Shown here: positions 1-64,000 of the stretch, in pieces
Numbering within the stretch: position 1 is the stretch's first letter
Layout of the letters: each line of letters opens with the position of its first letter
DNA from: a virus
Length of the DNA stretch: 64,000 nucleotides
Direction: 5' to 3' (one strand)
IMG/VR virus record: IMGVR_UViG_3300020156_000026
Coordinates: 1-64,000 of that record
Notes under the pieces: generated by a model
What the model saw: only the letters and a program-made list of their open reading frames with translations
Database searches by the model: none
What the model was told of the DNA's origin: nothing
Made by a program: the position numbers and the translations under genes

Positions 1-97
1 CCCTCAAGAACTCTTCACTTGGAATGAAGTTCTCAAAGCCTTCACACACGCTATCAAGAACCCCATCGATTACATACGCAAAGATGATGTTAGTCAT
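1..97 (-). CDS. partial leftward gene, unknown (C-terminus outside window)
   Basis: Open reading frame running off the left edge. Start chosen at the second of two nearby ATGs (95-97) because a GCGGAG Shine-Dalgarno lies about 8 bases before it. The 32 visible residues begin MTNIIFAYVIDGVLDSV and show no recognisable domain. It has the same direction as the next gene and is separated from it by a stem-loop. A competing open frame on the + strand (2-197) has no good start and was not chosen. Confidence 0.45.
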   Translation of the reverse strand, partial: MTNIIFAYVIDGVLDSVCEGFENFIPSEEFLR

Positions 98-163
98 TGT
101 CATGCTCCGCAACAAAGATGGGCGGCTTGGCGCGCAGCCCTAGTGATGACAGGAAGATACACA

Positions 164-195
164 TATCCCCCTAGTATGTTTCACCTAGGGGGATA
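164..195. terminator. perfect 11-bp stem-loop between leftward genes
   Basis: TATCCCCCTAG (164-174) is followed after 10 bases by its exact reverse complement CTAGGGGGATA (185-195). It lies just downstream of the stop of the 295-aa leftward gene. There is no clear U-run, so it may be a weak terminator, an mRNA-stabilising hairpin or a regulatory site. Confidence 0.45.
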
Positions 196-219
196 GACTT
201 ACCTTCCGAGATGGATGGA

Positions 220-1107
220 TTAGGCGTTAGCTACCTTACGAGGGCGGCCAGCCTTACGGGCGGGCTTTTCGTTGTCAGCATCGGGTTCCACCCCGGCGCC
301 GGTATCAGGCTGTTGTTCGCCGGTAGTTTCCTGGCCTTGATTGCCAGTGTCGGCGGGCTGATCGTTCGCAGCCGTTGGCTTGTATTCCAGCAGATCCTTG
401 AACAGTTCATCATTCTGAAGGGGCTGGACATTCTTGTCTTCGTTGGGCATGAGCTTCGCATACTCATACCCATGTTGGAGCAGGACGGCCGCCAGATCGT
501 GAAGCAGTGACTTGTCCACCTCAACGGACTTGAAATCCTTCTGCTTTTCAGCATCCAACAGGACGTTGAAGGCATTGCGGATAGTGCCGGCGATACGATC
601 AGCATCAAAGATGAAGTCACGCGGCGCAGGTTCCGGACGGTATTCCCACCAGTTCTTTTCCAGTGCCTTAGCAAAGGCCATCTTGAAGTCATCCGCCTTG
701 CGAACCTTTTTCACGTCATAGTACCAGACGTAACTGATAGTCGTGTCGCCGACCTTTTCCTCGCGCTTGAACGAAAGGTTCCCGTTCTGGTCTTTCTTCG
801 TTTCAGCCTTTTCATTCAGCCGCACATTGAAGAACAGTTGAATGAAGTTATGCATCGCGTTTACGCGAGCGCCAGACCCGCGAAGGGCAGAAAGAAACTT
901 GTTGAGGCGCGTTGGGTTGCGGTGTTCCTCGATATGCGCCATTTCAGACAGAAGGAACGTGCGAATATCGTTGTCGGTCTGGCGGATCGTGTTCGCCAAA
1001 TCGCGGCCCATCTTGTCCAATGCGGCGGCATCGGTAATGAGCGTGATGTTCTTTGCCTTTGCCATTTCGGCAACGGAAGGAAGCGTAACTTTGGTATTCT
1101 TAGCCAT
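220..1107 (-). CDS. hypothetical protein with AT-hook-like C-terminus
   Basis: 295-aa protein of unknown function. The N-terminal ~200 residues look soluble and mostly helical. The last ~60 residues are Q/T/D/P-rich and disordered, ending in KAGRPRKVANA, whose GRP core flanked by basic residues resembles an AT-hook minor-groove DNA-binding motif. The start is supported by AGGAGAACTATC directly before the ATG. It is leftward, away from the virion block. DNA binding is inferred from the tail only. Confidence 0.7.
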   Translation of the reverse strand: MAKNTKVTLPSVAEMAKAKNITLITDAAALDKMGRDLANTIRQTDNDIRTFLLSEMAHIEEHRNPTRLNKFLSALRGSGARVNAMHNFIQLFFNVRLNEKAETKKDQNGNLSFKREEKVGDTTISYVWYYDVKKVRKADDFKMAFAKALEKNWWEYRPEPAPRDFIFDADRIAGTIRNAFNVLLDAEKQKDFKSVEVDKSLLHDLAAVLLQHGYEYAKLMPNEDKNVQPLQNDELFKDLLEYKPTAANDQPADTGNQGQETTGEQQPDTGAGVEPDADNEKPARKAGRPRKVANA

Positions 1108-1118
1108 GATAGTTCTCC
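1101..1118. repeat. 18-bp repeat (copy 1) covering a ribosome binding site and start
   Basis: TAGCCATGATAGTTCTCC occurs here and again at 63800-63817. On the minus strand it reads AGGAGAACTATCATGGCTA: a Shine-Dalgarno, spacer, ATG and second codon. Here it serves the 295-aa gene; the other copy opens only a six-codon frame. Confidence 0.6.
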
Positions 1119-1243
1119 ATTGACATTCGCATAAGCTAATAGCTACTAGCGAGAACGATGCACCATTGCATCAATAAATCCTGGCGAAAGACACACTACG
1201 GGCGTCAACTGTCTCCAGGATTTAAAGCTACAATGCTATGTGA

Positions 1244-1402
1244 TTAACGCGACTTGGCTTTCTTGATTGAAGGCGTCGGACCTTTAGGCTTGTTAGCCTT
1301 CGCCCATGAAGCGGTGACTTTTACTTCATGCGCTTTAACCCGCTTGCTTTCCTTAAAACGTTTTGCGGGCTTTGCCTTTACGGGTTCGTAACGTGTTTTC
1401 AT
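1244..1402 (-). CDS. small basic protein, 52 aa
   Basis: Small lysine/arginine-rich protein (MKTRYEPVKAKPAKRFKESK...) ending KKAKSR, with about a third of residues basic. An AAGGAAAACGGAA stretch lies immediately before the ATG. No domain recognised; the composition would suit a nucleic-acid-binding or anti-host peptide. It is the only convincing gene between 1108 and 3727. Confidence 0.55.
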   Translation of the reverse strand: MKTRYEPVKAKPAKRFKESKRVKAHEVKVTASWAKANKPKGPTPSIKKAKSR

Positions 1403-2830
1403 TTCCGTTTTCCTTAACAGAACAAAACCAATAACAGGTAGTCACAAACTACAGAATATTATGCCCTTTTCCGTTTCCCACCATAACCCGCAACGTTAGG
1501 GCAAGGCGAGAAACGCCCCGTCCAAAGGTTAGAAAAGAAACTAAAAGTCACGCCGGACTACCTGTTAGAATTTTTGTTCTTGTGTCACGTTTCCACAATA
1601 CATCACTGTCTCTTATGTCGGAACCTAACGGAACAAACATCTAGCGCCATAGGCTAGGAACCATTGAGCTAACTTGCATTTGCGCTTGCTAACGTGTTTC
1701 CATCCTCGCCATTCTTCATTCCCTGTTTTCCATTGCTTGCGCTTGGAACGTCAACGGGATAGGCCTTTGATCTTTGCACCAATTCCGACTGCCATCCACC
1801 TGCCAAAAATCCGTACCCATAGGGCATAGGATAAACCGCCAGTTTGTCAGACTAGCGGCATGACAAGAGAATGGGACATACTAAGATGTTCGCCTTGCTC
1901 ATTACTGCTAAGGCTATCTTTTGGAATTGTGTCGTGACTATTTTCTGGGAACTAGCCTAGCTAACCAACTATCCACAATGGGAAAGGTTGGACCCCTCGC
2001 CGCTCTAATCACGTCTAACACGCGCCGCGCCTAGTCAGTTCCCTTGCGGGTTCCGCTATAACTTCAATGCTCCATCATACAAGACTAGGGACTGCGCCAC
2101 GTTCCCGACCTGTTAATGGACAAGACAGAAACTCAAGACTTGAGAGATAGACTATCCAGCCATATCGCTGGAGAACATCTAGACCTAATTTTCCGCCCCG
2201 TGCACCCTAGTGGGTTGTGGCTTATCCCCACCGGAAAAACCGTAGTGGGAAGCAGGAAGTGCCCTAGTCGATAGGCTATGATCCGAGCTTCACGGCTTGC
2301 TTCATTCCATCCCACGAAAGGCGTGGGGAAAGAAACTCATTGGTAGGTTCCTAGTGAGCCGCTAATATCACGGACCGTGTTTCAGTGCCGGACCCACTAC
2401 AATCTTGCCAGATTGCGCTTCTCGCCACACTTCTAGGGAACCCACCTAGACCGAAACAAGGGGCCGAAGGCACTTGCTCGTTTCGATGATTGAACTATCC
2501 CACAACGAAAAGGTTCCGCATACATTTTATTTTCTAACAAACACACAAAAAGAGAAACATTTTTGCTAAATCCCGACTGATATGGCCCATTGGTAGAAAA
2601 TCCTTCCTAATCCCCTTTCCACCCCTTGAAACCTTAGGGCAAATCACCTGCCGGTTTCCACCCCTTCCAAGCCCAATCTGGACGCCTTTCGGACCGCCTT
2701 CCTACCGTCCAGACCGCCGGTTCCACCCATAGGGCGCTCGCCAGGTTTATGCAAAAATGCTATGACTGACAAATAACCTATGCAATTTCTGCATACCTTT
2801 ATCGCGGGATATAAAGAACACCTGCGCGAA
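1403..2830 (-). other. ~1.4 kb gene-free region rich in inverted repeats; possible structured RNA
   Basis: No reading frame here has both a plausible start and protein-like composition. The stretch looks less AT-rich than the sequence beyond 2830 and contains many hairpins. Examples are an 11-bp helix (1433-1443 with 1556-1566), CCACG/CGTGG around 2312-2326, and GGCG/CGCC pairs near 1505-1520. A candidate leftward promoter lies at its right edge (2838-2866). A large leftward structured RNA is possible, but no known family or tRNA was recognised by eye. Confidence 0.3.
1433..1566. repeat. 11-bp inverted repeat closing a 134-nt element
   Basis: AACAGGTAGTC (1433-1443) pairs perfectly with GACTACCTGTT (1556-1566), enclosing 112 bases that contain smaller hairpins. 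This is the architecture of a closing helix of a multi-branched RNA. Which strand is transcribed is unknown. Confidence 0.5.
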
Positions 2831-2837
2831 TACATAC

Positions 2838-2866
2838 ATTATAGCATATGTCAAGCCCTAGTCCAA
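2838..2866 (-). promoter_or_regulatory. candidate leftward extended -10 promoter
   Basis: Read on the minus strand: TTGGAC (2866-2861), 17-bp spacer ending in TGC, then TATAAT (2843-2838). The -10 is perfect and carries the extended TGn; the -35 is weak. It would transcribe the gene-free region and then the 52-aa and 295-aa genes. Confidence 0.4.
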
Positions 2867-2882
2867 TCAATTATGGTTACAG

Positions 2883-2904
2883 TTGTATATATTCCGTGAT
2901 ACAA
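2883..2904. promoter_or_regulatory. operator-like inverted repeat, copy 1
   Basis: TTGTAT, ten bases, ATACAA. The same arms with the same spacing occur at 2966-2987, and both copies continue with a C after the right arm. A pair of identical, equally spaced palindromes near promoters is typical of binding sites for a dimeric regulator. No regulator gene was identified in the window. Confidence 0.5.
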
Positions 2905-2965
2905 CTCCAGGTTGTACCTTAGCAATCACAGATATATCCAATGGTCAATACACAATATGTAACAC

Positions 2966-2987
2966 TTGTATTTGTTTTGTGATACAA
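2966..2987. promoter_or_regulatory. operator-like inverted repeat, copy 2
   Basis: Second TTGTAT-N10-ATACAA element, 83 bp from the first. The spacer sequence differs while the arms and the inner GTG next to the right arm are kept, as expected for a protein-binding site. Confidence 0.5.
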
Positions 2988-3034
2988 CCCATAAGTATAT
3001 CCTATTGACAAGCAAACCTGGCCCCTGGAGGGGA

Positions 3035-3129
3035 TACCTCAAGAAAATCACTACTTTCCTCAAGCATAGATATACCTCAAGTGTAGATCAAATATACTTT
3101 CCTCAAGTATAGGACAAATATACCTCAAG
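3035..3129 (+). repeat. array of five T(A/T)CCTCAAG direct repeats
   Basis: Copies at 3035, 3056, 3073, 3099 and 3121, alternating TACCTCAAG and TTCCTCAAG, spaced 17-26 bp. Several share a longer unit (CAAATATAC...CCTCAAGTA). The array lies upstream of the rightward promoters. It could be activator or repressor sites, or origin iterons. Confidence 0.6.
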
Positions 3130-3381
3130 TAATTCCATGCTAAATCCTCTGGGATATGCTCCATTATTCTTCCCCCTCAGGTGATTTTTTCTTAGGGCTT
3201 CATAGGGTATACCTAGCCCCGAGTGGACAGGGGGTATGCTTATGGTTTATATACAAGGAAGACATATTTTTCAATTATTTAGCTGTCAAAATCACTATGC
3301 AGAAGTACTAGTAGAAATCTGTATATTCTAGTAGTATCGTCAAATTCATAGTATAAATTGAAGTATAGTTAACCTGTATAT

Positions 3382-3411
3382 TTGACATGATTGTACCTTT
3401 TATTGTAAAAT
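3382..3411 (+). promoter_or_regulatory. sigma70-like rightward promoter
   Basis: TTGACA (3382-3387), 18-bp spacer, TAAAAT (3406-3411), in AT-rich sequence upstream of the rightward virion block. One mismatch to the -10 consensus. It lies 60 bp before a second, perfect promoter. Confidence 0.55.
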
Positions 3412-3445
3412 ATAAAGAAACTTCTGTTTTGTTGTACGATTTTAC

Positions 3446-3474
3446 TTGACAGAGTTTTAGAAATATGGTATAAT
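3446..3474 (+). promoter_or_regulatory. perfect-consensus sigma70 promoter for the rightward block
   Basis: TTGACA (3446-3451), exactly 17 bp, TATAAT (3469-3474). The sequence ATGGTATAATTATACATA and the following TAGACA are shared with a leftward promoter at 43860-43888, so this is a member of a small phage promoter set. It is the best candidate for driving the genes from 3728 onward. Confidence 0.8.
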
Positions 3475-3585
3475 TATACATATAGACAAAGTGAAATTCA
3501 AATAGCTATGTGCTTACGACTTGACTATCACTTTTGATTTTGAATTTATTCTTGGTACCATCATTGTACAAAGTTAGTTACTTAG

Positions 3586-3627
3586 TTCCTCAAGTCTGAA
3601 CACCTCAACGACTTTGACTTCCTCAAT
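3586..3627 (+). repeat. three more CCTCAA repeats downstream of the promoter
   Basis: TTCCTCAAG (3586-3594), a degenerate CACCTCAAC (3601) and TTCCTCAAT (3619-3627) extend the repeat family to the transcribed leader. Confidence 0.4.
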
Positions 3628-3673
3628 ACATCTACTGTTTCACTCCGTGTGTTTAGCTACGCACGAACGTTAG

Positions 3674-3710
3674 GCTCTTCGTGTAATACACGTAAGGGCT
3701 TTTATTTTTT
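3674..3710 (+). terminator. Rho-independent terminator/attenuator in the leader
   Basis: GCTCTTCGTGT (3674-3684), loop AAT, then ACACGTAAGGGC (3688-3699) forms a stem with one mismatch and one G-U pair, followed by TTTTATTTTTTT. It lies between the strong promoters and the first gene. It either insulates from upstream transcription or acts as an attenuator needing antitermination. Confidence 0.6.
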
Positions 3711-3727
3711 TAAGGAGTATTTTCACT

Positions 3728-4066
3728 TTGATACTTTCATATATCCCTGCGGGAACTATGATCTATGATCAGGGAATACCAAAGGTGCAGGTTGTTAAAC
3801 CAATTCACCTTACTCAAATCCTTGAGGCTGAGATGTTTTGGCTTGTTGATGAGCAAAGGCATCCAGAGCCTAATACAGAGATCCCTTTATTTGTTATGCA
3901 ATACTTGAGGGACAGAGCAGAGGAGGTCCATTTATGGAACACGATCAAGAAGAAGTTTCCACTTCCACCAATATCCTTAAGTTCCCTGATATCTATCAAT
4001 ACAATGAAACCACAGAAAGTATCGCAGTGGAAAAAGTATTTGAAGGTATTCAAGCTAACAACGTAG
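3728..4066 (+). CDS. hypothetical first gene of rightward block
   Basis: 112-residue frame starting at TTG with AAGGAG ten bases upstream (MILSYIPAGTMIYDQ...). Residues 1-70 look protein-like. The last ~43 overlap the next gene, which has its own strong Shine-Dalgarno at 3915-3925, so the 3' part may be a run-on frame or a long overlap. No domain recognised. Confidence 0.45.
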   Translation: MILSYIPAGTMIYDQGIPKVQVVKPIHLTQILEAEMFWLVDEQRHPEPNTEIPLFVMQYLRDRAEEVHLWNTIKKKFPLPPISLSSLISINTMKPQKVSQWKKYLKVFKLTT

Positions 4067-4197
4067 ATACTGTTATTGTGTTGGGATATACCAAGAATGG
4101 TGAGGAATACTTTGCTTCCTCTATTTCCGATGGTGGAACTATCCTCTGGCTTATAGAACGATTGAAAAAGAGACTTCTGGAATTTCCAGATGAATAA
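3934..4197 (+). CDS. hypothetical protein, 87 aa
   Basis: Small acidic protein beginning MEHDQEEVSTST, with a central beta-strand-like VDTVIVLGYTKNGEEYF segment and a basic helix near the end. Start supported by AGAGGAGG upstream of the ATG. Precedes the packaging genes; function unknown. Confidence 0.7.
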   Translation: MEHDQEEVSTSTNILKFPDIYQYNETTESIAVEKVFEGIQANNVDTVIVLGYTKNGEEYFASSISDGGTILWLIERLKKRLLEFPDE

Positions 4198-4208
4198 GGA
4201 GTAATTAT

Positions 4209-4298
4209 ATGATCACCACTCTTGTTATTGTTGGTGTAGTAGTCCTCGTTGGTTTGTTTGTTTACCTTAAGCTTCTTGCTGATGGTATGTCCCGATGA
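4209..4298 (+). CDS. 29-aa single-pass membrane peptide
   Basis: ATG preceded by AAGGAGTAATTAT. The peptide has one hydrophobic segment (LVIVGVVVLVGLFVYL) and a short polar tail. Its TGA overlaps the ATG of the next gene (ATGA), indicating translational coupling. The role could be membrane-related or purely for coupling. Confidence 0.55.
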   Translation: MITTLVIVGVVVLVGLFVYLKLLADGMSR

Positions 4299-4492
4299 GT
4301 GAAGCTAAAGAAGTTTTGATTTCTTATTTGGATTGGGACGAGTGGGGCAACCCCGTCGATAAGGTCCGGAAGGAAAAGATCACAGAAGACTATATTGCCC
4401 TTGGTGGGAATTTCTTCTCCAATCACGATACAGATCTTGGCGATGGCCAACTATACCTAGGAAAGAGAATTGATGTCCGAAGAGAAGATTGA
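4295..4492 (+). CDS. hypothetical protein, 65 aa
   Basis: Small charged protein (MSEAKEVLISYLDWDEWGN...), coupled to the membrane peptide by an ATGA overlap. It overlaps the start of the small terminase by 20 bases. No domain recognised. Confidence 0.65.
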   Translation: MSEAKEVLISYLDWDEWGNPVDKVRKEKITEDYIALGGNFFSNHDTDLGDGQLYLGKRIDVRRED

Positions 4493-4901
4493 TCTTGTAG
4501 CTGACGTAACAAACAAGAAGACTGGCCTAACGGAACGCGAGGAATACTTCCTTGATATTCTGTTTGACAAGCATCGTGGTAACGTCCGAGCTGCAATGGA
4601 TGATGCAGGTTATCCCAAGGGTACTGCAACCCGAGAGGTCGCGACAAAGCTAAAGGATCACATTGTCCTAGCTACTAAAGCCTACATGGCATCACAAACA
4701 GCCAAGGCTTCCATTTCTGTTGTTTCTGTGTTGGATGACCCTACGGCTCCCGGTCAGACTCAGGTCTTGAAGGCAGCTAAGGAAATCCTTGACCGTACTG
4801 GTGTCCAGACGGAAGAGAAGACAGAGAAGACTGTAGAACGGAATATTGTTGTGTTGCCACCTAAGGGTAGAGTAACTATTGAAGCTGAAGGAGAAGAATA
4901 A
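4473..4901 (+). CDS. terS: terminase small subunit (putative)
   Basis: 142 aa. Assigned from position directly ahead of the large terminase and from a DNA-binding-like segment (residues ~25-50, GNVRAAMDDAGYPKGTA), typical of small terminases that recognise packaging DNA, followed by an AKEILDRTGV oligomerisation-type segment and an acidic tail. The ATG at 4473 is preferred over the in-frame TTG at 4470. Family assignment is an inference from layout and pattern. Confidence 0.65.
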   Translation: MSEEKIDLVADVTNKKTGLTEREEYFLDILFDKHRGNVRAAMDDAGYPKGTATREVATKLKDHIVLATKAYMASQTAKASISVVSVLDDPTAPGQTQVLKAAKEILDRTGVQTEEKTEKTVERNIVVLPPKGRVTIEAEGEE

Positions 4902-5167
4902 TGGCTGGTCCAAAGAAGCGTTATGATAATGGCAATAAGTTCTTTAAGCATACTTACAGTGATGGTACTACTTCGCTAGTCCGTAAGAACTCGCCAACTG
5001 GTAAGAAGGCACTTAAGGATGCGCAGGTCGCTGAGCGTACCAATAACAATGGTAAGAACAGCACTAAAGAACTTGAGTCTAAGGCTCGCCGTGAAACCGC
5101 TGCAATTTTTGGTGCAGTAGACGCTAAGGCCAAGGCTCAGATTGCCAAGGATAAAAAGAAGAAGTAA
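4901..5167 (+). CDS. lysine-rich small protein with NKFFKHT motif
   Basis: 88 aa, strongly basic, ending in KDKKKK. Contains GNKFFKHT near residue 12, which recurs near the C-terminus of the 92-aa protein encoded just after the terminase (7172-7450). Its ATG overlaps the terS stop. Probably binds nucleic acid or a virion/packaging partner; function unknown. Confidence 0.7.
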   Translation: MAGPKKRYDNGNKFFKHTYSDGTTSLVRKNSPTGKKALKDAQVAERTNNNGKNSTKELESKARRETAAIFGAVDAKAKAQIAKDKKKK

Positions 5168-5274
5168 TGAACTGGTTCCCCTTCCTCTACTTGGGCGGCC
5201 TTTATTCTCTGTTTCCCATTACTTTTGTTCTGATTGGCCTCCTTTATAAATACGCAGGAAATCAAAATGACTGA
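5167..5274 (+). CDS. 35-aa membrane peptide
   Basis: Starts in a TAATG overlap with the preceding stop and ends 8 bases inside the terminase start region. It consists of one long hydrophobic helix (SLFPITFVLIGLLYKY) with a polar end. The couplings on both sides support it as a real, translated gene. Confidence 0.5.
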   Translation: MNWFPFLYLGGLYSLFPITFVLIGLLYKYAGNQND

Positions 5275-7159
5275 ACAAACAGCAGTGCTGAAAATGGAGA
5301 GATGGCCGTCCTACAGACGGAAGATCCCCTACGGGACAGTTAAGACTGGTTACATTGTTAATCCAGAAGATCCCCTAGAACTTATCCCAGACCCTGAACA
5401 GATTGCTTGGATTGAACAGGCATTTGATTATCTGGAGGGTGGTTCCTCGCTTCGTGAAGTATCCGAATGGGTAGGACAGAAGCTTAAGAGAAGTGTAGCC
5501 CACCAGACCCTCAGCAATCTTTATCGTGTACACCGAAAGCCTCATGTCCGCACAAAGACACAGAAGCGCAAGGGTGTTAAGCGCACGAAGGAAAGTATTG
5601 AACTAGCCACCGCTAAGATGAAGGCCACACAGGCTCTCAAAAAGGCTAATGAACTCGAAGCCAAACGCGCGAAACAGGCTAAAAGATTAAAGACAGAAGA
5701 TTACGACATCCCTCCTGCACCTAAACCTGAAAAGGAAATCAAGGTATTTGAGGATGCTCCTGCTTCTGTGAATATTGTATTTAAACCTAACCCAGGTCCA
5801 CAAACGTGGTTCCTTATGGCTGAAGAGCCAGAGGTTCTATATGGAGGCGCAGCCGGTGGAGGTAAGTCATACGCTATGTTGGCTGACCCCATGCGCTACT
5901 TTGAAAACCCCAACTTCGTTGGTTTGCTGTTGCGTCGTACGAACGACGAACTCCGTGAGCTGAAGTGGGAAAGTCAAAAGCTTTACCCAAAGGCGTTCCC
6001 CGGAGCTGTCTGGAAAGAAAAAGATTCTATGTGGGTTTTCCCCTCCGGGGCTAAATTCTGGATGACGTACTTGGAGCGTGACGACGATGTCATGCGTTAC
6101 CAAGGACAGGCGTTTACATGGATCGGTGTTGACGAACTCACACAGTATGCTACGCCATTCGCGTGGACATATCTTAAGTCTCGTCTCCGTACAGCAGACC
6201 CTACTCTTCCTCTCTCCATGAGAGCTACAACTAACCCCGGTGGTCCCGGCCATCAATGGGTTAAGAAGATGTTTGTTGATCCTGCTGTTCCCGGCCAAGA
6301 CTTTTGGGCGCGCGACATCAATACGAATGAAATTCTTGTGTACCCTAAAGGTCACGCTAAGGAAGGTCAGCCACTCTTTAAGAGACGATTCATTCCGGCC
6401 AAACTCTCTGACAATCCCTTCCTCTCTGAGGATGGTGTTTATGAAGCTTCACTTCTTGGTCTTCCTGAAGATCAACGTCGTAAGCTTCTAGATGGTGATT
6501 GGTCTGTTATGGAAGGTGCTGCTTTCCCGGAATTCAACCCTACCATTCATGTCGTAGAGCCTTTTGACATTCCTGATGGTTGGCGCAAGTTCCGTTCAGG
6601 AGACTTTGGTTACTCTTCAGCCTCTGCTGTTTTGTGGTTTGCCATTGATCCTGAGGGCCAGCTTGTTGTTTACAGGGAATTGTACACTTCTAAGAAGACT
6701 GGTGTAGAACTGGCTCACATGGTCCTTAATGCAGAAGCAGGTGACTCCATCTCGTATGGTATCCTCGATAGTTCCGTATGGCACCAGAGAGGCCACTACG
6801 GCCCGTCCATCGCAGAAGAGATGATGGCAGAGGGTTGCCGCTGGCGTCCTTCAGATCGCGGTCAGGGGTCACGTGTGGCCGGTAAAAACCGATTGCATGA
6901 GCTATTGAAGGTTAACCCTTCTACCGGCAAACCCGGCTTGGTTATTTTCAATACGTGTCGTCAACTTCTTGCCGACCTTCCTATGATCCCTGCTGATCCT
7001 AATGGTGGTGATGATATTGATGATCGTTATGCAAGTGACCACACTTATGATGCTTTGCGTTATGGAATTATGTCACGTCCTCGTCCGGGTCACATCTTGG
7101 ATTGGGGAACTAAGCCAATGCACAAATACACCCCCGCTGATCCGATCTTTGGGTATTAA
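5267..7159 (+). CDS. terL: terminase large subunit with N-terminal extension
   Basis: 630 aa packaging ATPase/nuclease. Walker A GGAAGGGKS at about residue 192, Walker B region WIGVDELT at ~284, and an RNase H-like nuclease start at SGDFGYSS (~444). Start chosen at the ATG with CAGGA upstream. Residues ~15-95 resemble the recombinase domain of large serine recombinases (PYG, LIPDPEQ, EGGSSLREVSEW, then a helix-turn-helix-like segment), and a basic coiled stretch follows before the ATPase. T7 gp19 is shorter at ~586 aa and, from memory, lacks this extension. Confidence 0.93.
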   Translation: MTEQTAVLKMERWPSYRRKIPYGTVKTGYIVNPEDPLELIPDPEQIAWIEQAFDYLEGGSSLREVSEWVGQKLKRSVAHQTLSNLYRVHRKPHVRTKTQKRKGVKRTKESIELATAKMKATQALKKANELEAKRAKQAKRLKTEDYDIPPAPKPEKEIKVFEDAPASVNIVFKPNPGPQTWFLMAEEPEVLYGGAAGGGKSYAMLADPMRYFENPNFVGLLLRRTNDELRELKWESQKLYPKAFPGAVWKEKDSMWVFPSGAKFWMTYLERDDDVMRYQGQAFTWIGVDELTQYATPFAWTYLKSRLRTADPTLPLSMRATTNPGGPGHQWVKKMFVDPAVPGQDFWARDINTNEILVYPKGHAKEGQPLFKRRFIPAKLSDNPFLSEDGVYEASLLGLPEDQRRKLLDGDWSVMEGAAFPEFNPTIHVVEPFDIPDGWRKFRSGDFGYSSASAVLWFAIDPEGQLVVYRELYTSKKTGVELAHMVLNAEAGDSISYGILDSSVWHQRGHYGPSIAEEMMAEGCRWRPSDRGQGSRVAGKNRLHELLKVNPSTGKPGLVIFNTCRQLLADLPMIPADPNGGDDIDDRYASDHTYDALRYGIMSRPRPGHILDWGTKPMHKYTPADPIFGY

Positions 7160-7171
7160 GGAGATTACTAA

Positions 7172-7450
7172 ATGAAATGGAGAGGTCGTAGACAGTCCAA
7201 AAACGTTCACGTTCAGACCTACAAAGAGGCAGAGGCAGCTTCCTACAAGTATGCACAGTATAATCGGGCAAAGTCTTCCGGTCGTGCACTAAGCCCTGAG
7301 CCGATTGAGTCTAACAATGACAAGACAGTAATTGAAGAGAGAACTGCATCCCTTCGAAATCCCGGTAGACATACCCGCGCAACTAAGCGACCAGTGGATA
7401 ATTCCTCTAAGGGTAACAAATTCTTTAAGCATACGGAGAAGGACTTTTAA
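7172..7450 (+). CDS. small basic protein sharing NKFFKHT motif
   Basis: 92 aa, basic (MKWRGRRQSKNVHVQ...), ending GNKFFKHTEKDF. Shares the GNKFFKHT motif with the protein at 4901-5167; the two flank the terminase. Preceded by AAGGAGATTACTA. Possibly a virion or packaging accessory; no domain recognised. Confidence 0.75.
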   Translation: MKWRGRRQSKNVHVQTYKEAEAASYKYAQYNRAKSSGRALSPEPIESNNDKTVIEERTASLRNPGRHTRATKRPVDNSSKGNKFFKHTEKDF

Positions 7451-7453
7451 ACA

Positions 7454-9577
7454 ATGGCATCATTTATGGATGATATCGGCGATCTTGGAATGGAATTGAA
7501 TACTGAAACCGAGGCTACGGTATCCACCAGTGTTGCCGTTGAAGAAGCAGGTAATTCTCACGAAGATCAGAGTAAGTATTCTAAGCTTGTGACCCTCATT
7601 AAAGAGGAATTTTACCGTTCTCAGATAAAAAGACAGTCAGATGAGGCTCGTTGGATCGAATGCTACCGGAATTACCGGGGTGTATACGGCTCAACAACCC
7701 AATTCACTTCCACAGAGAAGTCGAAAGCCTTCATTAAGATCACTAAAACTAAGGTTCAGGCTGCTCAAGCACAGATGGCAGACGTTTTGTTTGCTGGAAA
7801 TCGTTTTCCGATTGCAGTTGAACCCCTAAAACTCCCTATTGCGGCCCCAGAGTCCGTACATTTTGACCCAAATAAGCCTTCCGATGGTGGTCCGAAAAGT
7901 AATCCTCAGATGCCCCCGGATATTGCTAAGATTATGGGACCAAAAAGAAAGACTTTGGAGCGTGTGAAGGACCAATTGCAGGAAGGTACGGGTCTTACGC
8001 CCTCTTCTGTCACTTGGGAGCCCGCTCGTGATGCTGCTCGTAAGATGGATAAGCAAATTCAGGATCAATTGGACGAGTCTAACGCAAGTAAGTCTCTCCG
8101 ATCCCTCCTTTTTGAACTTGCCCTCTTCGGTCATGGCATTTACAAGGGTCCTTTCGCTATGGATAAGGAATATCCTAAGTGGGATGAGACTGGAGCATAT
8201 TCTCCGATCAAAAAGACTATCCCACACGTAGAGTTTGTCTCTATTTGGGATGCTTATCCTGATGCAGATGCACGTAATATGGACGAATGTGAAAAGTTCA
8301 TCCAGCGTCATCGTCTTTCTCGCTCCGCCCTTAGGGGTCTAAAGAAGCGCCCTTTCTTCCGTGGTAAGAATATTGAAGCCCTTATTGATGAAGGGGCTAA
8401 CTATTCCACTGAAGATTGGGAAACAATTATTACAGATAAGAGTGATACTACTACCCATGAACGTTGGGAAGTTCTAGAATATTGGGGTATCGTTGATGCC
8501 GAAATTGCTAAGGAAGCTGGTCTTAAGATCCCCCGGCAGTTTAAAGATCTCGATCAGGTCCAAGTAAACGCTTGGGTGTCTGGTGGTCACATTATTCGAC
8601 TGGTCTTCAACCCGTTCACTCCAATGCGTATCCCTTATCATTCTGTACCTTACGAAGCTAACCCTTATTCCTTCTTTGGAATTGGCGTAGCAGAGAACAT
8701 GTTCGATACTCAGTTGCTCATGAATGGTTTCATGCGATTGGCTGTAGATAACGCTGCATTGTCCTCTAACGTCATCTTTGAAGTGAATGAAGATTACCTT
8801 GTTCCGGGACAGACTATGGAACTATATCCGGGTAAGATCTTCCGCCGTTCAGGTGGTGCCCCCGGTCAGGCAATTAATGCACAGAAGATTGATAACGTCA
8901 CTAACGAAACGTTGGCCCTCTTCGATAAGGCACGTCAGCTTGCTGATGAGTCCACTGGTCTACCCTCCTACTCACATGGTGTCACAGGCGTACAGTCTAC
9001 TAACCGTACTGCTTCTGGTATGTCCATGCTAATGGGTGCTGCCGCACAGAATATTAAAGCTGTTGTCCGTAATATCGATGACTACTTGCTCACACCACTT
9101 GGTCGTGACTTGTTTGCATTCAACATGCAGTTTAACTTCGATAAGGACTTCATTGGTGATATCTCTGTCGTAGCTAAGGGTACAGAGTCTCTGATGCGAA
9201 ATGAAATTCGTTCTCAGCGTCTTCTTCAGCTTGCACAGTTTGCTGCTCCTAATCCTTCAATGGCTCCGCTAATCAAGTGGGATTACATCCTACGCGAATA
9301 CGCTGCGTCCCTTGATCTGGATGAAGATAAGGTCGTCAATGACCCTCGTGAAGCTGCAATTCAAGCTTCTGAAATGGCTGCTCGTCAGGCTACTATGATG
9401 CCTCCGCAACCTCCGGGTCAAGGTGGTAATCCTAATCAGCCCGGACAAGGTCCTCAACTTCCACAGCTTCCAAGTGGACAAGGAGCCCCAGGGGTAGCTG
9501 ATCCTACTGGTACTGGTGGTGGGAATATCGCCCCCGGTAATGCTCCCGAACCCGGTGCAGAAGGATTTACTGGATGA
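7454..9577 (+). CDS. portal (head-tail connector) protein, T7 gp8-like
   Basis: 707 aa. Placement between terminase and scaffold/capsid, size, and patterns such as SFFGIGVAENMFDTQ and TASGMSMLMGAAAQNIK match podovirus portal proteins, which form the dodecameric ring for DNA entry and exit. The last ~75 residues are low-complexity Pro/Gly/Gln. Its stop overlaps the start of the next gene. Confidence 0.88.
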   Translation: MASFMDDIGDLGMELNTETEATVSTSVAVEEAGNSHEDQSKYSKLVTLIKEEFYRSQIKRQSDEARWIECYRNYRGVYGSTTQFTSTEKSKAFIKITKTKVQAAQAQMADVLFAGNRFPIAVEPLKLPIAAPESVHFDPNKPSDGGPKSNPQMPPDIAKIMGPKRKTLERVKDQLQEGTGLTPSSVTWEPARDAARKMDKQIQDQLDESNASKSLRSLLFELALFGHGIYKGPFAMDKEYPKWDETGAYSPIKKTIPHVEFVSIWDAYPDADARNMDECEKFIQRHRLSRSALRGLKKRPFFRGKNIEALIDEGANYSTEDWETIITDKSDTTTHERWEVLEYWGIVDAEIAKEAGLKIPRQFKDLDQVQVNAWVSGGHIIRLVFNPFTPMRIPYHSVPYEANPYSFFGIGVAENMFDTQLLMNGFMRLAVDNAALSSNVIFEVNEDYLVPGQTMELYPGKIFRRSGGAPGQAINAQKIDNVTNETLALFDKARQLADESTGLPSYSHGVTGVQSTNRTASGMSMLMGAAAQNIKAVVRNIDDYLLTPLGRDLFAFNMQFNFDKDFIGDISVVAKGTESLMRNEIRSQRLLQLAQFAAPNPSMAPLIKWDYILREYAASLDLDEDKVVNDPREAAIQASEMAARQATMMPPQPPGQGGNPNQPGQGPQLPQLPSGQGAPGVADPTGTGGGNIAPGNAPEPGAEGFTG

Positions 9578-9792
9578 GACTAACAGACGCTCGAAACTTT
9601 AACATTTTGGTCAATCACCCTGACTCATACGAAGCCCTTAGGCAGTATGCAGATTTTAGGATTGCCAAGCTTATGAACGATTTCCTCACTGCTCAAACCA
9701 TTGAGGAAGTCAAATCCCTTCAAAAGGCAATTGAGGAACTCAAAAGGCTCAAGAACCTGAGGGAAGAGGTCAACAGTCCTACAGGAGATTAA
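9574..9792 (+). CDS. small helical protein between portal and hydrolase
   Basis: 72 aa, overlapping the portal stop (ATGA). The second half is a charged helix (KSLQKAIEELKRLKNLREEV) likely to form a coiled coil. In podoviruses small proteins in this place can be head assembly factors; not assigned here. Confidence 0.7.
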   Translation: MRLTDARNFNILVNHPDSYEALRQYADFRIAKLMNDFLTAQTIEEVKSLQKAIEELKRLKNLREEVNSPTGD

Positions 9793-9793
9793 T

Positions 9794-12280
9794 ATGGCAT
9801 CAGCCGAAAGAAAATTTGCACATAGGAAAATCATCCAGTCCCCCGATGGGTCTTTTGATCTAGCCTATGTGGATGCTAAATCTGGTCAGCCAGTTATTGA
9901 TCTTTCTCAGTATACAGTTGTCGATGCTGCTGCTAGTCCTTTTGGTGAAAGTGCCGATGCAGCTTTTGAGTCTACTATGGAAATGGGACAGGGTGGTTTT
10001 GCTGCCCCTCCCCCTTCCGAAGAAGTAGCTCAACCTGTTAAGAAGCGTCTTAAAAATGGTGATGATAACACCATGGACACTTCAAGTCTAGAAGCCCGCT
10101 CTGCTGCTAATAACTACGGATATGTAAATACTCCCGGTTATGTAGACGCTGCTCTTGGTGCGGCTGGCTTTATGGCTGGTCCTGTAGGTGCTATAGCTAG
10201 TCAGGCTACTAGGGCTGCCCTTACTCATAACAATCAAACGGCTGTTAACTCTGCCCGTCAGGCGATGGGTCTTGAGGAAAAGGGAATTGCTAAGTCTGTA
10301 ACTAAGGCTGCTGTTACTGGTGCAAGAGATAACAAAAAGGGTGAAGTCGCAGATGTGTCCATAGGGGGTAATGAATACTCCGTAGGGCTCGAAGCACTTG
10401 ATGCCGCTGGTAGGACTACCCTAACCCCTGAAGAAGCCCGTGAGCGTGGTCTTACGAACCCTACAGGTATGAGGGAACTCTCTGCCAAAGAGGCGAAGGC
10501 TGCTGATAAGGTTAATGGACAAAAGACCCCTGGTGTACTCGGTAAACTTACCGAAGCTGCTAAGAGTCTTGTGACTAATCCCTTCTCTGGTGTTACTTCA
10601 GTCCCTAAAGCAGAGGCTATTGCTCCGGCACTTGGTGTATCTGCAACAAAAGACGCTAAGACTAATACTTATACCGTATCTGCTGCACCTACAACTGGTG
10701 TTGAGAAAACTTCTCTTAATCCTGTTGGTACTGAAGTTCGGACTGGTGATCTTAATCCCAGAGCTATGGCTAATGTCAGTCTTAATATGGGACCTAATCG
10801 TCCTAATGCTCCTACTTCTGATATTGTAGGTAACATTCAGAATACTGTTACTGATGTACTCGGTGCAGACTATTCTATCTCTGTTACTTCTGGTATGGAA
10901 GATGCGGGTGAACAATATGGTAGTGATCGTCATAAGACTGGTCTAGCTGCTGATGTTCAAATCACAGACCCTCAGGGTAATGCCCTCTCAGCATCCGATC
11001 CACGTACTAAAGATGTAGCACAAGCATTCGCTGCTCAGTATGAAGGTAACATTGGATTTGGTACTGGATACATGGGTGGTACTGCTATGCATCTTGATAC
11101 AGTTCCTGAAGAGGACCTCTCTCCGGGACAAGCACAGCAGTGGGGAACAGAAGCTAAGGCAATGGCGGGTACTCTTGAAGAGGCTCGTAACACAGGTCTT
11201 ATGCCAGCGTCTTATTACGATAAAATGACTGCTAATCCTCCGACCCCTCAGGCACGACCGGGACCTGCTCCTGCTACTCGACCTGAAATGGTCGCCTCTA
11301 CTACAAATAATGCGAAAACTGGACTTACTTCTCCAAATCTTCTTGACGACACTCCACCGAATGCAAGGTCGTTCTCACCTCAGACAAAAAGTCTTATGGG
11401 TGTTACTCTTGCAGGTGAAATTGATCTTCGTGAGACTGATCTCACAACTGAAGAAGGTCGAATGGAAGCCTTTGGTATTATGTCCACTATGGAAAACCGA
11501 GCAACTAGGTTCGGTAGTGTTGAAGCAGCTATTACCGCTGATAAGCAGTATAGCACTTGGAATACTCCACAGGCTGCTCGTACCGCTAACGCTAACTATA
11601 AGCGTAATCCTGAATTATATGATGCACTTGTCAATGAGTTTGCTGCTGATCCTAGTAAAAACCTAGGGTTCACTAGTTACTATAATCCGACAATTGCCAG
11701 CCCAACTTGGGGGTCAAAAATGGCAGATGCATTAGATATTGGTGCACATAGGTTTGGTACTCTTCCTGAGTATTCCCCTCCTACAACCGCCACAGGTTTT
11801 GCTAATATGACTGACTATACTGGTGGACTAAGTCAAGCTGTTGACGAGGCTGCTGGTAACTCAATTAACGCTTCAGTTGGAGGTTCTTGGGCAAGTGATT
11901 TCGGACGTAGTTCCGCTTTCTCTGATCCGACTGCTTCATCCTTTAGTGATTTGTCTGGTCGTAATTCAATTAATGCAACGGCAGAAAGCTCTTGGGCTTC
12001 CTCTGCTGGACAAAGTATTGCTTCCACTGCACCTTCGTTCTCTGATAAAACTGAAAGTACTCAAACAAGTACTTCTACTCAATCAGGGACTGACTCAAGG
12101 AGTGGAAGTTCAGGTCGTAGTGATGGATCATCTGGCGCAAGTATGTCCAGTGGCCCTTCAGGGGGAGGTTTCTCTTCTCCATCAACAAGCGGCTCAACAT
12201 CATCTGGTCGTTCCTCTTCCGGAAATGGGATGACTGGTACGAGTGGTAATGCTGGTAAAAGTGAAGATAACGAAGCATAA
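9794..12280 (+). CDS. virion-associated peptidoglycan hydrolase with two hydrolase-like domains
   Basis: 828 aa. Residues ~355-440 resemble M15 D-Ala-D-Ala peptidases: SGMEDAGEQYGSDRHKTG, then AADV and a distal MHLDTV supply the expected His/Asp zinc positions. Residues ~530-655 resemble SleB-type cell wall hydrolases (TLAGEIDLRETDLTTEEGRM, ENRATRFGSVEAAI, HRF). The last ~140 residues are Ser/Thr/Gly-rich. A virion lysin that opens the wall during DNA entry is inferred. Domain calls are by motif. Confidence 0.65.
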   Translation: MASAERKFAHRKIIQSPDGSFDLAYVDAKSGQPVIDLSQYTVVDAAASPFGESADAAFESTMEMGQGGFAAPPPSEEVAQPVKKRLKNGDDNTMDTSSLEARSAANNYGYVNTPGYVDAALGAAGFMAGPVGAIASQATRAALTHNNQTAVNSARQAMGLEEKGIAKSVTKAAVTGARDNKKGEVADVSIGGNEYSVGLEALDAAGRTTLTPEEARERGLTNPTGMRELSAKEAKAADKVNGQKTPGVLGKLTEAAKSLVTNPFSGVTSVPKAEAIAPALGVSATKDAKTNTYTVSAAPTTGVEKTSLNPVGTEVRTGDLNPRAMANVSLNMGPNRPNAPTSDIVGNIQNTVTDVLGADYSISVTSGMEDAGEQYGSDRHKTGLAADVQITDPQGNALSASDPRTKDVAQAFAAQYEGNIGFGTGYMGGTAMHLDTVPEEDLSPGQAQQWGTEAKAMAGTLEEARNTGLMPASYYDKMTANPPTPQARPGPAPATRPEMVASTTNNAKTGLTSPNLLDDTPPNARSFSPQTKSLMGVTLAGEIDLRETDLTTEEGRMEAFGIMSTMENRATRFGSVEAAITADKQYSTWNTPQAARTANANYKRNPELYDALVNEFAADPSKNLGFTSYYNPTIASPTWGSKMADALDIGAHRFGTLPEYSPPTTATGFANMTDYTGGLSQAVDEAAGNSINASVGGSWASDFGRSSAFSDPTASSFSDLSGRNSINATAESSWASSAGQSIASTAPSFSDKTESTQTSTSTQSGTDSRSGSSGRSDGSSGASMSSGPSGGGFSSPSTSGSTSSGRSSSGNGMTGTSGNAGKSEDNEA

Positions 12281-12314
12281 CCAAGACTACAAACCCTAAA
12301 CTTAATCTGGCTAC

Positions 12315-12344
12315 CTACAACCCCTGACAAAAGGCGACTTGTAG
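12315..12344. other. small inverted repeat in the gap before the scaffold gene
   Basis: CTACAA (12315-12320) and TTGTAG (12339-12344) flank 18 bases in the 85-bp gap. A further CTACAA lies upstream. It could be an mRNA processing or weak terminator hairpin; no U-run. Confidence 0.3.
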
Positions 12345-12365
12345 CCCCATAGGAGAAATAATTAT

Positions 12366-13151
12366 ATGACACGTTACCGTAATCCGAAGATTGAAGCTGA
12401 GATGAATGCAGATGAAGTCGAAAAGGAAATCGAAGAAGTACTAGCTCGGCCTGCTGAAACTGTAGAAGATGAAACCTTTAAGAAGAGGTATGGAGATCTT
12501 CGTCGGCATATGCAGGAAAAGGAAGCAGAACGTCAGCGAGAACTGGAAGAACTAAAGCGTCAGCTACATGCTGCTCAGACTGGTCAAATTCGGATGCCAG
12601 CAAGTGAGGACGAAGTGGAAGAGTGGTCTAAACAGTACCCAGAGTTCCGCTCCCGTCTTGATACAATCATTTCCAAAGAGGTCAAGAAGGCTGTAGGTAC
12701 TCTACAGGGTGAATTGTCCAGACTTAAGGAAAGGGACGAGGAAGTCGAAAAGGAAAAGGCTTTTCTTGCTTTGAAGAAGCGTCATCCAGACGTGGAAGAT
12801 CTCTTCAAGAAGAATAGTGATTTCCACAAGTGGCTTTCCGCTCAGAGCGAAAGGGATCAGGCAGCTATTTATAGAAGTCTAGACGTAGACGATGCCTCCT
12901 TCGTTATTGAGAAATATAAACTTCAGGCTAAAAAGTCTCCTTCCAAGGTGGAAGATGACCGACCTGCTGCTGCCAGGGTGGTACGCACTGCAAGTGAGCC
13001 TACTATTCCTTCGTCGATTGGTGACTACGAATTTAGTGAGTCTATGATCGAAAATATGTCTACCCGCGAATATGAAGCCAATGAAACGAAAATCATGGAC
13101 GCTATTCGCAAGGGCAAGTTCTTGTATGATCTGTCGGGCGGGGCTCGATAA
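12366..13151 (+). CDS. capsid assembly scaffolding protein
   Basis: 261 aa, very rich in Glu/Lys/Arg with long coiled-coil segments (residues ~10-75 and ~105-140) and a basic C-terminal portion. It lies directly upstream of the major capsid gene as in T7 (gp9). Such proteins template procapsid assembly and leave before maturation. Preceded by AGGAGAAATAATT. Confidence 0.85.
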   Translation: MTRYRNPKIEAEMNADEVEKEIEEVLARPAETVEDETFKKRYGDLRRHMQEKEAERQRELEELKRQLHAAQTGQIRMPASEDEVEEWSKQYPEFRSRLDTIISKEVKKAVGTLQGELSRLKERDEEVEKEKAFLALKKRHPDVEDLFKKNSDFHKWLSAQSERDQAAIYRSLDVDDASFVIEKYKLQAKKSPSKVEDDRPAAARVVRTASEPTIPSSIGDYEFSESMIENMSTREYEANETKIMDAIRKGKFLYDLSGGAR

Positions 13152-13304
13152 TCATATAGGCATTTGCTAACACAGAATAAAAGCAAGTGACTACCCATTT
13201 ATATTAACCCCTCTTTGAGGACAACTTAATAATAATGGCCTCTCTTAATGCTTGGATCTGGTTAACTTAACAAATTAATCAATGAAAGCTAAAGGAGATT
13301 TAAT
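13152..13304 (+). other. leader of the major capsid gene
   Basis: 153 bp without a gene. Contains a CCTCTTTGAGG mini-hairpin near 13210 and ends with AAAGGAGATTTAAT, a strong ribosome binding site for the capsid gene. No consensus promoter seen. Confidence 0.5.
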
Positions 13305-14348
13305 ATGGCTTTTCAAAGTGCAAGTGGTTATACCAACCTTCCTAACGGCGCATTTTCGCCGGTAATCTACTCCGCCAAGGTTCAGAAGCAGTTCCGTAAG
13401 ACGACTGTTGTTGGCGATATTACTAACTCGGACTACTTCGGTGAAATTGCGAATCAGGGCGACTCGGTCCAGATCATCAAGGAACCTGAAATCGCAATCA
13501 CCCGTATTGCTCGTGGTACTGCCATGACCTCTACGGATATCGCTGACGAAGACTTCACGCTGATCATCGACCGTGCTAACGGTTTCCAGTTCGAAGTTGA
13601 CGACATCGAAAAGAAGCACTCCCACGTAAACTGGATGGATCTGGCAACGGATCGTGCTGGTTACAACCTTGCTCAGGAATATGACAAGGACGTTCTCGGC
13701 TACCTCTCTGGCTACGAAACCCTCACCCTTGGTGGTGCATGGACTGCTCGTACTGCCGCTGTAGGTACGAAGGCTGACTCGGCTGCTGGCGCGGATGAAC
13801 TTCTGGCTGCTAACAAGCTTGACGTTACGGCGTTTAATGCTGCCGGTGTTGCTAATACCTCCATCGCCCTTGCTGCTACTCCGGGTACTGGTGTAGTTAC
13901 GCCTCTGGCCCTTCTGTCGCGTATTAACCGACTGATGGATCAGCGGAACGTTGACAAGGAAGGTCGTTGGGTTGTAGTTGATCCGGTCTTCATGGAAGTC
14001 CTGATGGATGAAAACTCGAAGTTCATGGACCGTGACTTCCAGGATGGCGAACAGCTTTCCAACGGTAAGGTCGCTTCTAACAAGATCCGTGGCTTCCGCG
14101 TATACTGCTCGAACAACCTGCCTTATCTTGGTGATGGTCCTGCTGCTACTGGCGCTGGTTCGCTCACTGACTTTGGTGTTGTTGTTGCCGGTCATGACTC
14201 TGCTGTTGCTACTGCTGAGCAGATCAAGAAGACTGAGAGCTTCCGTTCGCCGTTCGGCTTCCAGGACATTGTCCGTGGTATGCATCTGTACGGTCGTAAG
14301 ATCCTCCGTCCGGAAGGTCTGGTACGGGCTATCTACAACGTAGCTTAA
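13305..14348 (+). CDS. major capsid protein, T7 gp10-like
   Basis: 347 aa, the size of T7 gp10A (345 aa). The N-terminus AFQSASGYTNLPNGAFSPVI, internal DFTLIIDRANGFQFEVDDIE and C-terminal RPEGLVRAIY resemble HK97-fold podovirus capsids. Codon use is markedly more C-ending than its neighbours, as expected for the most expressed gene. Strong Shine-Dalgarno upstream and a terminator just downstream. Confidence 0.92.
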   Translation: MAFQSASGYTNLPNGAFSPVIYSAKVQKQFRKTTVVGDITNSDYFGEIANQGDSVQIIKEPEIAITRIARGTAMTSTDIADEDFTLIIDRANGFQFEVDDIEKKHSHVNWMDLATDRAGYNLAQEYDKDVLGYLSGYETLTLGGAWTARTAAVGTKADSAAGADELLAANKLDVTAFNAAGVANTSIALAATPGTGVVTPLALLSRINRLMDQRNVDKEGRWVVVDPVFMEVLMDENSKFMDRDFQDGEQLSNGKVASNKIRGFRVYCSNNLPYLGDGPAATGAGSLTDFGVVVAGHDSAVATAEQIKKTESFRSPFGFQDIVRGMHLYGRKILRPEGLVRAIYNVA

Positions 14349-14359
14349 TTGGCCTAATT

Positions 14360-14394
14360 AACTAGGGGAGGGAAACTTCCCCTAGTTTTCTTTT
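14360..14394 (+). terminator. terminator after the capsid gene
   Basis: AACTAGGGGA (14360-14369), an 8-base loop, then TCCCCTAGTT (14378-14387) followed by TTCTTTT. This is the position of the T7 T-phi terminator, which lowers expression of downstream tail genes relative to capsid. Confidence 0.85.
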
Positions 14395-14408
14395 AACGGG
14401 GGCTGATT

Positions 14409-14681
14409 ATGACAGACAATAAAAATGATATGTTGGACCTAGAAAGTCGTGTTTCCAAACTAGAGGAATGGAAAATTATGATCGACATTGCTAGGGCTCG
14501 GGAAGAGGTTGATAGAGAGTATATTGCTAAGAGGTTCGATGCACTAGAAAAGAACCTAAATGAGTTCAAGGAGAAATTTGCTTCATCTATTCGATGGGCA
14601 GTCTATCTCGTAATTGGTGCCTTCATTACCTCTTATCTTATGCCCTTTATGTTTAGTGGAAAACTAGTTGGAGTTAACTAA
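14409..14681 (+). CDS. coiled-coil membrane protein, holin/XhlA-like
   Basis: 90 aa: a charged coiled coil (LESRVSKLEEWKIMI ... FDALEKNLNEFKEKF) followed by one transmembrane helix (WAVYLVIGAFITSYLMPFMF). This is the architecture of XhlA-type holin-associated proteins. A role in lysis is inferred; it could also be a virion membrane protein. Confidence 0.6.
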   Translation: MTDNKNDMLDLESRVSKLEEWKIMIDIARAREEVDREYIAKRFDALEKNLNEFKEKFASSIRWAVYLVIGAFITSYLMPFMFSGKLVGVN

Positions 14682-15082
14682 TGCAATATTCTGTTGCTGT
14701 ACGAAATGCTAAGCTAGATGCATTGGAAGCTACTATTGGTCCTAATGCAATTCTAAGAATTTATTCTGGTTCGATGCCAACTAACGTAGCCGCTGCTCGT
14801 ACAGGAACAGTTCTTGCTACAATCAATCTTCCTGCTGATTGGATGGCTGATGCCGTCAATGGTACTGTATCTAAAGCAGGAGATTGGGAAGATGGTTCGG
14901 CTGATGCCAGTGGTGTAGCAGGTTATTTTACCATCTTTTCTTCTGATGGTGTTACTGCTCACAATCAAGGGACAATTGGCCTAGATGGCACGGGTTCTGA
15001 TATGACTATTGACTCTGTGAATTTTACCATGGGTCAACGATTTACAGTTACATCTTTTTCTATAACAGCGGGTAATGCTTAA
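14681..15082 (+). CDS. putative virion protein, beta-rich, 133 aa
   Basis: ATG overlaps the preceding stop. The pattern RIYSGSMPTNVAAARTGTVL, LPADWM and GTVSKAGDW is common in phage structural gene regions, next to capsid genes. Predicted beta-sandwich; decoration or tail accessory role is an inference. Confidence 0.65.
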   Translation: MQYSVAVRNAKLDALEATIGPNAILRIYSGSMPTNVAAARTGTVLATINLPADWMADAVNGTVSKAGDWEDGSADASGVAGYFTIFSSDGVTAHNQGTIGLDGTGSDMTIDSVNFTMGQRFTVTSFSITAGNA

Positions 15083-15099
15083 ACCTGTCGGGGTCATAC

Positions 15100-15687
15100 A
15101 TGGACGCAACAAGATTTGATATTGCTACATTTGACACCCCCGGCTTCATATTCGAACAAGCTTTTTCCCATGTTAACCTAGATGACGATGCTGTAGTCTC
15201 TTTAGGCGTAGTATCTATTCGTTCTAGTTTATCACTTATTGAAGATAACGACACTGTAAACTCTCTTGGTGAATTGCTCATCAGGGGGTTGATGAATTAC
15301 ATAGAAGAGAATGACTTACTAGAGTCTCTTTCTACTGTTGTATTCAGTTCAGATGTTTTTATTCTAGAAGATGATGACCTTTTAGTTTCTCGCCTCTTCA
15401 GGCATGCTTCCAGTATTACAAACCAACCTAATGGTGATATTTACATTGAAGCATCTGGATCTGGAGGTAATCCGTTTACACCTAGTACAGGCGTAGGTGG
15501 TCCGATATTTGGTCAAAACTCGGGAGAAGGTCCTGCCCCATTTGTTTATGGGAACGAGGATCTTACCATTATTTTCAGAGAGAATAGTGGAACAAGTGAT
15601 GGACCATATATAGAAGTTGTTGGGGTCGTAAACAAGCCCTTTAGTTTGAATTCTGGTAGTAACCAACATCCATATGAGGAAGACTGA
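15100..15687 (+). CDS. hypothetical virion-region protein with ~22-residue repeats
   Basis: 195 aa. The first ~105 residues contain four related acidic units (NLDDDAVVSLGVV, IEDNDTVNSLGELL, IEENDLLESLSTVV, LEDDDLLVSRLF), suggesting a repetitive beta or solenoid structure. The rest is Gly/Pro/Asn-rich. Overlaps the adaptor gene start. Confidence 0.65.
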   Translation: MDATRFDIATFDTPGFIFEQAFSHVNLDDDAVVSLGVVSIRSSLSLIEDNDTVNSLGELLIRGLMNYIEENDLLESLSTVVFSSDVFILEDDDLLVSRLFRHASSITNQPNGDIYIEASGSGGNPFTPSTGVGGPIFGQNSGEGPAPFVYGNEDLTIIFRENSGTSDGPYIEVVGVVNKPFSLNSGSNQHPYEED

Positions 15688-16403
15688 TGGGAAGTACTTA
15701 TCTACAACTAACAAATAGACTGTTGCGACGTGTCAATGAAGTTGAACTGACCAACACTAATTTTATTTCTACTCGTGGTATTCACTCAGTCGCTAAAGAT
15801 TGCGTAAAAGATGCCGTCAATGAGATTAACCAGCAGAAGTGGCAATGGCCTTTTCTAGCTGTTCAACATACTCAAGTCTTGCAAGTAGGTGAGGCTGAAT
15901 ACGGATGGCCAGCAGATTTTCAGTCTGTAGATTGGTCTAGTTTCCAAATCGTAAAAAATTCTGTTAATCCCTCTAATAGACACTTAAAAGTAATCAATCG
16001 AGTAGATTGGTATAACCAGATTAGGGATACTGATGAAGATGATGGAGCCTCTGCAATTCCTGACTATGTTTTTAGGACACATGGCACTGGTTTCGGACTG
16101 TCACCCATTCCTGATAAAGAATACACTCTAGAGTTTAGATATTACAAGAACCCGGTTGAATTGATTACTCATGATAATGAGTGTGATATTCCTAGTGTAT
16201 ATGATAATGTCATCCTTTGGGGTTCTCTATATCACATGAACCTTTTCAGAGAGAATGTCGAAGGTACACAAATAGCTGATGCCAAATTTAAAGATGGTAT
16301 CAAGAATATGTACCTCGCCCTTGTTGGAAGTATGACTGAAGGTGTTACAGATACTAGAATTAATTTTGGTGGTCAGCCCATAGTTTCGGAGAAATACAGA
16401 TGA
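15687..16403 (+). CDS. tail tubular protein A-like (head-tail adaptor)
   Basis: 238 aa, similar in layout to T7 gp11 (196 aa). Features such as KDAVNEINQQKWQWPF, YGWPADFQSVDW and LEFRYYKNP are typical of podovirus adaptor proteins that form the ring below the portal. Followed by the nozzle gene with a short overlap. Confidence 0.8.
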   Translation: MGSTYLQLTNRLLRRVNEVELTNTNFISTRGIHSVAKDCVKDAVNEINQQKWQWPFLAVQHTQVLQVGEAEYGWPADFQSVDWSSFQIVKNSVNPSNRHLKVINRVDWYNQIRDTDEDDGASAIPDYVFRTHGTGFGLSPIPDKEYTLEFRYYKNPVELITHDNECDIPSVYDNVILWGSLYHMNLFRENVEGTQIADAKFKDGIKNMYLALVGSMTEGVTDTRINFGGQPIVSEKYR

Positions 16404-17986
16404 TGGAAGGTTTTGAAAGTCAAAAAGTTATCAGTGTTGGTGGATTAAATTCAAACATCAACCATCTGCAACTTTCTGACAATGAACCCGGCTGTGCTGT
16501 AGAACTTCTTAATTTTGAACCTTCACTTCATGGTGGGTATCGAAGACTTACAGGATTTGCTAAGTTTCTTGCTAATGCCCCCGAAGTAGATCCCGTTGGA
16601 GCAGAAGGAAGAATACTTGCTGTTGCCTTCCTCGGCTCAGATGTAATCGCTGCTAGAAAACAGAAGTCTGGTGACACTTATGAATTTTATATGTCTTCCG
16701 GTACTGACTGGACTAAGCTAACAACTGGATTGACTCTTAATTCTTTAGGTGTTGATCGAATTCGATGGGCTGAGTTTAACTTTGACGGCACAGATAAAAT
16801 CATCTTTGTTGATGGAGTTAATCAGGCCGTAATCTTCGATGGGACAACTTGGACACAAGTAAAGTCTACGAATGATGGTTCCACTTATGCTTTGGCTGGT
16901 GGTGATCAGGTTATTGACAATCCAAAATATGTGGAAATCTTTAAGAACCACATCTTTCTTGCGAGTGATAACCTTGTCGTACACTCTGCTCCCTTGAGTG
17001 ATTACAATTGGACTGTTGCTGCTGGTGCAGGACAACTCCCTGCTGGATATGAAATCAATCAGATTAAGGCTTTCCGAGACAGTTTGATTGTCTTCGGTGT
17101 TAACAAGATTAAGAAGATTGACGTTTCTGGTGAGACTTTTATTCTTAATTCTGTTACGTCTGATATTGGGTGTATTGCCCCTGACTCAGTTGCTGAATTT
17201 AATAGTAACTTGATCTTCCTCTCTCAAGATGGCTTTAGGCCAGTTGAGGGAACTGAGAGAATCAATGACTTGGAGTTGAACTCACTATCTCGTCGTATTC
17301 AATCCGCACTGAATAACCTTTCTAGTACTATTAGTTTGTCTGATCTTTCTTCAGTCCTAATTAGAAGTAAATCTCAAGTAAGATTTTTCTTCAATAACCC
17401 CACTATCTCAGCCGAGGAAACCTATGGTATTCTTGTTGGACTAAGGGACTACCAAGGCAGTCTTCTGTGGGAATGGGCTCAGATGAAGGGTATTCAAGCT
17501 TCTTGTACTGCATCTAAGTATATAGGGGCAAGAGAAGTTATTCTTCATGGGGATTATGAAGGACGAGTTTATCAGCAAGAAGTTGGTTCCACCTTTGACG
17601 GGCACCCTGTTGACGCTGTGTATACGACACCTTTTCTTGATTTTCAAAATCCTGGTGTCCGTAAGACTATGAGTAAAATTAAGCTCTTTGTACGTCCTGA
17701 AGGTAATTTGAACCTCTTTTGTAGGTTGTCTTTTGACTGGATGGACCCTGAGAAACTTAATCCCGACGCTTATACTCTAGAGTCTACCCTTAGTTCTACG
17801 GTTAGTATCTACGGTACTGCAATTTGGGACTCTTCTGTTTACACAAGCGCATCAGTTCCTATTCTGATGTCTAATGTTCAAGGTTCTGGGTATTCAGTTC
17901 AAATATCTCTGTCCACCTCTGACACTAACGCCCCCTATACAATTCAAGGGGCACTATTTGAGTTTAATATGGAAGGAAGAAAATAA
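16400..17986 (+). CDS. tail nozzle / tubular protein B-like
   Basis: 528 aa, beta-rich, with repeated blade-like segments ([52 protein letters not shown]). Position after the adaptor and before the fibre matches T7 gp12 (~790 aa) or a shorter beta-propeller nozzle. Two ATGs at the start; the first overlaps the adaptor stop. Confidence 0.75.
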
Positions 17987-19260
17987 TGGGTACTGGTTAT
18001 ACTAGACAGAGTGCTGCTAATATGATTAGCGGTAACACTATTCTCGCTGCTGACCATAATGCCGAACTCAATCAAGTACAAGCCGCATTCAATGGAACTA
18101 CTGGTCATAACCATGATGGTACTACTGGGAATGGAGCTAAGATTAGTCTTACTGGTTCTGTAGTTGACACACTTCCTATTGAAAGTGGTGGTACGGGAGC
18201 TATTACTGCATCCGCTGCTAGAACTAATCTAGGACTTGCAATTGGTTCTAATGTTCAAGCCTACGATGCAGGACTCCAATCTATCGCAGGATTGACCACT
18301 GCTGCTGACCGAATGATTTATACTACAGCAGCCGACGCTTATGCTACTACTGCACTTACCCCTTTTGGTCGTACCATTCTGGATGATTTGGATGCAGCAG
18401 CAGTAAGAACTACTCTTGGCCTTGGCTCTATAGCTACTCTGAATTCTATTAATGATGCTAATTGGTCTGGTACAGATCTTGCTGTTGCCAATGGTGGTAC
18501 AGGTGCCTCTGATGCTACAACGGCTAGAACCAATCTAGGCCTTGGCAATGTAGATAATACTTCTGATTTGAATAAACCTGTTTCTACTGATCAACAGGAA
18601 GCTATCAATACGGCACAAACTATGGCAATAACTATCGCAGCCCCTCCGGGAGCTGTTATGACTTTTGCAACTGCCTCTATCCCATCTGGATGGTTGGCAT
18701 GTAATGGTGCTGCTGTGTCGAGAACCACTTATGCAGCATTGTATACTGCCCTAGGTGGTGCAGCAAGTCCATTCGGACAAGGTAATGGGACATCAACTTT
18801 TAACGTTCCTGATCTTGAAGATGAATTTGTTCGTGGTGCAAGTGGCACTCGTGCGGTAGGTTCTGTTCAAACAGACGATATTAAATCGCATACACATACA
18901 GCGACTTCAAGTAGTGACAGTCATACCCATACTGGTACAACTTCTTCTGATAGTCATAGTCATACAGGTACGACAGCATCTTCTGGTTCTCATACTCATA
19001 CAGTATCAGGTCAGCGAGGTGGAGGTTGGAATAGCGGAGGAACTCTAGCTTTTGGTGCTTGGGATACTCCTACAGCCGACTCTGCCGCTACGTCATCTTC
19101 TGGCGCTCACACTCATACATTTACCACTTCTACTGACACCCATAGCCATACATTTACTACTTCCAGTGATAGTCATAATCATACAATCACTGTTAATAGT
19201 ACTGGTGGCACTGAAACCAGACCACGTAACATCGCACTTCGTTATTGCATCAAATACTAA
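17986..19260 (+). CDS. tail fibre with collar domain and HxH tip repeats
   Basis: 424 aa. N-terminal region has fibre-shaft repeats ([38 protein letters not shown]). Residues ~220-300 resemble the phage tail collar domain ([31 protein letters not shown]). The distal ~120 residues carry about six HTHT/HSHT-type clusters, like the iron-binding HxH motifs of long tail fibre tips. Likely receptor binding. Confidence 0.85.
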
Positions 19261-19269
19261 GAGGTATAA

Positions 19270-20145
19270 ATGGCAGATTACACTAGACAATCTACGATTA
19301 ATCCTGGTGATCCAGTATTTGCCAGTACCTTCAATAATGAATTTGATGCTATTGTAAACGCTGTAGCAACTAAAGTTGACGAAACTGATATCGGTGTCAC
19401 TGTACAACCCTTTGATGCCGATATAGCTAAAACTGATGTTGCACAGACTTGGACTGAAACCCAAACTTTCAAAAGTGCAGTCTATGTTGATGGTTCAACT
19501 ACAGCATCTACATCTTTTTATAACGGTGGTGTACGAAAGGGTTATACTGGAAAAGGATCGTCTGGAAATGAAGATATTTACCTTGGGGCTGATATTGGTG
19601 GTATTCGTCTCGTACCCGCCGCTGGTAATAACATAACTTTATCTAATAGTCCAAGATTAATTGGGCTCGGTAATGGTACAGCTTCCACAGATGCAGTTAA
19701 TAAGGGTCAGTTAGACTTAAAGCTTGATGCTTCTATATATGAAGTAGGGGTTTTTACTCCAACAATTGATCCAACATCAACGTCCTCTTTTGTACCAACC
19801 TATTCAGCCCAAGCTGGACGATATACTAAAATCGGTCGAATTGTCCATGTTGATGTCTATATTGTAATGGCATCTTTTACAGGTTCGTTTGGTCAAGTTA
19901 GAATTGGAGGACTACCTTTCGGTCGAAATGGCGATACAGTTAGTCGAGCAACAATGAGTTTTGCTTTTTGGGGTGGTTTAGATTTGGGTGCAGGGTATAC
20001 TCATCTTGTTGGTTTTATGCAGGATACTGGCAATACAGTACGTCTTACTAAACACGGCCAAACTTCTGGTTCTGGTGCTGTCAATAGTGCAAACATTACT
20101 GGTGGACTAACCTTATATGGTTCATTGACATATGAGGTAGGATAA
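19270..20145 (+). CDS. second tail fibre-like protein
   Basis: 291 aa. Begins MADYTRQSTINPGDPVFAST, paralleling the start of the preceding fibre ([20 protein letters not shown]), so the two share a virion-attachment end. The C-terminal half is beta-rich with no collar domain. Possibly an alternative receptor-binding fibre. Confidence 0.7.
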   Translation: MADYTRQSTINPGDPVFASTFNNEFDAIVNAVATKVDETDIGVTVQPFDADIAKTDVAQTWTETQTFKSAVYVDGSTTASTSFYNGGVRKGYTGKGSSGNEDIYLGADIGGIRLVPAAGNNITLSNSPRLIGLGNGTASTDAVNKGQLDLKLDASIYEVGVFTPTIDPTSTSSFVPTYSAQAGRYTKIGRIVHVDVYIVMASFTGSFGQVRIGGLPFGRNGDTVSRATMSFAFWGGLDLGAGYTHLVGFMQDTGNTVRLTKHGQTSGSGAVNSANITGGLTLYGSLTYEVG

Positions 20146-20624
20146 TGTTAGATACGTATATGTTTGATAATCAAGGTTGTCTACAACTTCGTTATATTGA
20201 TGATGGAGTATATCGTAGAGAACTTCGTAAACCGGGTGATAGTATTTCAGATCTTCCAGTTGAAGTTCAAAATGAAGTAAACCTACTTTGGACTCCAGAA
20301 TATATAGAAAATTGGCAAACGGAAAATACTCCAGAACCTGTTCCAGAGCCTACTCTTCCACCTGTTACTTTAAAAGAAGTTGCAGGAGTTCAACTGATTG
20401 TTGATCAAGACGCTTGGGATGTGACTGGTGTGGAAAGATCAAAAGGTATCTCAGGGGCAATGCTCATTGATACAGATCTTGTATGGATTTTCTTTACTAC
20501 ACCCCAACCTGATGATCTTTACGAAGTTGTACCATCCGTTGGCGTAACGAAATACCCCGAATTTCTGGAGGTATCGCGCCCTAACCTTACAGAAATTAAA
20601 CTCATAGTACAGAGGGTGCAATAA
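20145..20624 (+). CDS. fibre-associated protein, 159 aa
   Basis: Two globular parts joined by a Pro/Glu linker (PEPVPEPTLPP, residues ~65-75). Its position right after two fibre genes suggests a fibre assembly factor or attached tip protein. No specific family recognised. Confidence 0.6.
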   Translation: MLDTYMFDNQGCLQLRYIDDGVYRRELRKPGDSISDLPVEVQNEVNLLWTPEYIENWQTENTPEPVPEPTLPPVTLKEVAGVQLIVDQDAWDVTGVERSKGISGAMLIDTDLVWIFFTTPQPDDLYEVVPSVGVTKYPEFLEVSRPNLTEIKLIVQRVQ

Positions 20625-20640
20625 CATGGGAGAACAAATA

Positions 20641-20910
20641 ATGAAAGTTGTTTATGAACGTGTCTATGCTGGTCAGCTTCGTCTGATTACTGCAACGACT
20701 CCCGCAGGTGATCAAGGGGTTTATGTTAAATCTCTTGTTGGTGCCGGTAATCGTTTCTGGGCATGGCCACTCATCCCACCGGGTAAGGTAATTGGTGCTG
20801 ATTTCAATGATGCTCCAATTTGCTCTGATGATCCCGCTGTGAATAATGTTCTGATTGACTCTATTACGGTTGATCCAGAAGACGTACTTACGATTCAGCC
20901 TGTAGTATAA
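20641..20910 (+). CDS. small tail-region protein, 89 aa
   Basis: Begins MKVVYERVYAGQL; the ATG at 20641 is preferred because GGGAG lies nine bases upstream, though an in-frame ATG at 20626 is possible. Predicted small beta domain. Located between fibre accessory and lysin genes. Confidence 0.6.
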   Translation: MKVVYERVYAGQLRLITATTPAGDQGVYVKSLVGAGNRFWAWPLIPPGKVIGADFNDAPICSDDPAVNNVLIDSITVDPEDVLTIQPVV

Positions 20911-20925
20911 TAATAGGAGAAGGCC

Positions 20926-21558
20926 ATGAATTTAAATCTTGGTGACACTAAACTAATCATTGAGGAAGCTAAAAAGCATGGCCTCTCTCTCCACGAATTG
21001 GCCTACGTACTGGCTACTGCATATCATGAGACTGCTCACACAATGAAGCCTGTCCGCGAGTATGGTGGAGAAAAATATCTCAAATCTAAGAAGTACTATC
21101 CCTATGTAGGTATGGGCTATGTTCAGCTTACTTGGAAAACGAATTATGAAAAAGCATCTAAGAAGTTCGGAGTAGATTTTGTAGCTCACCCGAAGCTCCT
21201 TCTTGAGCCTAAGTACGCTGCCCCAATTCTTGTTGTTGGGATGAAAGAAGGTTGGTTTACTGGTAAGTCTCTTAAAAGTTACATTGATGACCTCGATGAG
21301 CCAGATAAAGAAGATCTTCGTGAATTTGCTAATGCTCGTCGTATTATCAACGGTACTGATAAGCAAGTAGAAATTGGATATCTCGCCCTTGAGTATGAGA
21401 AGCTTCTCAAGGATGCTGCATATGGCATTCCAGTGCCCGTAGAGACGCCTACAGAGCCCGTACAGGAAGTTCCTAAGGTTGAAGCCCCTGTGGTAGTGGA
21501 AAAGAAAGAAACGCTTCTAGACTTCGTTATTAAGCTTTTAAAGGTGGTGTTTAAATGA
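20926..21558 (+). CDS. endolysin, GH19 chitinase-like fold
   Basis: 210 aa. AYVLATAYHETAHTMKPV carries the catalytic Glu of lysozyme-like GH19 endolysins, and YPYVGMGYVQLTWKTNYEKA is their substrate-cleft signature. After ~165 residues comes a Pro/Val/Glu linker and an amphipathic C-terminal segment (LLDFVIKLLKVVF) that could associate with membrane. Followed by the putative holin with overlap. Confidence 0.88.
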   Translation: MNLNLGDTKLIIEEAKKHGLSLHELAYVLATAYHETAHTMKPVREYGGEKYLKSKKYYPYVGMGYVQLTWKTNYEKASKKFGVDFVAHPKLLLEPKYAAPILVVGMKEGWFTGKSLKSYIDDLDEPDKEDLREFANARRIINGTDKQVEIGYLALEYEKLLKDAAYGIPVPVETPTEPVQEVPKVEAPVVVEKKETLLDFVIKLLKVVFK

Positions 21559-21935
21559 GTTTTCTAATTTCAATCGGTAAGTGGATCGGGAGTTTCCTTA
21601 TTGGAGGTTCCCTTGATAAAATTCTTGACACCATTGAACACAAGATGGACGATGAAACAAAGAAGGAAGAAATCAAGGCTGAAGTAACTAAGAAGTGGAT
21701 TGATGCTCAGTCTCAGCTTCTAGTTGGTCGCACTTGGTGGTTCCAGCTTTTCTTTGTACTCCCACTTGGGTTCCATTGGGCATGTCTCAATTTTGTAAGT
21801 GCCCTTCCTCAATACGGATGGGTAGTACACCCACTTCCCGCCCCATTTGATAGTTGGGCAGGTCATATCGTAGCCGCTCTCTTTATTGTTGATGGTGGTA
21901 AGGCGCTTATGAATAAGTTTCTTGGGAGTAAGTAA
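21555..21935 (+). CDS. putative holin / membrane protein next to endolysin
   Basis: 126 aa. N-terminal amphipathic segment, acidic/basic helix (residues ~25-55), then hydrophobic segments WWFQLFFVLPLGFHWACLNF and HIVAALFIVDGGKAL. Overlaps the endolysin stop, so is translated with it. Position and topology fit a holin; function inferred. Confidence 0.65.
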   Translation: MSFLISIGKWIGSFLIGGSLDKILDTIEHKMDDETKKEEIKAEVTKKWIDAQSQLLVGRTWWFQLFFVLPLGFHWACLNFVSALPQYGWVVHPLPAPFDSWAGHIVAALFIVDGGKALMNKFLGSK

Positions 21936-23497
21936 TGGCTGAGATTACAGAGGCAAATTTTGATTATGCGGGTTATAATGCCAAGCATGGGATTGTCAAT
22001 AAACTAAATGATCCAAAAGATAAAACTAAAATTTGGGCTCATTATCAAAATGCTCAGCAACTTGAAAAAGGCGCTGAATACACCCCTGGTGGGGAAATAA
22101 CCCCTCAGAATGTGACTGACTATGGTGGACAGACTGTTCAGAACACTGGTAATAATATTATCAATGCTCAGAATGGCACTTCTGTTGCTGCTGGTATTAA
22201 TAACGCTGCTAATACTGGTACTGCTGCTCAGGTAAATGCCAATGATCCTAAGTATACTATGGGTACAACTCCTACTGTTGATGCACAACAGGTAACTGGT
22301 GTTACTAATCCCGGTACTGCTGGATACGAAGTAGATAAGACTGAAGGTAAGGTTGCTGATAACACTATGGATGCTGCTCAAGGGCAGGTATCTCAAGGTG
22401 CACAGCTAACAGATGATGAAATTGCTCAGCATGATCTTAATGCTATTGCGTCTGGTAAGAATGCCGATGGTACTGATAACGTACTAGGTCAGGCTCTTAA
22501 CAAACATGCATCCCTTAATCTTGATGACGTAGACCCTCGTGCTACCGTCAAAGGACAAGTAGAACAGCTTCAGAAGGACTTTGTAGACCCTGTTACAGGT
22601 GAACCTAAAATCCCTCTGTATGCTCAAGGTGCCGCTCGTAATGTAGCCAAGATTGCTGCCTTCTCAGGTATGACAGGAACTGCTGCAACTGCTGCCATGG
22701 CTCAGGCTATGATGGAGTCCAGCATTACAATGGCAACTGAAGACGCTAAGTTCTTCCAGACTGTCACCTTGACTAACTTGAGTAATGAACAGCAGTCTAT
22801 TATCAATACTGCAAACGTCTTGTCTAAGATGGCAGAACAGAATGTTGATAACCGTATGGCTGCCGCTATTCAGAACTCTAAAGCATTCATGGATATGGAT
22901 CTTGCCAACCTGAACAATGAGCAACAGGCTCGTGTGATTAACAATCAGGCTCGTATTCAGTCTATCCTTGAAGACTCCAAGGCAGAGAACACCAAACGAA
23001 TGTTTGAAGCTGAGAGTGAAAACGAAATGAATAAGTTCTACGATCAGTTGAACACTCAAATCAAGCAATTCAACTCTACTCAGACTTTGGATGCTGACAA
23101 ATTCAATGCCTCTATGGAAGACTCTCGTGAGAAGTTCTACAAAGAGATGCAGTACAATATCGATATTTCTAATGCTAAGTGGCGTCAGGAAGTCCAGTTG
23201 CAAGACGATCAACAGAAGTTTGAAGCTGTAACTCAGGACGTTAAGAACGCAGTGGATCTTACTGCACAGCAGCTTAATCAGCTTTGGGATCGTTCTGATG
23301 CCCTTCTGGATTATATCTGGAAGTCTGGTGAAAATCAGAAGGATCGTGATGCCCAAATGGCAATCGCTAAGTTCCAAGCTAAGGCTGGACAAAAGGGTCA
23401 GACTGCTGCTGCTATTGGTTCTATTGTCGGTAACTTTGTCGGTTCAGAGGCTGGTTCAGATATGATTAGTGGTGCACTAGGTAAGATGTTCAGTTAA
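21935..23497 (+). CDS. internal virion / ejection-type protein, 520 aa
   Basis: Asn/Gln/Ala-rich, with a disordered N-terminal third and long helices from ~residue 190 (AAMAQAMMESSITMATEDAK onward). Gly-rich hydrophobic C-terminus (AAIGSIVGNFVGSEAG). Position at the start of the large-protein block matches podovirus internal core proteins released into the cell during DNA entry. Confidence 0.65.
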   Translation: MAEITEANFDYAGYNAKHGIVNKLNDPKDKTKIWAHYQNAQQLEKGAEYTPGGEITPQNVTDYGGQTVQNTGNNIINAQNGTSVAAGINNAANTGTAAQVNANDPKYTMGTTPTVDAQQVTGVTNPGTAGYEVDKTEGKVADNTMDAAQGQVSQGAQLTDDEIAQHDLNAIASGKNADGTDNVLGQALNKHASLNLDDVDPRATVKGQVEQLQKDFVDPVTGEPKIPLYAQGAARNVAKIAAFSGMTGTAATAAMAQAMMESSITMATEDAKFFQTVTLTNLSNEQQSIINTANVLSKMAEQNVDNRMAAAIQNSKAFMDMDLANLNNEQQARVINNQARIQSILEDSKAENTKRMFEAESENEMNKFYDQLNTQIKQFNSTQTLDADKFNASMEDSREKFYKEMQYNIDISNAKWRQEVQLQDDQQKFEAVTQDVKNAVDLTAQQLNQLWDRSDALLDYIWKSGENQKDRDAQMAIAKFQAKAGQKGQTAAAIGSIVGNFVGSEAGSDMISGALGKMFS

Positions 23498-23508
23498 CGG
23501 AGTATAAT

Positions 23509-23739
23509 ATGGCTAGATCAATTACATTTGAAGATGCTGTTCGTCGAGCAGTTAAATCTTACTATGATGGTGCTACTTTCGATAGTTATGAAAAAGTAAA
23601 TAAAAAGCCTAGTAAGTACAACCTTGACATGTTTGATGAAGTTCAAAGCTCATTCAAAAAGCGTGGTAAGAAAAAGAAGAAAGAGACTTTGGAAGACCTT
23701 GAAGAGGTAGTTCAGACGGAGGAAGATGACAATGGCTAA
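23509..23739 (+). CDS. small charged protein in internal-virion block
   Basis: 76 aa with a basic cluster KKRGKKKKKE followed by an acidic tail. Its 3' end overlaps the next gene start. No domain recognised. Confidence 0.65.
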   Translation: MARSITFEDAVRRAVKSYYDGATFDSYEKVNKKPSKYNLDMFDEVQSSFKKRGKKKKKETLEDLEEVVQTEEDDNG

Positions 23740-24265
23740 AGAACTACCTGTTCCTATTCCGGGTGAAAATTTCACGTCAGATGTAAAGAGCTATCCGTGG
23801 CATAGGCCTCCGGAATTTACTGATATTGATGATGCTCTAGACTACATTGCTAGAAAAATTACTGACTTTCAGGTGGCTAACACCTTCCTCACTCTTGCTG
23901 AGATTGGTGTTCCACTCTGGAAGATTGCTGACTTTATTGTCACTGCTGGTATTGGTGAGGGTAAATGGACACCTGATTTTGCTCTTCTACTTGCAGGACC
24001 AATCACTAAGATGATTGAGACTATGTGTATTGCATTCGATGTTGAGTATGATCTTGACCTTGATGAAGACGAAAAAGTGTTTACTGGTACTTTCTTCAAG
24101 GGAGCAACTGAACTTAAGGCTCATAAAGCTGAAGGTGCTTACAAGATTGTTAAGGAAGAACTACCTGAAATCAAAAATGCTGCTGCTAATCAGGAGAACC
24201 CTGAAGGTGGTGAAGCTGCACCTGAAGAGAAAACAGGTGGGTTTATGTCAATGATGGGAGCTTAA
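23732..24265 (+). CDS. internal-virion-region protein, ~177 aa
   Basis: Begins MAKELPVPIPGENF; start at 23732 has GGAGG nine bases upstream. Contains a moderately hydrophobic helical centre (LTLAEIGVPLWKIADFIV, FALLLAGPITKMIETM) and a disordered Glu/Ala/Gly tail. Possibly a virion core or ejection protein. Confidence 0.6.
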   Translation: MAKELPVPIPGENFTSDVKSYPWHRPPEFTDIDDALDYIARKITDFQVANTFLTLAEIGVPLWKIADFIVTAGIGEGKWTPDFALLLAGPITKMIETMCIAFDVEYDLDLDEDEKVFTGTFFKGATELKAHKAEGAYKIVKEELPEIKNAAANQENPEGGEAAPEEKTGGFMSMMGA

Positions 24266-24269
24266 TCTT

Positions 24270-26051
24270 ATGGCTAATTTTATGACGGGGTTTGCAGAGG
24301 GCTATATTAATGCCGCAGATAAGCGTCGTGAACGTGAGGCTGACAAAGAAAACCTACAGTTTAAGTATCGTATGGATGCTCTCACAGAAAAGCGTACCCT
24401 CCGAGAGCAGCAGAAGCTTCAAGAAGTAGAATGGACCAAACAGGCTAAGATTGCTGCTGAACGTATCGGTGACCCTTCTTTTGCTACTGAAGCCTACAAG
24501 CAATTTGCTGCTGGACGTACTGTAGAGCAAGTCTTTACTGATATTGACTCTGGTAGCTACTCTCGTGATCCTAATTATCAGCGACCCGCTACGACTGTTA
24601 AGTTCGAAACTCCTAAGGGTGTAGCACCTGAAGAGCAGGGTGATACTAGTTATCGTGATCCTGCTGTATCTGCTCAGCCTAGTGAACCTGAAGGTCTTAT
24701 GGCTCGTGGTAAGCGTATCAATCAGGAACGGATGGATAGTCGTATTGATGAACGTATCCGTGATGTTGATCCTACACTTCTGGATGATGAGGTAGAGACT
24801 GCACAAGTAGATACTACTGGTGAACCTACTGGATGGGTCTATAAGAATAAGAATGAAGTTGAACTCCCACCGGAAGGTGACGTTCGTCTACGTCTTGCTA
24901 AGGCTCAACAGACTGGTGATAAGTCTGGTCAGAAGGAGGCTGAACTTCAGTTGTCCATCTGGAATACTATTCATGCTGAAGAGACTAAGCGCACGAAGGA
25001 TGCAGAAGGTAAAAATACTGGATACTTCTTCCGTGTCGGTTCTAATAACCGTGTTGGCACAATGTTCCTTGGTGAAGTTCAGGAAACTGATGAAGGTAAT
25101 GTAGTCTTTGACGTATCTAATCCCACACAGGAAAAGGTTGTCACTGAAGACTTTATCGCTGTTTCTGAAGATGGCCTTAAGGAATATCAGCAGGTGGCTA
25201 AGGACTTTGGTACTGCTGCAAAGGATTACAACGTTGCTAAGGATGAGTTCAAGGGTGCCCTGTCCGTTTCTGCGGATATTGTAAGCATCTTGGAGCGTAA
25301 CCCTGAAGTTACTACTCTTGCTGGTCAGGGTGCTAAGTACCTCAATCAGCTTGAAGATGAAGTCAAGGGTATTGCTAATGTTCTTGATCAACAGGGTAAT
25401 GAGATCGAACAGCAGATCGGAACTGGTAATACTGAAGGTCTTCAGGCTAAGATTTACGAGTATGAAAAGCAGGCTCAAAACCTCTTGTCTACTCCGAACA
25501 AATCACTTGCTCAGGACGTAGTTGAATATGAAACCCTTCGTAAGTTGGCTGCATTTAAGTATGCTGCTGCTAATGGTGTATCCGGACAGGGTATGTCTGA
25601 TCGTGACTTCCGTGAGTTCTATGAAGCAACTGGTGGTTCTAAGAATAAGGAAGCTGTTATCAAGGCTCTTCAGAATAACGCTGCCTCTGTCTTTGCTGTA
25701 CTTGATAGTGCACGTATGACACTTGACAAGAACCAACAGGTTCGGGTATTCGAAGATACTTATCTCCAAGGTAAGTCCAGTGGCCTTCGTCCAGGATTTA
25801 TCGGTGATGATCTTGCCCCTCGCATGAGGCCCTTCTTTGAACAGGCTTATGCACAATATAAGCAAGGTTTGAGTAGGAATTCTTCTGTTGCCTCTGGTGG
25901 TGCTGAACAGACTACCAAACCTGCTGCACAAGAACAACCACAATCTAGTTACGAAGCTGGTAAGTCTTATACATTCCGTACTAAGGATGGTAAAACTGTC
26001 ACCAAAACCTTTAAGGGTGGTAACTATAAAGATCCAAATAGCTGGGAGTAA
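24270..26051 (+). CDS. internal virion / ejection-type protein, 593 aa
   Basis: Highly charged and helical, with coiled-coil-like N-terminus (INAADKRREREADKENLQF) and a long helical segment around residues 300-420. C-terminal small domain YTFRTKDGKTVTKTF. It sits directly upstream of the 1227-aa protein. No enzymatic motif seen. Confidence 0.65.
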   Translation: MANFMTGFAEGYINAADKRREREADKENLQFKYRMDALTEKRTLREQQKLQEVEWTKQAKIAAERIGDPSFATEAYKQFAAGRTVEQVFTDIDSGSYSRDPNYQRPATTVKFETPKGVAPEEQGDTSYRDPAVSAQPSEPEGLMARGKRINQERMDSRIDERIRDVDPTLLDDEVETAQVDTTGEPTGWVYKNKNEVELPPEGDVRLRLAKAQQTGDKSGQKEAELQLSIWNTIHAEETKRTKDAEGKNTGYFFRVGSNNRVGTMFLGEVQETDEGNVVFDVSNPTQEKVVTEDFIAVSEDGLKEYQQVAKDFGTAAKDYNVAKDEFKGALSVSADIVSILERNPEVTTLAGQGAKYLNQLEDEVKGIANVLDQQGNEIEQQIGTGNTEGLQAKIYEYEKQAQNLLSTPNKSLAQDVVEYETLRKLAAFKYAAANGVSGQGMSDRDFREFYEATGGSKNKEAVIKALQNNAASVFAVLDSARMTLDKNQQVRVFEDTYLQGKSSGLRPGFIGDDLAPRMRPFFEQAYAQYKQGLSRNSSVASGGAEQTTKPAAQEQPQSSYEAGKSYTFRTKDGKTVTKTFKGGNYKDPNSWE

Positions 26052-26054
26052 CAA

Positions 26055-29000
26055 ATGGAAGAACTAGAGCTGGCCCCTTGGGAAACTGAAGAGCAGAATT
26101 CTACAGAAGAACAGTTGGAACTAGCCCCTTGGGAAACCGAGGGGTCAGCTCCTGATACTGGTGGCCTTACTATGCCAGATACCATGTTTGATGACATGGC
26201 TGCTGAACGTAGGGCAGAGGATCAGGCGTTTGAAGAAAGTGGTCGATACGCTGGTCCACAGGGTTCTCCTGTTCGTTCTCACAAAGATCTCTATGAGAGT
26301 ACTCTAAATAAATATCCGGAACGGGTCCGTAAGGAATACCTTCAGTCTATTGGTGAACAGTGGACTCCTGATCTTCCTACATTGGATATTACAACTGGTT
26401 TTGGTGCCTTTGGTACTCCCCTCTCTGAAGAGGAAAGCAAGCAGCTTGAACAGCTAGAAAAAGATCTTCAAGTTGTATATAACAATGCTGGTGAAGAGGA
26501 AGCCATTGGTGAAATCTTCGGTATGGAGATCCCCTATAAGGCTCGTTTCCAGTATAGGACTACGAATAATCCTGACTTTGATCCTAGTAAGGATGAGAGT
26601 GAAGATAACCCTGCTATGATCCGCAAGAGGTATTATGTATCTCCCCCGGATCAGAATACAATTATGCGTATGGGTTATGAACTTCTGAATAGTGTTGTCT
26701 CAGGTGTTGGTGATCTTGCCACTGGTAATATCACAGAGGAAGGCCCTTTCAGTAAGGCAATCCCGGATATGGTTCCCGACTCTGGAGCAGAAGATTTTGC
26801 TGTGGAAGTCACTAGTCTAATTGTTGGGCAGGGTGTAGCGAAAGAGGGACTTAAAAAGACTGCTAAGGGTGTAAAGGCTGTTAGTAAGCTTGGACAGACT
26901 AGTCGTATTGCTAGTAGAACTCGTGATCTTATTAGTCCAGAAATGGCCGGTAAGATTAAGTCCACATATGCTCAAGTCTTTGCTCAGACTGGTAATGCCG
27001 CCAAGGCTCTCAAGGCTGCTAATGGACTTACCCGTACTGCTGTGATTGGTCTAGGCTATGGTCTAGTCGATGCTTCTATTGTTGATAACGACTCCGAAGG
27101 TCTTGTCACAGCTACGATTGGTAATGATACTATTCAGCAGCTATTTCCTTGGGCAGACGAACGTAGGGCCAACGATATTGCAATGATGCTTGATACCCCT
27201 CTTATAAATGGAACTGTATCACTGTTCGGTGCAATGGCTCGTGGTGTCTCTGAAGGTTTTGTTAAGCCCGGTATTGGTGGTATTCGTAATCTTGAAATTT
27301 TCAACAAGAAGCTTGGTGGGGCTTTCGGGAAAGTTCCTGGTGCTGGTATCTCTGAAATGGATGCTGGTCTTAAGACTATCACTTGGATCGACCCCAATCT
27401 TGAAGGGGTTCCGATTGAAGAGTTTGTCTACCGTACCACTCTTATGGGACAGTCTCTTGAAGCTCATGCCACTAAGAACCTTCAGTTGGCTAGTGCTGGT
27501 AAACAAGTTGATCTTGACACTACCTCTGCATTCATTCCTGCATTGGATCAGTACTTCCGAAGTGCCTATGCTCACAAGAAGGAGCAAATGGGTGTTAAGA
27601 ACTTCAATGAATGGATTTCAGAACAGGTTGATGGTGCCTCTACTCGTCTTATCGAGTTGAAAACTGCCGTTTCTGGCAATCCAACCATGGTTAATAAGAC
27701 CACTGGCAATGTCTCTAATGTTGAAGACATGATCGATGAAGCCTCTGGTGGATACTCTCCTACTGGTAAGCTACATGACATACAGGAACAGGCAGGTGAA
27801 ACTCTTGCTAATAGTGAGCGTGAACTTGTAGAGCGTCAGAGGGCTGATACAGAGCTGTTTGAACAGCAGGCTGATGCAGCTAAGGCTGAACTCGATAACG
27901 CCATGGCAACTGATCCTCGTGTCAAGGAGATCCTTAAGAGGGCTGATCTGGAAGATAACTTCGGTTCTACTCATCCTCTGGATAATGAACTAGCAACTGT
28001 TCTTCCTGAAGCTGTTTATAAAAGCTACAAGAACATGAAAACTGGGATTAATGAAGCCTATAGTGCTGTCGCTAATCATGGTTCAGATGTACCAGCAGAT
28101 GTAGACTCTTTCATGGAACAGCTTAAGGCTATCCCCGGAGCAGTAGACGAAACTGGTGAAATTGCTAACTCTTCTCTTAAGAAGATCGCTCAAAGCGTTG
28201 AGAAGGATGGTAGCTTTGCTAACCTCTGGAACAATGTTAACAACGATATCAATAAGGCAATTAAGAAGCTCGGTACTGATGAACAAAGTCGTGCTGTTGC
28301 TGATGGCCTTTATGCCCTTAAGAGGAATATCAAAGAACATCAGATCCAGCATATTATGAACAACGCTGAACAGTTTGGCCCTGAAGTTGCTGAATTGGCT
28401 AAGACTGCTAACGATGGTTACATCAAGTATGTCAACACCTTTGGTGCTACACAGGAAACTCGTCAGATTGCTAAGTTGGGTCGAGAACGCCTTGCAGGTG
28501 AAAATCGTCCATCTGAAGTTGATGGTGTTGCTGTAGGTCCAGGACAGGGTGTAGAAGACTTCGAAATTGGAACTTCTACTATTGTTACTGACTCCACAAA
28601 GGGAGTAGCTGCCGGTAAGAAGCTTAATGCTATTCTTCGTGCTGCGGAAGCTGGTGGACAAGGTGCTGCTGCTAATCAAGCATTGACTGATTATTATACT
28701 GGCCAGGTGGCTAAGGGCATTATGGATGACATGGCTAAGGGTACTAACGTATCTCCTAAGACTTTGCGCAATAGCGTAAAGAATGTCATCACCACTCTTG
28801 GTAATCTTGATGCACCAATCATCAATGATCTGAAGGCTATTGAAGCCCGACTGGCTAAATTGGAGAACACTAAGAATGTTTCCGAGGAAGCTATGAAGGA
28901 GATGCAAGCTCAACTTGAAGAGGTTTATACTCATTCACAGAAGAGTGCAGCAGCCAAGTTTATCTATAACTACGATCCTAGATACGCTGGTAAAGCAGAG

Positions 29001-29738
29001 ACTGTGTCTAATCCTGAAATAGTTCTAGATCAAATCTTTAATAGTCCTACTAGTGGTAACGACATTAATGCTTTGCTTACTCGTGCTAAAACCCTTGGTC
29101 CAGAAGAGGGTGAAGCTATTAAGGACGCTCTCAAGGGCTCTTATCTTGACTATACTAAGCGTAATATCTTTGGTTGGTCAGAGATTGGCTCTAAGGTAGA
29201 GGACGGTAAAGTCCGTAAGGTTTATAACCTTCGGAATAAGGGTCTTGAGGAATATTTTGACAATCCACAAAATCGTAAGAACATGGGGATCATCTTTAAG
29301 GATGAGCCTGAAGTTATTGCGCAAATGGATGAGACTGTCGAAACCCTTAAGAACATGACTCTTAAGAGTAAGAAGAGTGCAGATGACCTCCTTGGTGATG
29401 TTCCCCCGGAACTCAATCCTGAGAAGGGTGTCAACACTGTTATTACTCTTGTGTGGGGTGTCCTTAATCCTACTGCAACTCGTGTCCGTAGGTTCACTGG
29501 TCCTGCCTCTATTGAAGATCTTAAACAGGTCAAGGCTATTCGTGAAGCTACTCTTGCTGCTATGCTTGCTGATCCCCGTAAGTTTACGAGTATTATCAAT
29601 AAGTCCGCTGATAAAGCTCAGTGGGATATCGCATATAGAGAGATGTCTGAACTCGTTGCTCAGGCTGGTATTAAGTCCTATGTCACCGAAGAAGGTGAAT
29701 ATACGGGTAAGGATAAAAATCCTCCCGGCGTACAGTAA
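26055..29738 (+). CDS. giant internal virion / ejection protein, 1227 aa
   Basis: Largest protein in the window and last of the rightward block. Opens with a tandem repeat LELAPWETE (residues ~3-10 and ~21-29). It contains a hydrophobic Gly-rich region (~residues 200-290) and long helices. Size and place match T7 gp16/gp15-type ejection proteins, but no lytic transglycosylase motif was found. A strong terminator follows. Confidence 0.7.
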   Translation: MEELELAPWETEEQNSTEEQLELAPWETEGSAPDTGGLTMPDTMFDDMAAERRAEDQAFEESGRYAGPQGSPVRSHKDLYESTLNKYPERVRKEYLQSIGEQWTPDLPTLDITTGFGAFGTPLSEEESKQLEQLEKDLQVVYNNAGEEEAIGEIFGMEIPYKARFQYRTTNNPDFDPSKDESEDNPAMIRKRYYVSPPDQNTIMRMGYELLNSVVSGVGDLATGNITEEGPFSKAIPDMVPDSGAEDFAVEVTSLIVGQGVAKEGLKKTAKGVKAVSKLGQTSRIASRTRDLISPEMAGKIKSTYAQVFAQTGNAAKALKAANGLTRTAVIGLGYGLVDASIVDNDSEGLVTATIGNDTIQQLFPWADERRANDIAMMLDTPLINGTVSLFGAMARGVSEGFVKPGIGGIRNLEIFNKKLGGAFGKVPGAGISEMDAGLKTITWIDPNLEGVPIEEFVYRTTLMGQSLEAHATKNLQLASAGKQVDLDTTSAFIPALDQYFRSAYAHKKEQMGVKNFNEWISEQVDGASTRLIELKTAVSGNPTMVNKTTGNVSNVEDMIDEASGGYSPTGKLHDIQEQAGETLANSERELVERQRADTELFEQQADAAKAELDNAMATDPRVKEILKRADLEDNFGSTHPLDNELATVLPEAVYKSYKNMKTGINEAYSAVANHGSDVPADVDSFMEQLKAIPGAVDETGEIANSSLKKIAQSVEKDGSFANLWNNVNNDINKAIKKLGTDEQSRAVADGLYALKRNIKEHQIQHIMNNAEQFGPEVAELAKTANDGYIKYVNTFGATQETRQIAKLGRERLAGENRPSEVDGVAVGPGQGVEDFEIGTSTIVTDSTKGVAAGKKLNAILRAAEAGGQGAAANQALTDYYTGQVAKGIMDDMAKGTNVSPKTLRNSVKNVITTLGNLDAPIINDLKAIEARLAKLENTKNVSEEAMKEMQAQLEEVYTHSQKSAAAKFIYNYDPRYAGKAETVSNPEIVLDQIFNSPTSGNDINALLTRAKTLGPEEGEAIKDALKGSYLDYTKRNIFGWSEIGSKVEDGKVRKVYNLRNKGLEEYFDNPQNRKNMGIIFKDEPEVIAQMDETVETLKNMTLKSKKSADDLLGDVPPELNPEKGVNTVITLVWGVLNPTATRVRRFTGPASIEDLKQVKAIREATLAAMLADPRKFTSIINKSADKAQWDIAYREMSELVAQAGIKSYVTEEGEYTGKDKNPPGVQ

Positions 29739-29760
29739 GATAGCCTAGCGGCCATCAAAT

Positions 29761-29835
29761 AAAAAAAAGCCCCCGTAGGGAACCACAAGTATCTCCAACC
29801 TGGAAATACGAGCGGAACCCTACGGGGGCTTTTTG
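29761..29835. terminator. strong bidirectional terminator between convergent blocks
   Basis: GCCCCCGTAGGG (29769-29780) and CCCTACGGGGGC (29818-29829) form a perfect 12-bp stem flanked by eight A on the left and TTTTT on the right, so it works on both strands. The loop contains a second stem (GTAT.TCCA with TGGA.ATAC). It separates rightward virion from leftward metabolic transcription. Confidence 0.92.
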
Positions 29836-29839
29836 CGTT

Positions 29840-29986
29840 TTAGAACTTCTTTATACATCCATCCAGATATTCATCACTGATGATGTAAGGTCCTCGTAAT
29901 GTTGAAGGTCTCTTACGAGTGTTAATTACTGCATTACGTAGTATCGTCCACAGTTGTTCGCCCCTTTCATTTCGTTTAATGTTCAC
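29840..29986 (-). CDS. last leftward gene, 48 aa basic
   Basis: GTG start with GGAGAG six bases upstream, overlapping the end of the HAD gene. The sequence (MNIKRNERGEQLWTILRNAV...) is basic and helical. No family recognised. Ends directly at the terminator. Confidence 0.55.
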   Translation of the reverse strand: MNIKRNERGEQLWTILRNAVINTRKRPSTLRGPYIISDEYLDGCIKKF

Positions 29987-30307
29987 GAGTAGCTCTCCAT
30001 TCAGCAAGAGATTCACGAGTACCTGAAGAATTCTCTAGGATAGACTCAGGTTTATCATCAATCCAAACATCAGGTATCCATCCTTTGAAGTCATTAGCGA
30101 ACCAAGTACAGAAATATTTCTTGGCTACACCATCACAATAGATGATGGGAACGTGATCTATAATATGATCGATGTTATCATCTCGTGGAGAACGAGTAGT
30201 AACAATACGAACATCATGCCCATGCATTGTAGCAGTAGCAATAACTTCATCCCAAAACTCAGGAGCTAGAGAATAAGTCATATCATAATCAAGTGCGATC
30301 TTCACCA
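29976..30307 (-). CDS. HAD-superfamily phosphatase-like protein
   Basis: 110 aa from the ATG at 30307, which has CAGGAGATTT upstream. IALDYDMTYS gives the HAD nucleophile pattern DxDxT, VRIVTTR gives motif II, and WIDDKPESI gives motif IV. A phage nucleotidase or 5'-phosphatase role in nucleotide turnover is plausible. Overlaps the DUF3310 gene by 19 bases. Confidence 0.75.
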
Positions 30308-30510
30308 TAAATCTCCTGAATTGCAAGTTCAATATAGTGAATAGCTTTTTCAAGGTCAGCCTTCTGTCCCTTAGCCCTATGTCGAGTTAGGTACTTAATG
30401 GCATTACCTTCATACCATCCGATGCCATTTCTGACAATATACTCACTAGGCTGGATGGCCATTTCCTTATAGTGATTACCACCTACTTGTCTGTCTTTTG
30501 GATCAGTCAT
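30289..30510 (-). CDS. DUF3310-family small protein
   Basis: 73 aa with the DUF3310 signature: VGGNHYKEMAIQPSEYI, GNAIKYLTRH and KAIHYIELA. Widespread in phages and often annotated as nucleotide-kinase-like or MazG-associated. Exact activity is unknown. Confidence 0.85.
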   Translation of the reverse strand: MTDPKDRQVGGNHYKEMAIQPSEYIVRNGIGWYEGNAIKYLTRHRAKGQKADLEKAIHYIELAIQEIYGEDRT

Positions 30511-31107
30511 TCAACCCCACTGTTCTGCCATTGCGTCTGCGATACCCTCATATGTTTCACTTCTTACTTTCCACCTATCTTCCGATGGACCCAATCGGTT
30601 CTGACCACTGTCCGTTTGGTTACTCCACCTTTCCCGTCCGGCAACCATTCGTCCTGCAACACGCTGCGAGGGGTCGAGTACAAGGGGTGGGAGGTTCTTG
30701 AGCCAGAGGCACGTCCTCTTCGAGGCGTCGTGTCCAAACTCGTACGGTTGGATAATTTGATCAGGTCGTCTAATTCGAGTACTGATACAAGATATAGGAT
30801 TTTCAATACAAATTTTTTCAATTGGCGCATCCATTAGTTTCTGGACAAATACCAGAGCCTCTTCTGTTTTCTGTGCCCTTTCAGGATTTTTCTTATTCCA
30901 ATGAAGGCCAGATACAGAAAGATAAGTACAAGGAGGATGGGCGATCATTAGATCAAAACCATCATTGATAATATCAAATACGTCACCTTGATAATGGGGA
31001 CCTTTACGATCCGTAGGGAGAAGGTCACAACTAATAGCGTCATGACCCCTTGCAATAAAAGCATCCCTAACTACGCCGCTATATTCACAAGCGACTAATA
31101 CTTTCAA
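30511..31107 (-). CDS. DNA cytosine methyltransferase-like protein
   Basis: 198 aa. N-terminal MKVLVACEYSGVVRDAF resembles the SAM-binding motif of phage cytosine methyltransferase-like proteins, and AHPPCTYLS gives the PPC catalytic loop. It lacks a clear target recognition domain and is shorter than classical C5 enzymes (over 300 aa). TTG start, overlapping the stop of the 41-aa gene. It may modify DNA or dCMP. Confidence 0.75.
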   Translation of the reverse strand: MKVLVACEYSGVVRDAFIARGHDAISCDLLPTDRKGPHYQGDVFDIINDGFDLMIAHPPCTYLSVSGLHWNKKNPERAQKTEEALVFVQKLMDAPIEKICIENPISCISTRIRRPDQIIQPYEFGHDASKRTCLWLKNLPPLVLDPSQRVAGRMVAGRERWSNQTDSGQNRLGPSEDRWKVRSETYEGIADAMAEQWG

Positions 31108-31229
31108 ATTTTAATATACCTATAATGAGTAACAAAGCCTAGAAAACTATCTCTTTTGACTTCAATTTTATAGCCTTTTGGAGGCTCAGGTGGATCAATA
31201 AAACCACCCAGAGATATCCACTCAATCAA
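31104..31229 (-). CDS. 41-aa protein, overlapping both neighbours
   Basis: TTG start overlaps the upstream stop (TTGATTGAG) and its own TGA overlaps the next TTG. Sequence MIEWISLGGFIDPPEPPKGY is protein-like. The tight couplings support it; function unknown. Confidence 0.5.
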   Translation of the reverse strand: MIEWISLGGFIDPPEPPKGYKIEVKRDSFLGFVTHYRYIKI

Positions 31230-31435
31230 ATATCAAACTCCAACTGTTGCTTTTTGAAAATAACTCCTGCTCGAAACTTTGTGTTAATTTCTTCAAGTTC
31301 CGTCTTCTCAATGTGTAGACCCTCCGTTTCCAGAAGGTCCACCATCTTTTCGATCCAGGCTTCTGCCTGATCCCTTGTGACAAATACTGCAATCATACAA
31401 CCATTCTCATAAGTACCAGACATAGCTACTCTCAT
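31226..31435 (-). CDS. hypothetical protein, 69 aa
   Basis: Small alpha/beta protein (MIAVFVTRDQAEAWIEKMVD) ending LEFDI. Located between the RNR and methyltransferase genes in an overlapping gene string. No family recognised. Confidence 0.65.
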   Translation of the reverse strand: MRVAMSGTYENGCMIAVFVTRDQAEAWIEKMVDLLETEGLHIEKTELEEINTKFRAGVIFKKQQLEFDI

Positions 31436-31436
31436 T

Positions 31437-31565
31437 TTATTTTACCTTTTTGTTCTTCTCTATTTGCTCTATTTTATACCAAATAGTTTCTTCATAAGGT
31501 CGGGTAATCATCTCCCTTAGAGTTTTAAGTTCATCCCAAACCTTTTTATGGATATCCTTATCCAA
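31437..31565 (-). CDS. 42-aa charged protein overlapping the RNR stop
   Basis: TTG start lies inside the last codons of the ribonucleotide reductase gene. The product is helical and charged (MDKDIHKKVWDELKTLREMI), ending NKKVK. Translational coupling supports it. Confidence 0.45.
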   Translation of the reverse strand: MDKDIHKKVWDELKTLREMITRPYEETIWYKIEQIEKNKKVK

Positions 31566-33501
31566 TGTCTACGACCTCACAGCCATCCGAAGAACAAGCC
31601 AAGGTTTGCATCCCAGAGGTGTTATCTTCTTTCTCATAATAACTAAGGTCATCCCATCGGATTTCTTTTGGCATTTTACTAAGTACTTCACTATACTTTA
31701 CCTCATCGCATTCTTCATACGGAGCCTGTCGATAAGTATGGTCCGAATGAGGAAGGAACGATACACCAGAGATAAGATCAAAGTTCTTGTACACCCAAGC
31801 ACCAACCTCTACCCATTCATTTTCACGAACAGAGATAGTGACTGATGGCTTGTGTTCACACCAATGAAGTTGATATGTCTTCCAGAGTTCAAGCTGTTCA
31901 ATGGCTGACATTTCATTACGTGTGACAGAACCTTCAGGTGCCATAACAGGAAAGTAGAATACAGTAGTCTGATCCGGTTTCATTACGTCCGGCTCATTCG
32001 GTACACCACTATCCTTAAGGAACTGTGTCAGAGGATCCTTGTTATCTCCACGTACAGAGCGGATATAGTAATTGCTGTGACGAGCGTGGATACCACTAGC
32101 ACTGTCAACCAACTGCGATACAGTACCACTAGGCTTAACACAAGTAATACTAGTGCTGGCATTAATACCAATAGCAGAAGCCATATGTTCATTTACTTCA
32201 ACTGCCTTTTGTTTGAGTGCTTCAAGAAGTTCTGCAAGATTACCTTCTCGACCATTAGTGAGAGGATTATCCATGATACCCGTCAGCGAAACACCAAGGA
32301 GACGTTCCTCTTCAGTATTCCTCTGCCAGATCTTACGAAGATATGGGAAGTTCGTTAGTGTACTCTGGAAAGTACCAAGGATAGTTGCCAACTCGACCTT
32401 TTCAAGAAGAGTCTCCAATGTATCCTCACGACGTACCACAACCTCGGAAAGATTACAGAACTGGTATGGACGGAGGATAATCTCCGAGCAAGGATTAGTT
32501 CCAAACTCGTGATTAGCATCCCGTCGTCCTACCTTCTTCGCTTGCTTAACAGCAGCAACACGATTGAAGATGCCTCGTTCACCACTCTTGGACTTATACA
32601 ATGAGGTCCACTCCTGAAGGAATGCACCAGTGTCCGGAGTTTCTGTGAATGCAACAGAGTTGTTGGCCAGAGCCCTCTGTCCCTCATGTTCCCACCACTG
32701 ACCACTCTTAGCATTACGCATACGGTCATCAGTGAGGTTACTAAGGGAAATCATCGCAGATCGGCGTACTCCACCCACCACAACGACCTCTCCAATTTTG
32801 CAGAGAATATCATGTGCTTCGAGGGAATTAAGTCGTCTTCCAGCAGCAGCTCTAAACTTACTAATGGTGAATCGGAACAGATCTTCGAGCGGAGCAGGGC
32901 CGGAAGCACGGCCTCCAAATGTCTTAAGCCTAGCTCCAGCAGGGCGCACCTTCGATATGTCCCATTTTGGAACTTCACCTGAATATAGTAGCGCGATGAG
33001 TTGCCGATAGGCTTTTGCCCAACCTTCTTTGCTATCTGATACAACAATGGTAGTGGCACTGTCGAAGAGCTGGTCTGGAACTTCCGGAAGTTTTTGAATG
33101 TACTGTCTTTCAACGGAGAACCCAACCCCTGTTCCGCAGAGCAGAATGTACATGGCTTCATCGAAGGCTTTGGGGTCATCGATCGGAAGATACGAGCAAT
33201 TATATCCAGCGGTATTATCCCTTAGTAGTGCCGGTCCAGCAGTCATCATAGACCGCATAGAGGGCATTGTCTCTAGATTGTAAATGGCTTTGAACAAACG
33301 ATCATAGAGATCTTCTTTTTTGTCATTATAAGAAGTACCCTTAATCGTATAGTTGTGTTTAGCTTTCAGATGCTCATCTATAAAATTGAGGTACCGATGT
33401 ACGGTTTCATCCCAGTTCTCTCGACGCTTTTCTTCTTCCAACCACTTAGCATAACGACTCTTATAAATAAATTCTTGATAATATGTATTAAATGCTGTCA
33501 A
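31558..33501 (-). CDS. nrdJ: class II (B12-dependent) ribonucleotide reductase
   Basis: 647 aa, size of monomeric adenosylcobalamin-dependent RTPR. Visible motifs: NCSYLPIDD, GTGVGFSVE, the GGRASGPAPLEDLF loop, VVGGVRRSAMISL, the thiyl-radical region GTNPCSEIIL, and C-terminal redox cysteines ACSSDGCE. It converts ribonucleoside triphosphates to deoxy forms without oxygen or a second subunit. TTG start, directly after a 35-aa acidic gene. Acts with the nearby glutaredoxin and ThyX. Confidence 0.93.
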   Translation of the reverse strand: MTAFNTYYQEFIYKSRYAKWLEEEKRRENWDETVHRYLNFIDEHLKAKHNYTIKGTSYNDKKEDLYDRLFKAIYNLETMPSMRSMMTAGPALLRDNTAGYNCSYLPIDDPKAFDEAMYILLCGTGVGFSVERQYIQKLPEVPDQLFDSATTIVVSDSKEGWAKAYRQLIALLYSGEVPKWDISKVRPAGARLKTFGGRASGPAPLEDLFRFTISKFRAAAGRRLNSLEAHDILCKIGEVVVVGGVRRSAMISLSNLTDDRMRNAKSGQWWEHEGQRALANNSVAFTETPDTGAFLQEWTSLYKSKSGERGIFNRVAAVKQAKKVGRRDANHEFGTNPCSEIILRPYQFCNLSEVVVRREDTLETLLEKVELATILGTFQSTLTNFPYLRKIWQRNTEEERLLGVSLTGIMDNPLTNGREGNLAELLEALKQKAVEVNEHMASAIGINASTSITCVKPSGTVSQLVDSASGIHARHSNYYIRSVRGDNKDPLTQFLKDSGVPNEPDVMKPDQTTVFYFPVMAPEGSVTRNEMSAIEQLELWKTYQLHWCEHKPSVTISVRENEWVEVGAWVYKNFDLISGVSFLPHSDHTYRQAPYEECDEVKYSEVLSKMPKEIRWDDLSYYEKEDNTSGMQTLACSSDGCEVVDIG

Positions 33502-33609
33502 TTATTCTTCGTCCTCTTCACTCTCATCTTCGTCTTCTTCTGTCTTATAGATCACACCCATCTCGATAATATCCCAATAGGTTAGATTATCGTCGTCTTC
33601 CTCTTCCAT
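33502..33609 (-). CDS. 35-aa very acidic protein before RNR
   Basis: Starts MEEEDDDNLTYWDIIEMG and ends in a run of Glu/Asp; about half the residues are acidic. Its ATG follows the HNH stop without a gap and its TAA is immediately followed by the RNR start. Possibly a DNA-mimic or coupling peptide. Confidence 0.5.
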   Translation of the reverse strand: MEEEDDDNLTYWDIIEMGVIYKTEEDEDESEEDEE

Positions 33610-33894
33610 CTATTCTCCATGATATTGCCAGAGTACAGCATTACAACGACTGTGTACTGCGCCAATGGTCATTCCTGTGTTATGATTATGATGTAAATGG
33701 ACGGGATACCTTAGAAAGTTCTTAGGGAAGTTACCCCAATTAATCCACTTCTTCTTAATAAATTTAGGAGGTTCTTGATCTAAAGGATGCCCACAATGGT
33801 GACACAATCCTTTTTGGTATTTTACATAATCCTCTCTTACTTGTCTTTTCTTTGTCCAATCAAGATCAAAATAATTACGAGGTTCCAACTTCAA
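33610..33894 (-). CDS. HNH endonuclease-like protein
   Basis: 94 aa with zinc CxxC (LCHHCGHPL) and the HNH core VHLHHNHNTGMTIGAVH, then SRCN. Related to endonuclease VII-like/recombination HNH proteins. TTG start, overlapping the upstream stop. Could be a homing-type or recombination nuclease. Confidence 0.8.
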   Translation of the reverse strand: MKLEPRNYFDLDWTKKRQVREDYVKYQKGLCHHCGHPLDQEPPKFIKKKWINWGNFPKNFLRYPVHLHHNHNTGMTIGAVHSRCNAVLWQYHGE

Positions 33895-34249
33895 TTACCT
33901 CTATACCAGCCTTCTTCGCAAGAGAAACCATCATTGCAGTACCCTTCCCACCAGGAAAAGCGACAACAAGATCAGGCTTGCCCTCATTCAACATCTGTTG
34001 GTTGCGAATGTATCCAGCAGCCTTCCCATGTTTTTCCCAATCGGCAGGAAATTCCTGAAAGGGCAACCAGTTGGTGACTGCCCAATCAATAGCTAGAGTA
34101 TCAGCACCCTTAGCTTTACCAGCAATGATTTTTACACCTTCTGGCATATACTCATTGTGGTATCCACGATCTTTGCAAAGTTTGTCCAGTATTGATGACA
34201 GGAATCGATAGTCATTAAAATCCCTACCGCCACAAACTAGGATTCTCAC
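33875..34249 (-). CDS. DUF2493/SLOG-family nucleotide-binding protein
   Basis: 124 aa. MRILVCGGRDFNDY, IIAGKAKGADTLAIDWA and FPADWEKHGKAAGYIRNQQM are hallmarks of DUF2493 proteins of the SLOG (Rossmann-like) superfamily, which bind or process nucleotide ligands. Function in phages is unknown. Confidence 0.85.
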   Translation of the reverse strand: MRILVCGGRDFNDYRFLSSILDKLCKDRGYHNEYMPEGVKIIAGKAKGADTLAIDWAVTNWLPFQEFPADWEKHGKAAGYIRNQQMLNEGKPDLVVAFPGGKGTAMMVSLAKKAGIEVIEVGTS

Positions 34250-34647
34250 TTTACAAACTGCTCCATATCAGGTTCAAAATAGTTAGGACCCTTAAGCACT
34301 TTACCATCTTCACGATAGATAGGCTTACCGTCCTCACCAAGCTTGCTCATATTAGAGCGGTGTACTTCCTTGTAGCCAGCCTCAAGATCGAGCCCTAGAG
34401 CAACAGCAAGACCATGAAGGACATACTGTAGGTCAGAAGCCTCCTTGAGCATTTTAGCCTTAGTCTTCCTGATTGCAGCAGGGTCAGCATTAGCCTTTAC
34501 CTGCATAGCCATAGTGGCCATCTCATCTGCAAGCTCCTTTACTTCCTCTGCAATGAGGGTATATCGAAACTCAAGCAGTTCAAAAGTAGGTTCTACATTG
34601 ACCGGATGGCCAAAGGTTTCGTGGAATTCAGTTACTTCTTGTAGCAT
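34246..34647 (-). CDS. MazG-like nucleotide pyrophosphohydrolase
   Basis: 133 aa all-alpha NTP-PPase. LIAEEVKELADEM and KEASDLQYVLHGLAVALG supply the ExxE and ExxD metal-binding motifs. The C-terminal NMSKLGEDGKPIYREDGK segment is typical of phage and alphaproteobacterial members. Likely cleans or recycles nucleotides. Confidence 0.87.
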   Translation of the reverse strand: MLQEVTEFHETFGHPVNVEPTFELLEFRYTLIAEEVKELADEMATMAMQVKANADPAAIRKTKAKMLKEASDLQYVLHGLAVALGLDLEAGYKEVHRSNMSKLGEDGKPIYREDGKVLKGPNYFEPDMEQFVK

Positions 34648-34744
34648 ATTTTTCTCTCAAATTATTGAAAATACGGACACGTTGTTCTTTTGAATAATCT
34701 TCTGGAAATCTCTTTCCTTCTATGAAGACTCTTAGATTAACCAT
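34628..34744 (-). CDS. 38-aa protein overlapping grx and MazG-like genes
   Basis: ATG lies within the final codons of the glutaredoxin gene and its TGA inside the MazG-like gene. Sequence MVNLRVFIEGKRFPEDYSKE is protein-like and basic. Function unknown. Confidence 0.45.
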   Translation of the reverse strand: MVNLRVFIEGKRFPEDYSKEQRVRIFNNLREKYATRSN

Positions 34745-35051
34745 CTAATTCTTCCAATTCCTTAATGATTTCGTCTTGTCGAGGGTGTCCAGTGAAGAAG
34801 TTCTTCCTAAGATAATCCTTTGTGGTATCATACCCACCAATATGTGAAGGTGCTACTTTACCACGCTCAACAAAAACTTGAGGAACCTTAGTAAAGCCCG
34901 AGTCCTTGAAGACTTTCTTCGCTTGGTCGTTCGTGTGGATATCTTGTTCATAGAAGTCATAACCATATACGTTAAGGAGTTCCTTAAGCTTCACACACCA
35001 AGGGCAATGAAAAGCTGATGTGGTGTAGATGATGAAAAATGGCTTACTCAT
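34737..35051 (-). CDS. grx: glutaredoxin
   Basis: 104 aa thioredoxin fold. Active site CPWC (residues ~16-19) in FHCPWCVKLKELL, cis-proline VPQVFV and the GGYD glutathione-binding turn. Probable reductant for the class II ribonucleotide reductase encoded nearby. Its ATG overlaps the stop of a 22-aa frame. Confidence 0.9.
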   Translation of the reverse strand: MSKPFFIIYTTSAFHCPWCVKLKELLNVYGYDFYEQDIHTNDQAKKVFKDSGFTKVPQVFVERGKVAPSHIGGYDTTKDYLRKNFFTGHPRQDEIIKELEELDG

Positions 35052-35116
35052 AGTCTAAAATTCTTTCTGTACTCTTCAATAGCCTTCTCATAGGCTACCT
35101 CATTCTTTTTAATCAA
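35048..35116 (-). CDS. 22-aa coupling peptide between thyX and grx
   Basis: TTG start overlaps the end of thyX and the TGA overlaps the grx ATG (ATGA). Peptide MIKKNEVAYEKAIEEYRKNF. It may exist only to couple translation. Confidence 0.35.
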   Translation of the reverse strand: MIKKNEVAYEKAIEEYRKNFRL

Positions 35117-35801
35117 CAAGTGCAGACCAGCTAACAGGGAACAATGGTCGGATGATTTTGTCCCACTCGACTGCAAGATCTTGGATTTCTTTTTGTGCAT
35201 GTGCGTCTATCCGCAGTTTATATGCCCTAGCCCACGCAGCGAGAGAGCCAGTAACATAATACTCAGTATACATACTTTGAGGAAGAACCATACGTGCTTG
35301 CTCAGGTGCAACTCCATTTTCAAGCATCAAGTTATAAAGTTGTTGTGCATGATCAATAAAGAGATTATAAGCCTTTTTGATATCAATCTTGGCATCAATT
35401 AGTTTTGTACCTTCACCAAAAGTACTTTCAAACTCTTTATAGTGGAGGTATTCAATAACTTCAGAACCACTCCCCTGCTTCATACTTCCCTCTGGCTTAC
35501 TACGCCATACATCAGGAACAAAGAACTCAGGAGCATCGTCTACATAACGCCTAGAGATTTCGTTATAAGTAAACCCAACAGTGTGCTTAAAACGCTGACG
35601 AGCAACAAAAATAGGGACTCGTTCGCGCACCACCAATTGCGGATGAGTAAAAGGAGTAAAGTGTTGATGACGAGCGAGATAAGCAACCAGCTTAGCATTC
35701 TGTTCTTCCGTATAGTTTTCTGCTTCTTTAGAAAAACTAACTCTGGCGGCATTCACCACCAGAGTGTCGCTTCCCATATGATCTATGAGAGTTACTTCCA
35801 A
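35109..35801 (-). CDS. thyX: flavin-dependent thymidylate synthase ThyX
   Basis: 230 aa. The ThyX signature RHRx7S appears as RQRFKHTVGFTYNEISRRY with FTPFTHPQ before it and QARMVLPQSMYTEYY after, which includes the C-terminal substrate-binding arginine. It makes dTMP from dUMP using FAD, methylenetetrahydrofolate and NADPH. TTG start abuts the stop of the upstream 40-aa gene. Confidence 0.93.
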   Translation of the reverse strand: MEVTLIDHMGSDTLVVNAARVSFSKEAENYTEEQNAKLVAYLARHQHFTPFTHPQLVVRERVPIFVARQRFKHTVGFTYNEISRRYVDDAPEFFVPDVWRSKPEGSMKQGSGSEVIEYLHYKEFESTFGEGTKLIDAKIDIKKAYNLFIDHAQQLYNLMLENGVAPEQARMVLPQSMYTEYYVTGSLAAWARAYKLRIDAHAQKEIQDLAVEWDKIIRPLFPVSWSALVD

Positions 35802-35924
35802 TTATACCACCAATAGGAATACCAAGACAACAATTGCACCAAGTGCAACCAACGGGTATTCTTTAACCAGTTCTACTGCCTTAGCTGCTGCAACTTTAGC
35901 ATAATGCTTAATTAGTTCTTTCAT
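35802..35924 (-). CDS. 40-aa single-pass membrane protein
   Basis: Amphipathic N-terminal half (MKELIKHYAKVAAAKAVEL), then a C-terminal transmembrane helix PLVALGAIVVLVFLLVV. The ATG overlaps the upstream stop (TAATG), and its TAA touches the thyX start. ElaB/YqjD-like architecture. Membrane role unknown. Confidence 0.6.
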   Translation of the reverse strand: MKELIKHYAKVAAAKAVELVKEYPLVALGAIVVLVFLLVV

Positions 35925-36169
35925 TAGTCTTCGCTTCCATCTCTTTTGGGTTGCTTCTTACGATTGGTTGTACGAGAAACGACTCGGACAGATGAGTTAT
36001 CGAGCTTTCCACGACGATTGCTCCCGACATGATCGACTTCTTTGCCGTCACCCTTCTTTACCTTTCCTTCTCGCATAGCCTTACGGCGAGCTGCATTACG
36101 TTGAGCCCTACGCTTTTTCTGCTCTTCACTGGCTTGCCACTTAAGTTCTTTTTCGTAATCTCTTGCCAT
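35924..36169 (-). CDS. small HNH-like basic protein
   Basis: 81 aa, strongly basic. GKEVDHVGSNRRGKLDNSSV and RVVSRTTNRKKQ match the C-terminal half of short HNH phage proteins. The first His pair is reduced, so catalytic competence is uncertain. Confidence 0.65.
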   Translation of the reverse strand: MARDYEKELKWQASEEQKKRRAQRNAARRKAMREGKVKKGDGKEVDHVGSNRRGKLDNSSVRVVSRTTNRKKQPKRDGSED

Positions 36170-36172
36170 CCA

Positions 36173-36967
36173 TTACCTCAAATCAATTGAATATGCATCT
36201 GGCTTAATAGCAGGAGTGAATGGTGCAATGTCAGTGGATGCTGCCTTCACTTCTTCCCTATCTCCAAGGTTAAGAAACTCTCGAATATCTCGAAGAGGTA
36301 CAAACAAGGAAATATGAGAATAACTCTTAACACCCATAGAAGTGATACCAATTAGTTCATAATTACCCTTATTCTCTTGAAATAGGCCACCACCGGAATT
36401 ACCACCTGCAATAGCAGGAGATGCACGAGTGAATGCTAGGTCTTCACCTGATACCTCAAGAACGGAACCCGGAAGGACTTGCTCCCCATTGTACAAACCG
36501 GGGGTAATGGTTCTTGTCCAACCAAGAGGATAACCCGTCGCCCAAACGTTATCACCTTCTTCAACAAGCTGTTCAGTAGCAATCTTTGCCTTAGTTAGCT
36601 TTACCTTTTCATCACGCATCTTAAGTAGTGCAAGATCTCGGTTAAAAGATGTACGCTCTACTTCAAAAAAGTGATTAGAGGTAGTTACTAGCTTTGCTCC
36701 ATCATACTCTTCAAGAGAGAAGTAGCCCTCTCGATCCGTTTCACTACCATTCTTAACACAGTGTCGTGCAGTCAAAAGAAAATTACCTGACTGAGGTAGA
36801 TCGATAGCAACTGCGCTACAATTAGCGTTAATCTTAACTACTGGATCAATTGCTTGTTCCTTGAGGGGGGATGCATCAGAATTAAATGCATATAGTGCTA
36901 CTGCTACACCAGCAATAAAACCAAGACCGTACCTCAATGCCTTATAAATTTGAGAATTATCTGTCAA
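36173..36967 (-). CDS. membrane-anchored trypsin-like serine protease
   Basis: 264 aa. One N-terminal transmembrane segment (GLGFIAGVAVALYAF, residues ~14-28) followed by a chymotrypsin-fold domain with the full triad: H69 in LLTARHCV, D111 in NRDLALLKM, S191 in AGGNSGGGLF. Predicted to face the periplasm. Substrate unknown. Its start overlaps the preceding gene's stop region. Confidence 0.85.
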   Translation of the reverse strand: MTDNSQIYKALRYGLGFIAGVAVALYAFNSDASPLKEQAIDPVVKINANCSAVAIDLPQSGNFLLTARHCVKNGSETDREGYFSLEEYDGAKLVTTSNHFFEVERTSFNRDLALLKMRDEKVKLTKAKIATEQLVEEGDNVWATGYPLGWTRTITPGLYNGEQVLPGSVLEVSGEDLAFTRASPAIAGGNSGGGLFQENKGNYELIGITSMGVKSYSHISLFVPLRDIREFLNLGDREEVKAASTDIAPFTPAIKPDAYSIDLR

Positions 36968-37149
36968 CTATCTAGCTTTCCTTTAGTATCAAAATCAAAA
37001 TGAATGACTTCATAATCATTGTCCCACATAGCATTGATAATTTGAATATGTTGATATTCTTTTATTACTTCATCTTCCCATGCTAACTCTGTAATCAGGC
37101 GATCAAAAAGTTCACGAGGAAGTGTAATCCTTCGTGACTTAGTACTCAT
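36964..37149 (-). CDS. small protein, possible RHH-like N-terminus
   Basis: 61 aa. MSTKSRRITLPRELFDRLI resembles the strand-helix start of ribbon-helix-helix regulators, followed by an acidic tail. A DNA-binding role is possible. Overlaps both neighbours. Confidence 0.55.
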   Translation of the reverse strand: MSTKSRRITLPRELFDRLITELAWEDEVIKEYQHIQIINAMWDNDYEVIHFDFDTKGKLDS

Positions 37150-37312
37150 ATACGTCGTTAATACCTTTTAGAATTTCCTCGTCAATCATACCTTGATTAT
37201 ACAACATCACAAATACTTCTTCTGGGGTAAGATCGAACTTCTCTAGAACTTCTTCAAACGTATTATTCTCTAGTAGATTGGCGATGATATCCTCCAATTC
37301 ATTCTTCTTCAT
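37139..37312 (-). CDS. 57-aa acidic helical protein
   Basis: MKKNELEDIIANLLENNTFE, then a FDLTPEEVFVMLYNQGMIDE segment, a helix-turn-helix-like arrangement common in small phage proteins encoded next to metallophosphoesterases or polymerases. The ATG lies inside the upstream gene's end; its TAA overlaps the next start. Confidence 0.6.
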   Translation of the reverse strand: MKKNELEDIIANLLENNTFEEVLEKFDLTPEEVFVMLYNQGMIDEEILKGINDVYEY

Positions 37313-37481
37313 AGTCTACCTCCGTGACCCGGAGCTTTTGGCGTTTATACTCACCTTTCCTTGGGTCAATTACTCTAAGGCTAAAAGCCCCTCGGTGATC
37401 ACCAGTATCCCGAAGAGCCTTTGCCATCATGTTTCTTTTCCTAGAACGAGAGCGAGTTTCCTTTGTCTCGTAATCACTCAT
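37299..37481 (-). CDS. 60-aa basic protein
   Basis: Arg/Lys-rich N-terminus (KETRSRSRKRNMMAKALR) and acidic end (TEVDYEEE). Sits between the phosphoesterase and the 57-aa gene. No family recognised. Confidence 0.6.
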   Translation of the reverse strand: MSDYETKETRSRSRKRNMMAKALRDTGDHRGAFSLRVIDPRKGEYKRQKLRVTEVDYEEE

Positions 37482-37485
37482 GCTA

Positions 37486-38250
37486 TTAATTTCCGTATGC
37501 TGCCTTCAATGCCTTAAGCGACACCCACTGAAAGTCAAAGTTACCATTTTCTACATCACGTAGGATGGCAATACCGGGACGCCAGAGCTTATTGATTTCA
37601 CCTGCCCAAGGGCTATCGTAATCTTGATAACAACCTACCACAAGACCATTACGAGTGCGACCAGCCACATTAGTACGAGTAGCGAAGTCAAGCGTGTGAA
37701 GATGCCCTGCAATACAGGAAGTTCCAGTCTTGTCAATGAGCATATGAGCGGGGCGCTCACCTCCAATAGGACGGCCAGAAACACCAGTAATGAAGAAGTG
37801 AGCAAAGAGGATACCATCTAGCTCAGCAACTCCCGGAGTTCCACCTTCGTAACGAACCACTCGATCATAATAATCATCAAGCTGATAGTCTTTGAAACCA
37901 ATGGTTCCTGCAAGTTCAGGAGAGAGGTCCAATGCCCGTTCAATACGGTGTTCATGATTTCCTTCCATGAATAGTCGGTATGGCATCTTCTTTTTACGGG
38001 ACTTAACAGGCCCCCATACACGATCAGAGAATTCCACTCCCGACTCAATATCCTTCTTATAGGATCGACCGTGGAAATCCCTCTTACCCTTGTCGTATGA
38101 TGAAAGGGAACTCATATCGAATTGGTCCCCAATATTCACAACAACATCAGGCTTTACATCAATAATCAACTGGCTAAGCCAATCTGCACGATCATTGTTA
38201 AAGTCAGGATGGGAGTGACTATCGGGAATAATAATATATGTCTTACTCAA
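37486..38250 (-). CDS. calcineurin-like metallophosphoesterase
   Basis: 254 aa. Metal-binding motifs PDSHSHPD, VNIGDQFDM, MEGNHEHR and AGHLHTLD are in order. Phage members dephosphorylate proteins or nucleotides or act as nucleases. The TTG start overlaps the TGA of the upstream tag-like gene. Confidence 0.88.
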   Translation of the reverse strand: MSKTYIIIPDSHSHPDFNNDRADWLSQLIIDVKPDVVVNIGDQFDMSSLSSYDKGKRDFHGRSYKKDIESGVEFSDRVWGPVKSRKKKMPYRLFMEGNHEHRIERALDLSPELAGTIGFKDYQLDDYYDRVVRYEGGTPGVAELDGILFAHFFITGVSGRPIGGERPAHMLIDKTGTSCIAGHLHTLDFATRTNVAGRTRNGLVVGCYQDYDSPWAGEINKLWRPGIAILRDVENGNFDFQWVSLKALKAAYGN

Positions 38251-38585
38251 ATGTCATCCTCTTCGTCACCTACATCAGGTGCTTCTTCGACAGCAATCCA
38301 TTGTGAATATACTGCAATATTACGACGTGTAGTACGAATCTCTTGTCGGGTTTCACGGTGGAAATACATATCCCCTGTTGTAACAGGTGCAGTAGTCGGT
38401 ACGCCCCAACCAGATACTCGGGTTGCCGTCGGACGGGCTGTAATAATTGGATTATCTATAACTTCTTCACCATTGCGATAGAAATAGGCACGTCCTTCAT
38501 AGATTTCAAATCCATCAGCGTTAATGTCTATTTCATGAGCCATCAAGCTCACAGGGTCGATTGAAATAATTAGACGATATCTCAT
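38247..38585 (-). CDS. hypothetical protein with diverged acidic C-terminal tag
   Basis: 112 aa, predicted beta-rich. Ends EEAPDVGDEEDDI. At DNA level the last 40 bases align with the shared tag of the 46-61 kb cluster apart from a one-codon deletion (TCAGGTG and TCACC blocks kept), so it is a diverged tag copy outside the cluster. As in the cluster, the following gene starts inside the tag/stop. No domain recognised in the head. Confidence 0.7.
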   Translation of the reverse strand: MRYRLIISIDPVSLMAHEIDINADGFEIYEGRAYFYRNGEEVIDNPIITARPTATRVSGWGVPTTAPVTTGDMYFHRETRQEIRTTRRNIAVYSQWIAVEEAPDVGDEEDDI

Positions 38586-39016
38586 TTAAGTTTATCCTCT
38601 GGAAATTCTTTAATTGAAAACTCAAAACCATTACGAGCGGCCCACTCTGACTGTTTGTAATAGCCACCACGTTTACGTTTCTTAACGCCACCAATTCGAC
38701 CATCTGCATAGAACACAACAAAGATTTCCTTATCAGGGTGTTGTGCTTTAACAGCTACCATCTTTTGTCTGGTATGTTGATCGAACTGTCGTCCATTACC
38801 TTTAGCCTCTACATAGAGTTTACGACCATCTTTGAATGTAATAACGAAGTCGGGACGGTACTTAGCAGTAATAACGTACTCTAATTCTTCCGGTTCGTAT
38901 TCAATAACGGCACCCTTAGGTAGCATAGCCTCGATTTGCTTATAAAGGTCGTATTCAAATTCCGAGTGAATCGTTCTCCCGTTCAGCTTTTGTGTAAACT
39001 TTTTCTTTCTAGCCAT
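38582..39016 (-). CDS. T7 endonuclease I-like Holliday junction resolvase
   Basis: 144 aa, size of T7 gp3 (149). Nuclease core: HSEFEYDLYKQIEAML, YRPDFVITFKDGRKLYVEAKG (PD-(D/E)xK), plus basic C-terminal region. Resolves branched DNA and helps degrade host DNA. Confidence 0.88.
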   Translation of the reverse strand: MARKKKFTQKLNGRTIHSEFEYDLYKQIEAMLPKGAVIEYEPEELEYVITAKYRPDFVITFKDGRKLYVEAKGNGRQFDQHTRQKMVAVKAQHPDKEIFVVFYADGRIGGVKKRKRGGYYKQSEWAARNGFEFSIKEFPEDKLK

Positions 39017-39741
39017 TAAACCTCATTCTTAGGGGCCCACAAGATGACCTCTCCGGTTTGAAAATTGTAATCTGTAGCCCTAAGGATACGAGCCAATCGG
39101 GCTTGCTTGAGGGCATCCTCTTCTGTGAGTTTCTTTTTCTCAAAAGTCTTTACCACTGCTTCCCATGAACAATCTTTGTCAAGAATTTCTTTAGCCTTAA
39201 CAGGTCCGATACCCGGACAACCACTATAGCCATCTACAGTATCACCAATGAGTGTCTGATACAGATGCCAATAGTCAGCTTCTTGTTCTGAGATTTGTTG
39301 CAATTCACCCCCATGAATAAGAAATCCAGGGATGGTTTTCATGTCTTTATCAATGGACACAATGATTGTATTTTCCATTGAAGTGGAAAGGATACCCATT
39401 ACGTCATCACCCTCTAGTCCGGGCATAACACGGGCACCTTTTTCTTGTAGCATCCACTCTCGCACAGGCTTCAGCACGAGAGGTCGCTTCATAGAAGCTC
39501 GATTACCTTTATAAGTAGGCTCAACATCTTTTCGAAAATTGTGAGTATCAGACAGACAAAGGATTACTTCATCTGCCTCATGCTCTTCGATTAGATTGCT
39601 GATTGCTTCCTCAATAGACTTAGTGACCTTATTAAAGTCACAATACCAAGTCCAGTAACCGGGTTCTACTTCTGTAGCGACCTCATGATAAGCTGCGTGA
39701 GTGTACGCCAGTACGTCAGCGTCCACTAAGAGTGTTGTCAT
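39016..39741 (-). CDS. 5'-3' exonuclease (FEN-like)
   Basis: 241 aa. LLVDADVLAYTHAAYH, LCLSDTHNFRKDVEPTYKGN, LEGDDVMGILS and SIDKDMKTIPG give the acidic metal site. CPGIGPVKAKEIL is the helix-hairpin-helix of flap/T5-type exonucleases. Removes RNA primers and resects DNA during replication/recombination. Confidence 0.9.
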   Translation of the reverse strand: MTTLLVDADVLAYTHAAYHEVATEVEPGYWTWYCDFNKVTKSIEEAISNLIEEHEADEVILCLSDTHNFRKDVEPTYKGNRASMKRPLVLKPVREWMLQEKGARVMPGLEGDDVMGILSTSMENTIIVSIDKDMKTIPGFLIHGGELQQISEQEADYWHLYQTLIGDTVDGYSGCPGIGPVKAKEILDKDCSWEAVVKTFEKKKLTEEDALKQARLARILRATDYNFQTGEVILWAPKNEV

Positions 39742-39938
39742 TCAATAACTTCTACTGGAATAACCTGAACGGTTTCACCTTGCTCTCGGAGGCTTTCAGC
39801 ATACCCTTCAGCAAAGCTTTCAACGTTGTCTACATCTTCCCACTGTCGAATGAAGATCCAGAAATCATCCTCATCCAACCCTGACAGATATACCATCAGG
39901 GCGTCATTATCGTATTCGATCAAGTATTCTCTATACAT
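39738..39938 (-). CDS. small acidic protein, 66 aa
   Basis: Start placed at ATG 39938 just after the SSB stop (GGTGAAT spacer). MYREYLIEYDNDALMVYLSG, then a mixed alpha/beta sequence. Between ssDNA-binding and exonuclease genes; function unknown. Confidence 0.65.
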   Translation of the reverse strand: MYREYLIEYDNDALMVYLSGLDEDDFWIFIRQWEDVDNVESFAEGYAESLREQGETVQVIPVEVIE

Positions 39939-39945
39939 ATTCACC

Positions 39946-40563
39946 TTACCACGGAATGTCATCGTTAAGGTCATCCTTGAGATCAACCTTATCTTCTACC
40001 TTTTCCTTCTTATTGAAGACTTTCTCAATAGCATTCTTCTTGGGTTCCTCCTTCTTAGGAGTTTCTTCCTTTTCTTCAGAAGGATCTTCTACGTATTCAA
40101 CCAACTCAAGAATATTAAGACCTTCCAGTCGGTGGCCCTTACCCTTAGCTGTGTCATACACACAGATGTTAACAAAGGCTACAGAACCATTTCCAATGAG
40201 TTCCTTTTCACCTTCTTCATGAACACCACCAGTATATTCACCCTTTGTGTACTGACGAAGGATTGCACCTTCGCTATCCCTGTAGGCAACCTTAACCTGA
40301 CCAGTAATCTGCGGTGGACAGAAGACGACAAGGTTATCACCAATTACCTTCTTGGTAGGACGACGAACAGTAATGAACTTACCATCACCATCCTTGTCAT
40401 CCTTAATCTCAAGGCTAAGACCAGCCCTCTTAAACTTTTCCCACTCTTTATCGTCAACCGGGAAGATGTTTACCTTCCAACGCTCTGCGCCAGCAAACGA
40501 GTCCGGATCATAAACCTGTGCCCACTTGAGGCGGCATTTCAATGTAACATAAGTAGTAGCCAA
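39946..40563 (-). CDS. T7 gp2.5-like ssDNA-binding protein with SSB-type tail
   Basis: 205 aa. N-terminal OB-fold region (residues ~1-140), a charged Lys/Glu linker, and an acidic tail ending DDLNDDIPW. The ending closely matches the E. coli SSB tip DDDIPF, with Trp for Phe, which docks many DNA-repair partners. Genomic place beside polymerase and exonuclease supports the call. Confidence 0.85.
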   Translation of the reverse strand: MATTYVTLKCRLKWAQVYDPDSFAGAERWKVNIFPVDDKEWEKFKRAGLSLEIKDDKDGDGKFITVRRPTKKVIGDNLVVFCPPQITGQVKVAYRDSEGAILRQYTKGEYTGGVHEEGEKELIGNGSVAFVNICVYDTAKGKGHRLEGLNILELVEYVEDPSEEKEETPKKEEPKKNAIEKVFNKKEKVEDKVDLKDDLNDDIPW

Positions 40564-40575
40564 ATTATTTTTCCT

Positions 40576-42429
40576 TTAGTGAATGTCTGAATAGCGATCA
40601 CCGAACTGTACGTCGATGCCCAACTCTCTGTTTAGATTTAGTTCAGTATTAAGTTCTGCAATTGCATCCCGAAGGAGCTTCTCACATGCTTCTCTATGAC
40701 CCTTCTTAACACACAGAACGATTTCATCGTGGAACTGTGCAGTAAGTTGAGGGCGCTTATCAAGTACCTTCTTAACCCATAGATCAAAGACATACGATGC
40801 TGTACCTTGAACAAGAGTAGAGAAGATATCCTTTTCGTATCGGAGGGAATACCACAGCTTAGATACAGGATTGAACAACCACATTTGGTCGCCCCGCATC
40901 TTTACCGTCTGTTCCCCAACTACAGCCTTGATAGCCCAATTGAGTTCCCAATAAGCGTTAAATAGTGCAGTAGCTGCTGTACGATCAATACCACAAGTAA
41001 TCATCAAACGAGGAATACCTGCTCCGTATTGACATGCATAGTTACCGTTCTTTGCAATATCTCTAACTGGCTTGTGCTTCTTATCCCCATTCTTGTATGC
41101 TTGAATCTCTTCTTGTGTCAGCATCTTAGCAATACCAGCGATGATCAGGTGGGGATCGAAGTCCGGCTGGTTCATCGAGTGGACATACTCAGGATCATGT
41201 GGAAAAATGAAGTGTTGTTTAATACGATCCTCTAGGGAGGCCATATCACTACCACACAACTCATGATCTTCTGGTGCTGTTAGAGCAGATCTGATTGGGT
41301 CAGCAAAAAGCTTACCAACCTTTGGTAGATTAACTACCGTAGTATGTTGAAAACGAAGTGTGTTTGTGAACCCTTTAATCTGAGCCTTAATCCAACCATC
41401 CTCTTGATCCCTAAGAAATCCCTTAAGGATACCAATCCTATGGCTAAGGACAGACAACCCCTCCAACAATTCAAGAGAGGGTTCTACTTCGTATAGAGCA
41501 ATGATGGAAGGACAGATACCCTTACCTTGATCCAAATTGATCTGTGGGATATCTTTTGTTTCACCAGTAGTCTTGTTTTTGGTATGCTTAAATGTCCTAG
41601 GTTTCCATCCTAGGGAATACAACCAATTCTTAAGCTGGTCTGATGAGTTTGGATTACCATCTTCGTAACCTTTGATGATTTCCACTTCTCCCTCGTAGTC
41701 AGGGGGTAGTCCCTTCTCCGATAGGAGTTTAATCCATTCCATTCCTAGTTTTGAATATGTACCGTCAATATTAATAAATCGTTTTGGACGGGACTTCACT
41801 TGAATAGTAGGAACCTTAGGCATAGCTGCTTGAAGTGCAGTTACCTTTTCTTCCTTAATCTTTTCAAGTTCAGCAAGGGCAGTTCTTGTCTGTTCTACAT
41901 CAAGCTTCCATTGACTTTCTTCTTGGAGCCTTGCACAATGCATCTTCAGTGCAAGGTAGTCTAGCAGTCTCCAGATCTCTTCATTGGAGCCATACAAGTC
42001 AAGAAGGTACTGATACATATCGTTCCAAAGACGGATATTAATTTCCACATCTTCTGAACAACGATGCTCATACTCTTCTTGAGTTTGATTGACCCAATCA
42101 GTGATGACAGGTTTAGGTCTTCCGTAATATTCACCCCAACTTTCAAGACCATGTCTAGGTCTATTTGGATACAAATACCATGACAAGGCAAGAGTATCCA
42201 CGAGTTTGGCTTTGATCTTGATATCCAGAAGCCTCTCAAGAGTTGGAATATCAAATCGGGTGATATTATGCCCGACAAGAATATCCGCCTCCGTGAGAAG
42301 CTTCCTCATTTTATTGTATTGAGATGTAACGTGTACCTTAGCTGACTTTGGATTACCTGCTGCTAGACAGTGTAGCTTTGTTGGTGTTAGGCTATCACCT
42401 TCGCAGTCAAATACCCAAATCTTAGTCAT
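40576..42429 (-). CDS. family A DNA polymerase, T7 gp5-like
   Basis: 617 aa. N-terminal 3'-5' exonuclease domain (FDCEGDSLTPTKLHCLA; VDTLALSWYLYPNRPRHGLE), then polymerase motif A CGSDMASLEDRIKQHF (~residue 395), motif B RDIAKNGNYACQYGAG and motif C AQFHDEIVLCV (~568). Shorter than T7 gp5 (704 aa). Main replicative polymerase. Confidence 0.95.
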   Translation of the reverse strand: MTKIWVFDCEGDSLTPTKLHCLAAGNPKSAKVHVTSQYNKMRKLLTEADILVGHNITRFDIPTLERLLDIKIKAKLVDTLALSWYLYPNRPRHGLESWGEYYGRPKPVITDWVNQTQEEYEHRCSEDVEINIRLWNDMYQYLLDLYGSNEEIWRLLDYLALKMHCARLQEESQWKLDVEQTRTALAELEKIKEEKVTALQAAMPKVPTIQVKSRPKRFINIDGTYSKLGMEWIKLLSEKGLPPDYEGEVEIIKGYEDGNPNSSDQLKNWLYSLGWKPRTFKHTKNKTTGETKDIPQINLDQGKGICPSIIALYEVEPSLELLEGLSVLSHRIGILKGFLRDQEDGWIKAQIKGFTNTLRFQHTTVVNLPKVGKLFADPIRSALTAPEDHELCGSDMASLEDRIKQHFIFPHDPEYVHSMNQPDFDPHLIIAGIAKMLTQEEIQAYKNGDKKHKPVRDIAKNGNYACQYGAGIPRLMITCGIDRTAATALFNAYWELNWAIKAVVGEQTVKMRGDQMWLFNPVSKLWYSLRYEKDIFSTLVQGTASYVFDLWVKKVLDKRPQLTAQFHDEIVLCVKKGHREACEKLLRDAIAELNTELNLNRELGIDVQFGDRYSDIH

Positions 42430-42535
42430 TATCCCTTTCTTCTGAACGTTCGTGATACAACACGAGTTCCTTACCTATAAAGTATCCTCCAATAACTCCT
42501 GCTGCCAACAGGAAACCCCAAGCGAGTTCTATCAT
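42422..42535 (-). CDS. 37-aa membrane peptide between ATPase and polymerase
   Basis: MIELAWGFLLAAGVIGGYFI is one transmembrane helix followed by a charged tail (HERSEERDND). ATGA overlap with the ATPase stop and overlap with the polymerase start mark it as a coupled gene. Confidence 0.55.
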   Translation of the reverse strand: MIELAWGFLLAAGVIGGYFIGKELVLYHERSEERDND

Positions 42536-43683
42536 TCGGATAGCAGCCGTTCGAAGACAGAAGGCTCGTCCTTCTTGACAGACTTACGAAGCAAGATTGA
42601 ACCCTTCTCACTTTGGAAGAAGAACTGACCATAAGCCATACGCTTTAGATCAGTACTACGGAAGAAGACTTCCTTGTAGCTATCAGAATTAAACTCTTCG
42701 TAACTCTCATCGTCGTCGTCATTATCAGAAATGACAGTCTTTTTGGCAAGCTGGTCACGCACCGCCTTTATCTTATCCCCTGATTCCACCTTTTCCTTTG
42801 AAAGGAACAAGTGAACACCTTCAGTCGGGTAGAAGGAAACCTTCTTCTGATCTACCTTCCAACCTTCTGCCATTTCAGGCAGGTCAACCTCAAGGATATC
42901 AGCAGTAATTGCACCACCATCAGATTTAACGTTCAGGTACTTAAGTACTTCACTGATCGGTTCATCATAACGGTTCATTTCTTCCACGATAGCCTTAAGC
43001 ATATCGAAGTTGAAACGTAGGAAGTTCATAGAGAACGTTACGACACTATCGATCCGACCCTTGTTATTCAGACGATCTTCACAATACTCACGAACGAAGC
43101 TTTCTTCCAGACCTTCATACTTGAACGAATAGTAGAAGCGACCGGGACGATTCTTCATAAAGTCATTAACAAGCATGTAATTGTTTAGAGTGATCACAAA
43201 CAGCTTCTTATTGCTGTACGTACCATCCAACAAGGTGAGCAGTCGATTCTGTGCATCCTTATCGTAGTTCTTTTCGAACTCATCAAAGATGATAAGACAA
43301 GGTTGATCAATGGCACTGATAAAGTTATTGAAAGCATCACCAGAGTAGCCAGAGTTCACAAGAAGGGTGAGGACACCAGCAGGACGTAGCTTATCCGAAA
43401 GGAGCTTTGCAAGCATAGTCTTCCCGGAGCCCTTCTCACCCTGAAGGATGATACCAGTGGAACCTGCACGATCATTGAAAGTGTCGATTACACGGTTGGC
43501 ACGTTGGTTTGCTTCACCATATACCTTGAAGTCAATTACCTGATCCTGAACACGTTCAAGGAAGAAACCACGCTTCATGTCGAATTGGACGAGATAAGTT
43601 CCAATAGGAAGTTCTCGTCGAATATCAATGTTCTCTTCGTTGGTGATATCGAAGGAGTTACCACTTTTAAGGTAGAAAGTCAT
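42532..43683 (-). CDS. AAA-type ATPase
   Basis: 383 aa. Walker A GEKGSGKT (~residue 82), Walker B CLIIFDEFEK, sensor NNYM and arginine finger segment KNRPGRFYYSF. The N-terminal and C-terminal thirds are not recognised. T7 itself lacks such a gene; it could be a replication remodeller or a helper of the primase-helicase. Confidence 0.85.
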   Translation of the reverse strand: MTFYLKSGNSFDITNEENIDIRRELPIGTYLVQFDMKRGFFLERVQDQVIDFKVYGEANQRANRVIDTFNDRAGSTGIILQGEKGSGKTMLAKLLSDKLRPAGVLTLLVNSGYSGDAFNNFISAIDQPCLIIFDEFEKNYDKDAQNRLLTLLDGTYSNKKLFVITLNNYMLVNDFMKNRPGRFYYSFKYEGLEESFVREYCEDRLNNKGRIDSVVTFSMNFLRFNFDMLKAIVEEMNRYDEPISEVLKYLNVKSDGGAITADILEVDLPEMAEGWKVDQKKVSFYPTEGVHLFLSKEKVESGDKIKAVRDQLAKKTVISDNDDDDESYEEFNSDSYKEVFFRSTDLKRMAYGQFFFQSEKGSILLRKSVKKDEPSVFERLLSE

Positions 43684-43832
43684 TAAAGTACCCTTTGGGT
43701 TTCGTGTGTCGAATAAACGTTTAGAATATCTTGTGTGTTGAACGTATCCTTCTTAGGCTTTCGTCCAATGTACTTGATCTTATTGTGCTTCAAATATTCA
43801 TCTTTAAGTGCCTGAAGTTCTTCAGTATTCAA
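43683..43832 (-). CDS. 49-aa protein upstream of the ATPase
   Basis: TTG start with TTAGGAAATTAGA upstream, first gene after the leftward promoter at 43860. MNTEELQALKDEYLKHNKIK, then a basic IGRKPKKD. Its stop overlaps the ATPase ATG (TAATG). Confidence 0.6.
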   Translation of the reverse strand: MNTEELQALKDEYLKHNKIKYIGRKPKKDTFNTQDILNVYSTHETQRVL

Positions 43833-43859
43833 TCTAATTTCCTAATGTCTATATGTATA

Positions 43860-43888
43860 ATTATACCATGTATATGGCAGGCGGTCAA
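43860..43888 (-). promoter_or_regulatory. strong leftward sigma70 promoter
   Basis: Minus strand: TTGACC (43888-43883), 17 bp, TATAAT (43865-43860). From four bases before the -10, the sequence ATGGTATAATTATACATA and then TAGACA are identical to the rightward promoter at 3446. It would transcribe the 49-aa gene, ATPase, polymerase and onward. Confidence 0.75.
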
Positions 43889-43928
43889 TACTTATTTATA
43901 ACATTCTCCAAAGACCTTCACCCGGAGG

Positions 43929-44015
43929 CTATGGAGTTCCACAACCAGCCATACCAACTGCTAGTACTGCAAGACATAGCATCATTAACCAAAATGCTAC
44001 CTTTTTATCAGCCAT
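43929..44015 (-). CDS. 28-aa putative lipoprotein
   Basis: MADKKVAFWLMMLCLAVLAV followed by GMAGCGTP: charged start, hydrophobic core and a lipobox-like cysteine. After processing only four residues would remain. TAATG overlap with the upstream stop supports translation. Might be a superinfection exclusion or entry peptide; speculative. Confidence 0.5.
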   Translation of the reverse strand: MADKKVAFWLMMLCLAVLAVGMAGCGTP

Positions 44016-44335
44016 TAGTATCCAAGCTCTCTTTTAAGTTTGAAAAACTCTTCTTCTTTCTTACGACGTGCAACATTTTTTTGTTTTTGCTCTTCTTCGT
44101 ATTTGCGTTGAGCTTCTTCTAGCTTAAGGCGCTGTTGATATTCCTCGTCAGTCTCTTCCTCATAGTAAGAAACTTCATATGAGACATCTTCATACCCAGT
44201 CCACTCATCTTCTAAAAATAATTCTTTTCCTGGATACTTTTCTTTGATTTGATTAAGATACTTGATTACCTCGTCAACCGCGTCAAAGATAGTTGGAGAA
44301 TAATCTACAATCCTCCGCTTTTGCTGTTTTGTCAC
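44015..44335 (-). CDS. coiled-coil protein, 106 aa
   Basis: Highly charged; residues ~60-100 are an uninterrupted Glu/Lys/Arg helix (QRLKLEEAQRKYEEEQKQK). Follows the primase-helicase with a short overlap. Function unknown. Confidence 0.65.
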   Translation of the reverse strand: MTKQQKRRIVDYSPTIFDAVDEVIKYLNQIKEKYPGKELFLEDEWTGYEDVSYEVSYYEEETDEEYQQRLKLEEAQRKYEEEQKQKNVARRKKEEEFFKLKRELGY

Positions 44336-45879
44336 AATTCCAACCCTTTTGTTCTTGGATCAATAAGCATAAGTTTTTCCTCGTCATAAAGGCCATAACC
44401 GGCAGGACCTTCCTTGGCCCCAATTAGTCGTGCCTTCTCCACAAGGATCATAGTCTTTAGTCGTTCAGTAGGGTCTTCAGAAGTCTTGTTACGAGCAAGA
44501 GAGATAACCGTGTTGGCTACCTTAGTGATATTACGAGAACCTCGTGTAAGGCCATCGTCGTTAACGTGAGAGATCATCACAAGGCAGAATCCCAACTCTT
44601 TTGCAAGCATCTTCAGTGCCTGAGAGATACGATCCAACCTCTTACGTTCATCATCACCCTTCTCTGCGTTGCCAGTAGCAAGCCATGAGATATGGTCGAA
44701 GAAGATTACTTGTGCACCACAAGCAGCAACCATAAAGCGCATGTTGTTAATGAAGGCATCTTCGTCCTCAACATCAAAGGAAGAGTGGAGAACAAAACGG
44801 TTCTCGTCATCACCCATGATCTTTTGGAGGATATCAACGACTTCATCATCTTCTACATTACTCTCGGGGTGTAGGATTGGTTGTTCAACAAAATAACCAG
44901 CCATTGCCCTAAGAGTAGTCCCATTGTCTTCTTCCAGATGGATAAGACCAACAGGATGCTTGGTAGTTTTCAGAACGTGGTTTTCAAGAGCCCTAAAGAA
45001 TTCCGTCTTACCCACACCTTCAGGTGCCTTAATAACTACAACCTCTGCCCTATGCAGACCAAACAACATAGACTGCAACTGTTCAAAGGGGTAGTCAGCA
45101 AGTTTCTCTTCTCGTCTATTCTTTAGAGCTTGACGAAACTCAGACATAGTAGATAGAAGATTATCAGGTGTATACCTTCGTACTCCCTTCCAAGCATCAT
45201 AATACTCTTTCCCCATATCCTTTTGAAGATATGAGTTGGCATCTTTGTCCTTATGGAGACATAGGTTAAATACCTTCTTAAAATCAAAGAGTGAAGCTAC
45301 TTTCTTAGCAGCCTCTTGTCCTGCTTCATCATTGTCGAAATTGATAATGATCTTGTCGAAAGAGTTGATGTAATCATGCTCTGCAATACAATCAGCTTTG
45401 GCTGATGAAGAACTACGAACAGAGACAGCAGCAGTTTCATCACCTACCATTTGCAGGACAGAAGCAGCATCATATTCACCCTCGGTGATGGTAATAGCCT
45501 TTCGACTACCTTTATCAAAGAGGTTCTTCCCAAACAAGGAAGCATCCTTCATGGGACCTTGGGTACGGAATTTCTTCTCTGCTAGGTTCCTGATCTTGAT
45601 GGACCCATTCGGATAGAAGAACGCAGTCTCAATAGGGGTTCCCTCATAGAACTTCGTCTGGATATTGAAACGCTCCAGAGTTCTTTTGTTGAGTCCACGG
45701 TGGGGGTACGTTTCCGTGGTGAACTTGCTCTTATCCCACTCTTCTTCTTTCTCATTTACAAATAGCTTTCCCCCGCACTTGCCAGAGAAACAAAAGCCCT
45801 TACCTGCATCATCAATGGCGTAGGCATCACTAGAGTTTCCACAAGGGCAGGGTAATCCTGTTTTAACAAAATTGCCCAA
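44332..45879 (-). CDS. primase-helicase, T7 gp4-like
   Basis: 515 aa. Zinc motif with C11, C13, C30 and C35, TOPRIM motifs ITEGEYDAAS and IIINFDNDEAGQ, and RecA-like helicase with Walker A IKAPEGVGKTE, Walker B VIFFDHISWLA and VMISHVNDDG. Unwinds DNA and makes primers at the fork with the family A polymerase. Confidence 0.95.
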   Translation of the reverse strand: MGNFVKTGLPCPCGNSSDAYAIDDAGKGFCFSGKCGGKLFVNEKEEEWDKSKFTTETYPHRGLNKRTLERFNIQTKFYEGTPIETAFFYPNGSIKIRNLAEKKFRTQGPMKDASLFGKNLFDKGSRKAITITEGEYDAASVLQMVGDETAAVSVRSSSSAKADCIAEHDYINSFDKIIINFDNDEAGQEAAKKVASLFDFKKVFNLCLHKDKDANSYLQKDMGKEYYDAWKGVRRYTPDNLLSTMSEFRQALKNRREEKLADYPFEQLQSMLFGLHRAEVVVIKAPEGVGKTEFFRALENHVLKTTKHPVGLIHLEEDNGTTLRAMAGYFVEQPILHPESNVEDDEVVDILQKIMGDDENRFVLHSSFDVEDEDAFINNMRFMVAACGAQVIFFDHISWLATGNAEKGDDERKRLDRISQALKMLAKELGFCLVMISHVNDDGLTRGSRNITKVANTVISLARNKTSEDPTERLKTMILVEKARLIGAKEGPAGYGLYDEEKLMLIDPRTKGLEL

Positions 45880-45892
45880 ATCTAATCCTTAA

Positions 45893-46087
45893 TTAATTCA
45901 CCTTAAAATACTTTGGATACTTATGTAGACTCTTTAAATGATTACAATACAAAATTGCATCGTTATATGTAGTGTGTCGTCTGTCATTACCACACCAATC
46001 AGTCTCATTCTCCCACCAAGGCCACCATTTTCGTTTATACTGGACAATAAAGGTGTAAGAATTCTCTTGCTTAATTCTGTACTTCAT
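45893..46087 (-). CDS. hypothetical Trp-rich protein, 64 aa
   Basis: MKYRIKQENSYTFIVQYKRK, then WWPWWENETDWCG. Start at ATG 46087, inside the end of the upstream zinc-ribbon gene with AGGATGAAG before it. Predicted beta-rich; function unknown. Confidence 0.6.
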   Translation of the reverse strand: MKYRIKQENSYTFIVQYKRKWWPWWENETDWCGNDRRHTTYNDAILYCNHLKSLHKYPKYFKVN

Positions 46088-46355
46088 CTTCATCCTGATC
46101 CATATAGGCATAATCACGCCTTTGGTCTTCAATCACTTCTTCACAATCAATACAGATATGATGAGAAGGATCATTGGGATCGTACGTGAAGGATAGATTA
46201 CTTTCATAATCCCCTAGATTAGTCTCAATGGACTCGTTATCCACCTTATTGCAGATGGAACATCTATGGGAACCTCCCGACAACATCGTCTTAGACTTAT
46301 TAAGTGTACTAAGGAATGTCGGAAGGTCTGACTTCTTGTTCTGTTTCTGTGTCAT
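46071..46355 (-). CDS. zinc-ribbon protein, 94 aa
   Basis: Two CxxC pairs (HRCSICNKV and HICIDCEEV) about 37 residues apart form a zinc ribbon; acidic tail DQDEDEVQN. First gene downstream of the leftward promoter at 46363. Possibly a transcription or replication accessory. Confidence 0.7.
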   Translation of the reverse strand: MTQKQNKKSDLPTFLSTLNKSKTMLSGGSHRCSICNKVDNESIETNLGDYESNLSFTYDPNDPSHHICIDCEEVIEDQRRDYAYMDQDEDEVQN

Positions 46356-46362
46356 TAGTATA

Positions 46363-46392
46363 ATTGTACCATGTTTTAAAAGGGTTTGTCAA
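46363..46392 (-). promoter_or_regulatory. leftward sigma70-like promoter
   Basis: Minus strand: TTGACA (46392-46387), 18-bp spacer ending CATGG, TACAAT (46368-46363), followed by TATACTAATGACA. Related to the promoter block shared at 3446 and 43860. Separates the tag cluster from the replication genes. Between it and 46478 lies a TGACA-TGTCA inverted repeat. Confidence 0.65.
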
Positions 46393-46477
46393 TATGCATT
46401 ACAAAGAAAATTTATAATTATGTAAGCTTCGCTGACATTACAGTGTCAACGTAGTTGTACACAACCTTTGGACGGGC

Positions 46478-46741
46478 TCAAATGTCATCATCTGCGTCAC
46501 CTGATTGTTCAGGATCATATGTTTTGTATGCAGAAATGAAACGATTTGCTCGGAATGGAGTATCCATAGTATCAAATCTGTGAATACCAAATAGCCTTAC
46601 ACATAAATTATTTTGTCCTGTGTAGTGATCAACAAAGTGTCCTAACCACCTTATTTGATATATTTGATCTTCGATCAACTCATCCTTAATTCCAGAGTTG
46701 TCGATACAAGTAATCCAATCCCCGATCTTAAATGTCGTCAT
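46478..46741 (-). CDS. tag-family protein 1 (beta-barrel head)
   Basis: 87 aa from an ATG embedded in the tag codons of the preceding gene. Head starts MTTFKIGDWITCIDNSG, with the GDx(I/V) strand pattern of SH3-like barrels. Tail TYDPEQSGDADDDI. Last tag gene of the cluster. Function unknown. Confidence 0.75.
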   Translation of the reverse strand: MTTFKIGDWITCIDNSGIKDELIEDQIYQIRWLGHFVDHYTGQNNLCVRLFGIHRFDTMDTPFRANRFISAYKTYDPEQSGDADDDI

Positions 46742-46982
46742 CTGTGTCACCATTTTGTTCAGGTGAGTATTCGACAGTTACATGAGTGATATCACGCTGG
46801 AAAACGTATACATCTTGACTCCAAGTGGTGATATCATCTCTTTTAACATTAAAGATATTAAACTCAGGATTTGATTTTCTCTCTTCAACCAAATCAGTTA
46901 TCACACCAAATACAGGGGGAGTACTATTGGGCCAACTGCTTGGATGCCATCTGATCCAATCTCCAACTTTAAATGTCCTCAT
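46728..46982 (-). CDS. tag-family protein 2 (SH3-like head)
   Basis: 84 aa, MRTFKVGDWIRWHPSSW... head with GVITDLVEE strand, tail YSPEQNGDTDDDI. Its ATG is formed by the GATGAG of the upstream tag, giving a 14-base overlap. The start is nearly the same as protein 1 (M-T/R-TFK-V/I-GDWI), showing recent duplication. Confidence 0.78.
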   Translation of the reverse strand: MRTFKVGDWIRWHPSSWPNSTPPVFGVITDLVEERKSNPEFNIFNVKRDDITTWSQDVYVFQRDITHVTVEYSPEQNGDTDDDI

Positions 46983-47430
46983 CAGTATCCCCATTCTGTT
47001 CAGGTGAATAGGATTTGACACTTATTTTAAGAAACTCCTTCTTAACCCACCTACCAGAAGTCTCAATCATTTTAGTGGTTGTTCCATCCCAATCATTCTC
47101 TTCTTCTTGAAAATATTCAGGAAGATAAGTAGTGGAAGAGTATCCACCATCGTCAGCGAATTGAATTCGTTGAGGTTTCTGCCATTCAAAAGCCTTCTTC
47201 GGAGGTTTTCCGTTTGTGTCGTAATATTCAAAGTGTTGAAGATAAACACCGTATATCTTATTACGGAAAGTGACCTCTTCATCCGTATCTTCGTCGTACT
47301 TATAGTCTTCAAAATCATTGATAGCAACTACAATACCACGTCCACGGCATTTAAGATTTTTCTTGTCAAGGCGGTGAAACTCTTCAAATTCTACGAAAGT
47401 TCCGAGGGGGAATTCTTCAAATGTCGTCAT
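46969..47430 (-). CDS. tag-family protein 3 (larger head)
   Basis: 153 aa, MTTFEEFPLGTFVEFEEFHR..., central GRGIVVAINDFEDY barrel-like strand, then an insertion. Tail YSPEQNGDTDEDI. Start lies inside the upstream tag. Confidence 0.75.
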   Translation of the reverse strand: MTTFEEFPLGTFVEFEEFHRLDKKNLKCRGRGIVVAINDFEDYKYDEDTDEEVTFRNKIYGVYLQHFEYYDTNGKPPKKAFEWQKPQRIQFADDGGYSSTTYLPEYFQEEENDWDGTTTKMIETSGRWVKKEFLKISVKSYSPEQNGDTDEDI

Positions 47431-47728
47431 CCTCATCTCCGGGCTGATCTTTATAATATTGTACAGGATCAAATAGTGATTTTACTCGATCACAATCGAC
47501 CCTAAAAGAAGGGTTAAATTTGAATGCATTATCCACTTCTCGCCTTAACGAGTATTCTCTAACAGGAAATGGACGGTTGAAAATATCATTCAAAAAGATA
47601 TTCCAAGTTGAGTAATCGTGGTAATGACATATAACTCGGTAAATAATATCTGATCGACCATCAACTATCACTTTAGTGTGTAGTGGATATACTACAGGCT
47701 TCTTTTTCTTCTTAAATATCTTCATCAT
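47417..47728 (-). CDS. tag-family protein 4 (divergent tag)
   Basis: 103 aa, MMKIFKKKKKPVVYPLHTKV, then VDGRSDIIYRVI. Tail YYKDQPGDEDDDI keeps only the GD-acidic-DDI end. Start preceded by GGCGGAGCTA. The 25 bases before the start resemble those before tag protein 13. Confidence 0.7.
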   Translation of the reverse strand: MMKIFKKKKKPVVYPLHTKVIVDGRSDIIYRVICHYHDYSTWNIFLNDIFNRPFPVREYSLRREVDNAFKFNPSFRVDCDRVKSLFDPVQYYKDQPGDEDDDI

Positions 47729-47752
47729 TAGCTCCGCCAATTCCAGATGCGA

Positions 47753-48058
47753 CTAGATGTCGTCATCAGTATCCCCATTCTGTGATGGGTCATAAGCCCT
47801 AATACCCGGTAGAAGATTTCGACTGCGTCTAGGGACAAGAACACTTTGCGGACAATGTTGACTTGCTCCACCCAGTCCTTGTCTATAAATATGACGGCCA
47901 CAAGTCCAGTGGTATCTGGAAGAGCAATCATCATCAACTTTTACAACCCAATCACCGTCATTATACCAATACGTACCTACGATTTCACCCGTAATCTTAT
48001 AGGCCTTTCCGTGATTACGGTTTGTATATTGGATGCGATCTCCAATTTGAAATGCCAT
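47753..48058 (-). CDS. tag-family protein 5 (SH3-like head)
   Basis: 101 aa. MAFQIGDRIQYTNRNHGKAY, KITGEIVGTYWYNDGDWVVK is a textbook small beta-barrel pattern. Tail YDPSQNGDTDDDI. Follows the cyclotransferase-like gene. Confidence 0.78.
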   Translation of the reverse strand: MAFQIGDRIQYTNRNHGKAYKITGEIVGTYWYNDGDWVVKVDDDCSSRYHWTCGRHIYRQGLGGASQHCPQSVLVPRRSRNLLPGIRAYDPSQNGDTDDDI

Positions 48059-48072
48059 TTCTTATATACCTC

Positions 48073-48669
48073 TTAAAAATAGTAGGCTTCTAAACCACTT
48101 GGATATCGAATTCTGCTTGCATTTTCAGACCTATCGCCATAGAGGGCTTGATCCATATAAAAATTTATATCGACCGTGTACATCCATGCCTTGACATGTT
48201 TGCCCTTTGCTTGTTGATCAAAGTCAACGAAATGAAGCTCACGATTAACACCTTGAGTGTTACCTTCATGCTTATCAATCTTAGTCAACAAACGAAGAGG
48301 GACACCATAGATATCTCCCTCTACTGCACGAAGATCATTTTCAGAGAACACATGGTTAATATCTCTCCAAAGACTTCTGTCCTTCTTGGGAAGTTGGAAC
48401 AGGAGAGGTTCAGGACGAGAACCAAACCCCGGCTCATACTCCAACGTCTTCATGATGAAGTCATCTTTCCAAGAGATGCCCTTACCATACCAGTTAGCAC
48501 CTTCAAGAAGATGATTTTGTGCATGAGCCCTCCTTAGATTGCCAGTAACAAAGATAATGAACTCATCTGTGTTACATCTATTCAAATCTTGGAAATCAGG
48601 GGTGTACTCATTACACCGTTCAAGTACTTCCCAAGGATTGTAATCAAGCGGCTTCCGCGATACGGCCAT
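48073..48669 (-). CDS. gamma-glutamylcyclotransferase-fold protein (large)
   Basis: 198 aa from ATG 48669. FIIFVTGNLRRAHAQNHLL corresponds to the YGTLxxG loop of the GGCT/AIG2 family, and AVEGDIYGVPLRLLTKIDKH to the conserved V(K/R)GE(V/I)Y strand with LDxxEG. The usual catalytic Glu position is Asp (EGDIYG). Such enzymes cyclise gamma-glutamyl amides to pyroglutamate and could remove what amidoligases add. Overlaps the amidotransferase stop. Confidence 0.65.
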   Translation of the reverse strand: MAVSRKPLDYNPWEVLERCNEYTPDFQDLNRCNTDEFIIFVTGNLRRAHAQNHLLEGANWYGKGISWKDDFIMKTLEYEPGFGSRPEPLLFQLPKKDRSLWRDINHVFSENDLRAVEGDIYGVPLRLLTKIDKHEGNTQGVNRELHFVDFDQQAKGKHVKAWMYTVDINFYMDQALYGDRSENASRIRYPSGLEAYYF

Positions 48670-49708
48670 TCTTATCTTCCTTTGCGATCTGTTGCAGACG
48701 TGCCTGTGCCTTATCCTTCGTCTTCTGAAGGAAAGCAATATGAACAGACTGCTTCTTGATAACTTCAGCCATATGCTGGATCAATGCACCAGCAGTGAAC
48801 TCACCCTCATTGGCAATCCAACTGCACCATTCGTCATAGGTCAAGGCGGAGAACTTGGCCACGTCTTTAGGGTCGTCCAAATCCCAACGATCCACAACAT
48901 CAGTAACCGCCTTAAGGATACGGGGGTCCTTCGACGTATTGGCACCGTTCCACACCTTGAGCGGACTAGTGGAGGTAGTATTCCCCCCTGTATTCCCTCC
49001 AGTGTTCGAAGAGTGGAGAAAAGGGGCATTCTTCCGATCTTCCGCCTCCTTTGCCTTACGAGCCTCTTCACGACGATTGTGTTCAGGCCCACGACTTACC
49101 CTTGTAATATATTCAGTCGTAGAGATCCAAATCTTAGGGGCATTTTCATCGTCTTGCTTGTATTCAGACCAGCCTGACCCAAACCGCATGACAGGAAGGT
49201 CATCAGCAATCAGAAGACCCTTCGAGTTGTATGTCCAATGCTTCTCAAGAATAAGCTTCCAGAACTCAGCATCGGTGTAATCACCCCGACCATGTTCCCC
49301 TTCCCAACGAAGAAGTCCCGGCTGAAGGATCTTTTCACAGAACTCAAGGGTATCTGATTTCCCTTCGGTCCCATATGTACCGTAACTGGACAATGTACCG
49401 TTGTGGCAGAACCAAACATTACGCTTACTAGAGTTATAAGCATTGAACGGTTGGGTGTTCTGCTCACTCGTCCCACCCCTAGTGCTATAACGGACGTGAA
49501 GAACACGTTCAATGTCCTTATTAGCTTCAAGGAGAGTCCAGATTTCTTCGGGATCATTACCCTTTTCATCCAACTTCTTAATCACTTGAATCCGTCCATT
49601 CCCGTCTTTCAGGATCAAACCATAGCCATGCCAATTATTCCAAACGGCATTGTACAAATGGTCCTTGTCGGGCATAGCACCAGGGGTGAAGTGGAAAATC
49701 GTGCACAA
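48644..49708 (-). CDS. class II glutamine amidotransferase (GATase 1)
   Basis: 354 aa Ntn-hydrolase. TTG start followed by Cys (MCTIFHFTPG): the Cys becomes the N-terminal nucleophile after Met removal. VRYSTRGGTSEQNTQPF, FCHNGTLSS and KSDTLEF give glutamine-binding Arg, Asn/Gly and Asp. No synthetase domain; residues ~225-255 are a Gly/Asn/Thr linker and ~70 further residues are unassigned. Would release ammonia from glutamine for a partner ligase. Confidence 0.87.
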   Translation of the reverse strand: MCTIFHFTPGAMPDKDHLYNAVWNNWHGYGLILKDGNGRIQVIKKLDEKGNDPEEIWTLLEANKDIERVLHVRYSTRGGTSEQNTQPFNAYNSSKRNVWFCHNGTLSSYGTYGTEGKSDTLEFCEKILQPGLLRWEGEHGRGDYTDAEFWKLILEKHWTYNSKGLLIADDLPVMRFGSGWSEYKQDDENAPKIWISTTEYITRVSRGPEHNRREEARKAKEAEDRKNAPFLHSSNTGGNTGGNTTSTSPLKVWNGANTSKDPRILKAVTDVVDRWDLDDPKDVAKFSALTYDEWCSWIANEGEFTAGALIQHMAEVIKKQSVHIAFLQKTKDKAQARLQQIAKEDKNGRIAEAA

Positions 49709-49737
49709 ATTACTATTCCTTGTGTCTGTTAAAGTGT

Positions 49738-49977
49738 CTAAATGTCTTCATCAGTATCACCCGACTGTTCAGGTGAATACTTGACAATAATTCGTTCGAG
49801 TGCATTGGGTTCAACTAGCCAGTCAAAATCATGTTCTCTAGCTCGGTCATCCCTTACTCTTACAGCAGTCTTACCCTCCATTCCAGTGACTATAACTATA
49901 TCACCAGTTTTCAATGGTGCCGATGAGGGACGATCTTCAATAACCCTTACTTGTTCACCAGGTTCAAATATCTTCAT
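49738..49977 (-). CDS. tag-family protein 6 (SH3-like head)
   Basis: 79 aa, the shortest intact family member. MKIFEPGEQVRVIEDRP, KTGDIVIVTGMEGKTAVRV shows a compact barrel. Tail YSPEQSGDTDEDI. Starts within the tag of protein 7. Upstream of GATase 1. Confidence 0.8.
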   Translation of the reverse strand: MKIFEPGEQVRVIEDRPSSAPLKTGDIVIVTGMEGKTAVRVRDDRAREHDFDWLVEPNALERIIVKYSPEQSGDTDEDI

Positions 49978-50227
49978 CTATGTCACCATTCTGATCAGGT
50001 GAATAAGGTTTGATTACCTGATGGGGTTTCCACCATTGTTCATCACTATTCCAATGCTGAAGTTTTCCAACTGGATAAGAATTGGGCGCATTAGTCTCGA
50101 TACATTCACCCCATGCGGGATATAAAGAATGTTTATGAAACTTTACGATAATAATGGTGGAGCCTTTGTTAGCCCCAGGAGCTGGAGTATCACTCCCTCC
50201 CCCACACCATTTGTAGATACCTTCCAC
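49964..50227 (-). CDS. tag-family protein 7
   Basis: 87 aa, GTG start overlapping the ATP-grasp stop (TAGTG). Head MEGIYKWCGGGSDTPAPG..., TIIIVKFHKHSLYPAWG. Tail YSPDQNGDIDEDI. Head less obviously barrel-like. Confidence 0.72.
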   Translation of the reverse strand: MEGIYKWCGGGSDTPAPGANKGSTIIIVKFHKHSLYPAWGECIETNAPNSYPVGKLQHWNSDEQWWKPHQVIKPYSPDQNGDIDEDI

Positions 50228-51015
50228 TAGATCCTCCCAAAGGCATTAGCATAGTTGGTAACAGTAGTACCTACAAGACCCGGAGCCGTGTTGACTTCAA
50301 GTACGAATGCCTGTGACTCACGCTCATTGTAGATTACATCCGCTGCACCAAAGTCAAGACCAAGTGCATTTACTGCTGCAACACCAGCATCAAGAACAGA
50401 CTGTGGGGGAGTACGACCATCGTTACGTACAAAGACGAAACCATTGGCAAGGTTACGTACCATCCAATTGACATCTTCCTGACCACGAAATTCCTCACGG
50501 AGGCCCTTCCGCTGTACGTCAATTACCTGATTGCGCAGGACATGCACACGATATTCATCCTTCTTCTTTTTGTACTTGACATAAAGATTAGCACGAACGT
50601 CCCAAGTATCTCCCTGTTCAGGGTCCATGATGACAATACCACGACCAGAATGTCCACGAAGGACAGTACGAGCCATGACTGTTTCATCAGCTTCAAGCCA
50701 ACGATGAGCTTCGGCGATATCAGTGGTAAATTCCGGAATAGGAACACCAGCAGCTTGAAAAGCACGAAATGCCTGAAGCTTATCAGATGCCACATCAACA
50801 CGTTCAGGATGATTAAGAACGCGGCAGTTCAACAAGGTTTCCGGTGCACTCTCACGAACCTTCTGAAGACCTGCACCCCAATTGATGATAGTTTTATCAG
50901 GCTTTCCACGGAAGTTAGAACCATGGTGCTTGATGCGGGGAACACTAAGGGCACGAGCCAGTTCCTTAGAACCTTCGGAATGCTGATTGTATGCGAACAT
51001 TGCAGTAATAGACAT
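50227..51015 (-). CDS. ATP-grasp ligase
   Basis: 262 aa from ATG 51015 (GGAG nine bases upstream; in-frame ATGs at 51036 and 51042 also possible). ATP-grasp features: RTVLRGHSGRGIVIMD phosphate loop, YVKYKKKKDEYRVHVL, and the metal-binding end AADVIYNE...FVLEVNTAPGL. Resembles RimK/D-Ala-D-Ala ligase-type carboxylate-amine ligases that join an amino group to an ATP-activated carboxylate. Substrate unknown. Confidence 0.88.
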   Translation of the reverse strand: MSITAMFAYNQHSEGSKELARALSVPRIKHHGSNFRGKPDKTIINWGAGLQKVRESAPETLLNCRVLNHPERVDVASDKLQAFRAFQAAGVPIPEFTTDIAEAHRWLEADETVMARTVLRGHSGRGIVIMDPEQGDTWDVRANLYVKYKKKKDEYRVHVLRNQVIDVQRKGLREEFRGQEDVNWMVRNLANGFVFVRNDGRTPPQSVLDAGVAAVNALGLDFGAADVIYNERESQAFVLEVNTAPGLVGTTVTNYANAFGRI

Positions 51016-51016
51016 T

Positions 51017-51337
51017 TCAAATATCTCCGTCTTCATCGCCATTCTGTTCAGGCGAATACTTTGTTAACTTGTAGAGCTTTTCAATTTTATGTCGAGATAC
51101 TACCGATTTATACCACTCATGGGCTCCACCCGGTTCATCTTTATCTCGGTCGAGATAATTAAACCCGTCCACTCTTACTCTTATTTGCCAGTCACGAGAA
51201 TTAGTAATTACGGAAACCACCTCTCCTTTGACAATGCCATCTTCCGGAATGGGATTAATCAATGAACGGTTTGATTTTATATCCCAAAATATACTATTAA
51301 GGTTTAGGATATCTCCGACTTGGAATTCAGATGTCAT
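51017..51337 (-). CDS. tag-family protein 8 (SH3-like head)
   Basis: 106 aa, MTSEFQVGDILNLNSIFW..., GIVKGEVVSVITNSRDWQ barrel strands. Tail YSPEQNGDEDGDI. GAGGG before the ATG. Immediately precedes the ATP-grasp gene, whose first codons overlap the tag. Confidence 0.78.
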   Translation of the reverse strand: MTSEFQVGDILNLNSIFWDIKSNRSLINPIPEDGIVKGEVVSVITNSRDWQIRVRVDGFNYLDRDKDEPGGAHEWYKSVVSRHKIEKLYKLTKYSPEQNGDEDGDI

Positions 51338-51366
51338 ATTTGCCCTCGCAAATTTCAAGATATCCT

Positions 51367-51702
51367 TCAGATATCATCATCTTCGTCACCATTTTGATCA
51401 GGTGAATAGGGTTTATGCAGAAGGCTTAACTTATTTTCTGGGAACCAATACCCATAAGAATAGTTCTTCAACCTCCTATTTATACTATCACCAGTAAAGT
51501 ATTCACTTATGTACTTCATACATGTGTCAGACAGATAGAGATAATGATGAAAATGACTACTCCCATTGTCGAGAAGTACTCCAAAAGGGTGTGCACTATA
51601 TGCTGGATCTTCCATTTCAGAGATAGCAACAATAGTGCCAGTATACTCTTTATGAGAACCCATATATGGCTTACATACTACACGATCACCAAGATTAAAC
51701 AT
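51367..51702 (-). CDS. tag-family protein 9 (SH3-like head)
   Basis: 111 aa, MFNLGDRVVCKPYMGSHKEY, TGTIVAISEME. Tail KPYSPDQNGDEDDDI. ATG lies in the last codons of the amidoligase gene (GCAGATGTTTAA), so it is translationally coupled to it. Confidence 0.78.
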   Translation of the reverse strand: MFNLGDRVVCKPYMGSHKEYTGTIVAISEMEDPAYSAHPFGVLLDNGSSHFHHYLYLSDTCMKYISEYFTGDSINRRLKNYSYGYWFPENKLSLLHKPYSPDQNGDEDDDI

Positions 51703-52729
51703 CTGCTGTTGCCTCAATAGTACGCACATTATTATTCCGAAGATGATACATCTCCGAGATAACAGTACGTTCATGTTCCGAAACTACATCAAAAGGAGAA
51801 CCAAACTTCTCAATAGAAAGTTCATCGAGAGGTTTCTTGAGCTTTTCCTTATAGATTGGCTTGATCTTGAGAATACCAAACTTCTTCCAATCGGTAGTGA
51901 TGGAAGCAAACTTGGCAGCATACGTGAGATTTACCTTGCAAAGATTTTCCGTTTCCTTCCCCTGCTTCAATACATTTGCATGTTCTTGGAACACAAGATC
52001 AACAAAAGCATTAGCACCAAGGCGCTTATACTCAAGGATGATCTTAACAGGATCAAGGTTAGGACGCTTTGCATACTCCTTCATCTTCAGAAGGATTTCA
52101 GCCCACTGAAAGATGATACGTTTGTCAGTCTCACCACGGAAAGAACGTACCTCTGCTGTCCCAAGAGTGGTAAGATTTGCCATATTAAGCGCAGCATACT
52201 TGCAACGTTCTGATGACAACCCAAGTCTGCCAAACATTCTCTTGTTGACCATCTTGAGAAGGTTCTCAAACTGAGTTACTGCACCCTCTGCATCCATCAT
52301 CGGGAGACAAAACAAGTTAGACAGACGATCAGGACCACTATACCGAATGAGAAGATTCTCCACGATGGCATAGGTTGTCATGAAATTGACCAAGCTAAGG
52401 AAAGTCTCATTCAAGAAGTTCAGATGAACGTGAACCGAAGTAGAGATACTATCCTTGCGGAACTCGTACGTCTTGTTTACGCCATCAAACTCATCGAGGG
52501 CTAGTGACAATCCCTTCAAGTCGAGAGGCTCCTTGAGAATGTATTCAACCCCGTAATCACGAAGAGATCCATCCTTCTTGGCCACCCAATATTTCAATCG
52601 GGGGTATTCATACCTCTTACTGCTATCCACTTCAGTTTCAATTTCGACACCAAAGTCACCAGTGTATCGCTTACCGCCGAACTTACCAGTTTGCTTGAAG
52701 ATGTCGTAAATATTCGACAGTTCTTTCAT
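51695..52729 (-). CDS. COOH-NH2 amidoligase (GCS/GS-like superfamily)
   Basis: 344 aa. GDFGVEIETEVD is the strand-1 metal site, SISTSVHVHLNF the central strand with catalytic His, and KYAALNMANLTTLGTAEVRS with FRG the nucleotide/metal site. This is the pattern of Amidoligase_2-type proteins related to glutamate-cysteine ligase. They join amines to carboxylates of peptides or metabolites using ATP. The partner substrate is unknown. Confidence 0.87.
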   Translation of the reverse strand: MKELSNIYDIFKQTGKFGGKRYTGDFGVEIETEVDSSKRYEYPRLKYWVAKKDGSLRDYGVEYILKEPLDLKGLSLALDEFDGVNKTYEFRKDSISTSVHVHLNFLNETFLSLVNFMTTYAIVENLLIRYSGPDRLSNLFCLPMMDAEGAVTQFENLLKMVNKRMFGRLGLSSERCKYAALNMANLTTLGTAEVRSFRGETDKRIIFQWAEILLKMKEYAKRPNLDPVKIILEYKRLGANAFVDLVFQEHANVLKQGKETENLCKVNLTYAAKFASITTDWKKFGILKIKPIYKEKLKKPLDELSIEKFGSPFDVVSEHERTVISEMYHLRNNNVRTIEATADV

Positions 52730-52730
52730 G

Positions 52731-53345
52731 TTATACCTCGACTACAGTCCAACCAGGGACTTCCTCAATCACATCCTTATAGATGAAAGAGAGTTCACTC
52801 TTGGGAATGTTGATCGTAGTGCTACCCACACGCATAGTTCCAACTTCTTCTTCCTTGACAAAGATAGAATAGTTAGCACCTACGCGCTTGAGAGCCACAT
52901 TACGTGATACAGCAGCAGATGCCCATCCACCTTTGATAAGCATTTCTTGTGCAGATACCACAGTTGGATACTTGTTCATCACACAATCAACCAATCCTTG
53001 GCACTGTTGAAGACTACCAAAGTTGATCGAACCCTCTTCACCAAGAGTTTTCTGTGTGAGATAGCTGATTTCAACACCTTGCTTGAACCGACGGAGAGGT
53101 TCACGCTTAAGATATACAGCCAACTTCTTTCGGCCTGCAAAATTCACATAGCCGAGAGGAATGGAACTAATATCTAGATCAGCATCATCCGGTTCCACAC
53201 GTCGGATGAGTTCTCCCTTGACCAAATCAACTAGACCAATAGTACCAGTTGAATCCACCTCTGCAATAAACGGAGTACCCTTATGACGGATAATCGTATG
53301 GTGCAGACGTGCACGAATGTCATCACCTTTATACTTATTGCGCAT
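52731..53345 (-). CDS. hypothetical protein inside amidoligase cluster, 204 aa
   Basis: MRNKYKGDDIRARLHHTIIR..., two alpha/beta segments and a beta-rich end (FVKEEEVGTMRVGSTTINIP). Lies between the amidoligase and a tag gene, with short spacing. No family recognised; likely a dedicated partner of the pathway. Confidence 0.7.
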   Translation of the reverse strand: MRNKYKGDDIRARLHHTIIRHKGTPFIAEVDSTGTIGLVDLVKGELIRRVEPDDADLDISSIPLGYVNFAGRKKLAVYLKREPLRRFKQGVEISYLTQKTLGEEGSINFGSLQQCQGLVDCVMNKYPTVVSAQEMLIKGGWASAAVSRNVALKRVGANYSIFVKEEEVGTMRVGSTTINIPKSELSFIYKDVIEEVPGWTVVEV

Positions 53346-53354
53346 TGTTAGTCC

Positions 53355-53684
53355 TTAAATATCCTCATCCGTATCGCCATTCTGTTCAGGCGAGTATGGT
53401 TTTGTTTTAGCCTTTATATAAATTTTATGCGTCTTACGGCTAATATGAGTTCCAGCACCTGTTGGTATATGATTCCACGGATAATCCGAAAATCTTGCCC
53501 AAACTCTATTCTCTCCATGAAGTTTCGATATCATGGCTTCTGCGGAGTTATGAGTCACATATCCATAACGAATACGTGAAAGATCACCAGTATGCCATGG
53601 ATCTCTTACATAGAGGATTTCATCCCCTTCTTTAAGTTCAACGGATTTGTCGAGGGGGACATAACCTTCTGGAATTTTAACCAT
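53355..53684 (-). CDS. tag-family protein 10
   Basis: 109 aa, MVKIPEGYVPLDKSVELKEG, DEILYVRDPWHTG barrel-like start. Tail KPYSPEQNGDTDEDI. Begins five bases after the type-2 amidoligase stop. Its tag is followed at once by the start of the 204-aa gene. Confidence 0.77.
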   Translation of the reverse strand: MVKIPEGYVPLDKSVELKEGDEILYVRDPWHTGDLSRIRYGYVTHNSAEAMISKLHGENRVWARFSDYPWNHIPTGAGTHISRKTHKIYIKAKTKPYSPEQNGDTDEDI

Positions 53685-53688
53685 AGGA

Positions 53689-54396
53689 TTACATTCCCGT
53701 AATCTCTTGAAGGGTAGTACGGACCTCATTGAACATCTTCCGTCGAAGCTTTTCTTCACTCACCCACACATTAGAAGGGGCACGAAGTTCTACTCCATAC
53801 TTCTTGGGACGGAAGGAACCACTGTGGCCATAATACCTCAACCGCTCCTGCTCATCTTGGGTATTGGGGGAGAAGGATAACAGGTGTGCATTATAGAACC
53901 CCTGCGCAATATAGAGGCAATCCTCGAAGTGGTCTCGAACAGTAGGATCATCAACGTTAGTCCAACCAATATGGACATGGCCAGCCGCAGTACGAATGGG
54001 ACGATCTTCCAGACGCATGATGGGGTTTTCATTCACTTCCCCATGAACATTAAAGTCCGGATCACATCCAAGCACCTTCGCCTGATCAGGTACGCTCGAC
54101 CAAACACGTTCAGAGAACTTCGCCAGAGGTACAAAACGAAGAATGAGGTCTTTGTCAACCTTTTTCACCATTTCATCCATCTGTTTCAACACAGTTTCAA
54201 TGTTCCGATTGAACTGATCTTCTGTTTCAGCAGGATCAATGTTGAACTCAGCAGCTACACCATCCGGCTGAACTGCGCCACACTCTACCTGAAACGGAGA
54301 TTTCTTCGACCCAGGAATAATATCGTGAGCAGAGATAAAAGTCCCTGCCTTGTCAACAATAAAAAGTTCCGGATCAGCACCCAAAAGAATTGCCAT
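53689..54396 (-). CDS. phiEco32-like amidoligase-type 2 protein
   Basis: 235 aa. GADPELFIVDK, VQPDGVAAEFNIDPAETEDQ, GCDPDFNVHGEVNENP, TAAGHVHIGW and YYGHSGSFRPKKYGVELRAP match the COOH-NH2 ligase family first noted in phiEco32-like phages. Predicted ATP-dependent amide bond formation. Starts directly after the amidotransferase stop (TAAATG). Confidence 0.88.
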   Translation of the reverse strand: MAILLGADPELFIVDKAGTFISAHDIIPGSKKSPFQVECGAVQPDGVAAEFNIDPAETEDQFNRNIETVLKQMDEMVKKVDKDLILRFVPLAKFSERVWSSVPDQAKVLGCDPDFNVHGEVNENPIMRLEDRPIRTAAGHVHIGWTNVDDPTVRDHFEDCLYIAQGFYNAHLLSFSPNTQDEQERLRYYGHSGSFRPKKYGVELRAPSNVWVSEEKLRRKMFNEVRTTLQEITGM

Positions 54397-55500
54397 TTAT
54401 GCATTTTCCTTTAAAACGTTAAGTGGATCACACTCTTCGCAATAATGCTTCTGCATTGAAGAGTCCCACCGAGGATAACCTTTAAGACCCCGACGAGAAT
54501 AATTTGTCTCAATCAGGTTCATTGTCTTAGCTCCACACGCACATTTGGAGAAAAATGACTTAATCTTCCCGTTTTCTTGTGATTTCGGAAAGTCAACTAC
54601 ATTATTTTTATTGGCAGGAGTAATTTTCTCTTGCTTTAATGGATAAGAGTACTCAGGAGCAGTCCAACCAAAGGCATGTTGATCCTCTTTTGACTTAACC
54701 TGAGGTACAGACGTAGGCTTAAAAGGGGCCTCGTCCTTCTTTTCCTCCTTCTTCTCCAACTCTGGCTTGAAAAGGTGAGTTACCTTCATACAATCCAGCG
54801 CAGCCTTCTTACAGGAAATCTCCGAAGGGACAACCTTTAAAAGTTTATGGGGAAGAAGATTGAAATACTTGGCATTAACACCATGCCTGTTCAAGACGAA
54901 CTTGAGCATTTCCTTTTCAGATGCCCAATACATCACATTACGATCTTCCAAAAAAGCAAGAGCTAGTGTTCGCTTCTCATTTCGACCGAAATATAATGCA
55001 CCATCAGTGCGATCATAGATAACAACTGCATATGCACTGTCGTCATTCAACTCACTGATGACAGGAATGATCCCACGATTGTTCATATCGCGGAACATAA
55101 GTTCACTGTCCGTCTTATCCTTGTCCTGATACTTCTGATCCTTCAGTGTACCATTATGGGCACCAACAAAACGTTCAACAATGAAGGGATGAGAGTTAGC
55201 ACTACAGATACGACCACGAGTAGCAGCACGAACGTGCATCATGATGATATCACAGGATACGTTATTCAACACATCCTTATATGCTTTGTCCCAATCAATC
55301 TCATCCAACATAGTACTGAAATTTTCAGAAGTTTTGTAGATGAAAGAGTTGTTAAACTTTTGGTTTCGACGAGCAGAAGAAATTTGAAAAACTCCTGCAC
55401 CATCTCTTCCCCGAATTTGCGACAAGATGCCGAGGTTACGGGCGATAGACAAGTCTTGGGCATTAATTCCTGGGCCAGCTAACCCTGCGTGTCCACACAA
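54397..55500 (-). CDS. class II glutamine amidotransferase (GATase 2) with zinc-ribbon tail
   Basis: 367 aa. TTG start then Cys (MCGHAGLAG). MMHVRAATRGRICSANSHPF, GAHNGTL and KTDSELMF form the glutamine site. The Ntn domain (~240 aa) is followed by a Lys/Glu/Pro linker and a C-terminal zinc ribbon (KCACGAK...YCEECD). No synthetase domain, so ammonia must pass to a separate ligase, probably the type-2 amidoligase encoded next. Confidence 0.88.
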   Translation of the reverse strand: MCGHAGLAGPGINAQDLSIARNLGILSQIRGRDGAGVFQISSARRNQKFNNSFIYKTSENFSTMLDEIDWDKAYKDVLNNVSCDIIMMHVRAATRGRICSANSHPFIVERFVGAHNGTLKDQKYQDKDKTDSELMFRDMNNRGIIPVISELNDDSAYAVVIYDRTDGALYFGRNEKRTLALAFLEDRNVMYWASEKEMLKFVLNRHGVNAKYFNLLPHKLLKVVPSEISCKKAALDCMKVTHLFKPELEKKEEKKDEAPFKPTSVPQVKSKEDQHAFGWTAPEYSYPLKQEKITPANKNNVVDFPKSQENGKIKSFFSKCACGAKTMNLIETNYSRRGLKGYPRWDSSMQKHYCEECDPLNVLKENA

Positions 55501-55515
55501 ATCGCAATTCCTTTT

Positions 55516-55809
55516 TTAAATGTCATCATCAGTATCACCCGATTGTTCAGGTGAATACGGTCTTACGACCTGTTTGAATCTCCAAGGGTAAGCATTAGGG
55601 ATTACATCACCAGTTTTAAGTTCAGTTACAGGGACTGTCTGGTATTTATGACCATACCTTTCTGTTTCTCCAAAACTTAATTGCTCCCATTGATGATCTG
55701 TATAGGATGGTCCTGAAAGATAACCTTCGTGTGGAATGTCAATCTCATAAAGCTCACCCACGATCAGACGACCGCTATATGTACTCACTGCTTCAACTAT
55801 TACTTTCAT
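55516..55809 (-). CDS. tag-family protein 11 (SH3-like head)
   Basis: 97 aa, MKVIVEAVSTYSGRLIVGEL, YEIDIPHEGYL, tail RPYSPEQSGDTDDDI. ATG overlaps the end of the class I GATase-like gene. Precedes GATase 2. Confidence 0.78.
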   Translation of the reverse strand: MKVIVEAVSTYSGRLIVGELYEIDIPHEGYLSGPSYTDHQWEQLSFGETERYGHKYQTVPVTELKTGDVIPNAYPWRFKQVVRPYSPEQSGDTDDDI

Positions 55810-56411
55810 CGGAGCAACCCCACAAGAGCAAGGAAATGAGACTTCTGGCTGTAATCCCTAGCCCTTTCAGGACGAGGTTGATAACAAAGACAATTGGTGT
55901 CGTCATACCAAACGATCTCTGATTCAAACTTAGGAAATACCACGGGGTTAATACCTTCACGATAGAAGGCTTTCCCTACATTTTCAGAGTACCCCAAGAT
56001 TTCAGCCTTGTCAGTTGGAATCATCATCTGATGGTGAGTGCTATCTACACGCATCAAACTATGGTCCAAGGTATTATAGATGTAGTGATCACCTACATGC
56101 CCACTCACATGCTGATAGAGCTTACCTCCATTCATCACATTAAGGAACTGAGCCCCTCGTCCAATACCCACCTTCAACTGCTTCTTACGAGTTGCCCGCC
56201 AGACCTCACAGTCCAACTTATCCCTCATAAGATTTAGGTTGACAGTTCTGTGAGCTTTCGTCTCACCATAAAGTTCAGGATTAACATCCTCACCTCCAGG
56301 AAAAACTACAATATCAGCGTTCTCTGCACGAGAAATGATACTGAAATTCTCATCAGAAAATAGTTTAGCGACTTCTCGGTCGTGAGTTGAAAACCCAACT
56401 GTAATTGACAT
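55806..56411 (-). CDS. class I glutamine amidotransferase-like pseudoenzyme
   Basis: 201 aa of the PuuD/peptidase C26 type: DIVVFPGGEDVNPELYGE, nucleophile-elbow region KVGIGRGAQFLNVMNGGKLY and STHHQMM. Family members have Cys in GxCRGxQ and a His in QxHPE. Here these are Gly (codon 56160-56162) and Arg (CYQPRPE), so hydrolysis is not expected while the fold is kept. May bind a gamma-glutamyl substrate or act as a scaffold. Confidence 0.82.
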   Translation of the reverse strand: MSITVGFSTHDREVAKLFSDENFSIISRAENADIVVFPGGEDVNPELYGETKAHRTVNLNLMRDKLDCEVWRATRKKQLKVGIGRGAQFLNVMNGGKLYQHVSGHVGDHYIYNTLDHSLMRVDSTHHQMMIPTDKAEILGYSENVGKAFYREGINPVVFPKFESEIVWYDDTNCLCYQPRPERARDYSQKSHFLALVGLLR

Positions 56412-56420
56412 TAAGTATCC

Positions 56421-56699
56421 TCATATGTCATCGTCAGTGTTACCGTTTTGATCAGGTGAATACGGTTTAATCGAATCAACTTTTTTGAGAAAATCCATCC
56501 GACATAGATATCCATCCGGATTATAACGGCCATCGTAACTTAATAGGTATTCTCTTATTTCAGGGGTTTCCCATCTGATCACCGCCATATCCGAAAACTC
56601 TTTTATTGCGAGGATCACCCCCTCGCCGGAGATACGAGACGAAAAAGCCCCATGATAAGAGATTCGATCCCCTGTCTTTAAACGAGTTCGTTCTTCCAA
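56421..56699 (-). CDS. tag-family protein 12 (SH3-like head)
   Basis: 92 aa from a TTG at 56699 with GGAG eight bases upstream (a longer TTG start at 56744 is possible). MEERTRLKTGDRISYHGAFS, EGVILAIKEFSDMAVIRW. Tail KPYSPDQNGNTDDDI, the only copy with Asn in the first Asp position. A six-codon frame opened in its tag ends on the next gene's ATG. Confidence 0.74.
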   Translation of the reverse strand: MEERTRLKTGDRISYHGAFSSRISGEGVILAIKEFSDMAVIRWETPEIREYLLSYDGRYNPDGYLCRMDFLKKVDSIKPYSPDQNGNTDDDI

Positions 56700-57328
56700 C
56701 GTTCCTGCTCCATACGGATCTGACGGAGGGAAAGGTTCAACCAAGCATCACCACGGTTCTGCCATGTGTACAGGTCAATACCAAACTTCATCTTGATATG
56801 GCGACGAGCCACTTCAGGAGAAACGAGAAGAACTTCACCAACAGGGTTGTCCAAGATAGCATTCTGCTGAACGATCTTATTGACCTTGAGGTTCTTGATA
56901 GCTTCGAACTTCTGACGAGCAGGGTCAGGCTTCTTCGGAGGATCGATCTTGTCCCGAAGTTCAATCAACTCCTTGTGGAATGCGTTAAGGCTCTCTTCAT
57001 ACTTGGTAGGATTAGTAGCCCACAAGGCAAGATCACCAGTCTCCTTATGGCGATGTGCGTCGTTATCCTTCTTAGTGCCAACGTAAACTCTCTCAAATCC
57101 ACACTTCGGCATGAACTCGTCAAGACCATAGTTGTCGATCTGATTCTGTGTAGTGAACGCATGAAGGATAGCAAAGTCACGCTTGAACCCTCCCTTACGA
57201 AGATCTTCCACCATTCCAAGTTGAGCCCGAAGTTTCAGCTTAGGGTCTTTGTCATTGAGTCCTTGACGGGACCAACCAGTGATCAAAGAGGCAGTGCAAG
57301 TAGTCGGTACAGAATTATGTTGGATCAT
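56678..57328 (-). CDS. hypothetical protein in tag/amidoligase cluster, 216 aa
   Basis: MIQHNSVPTTCTASLITGWS..., with FAILHAFTTQNQIDNYGLDE, MPKCGFERVYVGTKK, then HKETGDLALWA, which looks like a compact alpha/beta fold, then a helical charged part. An acetyltransferase-like fold is conceivable but not shown. ATG has GGAAGTAAT upstream. Confidence 0.7.
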   Translation of the reverse strand: MIQHNSVPTTCTASLITGWSRQGLNDKDPKLKLRAQLGMVEDLRKGGFKRDFAILHAFTTQNQIDNYGLDEFMPKCGFERVYVGTKKDNDAHRHKETGDLALWATNPTKYEESLNAFHKELIELRDKIDPPKKPDPARQKFEAIKNLKVNKIVQQNAILDNPVGEVLLVSPEVARRHIKMKFGIDLYTWQNRGDAWLNLSLRQIRMEQERWKNELV

Positions 57329-57339
57329 ATTACTTCCTT

Positions 57340-57705
57340 TCAAATATCAAGGTCTGCATCATCACCGGATTGTTCCGGAGAATAAGGTTTGATTAGTTTT
57401 CGGTAGATGTAGAGAGGAAATCTTTCTTGGCTGATAAGACAATGAGAACCTCCCCTCGATTCATCAATTGACACCCTCTCTGCTGACTCCAATGAAAAAG
57501 TTTCATTATCTGCGAAGCTGAAGATAGCATAAATTCGCTGATCATCACATTGACTAAGTGTCTTTTTAGTCACCTTTCCAAAATGTTTAAATCCGGGAGC
57601 ATAACTTCTAGTAAACTCCCCTTCATGTGTCCAAAAGATAATATCTCCTGGAGCTATTTGGTTTTTAGAGAGGATACGTTCGTATTCACCATCATATATC
57701 ATCAT
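57340..57705 (-). CDS. tag-family protein 13
   Basis: 121 aa, MMIYDGEYERILSKNQIAPG, DIIFWTHEGEF. Tail KPYSPEQSGDDADLDI carries one extra residue and lacks the internal ATG codon overlap. GTGGAGCTA before the start; in-frame GTG at 57729 is an alternative. Confidence 0.74.
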   Translation of the reverse strand: MMIYDGEYERILSKNQIAPGDIIFWTHEGEFTRSYAPGFKHFGKVTKKTLSQCDDQRIYAIFSFADNETFSLESAERVSIDESRGGSHCLISQERFPLYIYRKLIKPYSPEQSGDDADLDI

Positions 57706-57728
57706 TAGCTCCACTAATTCCAATGACA

Positions 57729-58019
57729 CTATATGTCATCATCTTGATCCCCGTTCTGATCAGGTGAATAATGAGTAGTAGCAATCTTCACAAGAGCCAT
57801 AATACCAAAACGAGTATCATTGGGGTTTTTCTCTATGGATCTATCTATGGCTTCATGTAGTGCTATACCGTCATCCCAATCGATGAAATAACTATCACCA
57901 TAAATTACTTCACGGACTGTACCCTTATGAATCCCTTTAATTTTAAGAAAAGGGTTAAAGAATTGTATTCGATCACCAACACTCAAACGTTGGCGAGATT
58001 GTTCATCCCAAGAAATCAT
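57729..58019 (-). CDS. tag-family protein 14, first gene after the regulatory gap
   Basis: 96 aa. MISWDEQSRQRLSVGDRIQF..., HKGTVREVIYGDSYFIDWDD is a clear SH3-like pattern. Tail HYSPDQNGDQDDDI. GAGGG lies seven bases before the ATG. It heads the main run of tag and amidoligase genes. Confidence 0.8.
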   Translation of the reverse strand: MISWDEQSRQRLSVGDRIQFFNPFLKIKGIHKGTVREVIYGDSYFIDWDDGIALHEAIDRSIEKNPNDTRFGIMALVKIATTHYSPDQNGDQDDDI

Positions 58020-58215
58020 AGGGACCCTCTATTTTTGTGTTGACAAAGAAAAGAAAATGTGCTACCCTTATACAAGTAGTATATATATATACTCTATTGG
58101 TATACACCATTGGGATATCTAAAAGAATTATATTAACTTATTGTTCCATTAGATATACCAATAGAATATATCCCCAAGTATATTTCAACTTGGGGATTAT
58201 ATATTTCCTGAAGAA
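58020..58215 (-). promoter_or_regulatory. AT-rich regulatory gap with nested inverted repeats
   Basis: 196 bp gap, the largest within the leftward accessory region. Contains a 12-bp perfect inverted repeat (58093-58104 with 58154-58165), an inner 8-bp one (58115-58122 with 58149-58156), an alternating AT tract (58080-58092), and a separate 10-bp hairpin (58170-58197, core CCCCAAGT/ACTTGGGG). Probably terminator plus promoter/operator for the tag cluster; no consensus leftward -35 was found. Confidence 0.5.
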
Positions 58216-58473
58216 TTACCTCCGGAGCTTCATCTCTTTGTAATAGCAAATCTTGCCAAAGATGAAGGACAGAAGGAAGAAGATACCAGGAATTAGGGAA
58301 ATGACCCCTAGGAACCTGATAACATTAAGTACTCCAAAATCCTGCACTGCAAAATAGAAAAGAAGCCCCAGGATAAGTGCAAAGAATGCACCTAGGAGAA
58401 GAATAAAGGTAATCGTGACACCTTCATTCCAATTGCATCGACGTAGAAACTCTTTCACTTTTCGAACTTCCAA
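58216..58473 (-). CDS. two-pass membrane protein, 85 aa
   Basis: Two hydrophobic helices (VTITFILLLGAFFALILGLL and IRFLGVISLIPGIFFLLSFI) with basic ends. Overlaps the previous gene by 19 bases. Possible inner-membrane accessory or antiholin; unassigned. Confidence 0.65.
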   Translation of the reverse strand: MEVRKVKEFLRRCNWNEGVTITFILLLGAFFALILGLLFYFAVQDFGVLNVIRFLGVISLIPGIFFLLSFIFGKICYYKEMKLRR

Positions 58474-58682
58474 TCGTAGATCAAAGAATCACTTTTTTCG
58501 CTTAGAGTGATCCGAGCGGTGACTTCATAAACTTCAAAATCCTGAAGATCACCGAAACCTTGACTGAGGATGTGAGCAGAAATAGCCTTTTCAACCCCCT
58601 TTTGAGAGGGGAACAGACCATCGATACTTTCCTCATTAACAACCTGCTCAGTACCATCCAGTATCAAATACTTCTTTGTCAT
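58455..58682 (-). CDS. hypothetical protein, 75 aa
   Basis: MTKKYLILDGTEQVVNEESI..., predicted alpha/beta. No tag. Function unknown. Confidence 0.65.
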   Translation of the reverse strand: MTKKYLILDGTEQVVNEESIDGLFPSQKGVEKAISAHILSQGFGDLQDFEVYEVTARITLSEKSDSLIYDWKFEK

Positions 58683-58695
58683 TCAAAGACCCTTC

Positions 58696-58932
58696 CTAAT
58701 CATTGCAAAGAGTGACAGTGCCGATATAATCGGTAAATTCATCAGGTATAAAATTTCCTGATGTTCCGATACCCTCACCTTTTTTACTTTCACCATGGAT
58801 GATTACACCATGGTAAAAGAGATTATCCTGGCGGGTTGCCAAGATGATTGTATGGGGGTGAATTTTCCGTGCCATCAACTTAGGGAATGGACGGTAACAT
58901 CTGCAATTACGTTCGCCGAGTTCACTCTTCAT
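58696..58932 (-). CDS. hypothetical protein, 78 aa
   Basis: MKSELGERNCRCYRPFPKLM..., central IILATRQDNLFYHGVIIHGE. Two Cys near the N-terminus. Follows the cyclotransferase gene with a 2-base gap, suggesting shared expression. Confidence 0.65.
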   Translation of the reverse strand: MKSELGERNCRCYRPFPKLMARKIHPHTIILATRQDNLFYHGVIIHGESKKGEGIGTSGNFIPDEFTDYIGTVTLCND

Positions 58933-58934
58933 TG

Positions 58935-59324
58935 TTACCTACTCCAATAGTGTTCATTACCATCAATGTGGCAATGTTCCATTCCTACAAAATTACGCCA
59001 GCAGTTCTTGCCACCGACGTACATGCCCACTTCTCGTCCCCCTCGTGTTACCACGTTCTCACGTGTGTACATGTGGGGAACACCTTCAAGACCATCCAAA
59101 CGGGCTAGTGTACTTGCCGCCCGTTCATCCGTTAGGGGATCACCAATATCCCATACTTCACCACGCACAGCAGTGAGAGGGTTAGGATTAGCGACGGGGA
59201 AACCAGAATAATAAAGCTCGTAACCTTCGACAACATCTTCACCTACCAGTGTAGCTTGACCTGATGACAGGATACGATTGTTACCGTACCCCTGCTTCAA
59301 CGTTCCGTATACAAAAACCTGCAA
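58935..59324 (-). CDS. gamma-glutamylcyclotransferase (AIG2/GGCT family)
   Basis: 129 aa. MQVFVYGTLKQGYGNNRIL is the family's substrate loop, VRGEVWDIGD carries the catalytic Glu, and LARLDGLEGVPHMYTRENV the conserved LDxxEG. These enzymes release 5-oxoproline from gamma-glutamyl amines. Its presence near amidoligases suggests gamma-glutamyl linkages in the pathway. Confidence 0.9.
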   Translation of the reverse strand: MQVFVYGTLKQGYGNNRILSSGQATLVGEDVVEGYELYYSGFPVANPNPLTAVRGEVWDIGDPLTDERAASTLARLDGLEGVPHMYTRENVVTRGGREVGMYVGGKNCWRNFVGMEHCHIDGNEHYWSR

Positions 59325-59567
59325 TTAATTTACCTTTTCTCTTTTGATCGCCATACTAATCTTTTCAACTGGCTTGAATATAACTTCACAGAGGTAGAAT
59401 TCTGGAGCAGACAAAGAAAACTCTTCAAACTCATCTTCAGCATTACTTCTAGACCAATGGATGCCAGAAATGTCGTTTACTTCTTCTACACCTTCAGACT
59501 TTGGGTTAGTTTCGACAAGACAATAAAATCTACCTTCTGCATCAATAGTAATAGTTTTCTTTTTCAC
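59325..59567 (-). CDS. hypothetical protein, 80 aa
   Basis: MKKKTITIDAEGRFYCLVET..., beta-strand rich, mixed charge. Abuts the cyclotransferase start. No family recognised. Confidence 0.65.
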   Translation of the reverse strand: MKKKTITIDAEGRFYCLVETNPKSEGVEEVNDISGIHWSRSNAEDEFEEFSLSAPEFYLCEVIFKPVEKISMAIKREKVN

Positions 59568-59767
59568 AGCCGAAATTCCTGTGTGATGAGTGAAGCATGA
59601 TGTTCGCGCATATCCTCAAGGATACGAGAACCCTCGGGTAGTTCCCAAATACGGTCTGCTTGCCTCATAACTGCCCGTACAGAGGGTTTCTCATCCCTGC
59701 CGAAGGTAGACTGCTCCTGAGCAAAGATGCGCTTGTATAGCCTTCCATGACGTTCTGTGTATTTCAC
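59564..59767 (-). CDS. hypothetical basic protein, 67 aa
   Basis: GTG start in a GTGA overlap with the upstream gene. MKYTERHGRLYKRIFAQEQS..., helical. Overlaps the next start too. Confidence 0.6.
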   Translation of the reverse strand: MKYTERHGRLYKRIFAQEQSTFGRDEKPSVRAVMRQADRIWELPEGSRILEDMREHHASLITQEFRL

Positions 59768-59910
59768 CTCAACAACCCCTTTTTCTTGAGGGCTTTAATG
59801 ATCGCTTTAGCCTCTTGTTCCACAGAAGTGCGATCCCATTCACTTAGCCCAGCATGTCGGATAATAGTATCCGTGATTAAATCTAATACCTCTTGTTGAG
59901 GTTTTTTCAC
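59764..59910 (-). CDS. 48-aa helical protein
   Basis: GTG start overlapping the upstream TGA (GTGA). MKKPQQEVLDLITDTIIRHA, basic end ALKKKGLLR. Overlaps on both sides support it. Confidence 0.55.
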   Translation of the reverse strand: MKKPQQEVLDLITDTIIRHAGLSEWDRTSVEQEAKAIIKALKKKGLLR

Positions 59911-60278
59911 TTGATAATCCTCGCGTCAGTCGGAATATCATCAGTAAAAGTGATTTCCAACTTTCCGACGATCTGACTCTTGTAATAACGGGCAGCAACC
60001 TCAGAATCTTTTATTATTCCCCACCCTTCTTTCCAAGATCTTCCTCCGATAATAGTAGCTACCTTCTTCTCGATGATAGGCTCATGATATTCATGCCAAT
60101 TGACGCAACTTTTCATATCCCACAGAAGTTCTTGCCCGACACGAACAAAACTTGTTGGATCTGGCAGGACGGTGTAAGTAACCACCATCTTCTCATCGCC
60201 TACCCAGAGAACCTTTATAGTCCTCTTGGTTTCGTTATTTCTGTATTCCTTACCAACTTCAAATGTCACCTTCGTCAT
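59907..60278 (-). CDS. hypothetical protein, paralogue of the 62165 gene
   Basis: 123 aa from ATG 60278, which lies in an orphan tag remnant (60259-60285). MTKVTFEVGKEYRNNETKRT. Shares NW(H/K)EYH(E/P)P and a C-terminal (E/T)F(T)xD-TDA(R/K)(I/V)I pattern with the protein at 62165-62536. Beta-rich; function unknown. Confidence 0.7.
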   Translation of the reverse strand: MTKVTFEVGKEYRNNETKRTIKVLWVGDEKMVVTYTVLPDPTSFVRVGQELLWDMKSCVNWHEYHEPIIEKKVATIIGGRSWKEGWGIIKDSEVAARYYKSQIVGKLEITFTDDIPTDARIIK

Positions 60279-60285
60279 CCCCATT
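60259..60285 (-). repeat. orphan tag-coding remnant
   Basis: In a frame different from the surrounding gene, the minus strand reads NGDDEGDI followed by TGA, the last part of the shared tag, but no start or head precedes it (upstream TGA 36-38 bases away). It overlaps the start of the 59907-60278 gene exactly as intact tags overlap their downstream genes. Confidence 0.55.
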
Positions 60286-60305
60286 TGTTTCACAAATTCC
60301 AGTGT

Positions 60306-60569
60306 CTAGATGTCACTATCTAGATCACCCTCTTGTCCTGGCTCGTATGGTACGGAAGCCGTTGGATCTAGTTCATAATATCCACCCCAAGGAGGGGGTG
60401 CCCCCGGAATAGGGCAATGCGCATGTGGTACAGCAGTCAACGGGGTTGTTGCAGCACCAAGTTTATGGACTTCAAGTGCAGCACCCCACGACGTGACGGC
60501 AACACATTTGTACTTAGTACCAATTGTACTATGACCACGAAACCGATACCATCGTCCAACCTTAAACAC
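60306..60569 (-). CDS. tag-family protein 15 (divergent tag)
   Basis: 87 aa, GTG start. MFKVGRWYRFRGHSTIGTKY, KCVAVTSWGAALEVHKLG barrel pattern, Pro/Gly-rich insert. Tail VPYEPGQEGDLDSDI, the most diverged intact tag. Overlaps the stop of the 53-aa gene. Confidence 0.72.
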   Translation of the reverse strand: MFKVGRWYRFRGHSTIGTKYKCVAVTSWGAALEVHKLGAATTPLTAVPHAHCPIPGAPPPWGGYYELDPTASVPYEPGQEGDLDSDI

Positions 60570-60723
60570 TAAGAAGACCCTTCTTCATAGCCTTCAAAGT
60601 AGCTTCAGCAAGGTTCCCCAAATCTTCAGGGAAAGCACAGATCACTTTGCTCCCCTGTTTGATGACATGCTTCTTCACAAGAGTATTAAACTCAATTGTG
60701 TATTCGTCATTAGATGTCGTCAT
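60562..60723 (-). CDS. 53-aa protein starting inside the interrupted tag gene
   Basis: ATG at 60723 is made by the tag codons of the interrupted family member (GATGACGACATC). Product MTTSNDEYTIEFNTLVKKHV, basic end MKKGLLSV. No tag of its own. Confidence 0.6.
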   Translation of the reverse strand: MTTSNDEYTIEFNTLVKKHVIKQGSKVICAFPEDLGNLAEATLKAMKKGLLSV

Positions 60724-61021
60724 CTTGATCCCCATTCTGATCAGGTGAATAAGATTTCATCGGAAGGATTTGGTATATTCGGCCACCAGATTGCCTAAAT
60801 GTTTTGTAAGAATACTTATATCCACCGGGTCTTGTAGTCTTACCAAGAGTGCGAGAATAGGTATCATACCACATATCCACGCAGAGCTGATCACCATTTT
60901 ACCATAGATGGTGATAAAACCCCGGCCATTCGTTAAGATACCCCCAATATTCCCCATCATGAAGATCATGCAAGGACATTGCAACGAAGGGGAGATTGTG
61001 AACCTTTTCAAAGGTTATCAT
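60710..61021 (-). pseudogene. tag-family member 16 interrupted by an in-frame TAA
   Basis: ATGA overlap with the upstream gene sets the start (61021). Forty codons (MITFEKVHNLPFVAMSLHDL... ending YHHLW) are followed by TAA at 60899-60901, then the same frame continues for 62 codons (NGDQLCVDMWYDTYS...) to a perfect tag KSYSPDQNGDQDDDI. A tyrosine codon to TAA change would explain it; readthrough or sequencing error are alternatives. Confidence 0.7.
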
Positions 61022-61236
61022 TCTACAACCCTCAAGATAGCTTTCATCTTCTGCTTAGCAGTTTCAAGCAACGGGAGTTTAGACCGATCATTTGCACGAA
61101 GCCAAGCAAGATGAGCCTTCACGTCACCTTCAGTGAGATAACCTGGAATGCGGCTGGACATGGGGGAGCCATCAGTGTCATGGTATGTGGCTACAGTAAT
61201 TACCCCTTTATCCGTATTGTCATACGAAATGTTCAA
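61018..61236 (-). CDS. hypothetical protein, 72 aa
   Basis: MNISYDNTDKGVITVATYHD..., alpha/beta with a basic helix near the C-terminus (LETAKQKMKAILRVVE). Stop overlaps the start of the interrupted tag gene. Confidence 0.65.
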   Translation of the reverse strand: MNISYDNTDKGVITVATYHDTDGSPMSSRIPGYLTEGDVKAHLAWLRANDRSKLPLLETAKQKMKAILRVVE

Positions 61237-61338
61237 ATCAACCCCTTAAAAAGAAAATGTGGCTGATCTTACTGGATCGACTTAGCCTGAGTATCTCTCA
61301 TCTCAGGTACCACTATTCCGCGAACCCGTTAGGGTTTG

Positions 61339-61659
61339 TTACATGATCCAGAAGCGGAGAATGTAACCCACCATCAGGATAAAGAGCGGCCCAATGAGAG
61401 CAACAAACAGTCGCTTCATGGAGTCATCCACCTGTTTCTGTCCTGCATTGACCTTGAAAAAGATGATAGCCTTGATGAGCATAACACCCATCAGTTGAGC
61501 GATGGTCAGCACAGGTAGACCCAATGGGACCATGAACCACACCCAGAGGATACTGGCCACCCATGCCTGATAAATCAGAGCAAGAATAACGAATGGTAGT
61601 ACCAAGACACTACCGGCAGCCATAGCAAACATGGACAGGATGAAGTAAACGGCACCCAT
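61339..61659 (-). CDS. multi-pass membrane protein, ~106 aa
   Basis: Start at ATG 61659 with GGAGG ten bases upstream. Three to four hydrophobic helices (AVYFILSMFAMAAGSVLVLP, LWVWFMVPLGLPVLTIAQLM, LFVALIGPLFILMVGYIL). Function unknown; candidate lysis or exclusion membrane protein. The 100-bp gap downstream holds a CCTGAG/CTCAGG hairpin. Confidence 0.65.
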   Translation of the reverse strand: MGAVYFILSMFAMAAGSVLVLPFVILALIYQAWVASILWVWFMVPLGLPVLTIAQLMGVMLIKAIIFFKVNAGQKQVDDSMKRLFVALIGPLFILMVGYILRFWIM

Positions 61660-61660
61660 G

Positions 61661-61921
61661 TTATGCAGCCTCCGCATATTCAGCTTGGGCTTCAAGCTCT
61701 TCCTTGTGAAGCTGCGCCATCCGTTCAGTCACGAATTGATGACAGGAAGCTTCGTATGATGCCGCCTGAAGAACAAGCAGATCAGCCCCTACTTCTGCAC
61801 GACCCTTGGCAACAGCCTTGGAGACTGTCTCTTCGAAGATCGTCAGGTTACAGACGAGATCACCCGGACGACCCTTGACCGGACGAACAACTGCGAGTTT
61901 GAAACCTTGAGTCTGTGTCAT
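61661..61921 (-). CDS. hypothetical helical protein, 86 aa
   Basis: Start at ATG 61921 (MTQTQGFKLAVVRPVKGRPG). C-terminal half is a long Ala/Glu-rich helix. Followed by the membrane protein gene with no gap. Confidence 0.65.
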   Translation of the reverse strand: MTQTQGFKLAVVRPVKGRPGDLVCNLTIFEETVSKAVAKGRAEVGADLLVLQAASYEASCHQFVTERMAQLHKEELEAQAEYAEAA

Positions 61922-61939
61922 TGTGCTATTCCTTTGTTG

Positions 61940-62046
61940 CACTGGATGTAATTGACAAACAAAGGGTCCGTCCCCCGCCCGTTGATCCCCCGATCAACTA
62001 CAATACCCGTAGGGTATAAGAGAACAGTCCCACTAGAAAAGATGAG
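61940..62046 (-). other. intergenic region with two tight hairpins
   Basis: Contains GTTGATC-CCCC-GATCAAC, a perfect 7-bp stem near 61980-62000, and ATACCC-gta-GGGTAT near 62005-62020. May act as terminator, RNA-stability element or operator in front of the 86-aa gene. No promoter consensus seen. Confidence 0.4.
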
Positions 62047-62181
62047 TTATCCCCGATAAGGTATATCGGAGAATGGATTGTAGGTGTCCGGCATGATCGC
62101 TCTCACTTGAGAAGACCACCGATAGCCGTACATCTTTTTCGGAAAGATAGTCTTGAAGATCCGTTTAAATCTCTTCTTCAT
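62047..62181 (-). CDS. 44-aa basic protein
   Basis: ATG lies inside the last codons of the upstream gene (GATGAAGAAGAGATTTAA). MKKRFKRIFKTIFPKKMYGY, strongly basic N-terminus. Same start-inside-acidic-tail arrangement as the tag genes. Confidence 0.5.
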   Translation of the reverse strand: MKKRFKRIFKTIFPKKMYGYRWSSQVRAIMPDTYNPFSDIPYRG

Positions 62182-62536
62182 CACGGATCACCTTTGCATC
62201 AGTGAGAACACCATCAGTGACAGTGAACTCAACGATACCAACTGTACTGTTAGTGTGTCTGCCGTCAATTCTTCCGGTAGAGATTGAAGTCCCTCGAAGA
62301 TATACTTTTCGTTGGTCCTTCACCACAACAGGTGGATGATATTCCTTCCAATTGTCCCCAGAGAATTTCTCGTGATGAATCTTCCCGTTCTTGTCTTTCC
62401 AGACAGCGATCATGCAATGGTATTCATTACCCACGAACGTATAGACACAATCGACGATTTGATCGTTAAGAGGGTGTTCGTATTGGCAATCAAAGATATA
62501 CTGTTTTCCAACAGTAAATTCTGGACCCTTCACCAT
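62165..62536 (-). CDS. hypothetical protein, paralogue of the 59907 gene
   Basis: 123 aa, MVKGPEFTVGKQYIFDCQYE..., shares NWKEYHPPV and FTVTDGVLTDAKVI patterns with the 59907-60278 product. Ends RDEEEI, reminiscent of a shortened acidic tag, and the next gene's ATG lies within that end. Confidence 0.7.
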   Translation of the reverse strand: MVKGPEFTVGKQYIFDCQYEHPLNDQIVDCVYTFVGNEYHCMIAVWKDKNGKIHHEKFSGDNWKEYHPPVVVKDQRKVYLRGTSISTGRIDGRHTNSTVGIVEFTVTDGVLTDAKVIRDEEEI

Positions 62537-62853
62537 TGCATTGATCCTGGAGCTGTGTAGGCACCATCAGGGATAGAAGTCTTACCACCAGACATGGTAG
62601 CTTCACGATCACGACGACGAATGTCCAGAGTCTTGGAAGCCTTGGCAAGATGACCCTTACGAGAAGGATTACGGGCACCAGCAATTGGCCCATCATTATC
62701 CCTACGGCGATGCAGACGGGTATGTCGTCCCGTAGGGTGAATAGAGATCTGTTTGTCTTCCTGATAACCACCAGAAACAGTGGTTTGCGTCAGGCAATTC
62801 AGGTGTGGACCCTCCGGACCCACATAGTTTTCCTTGAAGATATTCTTAGTCAT
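62530..62853 (-). CDS. hypothetical basic protein, 107 aa
   Basis: MTKNIFKENYVGPEGPHLNC..., Arg/Gly/Ser-rich and probably disordered (HTRLHRRRDNDGPIAGARNP). Overlaps the next gene. Could bind nucleic acid. Confidence 0.6.
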   Translation of the reverse strand: MTKNIFKENYVGPEGPHLNCLTQTTVSGGYQEDKQISIHPTGRHTRLHRRRDNDGPIAGARNPSRKGHLAKASKTLDIRRRDREATMSGGKTSIPDGAYTAPGSMQW

Positions 62854-62879
62854 TCCAGTCTTCCCTCTTTCAGATGAAA

Positions 62880-63092
62880 TTACCGCTTAGATGGTGCGAA
62901 CAAATTCACAGCACCACCTATGGTTAGGAGTATTCCAATTATCCATAGCATCATGCTGATCAGCAAATTTGGAATAGCGTACCACATAGGGTGATATCTC
63001 CACCCATCATAGGTGTACATCAACCATCCCATACCATAGATGAGACTCAACCCCAGGATTATAAACCCTAGGCTAACAAACAATTTTTCCAT
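62880..63092 (-). CDS. two-pass membrane protein, 70 aa
   Basis: Start at ATG 63092 with AAGGAAACGGAA upstream. Hydrophobic helices LFVSLGFIILGLSLIYGMGW and LLISMMLWIIGILLTIGGAV. No family recognised. Confidence 0.65.
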   Translation of the reverse strand: MEKLFVSLGFIILGLSLIYGMGWLMYTYDGWRYHPMWYAIPNLLISMMLWIIGILLTIGGAVNLFAPSKR

Positions 63093-63102
63093 TTCCGTTT
63101 CC

Positions 63103-63435
63103 TTACCCTGAAACTTCATAAACCATGTGGGTAGTATATTCATCCCTTCTAACAACCTTGAAGCCCCTCTTCTCGTAAAATTTCACGAGTCTATCGAGTG
63201 GCATCTTGTTCATACCGAACGGAGAGGCCGTCAGTTCCAGGTTTTTCCTAAGCTTACGAGCAAGACGCTTAGCCACAGTAAGTAGTTCAGTCCCCTTGCC
63301 TGAATTTCTGGCATGATGCTCAGTAATGAAAGAACTCAGATAAAGTGTCTTGCCAAAACTCAAATAGGCTGAAGTGACTTCATCAACGATGATATTACAA
63401 CCCCAACGAGATCGCCGATCAATGCTATGTGCCAT
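63103..63435 (-). CDS. GNAT-family N-acetyltransferase
   Basis: 110 aa. LYLSSFITEHHARNSGKGTE is the acetyl-CoA loop (R/QxxGxG/A) after strand 4, and DRLVKFYEKRGFKVVRRDE the conserved C-terminal helix-strand. Substrate unknown. Preceded by a terminator, so probably has its own promoter or read-through. Confidence 0.85.
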   Translation of the reverse strand: MAHSIDRRSRWGCNIIVDEVTSAYLSFGKTLYLSSFITEHHARNSGKGTELLTVAKRLARKLRKNLELTASPFGMNKMPLDRLVKFYEKRGFKVVRRDEYTTHMVYEVSG

Positions 63436-63449
63436 TTATTCAGTCCCCA

Positions 63450-63483
63450 AACAAAAACCCTCCAGCGGAATTACCAGAGGGTT
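63450..63483 (-). terminator. Rho-independent terminator, leftward
   Basis: Minus strand: AACCCTC (63483-63477), 14-base loop, GAGGGTT (63462-63456) followed by TTTGTTT. Ends transcription coming from beyond 63.5 kb before the acetyltransferase gene. Confidence 0.75.
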
Positions 63484-63498
63484 CATATTAAGGGAGAG

Positions 63499-63532
63499 GA
63501 CTAGAGGGGTTTCGAGGGCTGGCCCTCTAGTC
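63499..63532. terminator. 10-bp hairpin next to the terminator
   Basis: GACTAGAGGG (63499-63508) pairs perfectly with CCCTCTAGTC (63523-63532), loop 14 bases. No U-run; may be an upstream part of a double terminator or a processing site. Confidence 0.5.
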
Positions 63533-63876
63533 GATTATCTCAGCCATTGTACTTACATAATTCCTCCTACCCCACATGGGATCGGCTGGTTGAACTAATT
63601 GGTGACGGGATCACGTTTGCCCATCGGTCCTGTAGCTATGGGTTGTATCTGTTTCATCAGATTACAACTAAGGGATTGCGACAGTGTTACACCATATAGG
63701 TGACTGTACCCTTATCCAAAATTTAATCTCTCTAAACTTTAGTGTGCCTAAACGGCTTCTAGGATCATAGCCCTAGTGCATCAAGTCACGGCGAATCTCT
63801 AGCCATGATAGTTCTCCTGATTAAATAACCACTATAGCCTGCGCTGGCATAACATTAAAGTCAGTGGTTAATGGTA
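63533..63876. other. 344-bp gene-free region with hairpins
   Basis: No credible gene. Contains GTTGTA.TCTG paired with CAGATTACAAC (about 63641-63668), a CACC-GGTG hairpin near 63692-63705, and a second copy of the 18-bp start-region repeat. Character resembles the 1403-2830 region. No tRNA cloverleaf recognised. Confidence 0.35.
63800..63817. repeat. 18-bp repeat (copy 2) of a gene-start region
   Basis: TAGCCATGATAGTTCTCC, identical to 1101-1118. On the minus strand it forms an AGGAGA ribosome binding site and ATG opening a six-codon frame (MARDSP then stop), probably a relic or leader peptide. Confidence 0.55.
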
Positions 63877-64000
63877 TTATCTGCGGTTTCGCAGAATCCT
63901 TTCAGCCTCAGCTTTTTTATTAGCTTCCGCTGCTGCTTCCTCCAATTCGGAGGGATCAACACCCGCCATAAGATACGTCCTTAAACGTTCTTCGATTAGC
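63877..64000 (-). CDS. partial leftward gene (N-terminus outside window)
   Basis: The last ~41 codons of a gene entering from the right: EERLRTYLMAGVDPSELEEA, then Ala/Glu-rich helix and basic end RILRNRR. Coding character is clear, identity unknown. Confidence 0.6.
   Translation of the reverse strand, partial: LIEERLRTYLMAGVDPSELEEAAAEANKKAEAERILRNRR

What the first reader, a model, noticed from the sequence alone, without database searches (positions are those of the whole stretch)
46478..60751. A shared C-terminal acidic peptide on fifteen intact small proteins
Fifteen intact leftward genes (stops at 46478, 46728, 46969, 47417, 47753, 49738, 49964, 51017, 51367, 53355, 55516, 56421, 57340, 57729, 60306) end in variants of KPYSPEQNGDTDDDI. 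Almost invariant are the Tyr, the Pro, GD, and the terminal acidic-Asp-Ile with a free carboxylate. Heads differ widely in sequence and length (79-153 aa). I know of no described family with this tail. A constant C-terminal peptide on diverse heads suggests one common recogniser.
Basis: seen in the sequence. Interest (0 to 1): 0.95.

Follow-up and report, generated by a model that had tools for sequence, protein, structure and literature searches.

The report
Phage-private C-terminal tails on small proteins
This virus of bacteria carries about sixteen small proteins that all end in the same short peptide; related viruses do the same with their own versions, which suggests a shared docking tag read by a virus-made partner that has not been identified.

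Summary
All 15 reported genes end in the tail (Y-x-P-x-Q-x-G-D-x-D-x-D-I); a 16th copy is at 60710 and a divergent one at 38247. Third codon positions differ more (0.53) than positions 1 and 2 (0.20, 0.21), so selection is on the peptide rather than on DNA.

The tailed genes are interleaved with a known phage amide-bond module: glutamine amidotransferases, ATP-grasp, Amidoligase_2, COOH-NH2 ligase, peptidase C26, gamma-glutamylcyclotransferases. Related phages carry tails too, but each genome has its own version: homologous heads mostly carry their own genome's tail. Other module phages have unrelated tails (DEDLYY, LENE, FKGN, LEELMEEYL, TSLEEYM). Two rhizobial phages differ clearly in tail, which favours a phage-encoded reader.

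Best reading: a genome-private docking tag that plugs interchangeable small proteins (many probably SH3-like) onto one phage-encoded partner, perhaps in this module. Reader and reaction are not shown. In phiM6 the tailed genes lie beside, not among, the core enzymes; many module-bearing phages show no tail; and a test that tails depend on the module was inconclusive once truncated contigs were dropped. My literature searches (open-licence papers only) found no description.

The parts
46478..46753 (-). tailed small protein, ...YDPEQSGDADDDI (start uncertain)
46728..47021 (-). tailed small protein, ...YSPEQNGDTDDDI (start uncertain)
46969..47472 (-). tailed small protein, ...YSPEQNGDTDEDI (start uncertain)
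47417..47740 (-). tailed small protein, ...YYKDQPGDEDDDI
47753..48058 (-). tailed small protein, ...YDPSQNGDTDDDI; SH3-like head in a predicted model
49738..49977 (-). tailed small protein, ...YSPEQSGDTDEDI
49964..50227 (-). tailed small protein, ...YSPDQNGDIDEDI
51017..51358 (-). tailed small protein, ...YSPEQNGDEDGDI
51367..51774 (-). tailed small protein, ...YSPDQNGDEDDDI
53355..53759 (-). tailed small protein, ...YSPEQNGDTDEDI (start uncertain)
55516..55809 (-). tailed small protein, ...YSPEQSGDTDDDI
56421..56744 (-). tailed small protein, ...YSPDQNGNTDDDI
57340..57729 (-). tailed small protein, ...YSPEQSGDDADLDI (one extra residue in the tail)
57729..58019 (-). tailed small protein, ...YSPDQNGDQDDDI
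60306..60569 (-). tailed small protein, ...YEPGQEGDLDSDI
60710..60880 (-). 16th tail, on a 56-aa ORF that looks frame-broken upstream (...YSPDQNGDQDDDI)
38247..38585 (-). divergent tail candidate (...APDVGDEEDDI) in the replication region; RHph_I3_11 has a tailed gene at the matching place
48073..48738 (-). gamma-glutamylcyclotransferase-like (GGACT) protein of the module
48644..49708 (-). class II glutamine amidotransferase
50227..51027 (-). ATP-grasp ligase (phrog_2599; relatives annotated ATP-grasp or RimK-like)
51695..52729 (-). Amidoligase_2 (PF12224)
52731..53345 (-). conserved module-region protein of unknown function (phrog_11055)
53689..54396 (-). COOH-NH2 ligase (phrog_3815; PF14395 below its cut-off)
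54397..55500 (-). class II glutamine amidotransferase
55806..56411 (-). peptidase C26 (class I glutamine amidotransferase-like)
56678..57343 (-). conserved module-region protein, no Pfam or PHROG match
58935..59324 (-). gamma-glutamylcyclotransferase (GGACT)

Best explanation
The tail is a genome-private docking peptide. The phage makes about sixteen small early-region proteins with differing heads (many probably SH3-like barrels) that all end in one peptide, read by one phage-encoded partner. The most likely partner is a component of the amide-ligase module whose genes are interleaved with them. The small proteins would then be interchangeable adaptors that bring that machine to different host or phage targets: the head picks the target and the tail plugs into the machine. 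SHOWN: the tails exist, are selected as protein, follow the genome more than the head, occur on more than one head type, and lie in or beside the module in several phage lineages with different tails.
For: Protein-level selection: codon positions 1/2/3 differ 0.20/0.21/0.53 in the window, 0.06/0.08/0.60 in L006, 0.28/0.17/0.60 in phiM6 and 0.22/0.00/0.48 in L128. Genome-private code: of 32 head-homologous pairs between genomes, 26 have tails less alike than the mean of other heads in the same genome; within-genome identity 0.727 is reached by 0 of 1000 label shuffles (maximum 0.543), and without phiM6 0.736 against a maximum of 0.649. Rhizobium phage RHph_I3_11 (YDPxQxGDxEDDI) and Sinorhizobium phage phiM6 (YKxDQEPxEDEExL) share module gene order and have rhizobial hosts, yet differ in the tail; L178 (YDPTQEPDDEDDI) is intermediate. 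A conserved host reader would not predict this. Tailed genes lie between core module enzymes in the window, RHph_I3_11, L021, CVT22, L100, L103 and L128, and between amidoligase and primase in L229. Other tails beside the module: L021 DEDLYY, CVT22 LENE, L100 ENE, L103 FKGN, L128 LEELMEEYL, L229 TSLEEYM. Differing heads share one tail within CVT22 and within L229. In 10 related genomes tail distance tracks each of 9 module-region proteins (Spearman 0.39-0.74) better than the one control, the slower primase (0.34) (exploratory).
Against: In phiM6 the 14 tailed genes flank the first cyclotransferase gene and stop before peptidase C26; none lies among the core enzymes. Module phages with no tail detected: PA11, RIO-1, T5S1, PAA2, phiEco32, ctwe8250, VPp1, and most of the 168 and 152 loci scanned (27 and 17 flagged; many are fragments or repeats of one contig). 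Dependence of the tail on the module is not shown: polymerase-recruited loci gave tails in 4 of 15 with module by blind criteria and 0 of 29 without (p = 0.010), but with at least 5 kb upstream 4 of 15 against 0 of 9 (p = 0.26) and with 7 kb 4 of 15 against 0 of 3 (p = 1). Primase-recruited loci gave 3 of 7 against 1 of 28 (p = 0.019), but the three are contigs already known to carry tails, of one clade. L229 has only a distant ATP-grasp, so ATP-grasp is a poor candidate reader. Some tailed genes lie among replication genes (38247; RHph_I3_11 32377-32676; L021; CVT22). Head homology has a slight effect too: 0.654 for homologous heads against 0.626 for other heads of the same genome pairs. The 13-mer comparison overstates the phiM6 difference, as its tail is one residue longer. 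No reader was identified.
Confidence: 0.4

Rival explanations
1. The tailed proteins are the module's substrates or carriers: the ligases build an amide bond on the tail (C-terminal carboxylate or acidic side chains), as amino-group carrier proteins or RimK substrates are modified.
For: The neighbouring enzymes are of amide-forming and gamma-glutamyl-removing types; the tails of the window clade and phiM6 are acidic and end flush with the C-terminus in all but a few copies.
Against: The tails share no chemical group beyond a C-terminus: FKGN tails have no acidic residue, and in L128 and some L103 genes variable residues follow the motif.
Confidence: 0.2
2. One reading: the tail sends the proteins to a protease, a chaperone, the replisome or the capsid.
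For: Some tailed genes lie among replication genes; in phiM6 none lies among the core enzymes; many module phages show no tail.
Against: Two phages of rhizobial hosts have clearly different tails, against a conserved host reader. A broad tail pattern found none in the structural regions of phiM6 (1-32000), RHph_I3_11 or the window, against capsid targeting.
Confidence: 0.23
3. There is no reader: the tailed proteins are a fast-diverging paralogous family whose C-terminus is kept for folding or by descent.
For: Many heads are detectably homologous, and one gives an SH3-like prediction.
Against: The tail follows the genome more than the head and sits on differing heads within one genome; the tail is less confidently placed than the barrel strands in the model (pLDDT about 66).
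Confidence: 0.11
4. The tail is a by-product of DNA: a repeated ribosome-binding site and start codon for the next gene, or a recent repeat.
For: Some tails overlap the next start; CVT22 LENE codons contain GGAG and vary little; L274 shows a nearly codon-identical repeat.
Against: Third-position variation in the window clade, phiM6 and L128. Tail carriage does not depend on a close downstream gene: with one, 16 of 45 (CVT22), 10 of 40 (RHph_I3_11) and 13 of 49 (phiM6) carry it; without, 2 of 10, 3 of 16 and 1 of 15 (Fisher p 0.47, 0.74, 0.16). In the window 9 of 16 tails end before the next start, by starts that I chose.
Confidence: 0.05

Closest known systems
Phage amidoligase / ATP-grasp / glutamine amidotransferase / COOH-NH2 ligase module (phiEco32, LUZ24-like and PA11 types; predicted by Iyer et al. 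2009, which was not held and is known here only through papers citing it)
   Same: The enzyme genes in and around the tailed genes belong to it. PMC6256558 notes 7 such ORFs in phiM6 and a proposed role in modifying host peptidoglycan.
   Different: The passages read mention no array of tailed small proteins, and several phages with the module show no tail.
T4 internal proteins with a shared capsid-targeting sequence (recalled)
   Same: Small, diverse, fast-changing phage proteins sharing one terminal peptide.
   Different: There the peptide is N-terminal and cut off in the prohead (recalled); here it is C-terminal and absent from the structural regions searched.
Bacterial SSB C-terminal acidic tip (recalled)
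   Same: A short acidic C-terminal peptide read by several partners.
   Different: The SSB tip needs a final pair such as PF (recalled); the window tail stops at D-I. Putative SSBs of RHph_I3_11 and phiM6, so called here by position and acidic end, finish in PW.
LysW-type amino-group carrier proteins with an ATP-grasp partner (recalled)
   Same: A small protein with an acidic C-terminus and an ATP-grasp ligase.
   Different: LysW ends in Glu within EDWGE (recalled); here the ends are Ile, Leu, Tyr, Glu, Lys, Met or variable.

Membership tests
Phage amidoligase module | Amidoligase_2 (PF12224) | tested here: met
   26.3 bits against a cut-off of 22; phrog_7469 E 9.7e-51
Phage amidoligase module | COOH-NH2 ligase type 2 | tested here: met
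   phrog_3815 E 7.9e-62; PF14395 only 20.1 bits against a cut-off of 25
Phage amidoligase module | ATP-grasp ligase | tested here: met
   phrog_2599 E 8.5e-83; no Pfam hit for the window protein; RimK hit for the CVT22 relative
Phage amidoligase module | Glutamine amidotransferase and gamma-glutamylcyclotransferase genes | tested here: met
   GATase_4 or GATase_6, Peptidase_C26 and GGACT above cut-off
Known family for the tailed proteins | Match in Pfam or PHROGs | tested here: not met
   16 window members: one PHROG match (E 0.0014) in one member; best Pfam E 0.033. An L128 tailed protein does match phrog_11307 (E 9.9e-13), function unknown
SH3-like barrel (head fold) | Five-strand barrel matched to solved SH3-like folds | tested here: inconclusive
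   Model pLDDT 68.7; best Foldseek E in PDB 0.077; best Z 6.2, CAP-Gly, then Tudor and others
SSB C-terminal tip mimic | Terminal hydrophobic pair such as PF after the acidic run (recalled) | tested here: not met
   All 16 window tails end D-I
Capsid-targeting sequence | N-terminal peptide on packaged proteins (recalled) | tested here: not met
   The tail is C-terminal and a broad pattern found none in the structural regions searched; packaging itself was not testable
Amino-group carrier protein | C-terminal Glu acceptor (recalled) | tested here: not met
   Window tails end in Ile, 16 of 16
Docking tag read by a module enzyme | Physical binding of the tail to a module protein | not testable with these tools
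   needs pull-down or a co-structure

The most novel reading that the evidence does not exclude
These phages run a one-machine, many-adaptors system: a phage-encoded amide-ligase machine is pointed at many targets by a swappable set of about 8-20 small proteins, each plugging in through a C-terminal password that is private to that phage and co-evolves with the machine, so that co-infecting relatives cannot use each other's adaptors.
Probability: 0.2. Interest if true: 0.95.

Novelty: categorically new. Interest (0 to 1): 0.85.

Why it matters
Relatives of the module's ATP-grasp occur in 310 of 50,697 phage records, and the papers I could read give no tested substrate for the module. Arrays of proteins sharing a genome-private tail give a direct handle: the peptide can be used as bait to find what reads it. 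If the tail is a docking code, it would be a clear case of a short peptide changing in step across many genes to follow one reader, and a ready set of matched tag and reader pairs.

Tried and rejected
Shine-Dalgarno or repeat origin: rejected for the window clade, phiM6 and L128 by third-position variation and the close-neighbour control; open for CVT22, L100 and L103, whose codons vary little. SSB mimicry and capsid targeting: judged unlikely. Prophage or host link: the genome-contig scan with the ATP-grasp alignment matched 195 stretches, none a relative. Polymerase-recruited control: significant at first, not once contigs without upstream sequence were dropped. In one search I counted L178 as tailed after reading its gene list by eye, which I did for no other module-positive locus of that set; one search gives the figures without it. 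L015 and L024 were flagged by clustering but not counted as tails. A literal 23-base pattern in the window's own record and a degenerate pattern close to the window's own tail in viral contigs found nothing; a wider one matched 14 contigs, one of them (L064) by chance in a stretch full of stops. Of the four records from that scan that are at least 30 kb long with two or more matches, 4 of 4 have the ATP-grasp. Of the nine shorter tailed ones 2 show ATP-grasp; the 22.8-kb one with 3 tails shows none of the three module genes sought. A second model (an L229 head) is too poor to use (pLDDT 54.6). The PF12224 search of five module-less records rang nowhere, controls included, so it shows nothing. 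Literature: listings (open-licence PubMed Central) and passages of four papers (PMC6256558 read as part 1 of 2, the whole body) showed no description of such tails; Iyer et al. 2009 is not held.
Full report
OBSERVATION. A sixteenth copy ends at 60710 on a 56-aa ORF whose upstream part seems to lie in another frame, and a divergent candidate ends at 38247. Over sixteen copies Y, Q, G, D(-4), D(-2) and I(-1) are invariant, P and D(-6) are 15 of 16, and position -3 is acidic in 13 of 16. The largest cluster of similar C-terminal 13-mers holds 16 window ORFs (14 of the fifteen, plus 60710 and 38247), against at most 2 for internal 13-mers of the same ORFs.

PROTEIN, NOT DNA. In the tail codons, pairwise differences at positions 1, 2 and 3 are 0.20, 0.21 and 0.53 in the window, 0.06, 0.08 and 0.60 in L006, and 0.28, 0.17 and 0.60 in phiM6. 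A tandem repeat met on the way (L274, KKASEK) shows the opposite: no third-position difference at all. Some tails overlap the start of the next gene, so a ribosome-binding site was a serious alternative. In three annotated phages, genes with a close downstream neighbour carry the tail in 16 of 45, 10 of 40 and 13 of 49 cases, genes without one in 2 of 10, 3 of 16 and 1 of 15 (Fisher p 0.47, 0.74, 0.16). In the window 9 of 16 tails end before the next start, by starts that I chose. For CVT22 (0.26, 0.13, 0.27), L100 and L103 the DNA-level reading stays open, since their codons vary little and those of CVT22 contain GGAG.

SURROUNDINGS. Between and beside the tailed genes lie two class II glutamine amidotransferases, a peptidase C26, Amidoligase_2 and two GGACT proteins, a COOH-NH2 ligase and an ATP-grasp ligase. 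PF14395 is below its cut-off in the window and the window ATP-grasp has no Pfam match; both assignments rest on PHROGs and on relatives. The window's tailed proteins have no useful family match: of 16 scanned, one PHROG match at E 0.0014 in one member, best Pfam E 0.033.

RELATIVES. Rhizobium phage RHph_I3_11 has the same module order with 14 tailed ORFs in its early region (13 are annotated genes) and one more among its replication genes. Sinorhizobium phage phiM6 has the same module order with 14 proteins ending in YKxDQEPxEDEExL; there the tailed genes lie around the first cyclotransferase gene, ahead of the core enzymes, and not among them. A broad pattern found no tail in phiM6 1-32000 and only the one replication-region gene in RHph_I3_11 28000-68071. 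L006, L007, L008 and L009 carry 15, 10, 14 and 19 tailed ORFs with their own versions; L138 and L145 carry more. L178, YDPTQEPDDEDDI, bridges the window tail and the phiM6 tail. Among 16 distinct homologues of tailed heads outside the query set, 15 carry a tail and one 53-aa ORF does not; several of these contigs had been recruited by the tail pattern, so the count leans in favour.

A PRIVATE CODE. With tails cut off, heads of different genomes are often homologous (72 inter-genome and 18 intra-genome pairs at E <= 0.01). Across 32 head-homologous pairs (E <= 1e-3, 45 aa or more) tail identity is 0.654, against 0.755 for other heads of the same genome and 0.626 for other heads of the same genome pair; in 26 of 32 the same-genome value is the higher. 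Within-genome tail identity, 0.727, is reached by 0 of 1000 label shuffles (maximum 0.543); without phiM6, whose tail is one residue longer and so misaligned in this test, it is 0.736 against 0.649. Synonymous sites differ widely, so recent gene conversion is a poor explanation (inference). Heads differ within a genome: in CVT22 both GD-type and WATH-type heads carry LENE, and in L229 eight small genes with differing heads, between amidoligase and primase, end in TSLEEYM or close variants with both TCN and AGY serine codons; a ninth ORF among them ends VDLASYL.

OTHER TAILS BESIDE THE SAME MODULE. L021: DEDLYY, 8 ORFs. CVT22, a cultured Citrobacter phage: 19 ORFs ending LENE or a close variant. 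L100: ENE or ANE; L103: FKGN, with extra residues after it in some; L128: LEELMEEYL followed by 2-5 variable residues on nine genes. The window head 47753 gives a five-strand model (pLDDT 68.7) whose best structural neighbours are CAP-Gly and Tudor domains (Z at most 6.2), in keeping with an SH3-like barrel but not conclusive.

WHAT COUNTS AGAINST. Several phages with the module show no tail, and so do most scanned loci, though many of these are fragments (27 of 168 and 17 of 152 flagged). So the module does not need the tail. Whether the tail needs the module is not settled: the polymerase-recruited control lost its significance when contigs lacking upstream sequence were dropped (4 of 15 against 0 of 9, p = 0.26), and the primase-recruited one (3 of 7 against 1 of 28, p = 0.019) rests on contigs of one clade already known to be tailed. 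L229 has only a distant ATP-grasp. One 22.8-kb contig with three tails shows none of the three module genes sought. Tailed genes also occur among replication genes in L021 and CVT22.

MECHANISM. A peptide kept alike on many different proteins within one genome, yet changed in step between genomes, is what one co-evolving reader predicts. Clearly different tails in phages of two rhizobial hosts point to a phage-encoded reader. Interleaving with one enzyme module in several lineages points to a component of that module, though phiM6 shows that the genes need not sit among the core enzymes. As tails such as FKGN and LEELMEEYL share no chemistry with DDI and need not be terminal, docking is more likely than covalent change of the tail. 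The adaptor role of the heads is inference.

NOVELTY. [quoted passage not shown] I found no description of genome-private tails on arrays of small proteins in the papers searchable here; this is a limited library, and the founding paper on the module was not available.

Noticed in passing
window 51695-52729 and nine related genomes: The amidoligase itself ends in D-[IVL] in 10 of 10 genomes of this clade, like the last two residues of the window tails; it may use the same pocket.
   Followed up: partly
window 60710-61021: The 16th tailed gene looks broken: the 56-aa ORF with the tail follows an ORF (60899-61021) in another frame.
   Followed up: no
L229 3922-7226: Eight tailed genes fill the stretch between amidoligase and primase, where the ATP-grasp usually sits; only a distant ATP-grasp is found in that record.
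   Followed up: partly
L021 record (G016 33252-33866): A second, distant ATP-grasp-like match lies near the module of this phage.
   Followed up: no
L274 5949-7587: Five small proteins in a tandem group, most with PRELSD-like stretches, end in KKASE[KR] with nearly identical codons; a recent repeat, no module found in this 9.5-kb contig.
   Followed up: yes
window 56678-57343: A 221-aa protein conserved in the module region of the clade has no Pfam or PHROG match, and its divergence tracks tail divergence best.
   Followed up: partly
L097 4378-4677 (RHph_I3_11 32377-32676): A tailed gene sits among the replication genes, at the same place as window 38247-38585, though the heads are barely alike.
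   Followed up: yes

Follow-up and report, generated by a model that had tools for sequence, protein, structure and literature searches.

Why do sixteen small genes of one virus end in the same peptide, and why do they lie interleaved with the enzyme genes of a ligase cluster? We analysed this in the window, the whole 64,000-nucleotide stretch (positions 1 to 64,000 of IMG/VR record IMGVR_UViG_3300020156_000026), and in other phages bearing such ligases.

Tag genes and enzyme genes of the window

Sixteen small genes of the window end in Y-S-P-(D/E)-Q-N-G-D-x-D-x-D-I (hereafter, the tag). An earlier note had placed the tag genes in 48073-59324; the sixteen extend past both ends of that interval, spanning 46478-60880 on the minus strand. 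The tag proteins tested had no confident PHROG or Pfam family, and a nucleotide search of the phage collection returned no close relatives of the window. The AF2 model of one tag protein (47753..48058) is an SH3-like small barrel with a low-confidence tail (mean pLDDT 65). The tag genes are:

46478..46753, minus strand, tag gene, end KTYDPEQSGDADDDI; start of the next downstream gene about 120 nt off
46728..47021, minus strand, tag gene, end VEYSPEQNGDTDDDI; tag DNA contains the next gene's start codon
46969..47472, minus strand, tag gene, start likely 47430 or 47436, end KSYSPEQNGDTDEDI
47417..47740, minus strand, tag gene, variant tag VQYYKDQPGDEDDDI
47753..48058, minus strand, tag gene, end RAYDPSQNGDTDDDI
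49738..49977, minus strand, tag gene, end VKYSPEQSGDTDEDI
49964..50227, minus strand, tag gene, end KPYSPDQNGDIDEDI
51017..51358, minus strand, tag gene, end TKYSPEQNGDEDGDI
51367..51774, minus strand, tag gene, end KPYSPDQNGDEDDDI
53355..53759, minus strand, tag gene, internal ATG at 53684, end KPYSPEQNGDTDEDI
55516..55809, minus strand, tag gene, end RPYSPEQSGDTDDDI
56421..56744, minus strand, tag gene, end KPYSPDQNGNTDDDI
57340..57729, minus strand, tag gene, end PYSPEQSGDDADLDI
57729..58019, minus strand, tag gene, end THYSPDQNGDQDDDI
60306..60569, minus strand, tag gene, variant tag VPYEPGQEGDLDSDI
60710..60880, minus strand, tag gene, end KSYSPDQNGDQDDDI

The ligase, GATase and GGCT genes that the earlier note had described as interleaved with them were all found at their positions on the minus strand, with matching families; a further member of the core cluster, a protein of about 200 residues at 52731-53345, was absent from its list:

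48073..48738, minus strand, GGCT-fold protein 2 (PF06094, 1.8e-5)
48644..49708, minus strand, stand-alone class II GATase B (PF13230, 5.1e-6; N-terminal Cys2 present, MCTIF)
50227..51042, minus strand, RimK-like ATP-grasp ligase (phrog_2599, 6.7e-83; TIGR00768, 1.3e-8)
51695..52729, minus strand, Amidoligase_2 (PF12224, 8.5e-6; phrog_7469, 9.7e-51)
52731..53345, minus strand, ~200-aa core protein (phrog_11055; AF2 pLDDT 94)
53689..54396, minus strand, phiEco32-like COOH-NH2 ligase type 2 (phrog_3815, 7.9e-62; alignment)
54397..55500, minus strand, class II GATase A (PF13522, 1.5e-9; N-terminal Cys2 present, MCGHAG)
55806..56411, minus strand, class I GATase / C26 gamma-glutamyl-hydrolase-like protein (Peptidase_C26, PF07722, 3e-16)
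58935..59324, minus strand, GGCT-fold protein 1 (PF06094, 4.2e-16)

The ATP-grasp family appears nearest to the S6--L-glutamate ligase RimK: the window enzyme has the RimK-family fold and the EVN.(S/A)PG metal-site motif (here LEVNTAPG), and the top PDB matches of the family profile were the S6--L-glutamate ligases 5zct and 4iwx (~1e-6); its RimK-family scores all lie under the NCBIfam cut-offs, which makes it a distant relative. For the COOH-NH2 ligase, the PF14395 match was just 4e-4, under the Pfam family cut-off, and the search for PDB matches came back empty. The class I GATase-like protein proposed at 55806 does belong with Peptidase_C26 but has lost the catalytic nucleophile, Gly replacing Cys (GIGRG vs GICRG), while other motif-bearing members of the class I/C26 family read GICRG or GVCRG. 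The ~200-aa core protein has 61 homologues within ligase-selected loci; Foldseek matched its model to nothing at E <= 0.001, and the KOW/SH3-type matches seen were weak and partial (best Z 4.2). It was rejected as a tag-specific extra gene, being present in 14/14 tag-bearing phages but in tagless ones too, and no other such gene was found.

These enzymes resemble a known phage module of ATP-grasp, COOH-NH2 ligase, amidoligase and GATase genes (Iyer et al. 2009, as cited in PMC6256558), for which modification of host peptidoglycan is a proposed role, cited in the phiM6 announcement (PMC6256558). Known examples (PA11, phiRIO-1, LUZ24-like phages, phiEco32) have the same enzyme families in similar order beside primase and DNA polymerase, and the window likewise has the ATP-grasp, COOH-NH2 and Amidoligase_2 ligases and a class II GATase near a primase. 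Unlike the window, PA11, phiEco32 and UFV-P2 lack tags; the clade with DDI-type tags has a second class II GATase, unlike the known module; and an intact class I GATase/C26 nucleophile, frequent though not universal in the module, is missing from the window. As the earlier note had supposed, the tag family appears to be missing from descriptions of such clusters: no mention of it was found in the literature covered on the module and related phages. The Klyazma paper makes no mention of the module.

Selection on the tag

The window tag is under selection at the protein level. Identity at tag codon positions 1, 2 and 3 is 80, 79 and 47%, and the N-terminal domains of the tag proteins are unrelated (0/120 pairs homologous); together these two observations indicate selection of the tag as protein. 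When segments are compared, 45-52 C-terminal pairs pass the threshold, more than expected by chance, while segments from the interior of these ORFs give 0-1; conservation reaches 34.8 bits in the tag vs 5.6 bits in the 14 residues before it. We rejected the idea that the window tag stems from a conserved DNA junction or recombination site, since third codon positions and the stop codons after the tags vary freely.

Ordinary paralogy, with one tagged gene duplicated repeatedly and its N-terminal parts diverged past recognition, would fit the many tagged proteins that resemble SH3-like barrels with a GD motif, and the eight tagged proteins of phage G018, which resemble paralogues. We regard it as very improbable: a GNAT protein (L254) and a protein with DUF7448 (L063) are tagged too, homologous N-terminal domains bear different tags in different phages (SH3-like domains with DDI in RHph_I3_11, LEENV in CW02 and FKGNK in G020), and conservation of the last 4-14 residues so far above that of the preceding 14 is not what paralogy alone would produce.

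Translational coupling might instead produce the tag largely as a side effect: the ribosome-binding site of each overlapping next gene would lie at the 3' end of the small gene before it, and the reading frame would convert this site into a fixed peptide. Shine-Dalgarno-like strings do occur in 144/207 tags, and in many cases the start of the next gene overlaps. Four phages, CVT22, Pecta, Klyazma and T2S1, almost always have YTG (or ATG) GAG AAY as tag DNA; here GAG is the Glu codon in almost all cases, the stop lies at or near the next start, right after the tag DNA, and synonymous identity (0.55-0.75) exceeds the background of about 0.45-0.5. In the window, by contrast, just 4/16 tags hold such strings, the next start ranges from within the tag to more than 100 nt off, and synonymous identity is near background (0.59 vs 0.50), as it is at or near background in G003, G007, phiM6, CW02, G018 and G019. 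Even in the LENx phages, the Asn codon (AAT/AAC) varies only synonymously, as does that of the last residue (Pecta has GAY, CVT22 has GAR and Klyazma has AAR), and gene-crowded control phages have no tags. A Shine-Dalgarno string at fixed distance combined with frozen synonymous sites is absent from the window and found, in part, only in the LENx clade. In the LENx clade the tag also serves as the next gene's Shine-Dalgarno site, and the window tag is not explained in this way; a pure ribosome-binding-site artefact is ruled out for the window clade and accepted in part for LENx, and as a general account translational coupling seems unlikely.

Tags and ligases across phages

Concerted C-terminal tags, sought with a de novo detector, turned up on 243 ORFs of 20 ligase-bearing phages; these belong to four lineages, a small number, and related phages among them are not independent. 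Each phage carries 6 to 17 tagged small early proteins, all with one phage-specific peptide: DDI-type, EExL, LENE/LEND/LENK/LEENV/MENE, FKGN or EDIWL. In CVT22, 14 ENE ends were observed vs 0.011 expected. Tag chemistry differs, DDI being acidic, LENE polar, FKGN basic and EDIWL hydrophobic. Shared tags on unrelated small early proteins suggest a tagging system that has so far not been described.

A stability signal, either a degron or a polar tail shielding small proteins from host tail-specific proteases, would suit the extreme C-terminal position and the small early proteins. We give it very little credence: tags differ across related hosts (LENE for Citrobacter, LEND for Erwinia, LENK for Klebsiella) and are uniform inside each phage, a pattern not demanded by a host protease common to them, and the tags end in DDI, LENE/D/K or FKGN, without the LAA-like hydrophobic end of ssrA-type degrons.

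The association of tags with ligases proved real and wider than proposed. Ligases are present in every full-length tag-bearing phage examined, and tag genes lie closer to them than other small same-strand ORFs do in 17/17 phages tested (P 2e-8 to 0.01). The gene-neighbourhood comparison that the earlier note had suggested, restricted to loci with at least 12 ORFs, found tags in 11/80 loci with a ligase vs 0/58 without (P 0.0026). On the ATP-grasp tree, tag status changes 6 times vs a shuffled mean of 19.4 (0/500 shuffles as low), and two seeming exceptions, L255 and L261, carry tags too. Scanning for tags first gave the same picture, with ligases in 4/4 full-length DDI contigs, and repeated ENE strings in two contigs only, CVT22 and L261, both with ligases. 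Strict pairing is another matter: a tag gene directly upstream, claimed for most enzymes, precedes 4/8 in the window (the C26-like protein, the GATase at 54397, the ATP-grasp ligase and the GATase at 48644), another gene preceding the COOH-NH2 ligase, Amidoligase_2 and both GGCT-fold proteins, and in phiM6 all 14 tag genes form a single block outside the enzyme core. One-to-one pairing of tag genes and ligases is thereby ruled out.

The ligase-lacking phages examined had no tags, nor had the control phages T4, SPO1, phiKZ and phiM12. Independence of tags and ligases, which would have told against the link, was found in one direction only: tags were not seen without ligases, but 69/80 IMG/VR ligase loci (at least 12 ORFs) are tagless, as are PA11, phiEco32, UFV-P2 and further ligase phages. 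Since ligase-lacking phages have no tags and most ligase phages are tagless, tags appear nested within ligase phages and not vice versa.

The tag could also be a localisation or assembly signal for another phage protein (in the replisome, or a capsid or scaffold protein in packaging and ejection), the ligases being merely early-region neighbours. The genes common to 14/14 tag-bearing phages tested are, besides the ligase core, replication genes and one structural gene (DNA polymerase, primase-helicase and a portal-like gene), and the phage SSB-like protein ends in LNDDIPW, faintly like the DDDI end. We consider this rather unlikely: ligase-less loci with a related primase (0/78) or selected by DNA polymerase (0/73) are untagged, as are CRP-6 and SKA49, which have a related primase or DNA polymerase and no ligase; tag genes adjoin ligases; and the LENx, FKGN and EDIWL tags are unlike SSB tails. 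The window tags share with the SSB tip a short, acidic, C-terminal character (D-D-D-I resembling D-D-D-I-P-F), but end in D-D-I, without the terminal Pro-Phe/Trp of D-D-x-I-P-F/W.

A possible reader of the tag

A role of the tag as a recognition signal is well supported by protein-level selection, lineage-specific tags, clustering with ligases and the failure to find tags where ligases are lacking. Our preferred reading, which may well be right though we stop short of calling it probable, is that a single phage-encoded partner reads the tag as a C-terminal recognition peptide specific to that phage. An entire group of small early proteins, most of them SH3-like, shares the peptide, and its most likely reader would be the RimK-like ATP-grasp ligase together with the accompanying amidoligase, GATase and GGCT proteins. 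The ATP-grasp enzyme would activate a carboxylate at the tagged C-terminus and couple an amino acid or an amine to it, in the way that RimK acts on ribosomal protein S6. Extending or cross-linking the product might fall to the COOH-NH2 ligase and Amidoligase_2, supplying ammonia or handling glutamine to the class II GATases, and trimming gamma-glutamyl bonds to the GGCT and C26 proteins. Against this, it would be odd for a single conserved ligase to read such chemically dissimilar tags, barring rapid evolution of recognition, and LENx conservation is partly that of a Shine-Dalgarno site; the reader could just as well be a replisome or virion protein.

Several known systems offer parallels. RimK and S6 likewise combine a RimK-family ATP-grasp enzyme with a protein C-terminus, here a candidate acceptor only, and differ in that many different small proteins share the added tail. 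In the LysX/ArgX systems, an ATP-grasp ligase recognises the acidic C-terminal tail of a small carrier protein, LysW, a functional parallel to the phage ATP-grasp ligase and tag. LysW, however, is a single zinc-ribbon carrier, while the phages have 6-17 mostly SH3-like proteins with phage-specific tails, and the tagged proteins of the window end in DI, with neither an EDWGE-type tail ending in Glu nor a zinc-ribbon Cys pattern. Pupylation (Pup, PafA, Dop) pairs a GS-like carboxylate-amine ligase with a small protein (PMC3511204) and is a functional parallel only: the C-terminal Gly-Gly-Glu/Gln of Pup is absent from the tags, and the PDB search with the COOH-NH2 ligase detected no similarity to PafA.

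The tags, each shared by 6-17 proteins per phage, change in concert between phages, have so far been found only with ligases, and offer candidate substrates of the phage amidoligase module. If the ligases read them, they would form a phage-encoded, self-specific protein modification system. A phage-private form of such tagging, in which the tag is recognised, and extended or conjugated, solely by the ligase machinery of that phage, and tag and reader change together, is possible but doubtful; a set of proteins chosen by the phage would then be covalently modified or conjugated. Even if the ligases do not read them, concerted C-terminal tags shared by unrelated proteins amount to protein addressing on a genome-wide scale, of which we found no description in phages in the literature. 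As ligase clusters are usually tagless, the ligases do not depend on tagged proteins and must use other substrates in most ligase phages. A Cys-rich carrier-like protein, a candidate general ligase substrate, was seen in several ligase phages.

A common C-terminal peptide and its occurrence in related phages

The window covers 64 kb of the 65.9-kb IMG/VR virus record, and 16 of its small same-strand genes end in a common C-terminal peptide (the tag; consensus PYSPEQNGDTDDDI), with an information content of 34.8 bits in the last 14 residues versus 5.6 bits in the preceding 14. Identity among these 16 tags at codon positions 1, 2 and 3 was 0.80, 0.79 and 0.47, all three stop codons were in use after them, no homology was detectable between the N-terminal parts of the tag genes (0/120 pairs), and the probability that a shared residue had an identical codon was 0.59 between tags versus 0.50 elsewhere in these genes. 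These data rule out a copied DNA element and, at the sequence level, indicate that the tag is under protein-level selection. At 46728-46753, the DNA of one tag (GATGACGACATTTAA) doubles, in another frame, as coding sequence for MTTF, with which the next tag gene begins.

The nearest named relatives of the window phage are three Rhizobium phages and Sinorhizobium phage phiM6. In the two relatives examined in full, RHph_I3_11 and phiM6, the enzyme order is the same as in the window. RHph_I3_11 has YDPxQxGDTEDDI-type tags placed between enzyme genes, whereas the phiM6 tag differs (Y(K/R)xDQEPxEDEExL, 14 genes) and its genes form a single block outside the enzyme core. A recurring-C-terminus detector, with internal segments from the same ORFs as its calibration, found concerted tags in eight full-length phages of these DDI and EExL types (named after tag residues) and tags of other types in Zobellviridae.

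Tag types in Zobellviridae
CVT22: LENE
Pecta: LEND
Klyazma, VR7901: LENK
CW02: LEENV
T2S1: MENE

In CVT22, 14 ENE ends were observed versus 0.011 expected from the internal frequency. IMG/VR added FKGN(K) and EDIWL types and more DDI and ENx phages; tag-pattern listing gave about 243 tagged ORFs across 20 phages, an approximate total because overlapping candidate ORFs are included for some phages. Outside the window's cluster, a 112-aa ORF (38247-38585) ends in APDVGDEEDDI, similar to the tag's last residues. A window SSB-like protein (39946-40563) ends in LNDDIPW, its counterparts in DDIPW (phiM6) and KLPW (RHph_I3_11).

The peptide might instead arise from the ribosome-binding site of the next gene. 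LENx tag DNA reads YTG (or ATG) GAG AAY, then one further codon and, at the start codon of the following gene, a stop; it thus doubles as Shine-Dalgarno, with GAG nearly fixed. However, the Asn and the final residue of LENx vary only synonymously, the latter differing phage by phage, and just 4 of the 16 window tags hold SD-like strings. We read these sequences as pointing to a protein tag that would additionally serve initiation in one clade, LENx, whose lineages are weaker independent support for the tag for that reason.

Association of tags with the ligases

On the ATP-grasp tree, tag-bearing phages formed four lineages, with 6 changes of tag status versus 19.4 under shuffled labels; two loci that seemed exceptions within tag clades (L255, L261) had tags on inspection. 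In 17/17 phages, the distance to the ligases was smaller for tag genes than for the other small ORFs on the same strand. Of loci with a ligase, 11 of 80 were tagged versus none of 58 without (loci of at least 12 ORFs; P 0.0026), a difference falling to P 0.05 for loci of at least 30 ORFs, with few controls left. None of 73 ligase-less loci selected by DNA polymerase had four or more tags; one fragment among such loci had three DDI tags but, at 6.7 kb, is too short for a verdict. No concerted tags occurred in T4, SPO1, phiKZ or phiM12 (80 kb of each scanned). Tag-first scans agreed with this: all four full-length DDI-tag contigs had both ligases tested, and the recurrent LENE-type string was found, among the matches listed, only in CVT22 and L261. 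Conversely, the detector found no tags in ligase-bearing PA11, GP100, T2S2, BA6, UFV-P2, phiEco32, Slicky01 and others. The relation is thus asymmetric: tags without ligases were not found, whereas ligases without tags are frequent. The association is strong but falls short of proof, since phages were sampled chiefly via ligase homology and are related to each other.

Tagged proteins, enzymes and the candidate reader

Most tagged proteins are 53-175 aa long, with a GD motif early in the sequence. The 47753-48058 product was modelled (AF2, mean pLDDT 65) as a small barrel followed by a tail of low confidence, weakly matching Tudor, chromo-barrel and R67 DHFR barrels; homologous barrels end in DDI, LEENV or FKGNK tags, depending on the phage. 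Tags are also present on a DUF7448 protein and a GNAT protein.

Individual features
L254 (another phage locus), 262-798: GNAT acetyltransferase domain bearing its own phage's C-terminal tag
Window, 55806-56411: GIGRG in place of GICRG in the class I GATase / C26 protein
L088 (PA11), 7111-7305: Cys-rich protein, with homologues in T2S2, phiEco32, T5S1_18163, Vibrio 1.293.O and Pecta

Profile searches assigned all the enzymes named in the earlier note where it had placed them, although a tag gene immediately upstream, claimed for most, precedes only 4 of the 8. The class I GATase-like protein is present, but GIGRG replaces its relatives' GICRG/GVCRG, and the catalytic Cys is retained in other members having the motif; barring sequencing error, it is thus probably inactive as a glutaminase in this phage. 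A 221-aa protein (56678-57343; NSVPTTCTA...GW), conserved across the DDI/EExL clade, matched no Pfam or PHROG family. Three tag-clade contigs (G004, G016, G017) have a second COOH-NH2 ligase copy, 42-44% identical, which the window lacks.

Besides replication genes and a structural gene, all 14 tag-positive phages tested have the class II GATase, the ATP-grasp enzyme, the amidoligase and a core protein of ~200 aa in common (the COOH-NH2 ligase, overlooked in two through ORF overlap, was recovered by direct search). The tag reader, if one phage-encoded protein, is probably among the products of all these shared genes. The ligase module is favoured by the absence of tags from phages that have the replication genes in common but not the ligases. 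The solved structures nearest to the ATP-grasp family profile are of the S6--L-glutamate ligase RimK; its match to TIGR00768 RimK (1.3e-8) was below the cut-off. C-terminal ligation onto the tagged proteins would be the most economical mechanism, although an inferred one.

The enzyme module itself is already known, and the phiM6 announcement proposed that it modifies host peptidoglycan (PMC6256558). The literature searched did not describe the tags; Iyer et al. 2009, the main source on the module, may contain an earlier mention. The Cys-rich protein listed above for PA11 and other ligase phages (~53-64 aa, end consensus C.YSP..C..CG..PC..SC) might be a LysW-like carrier.
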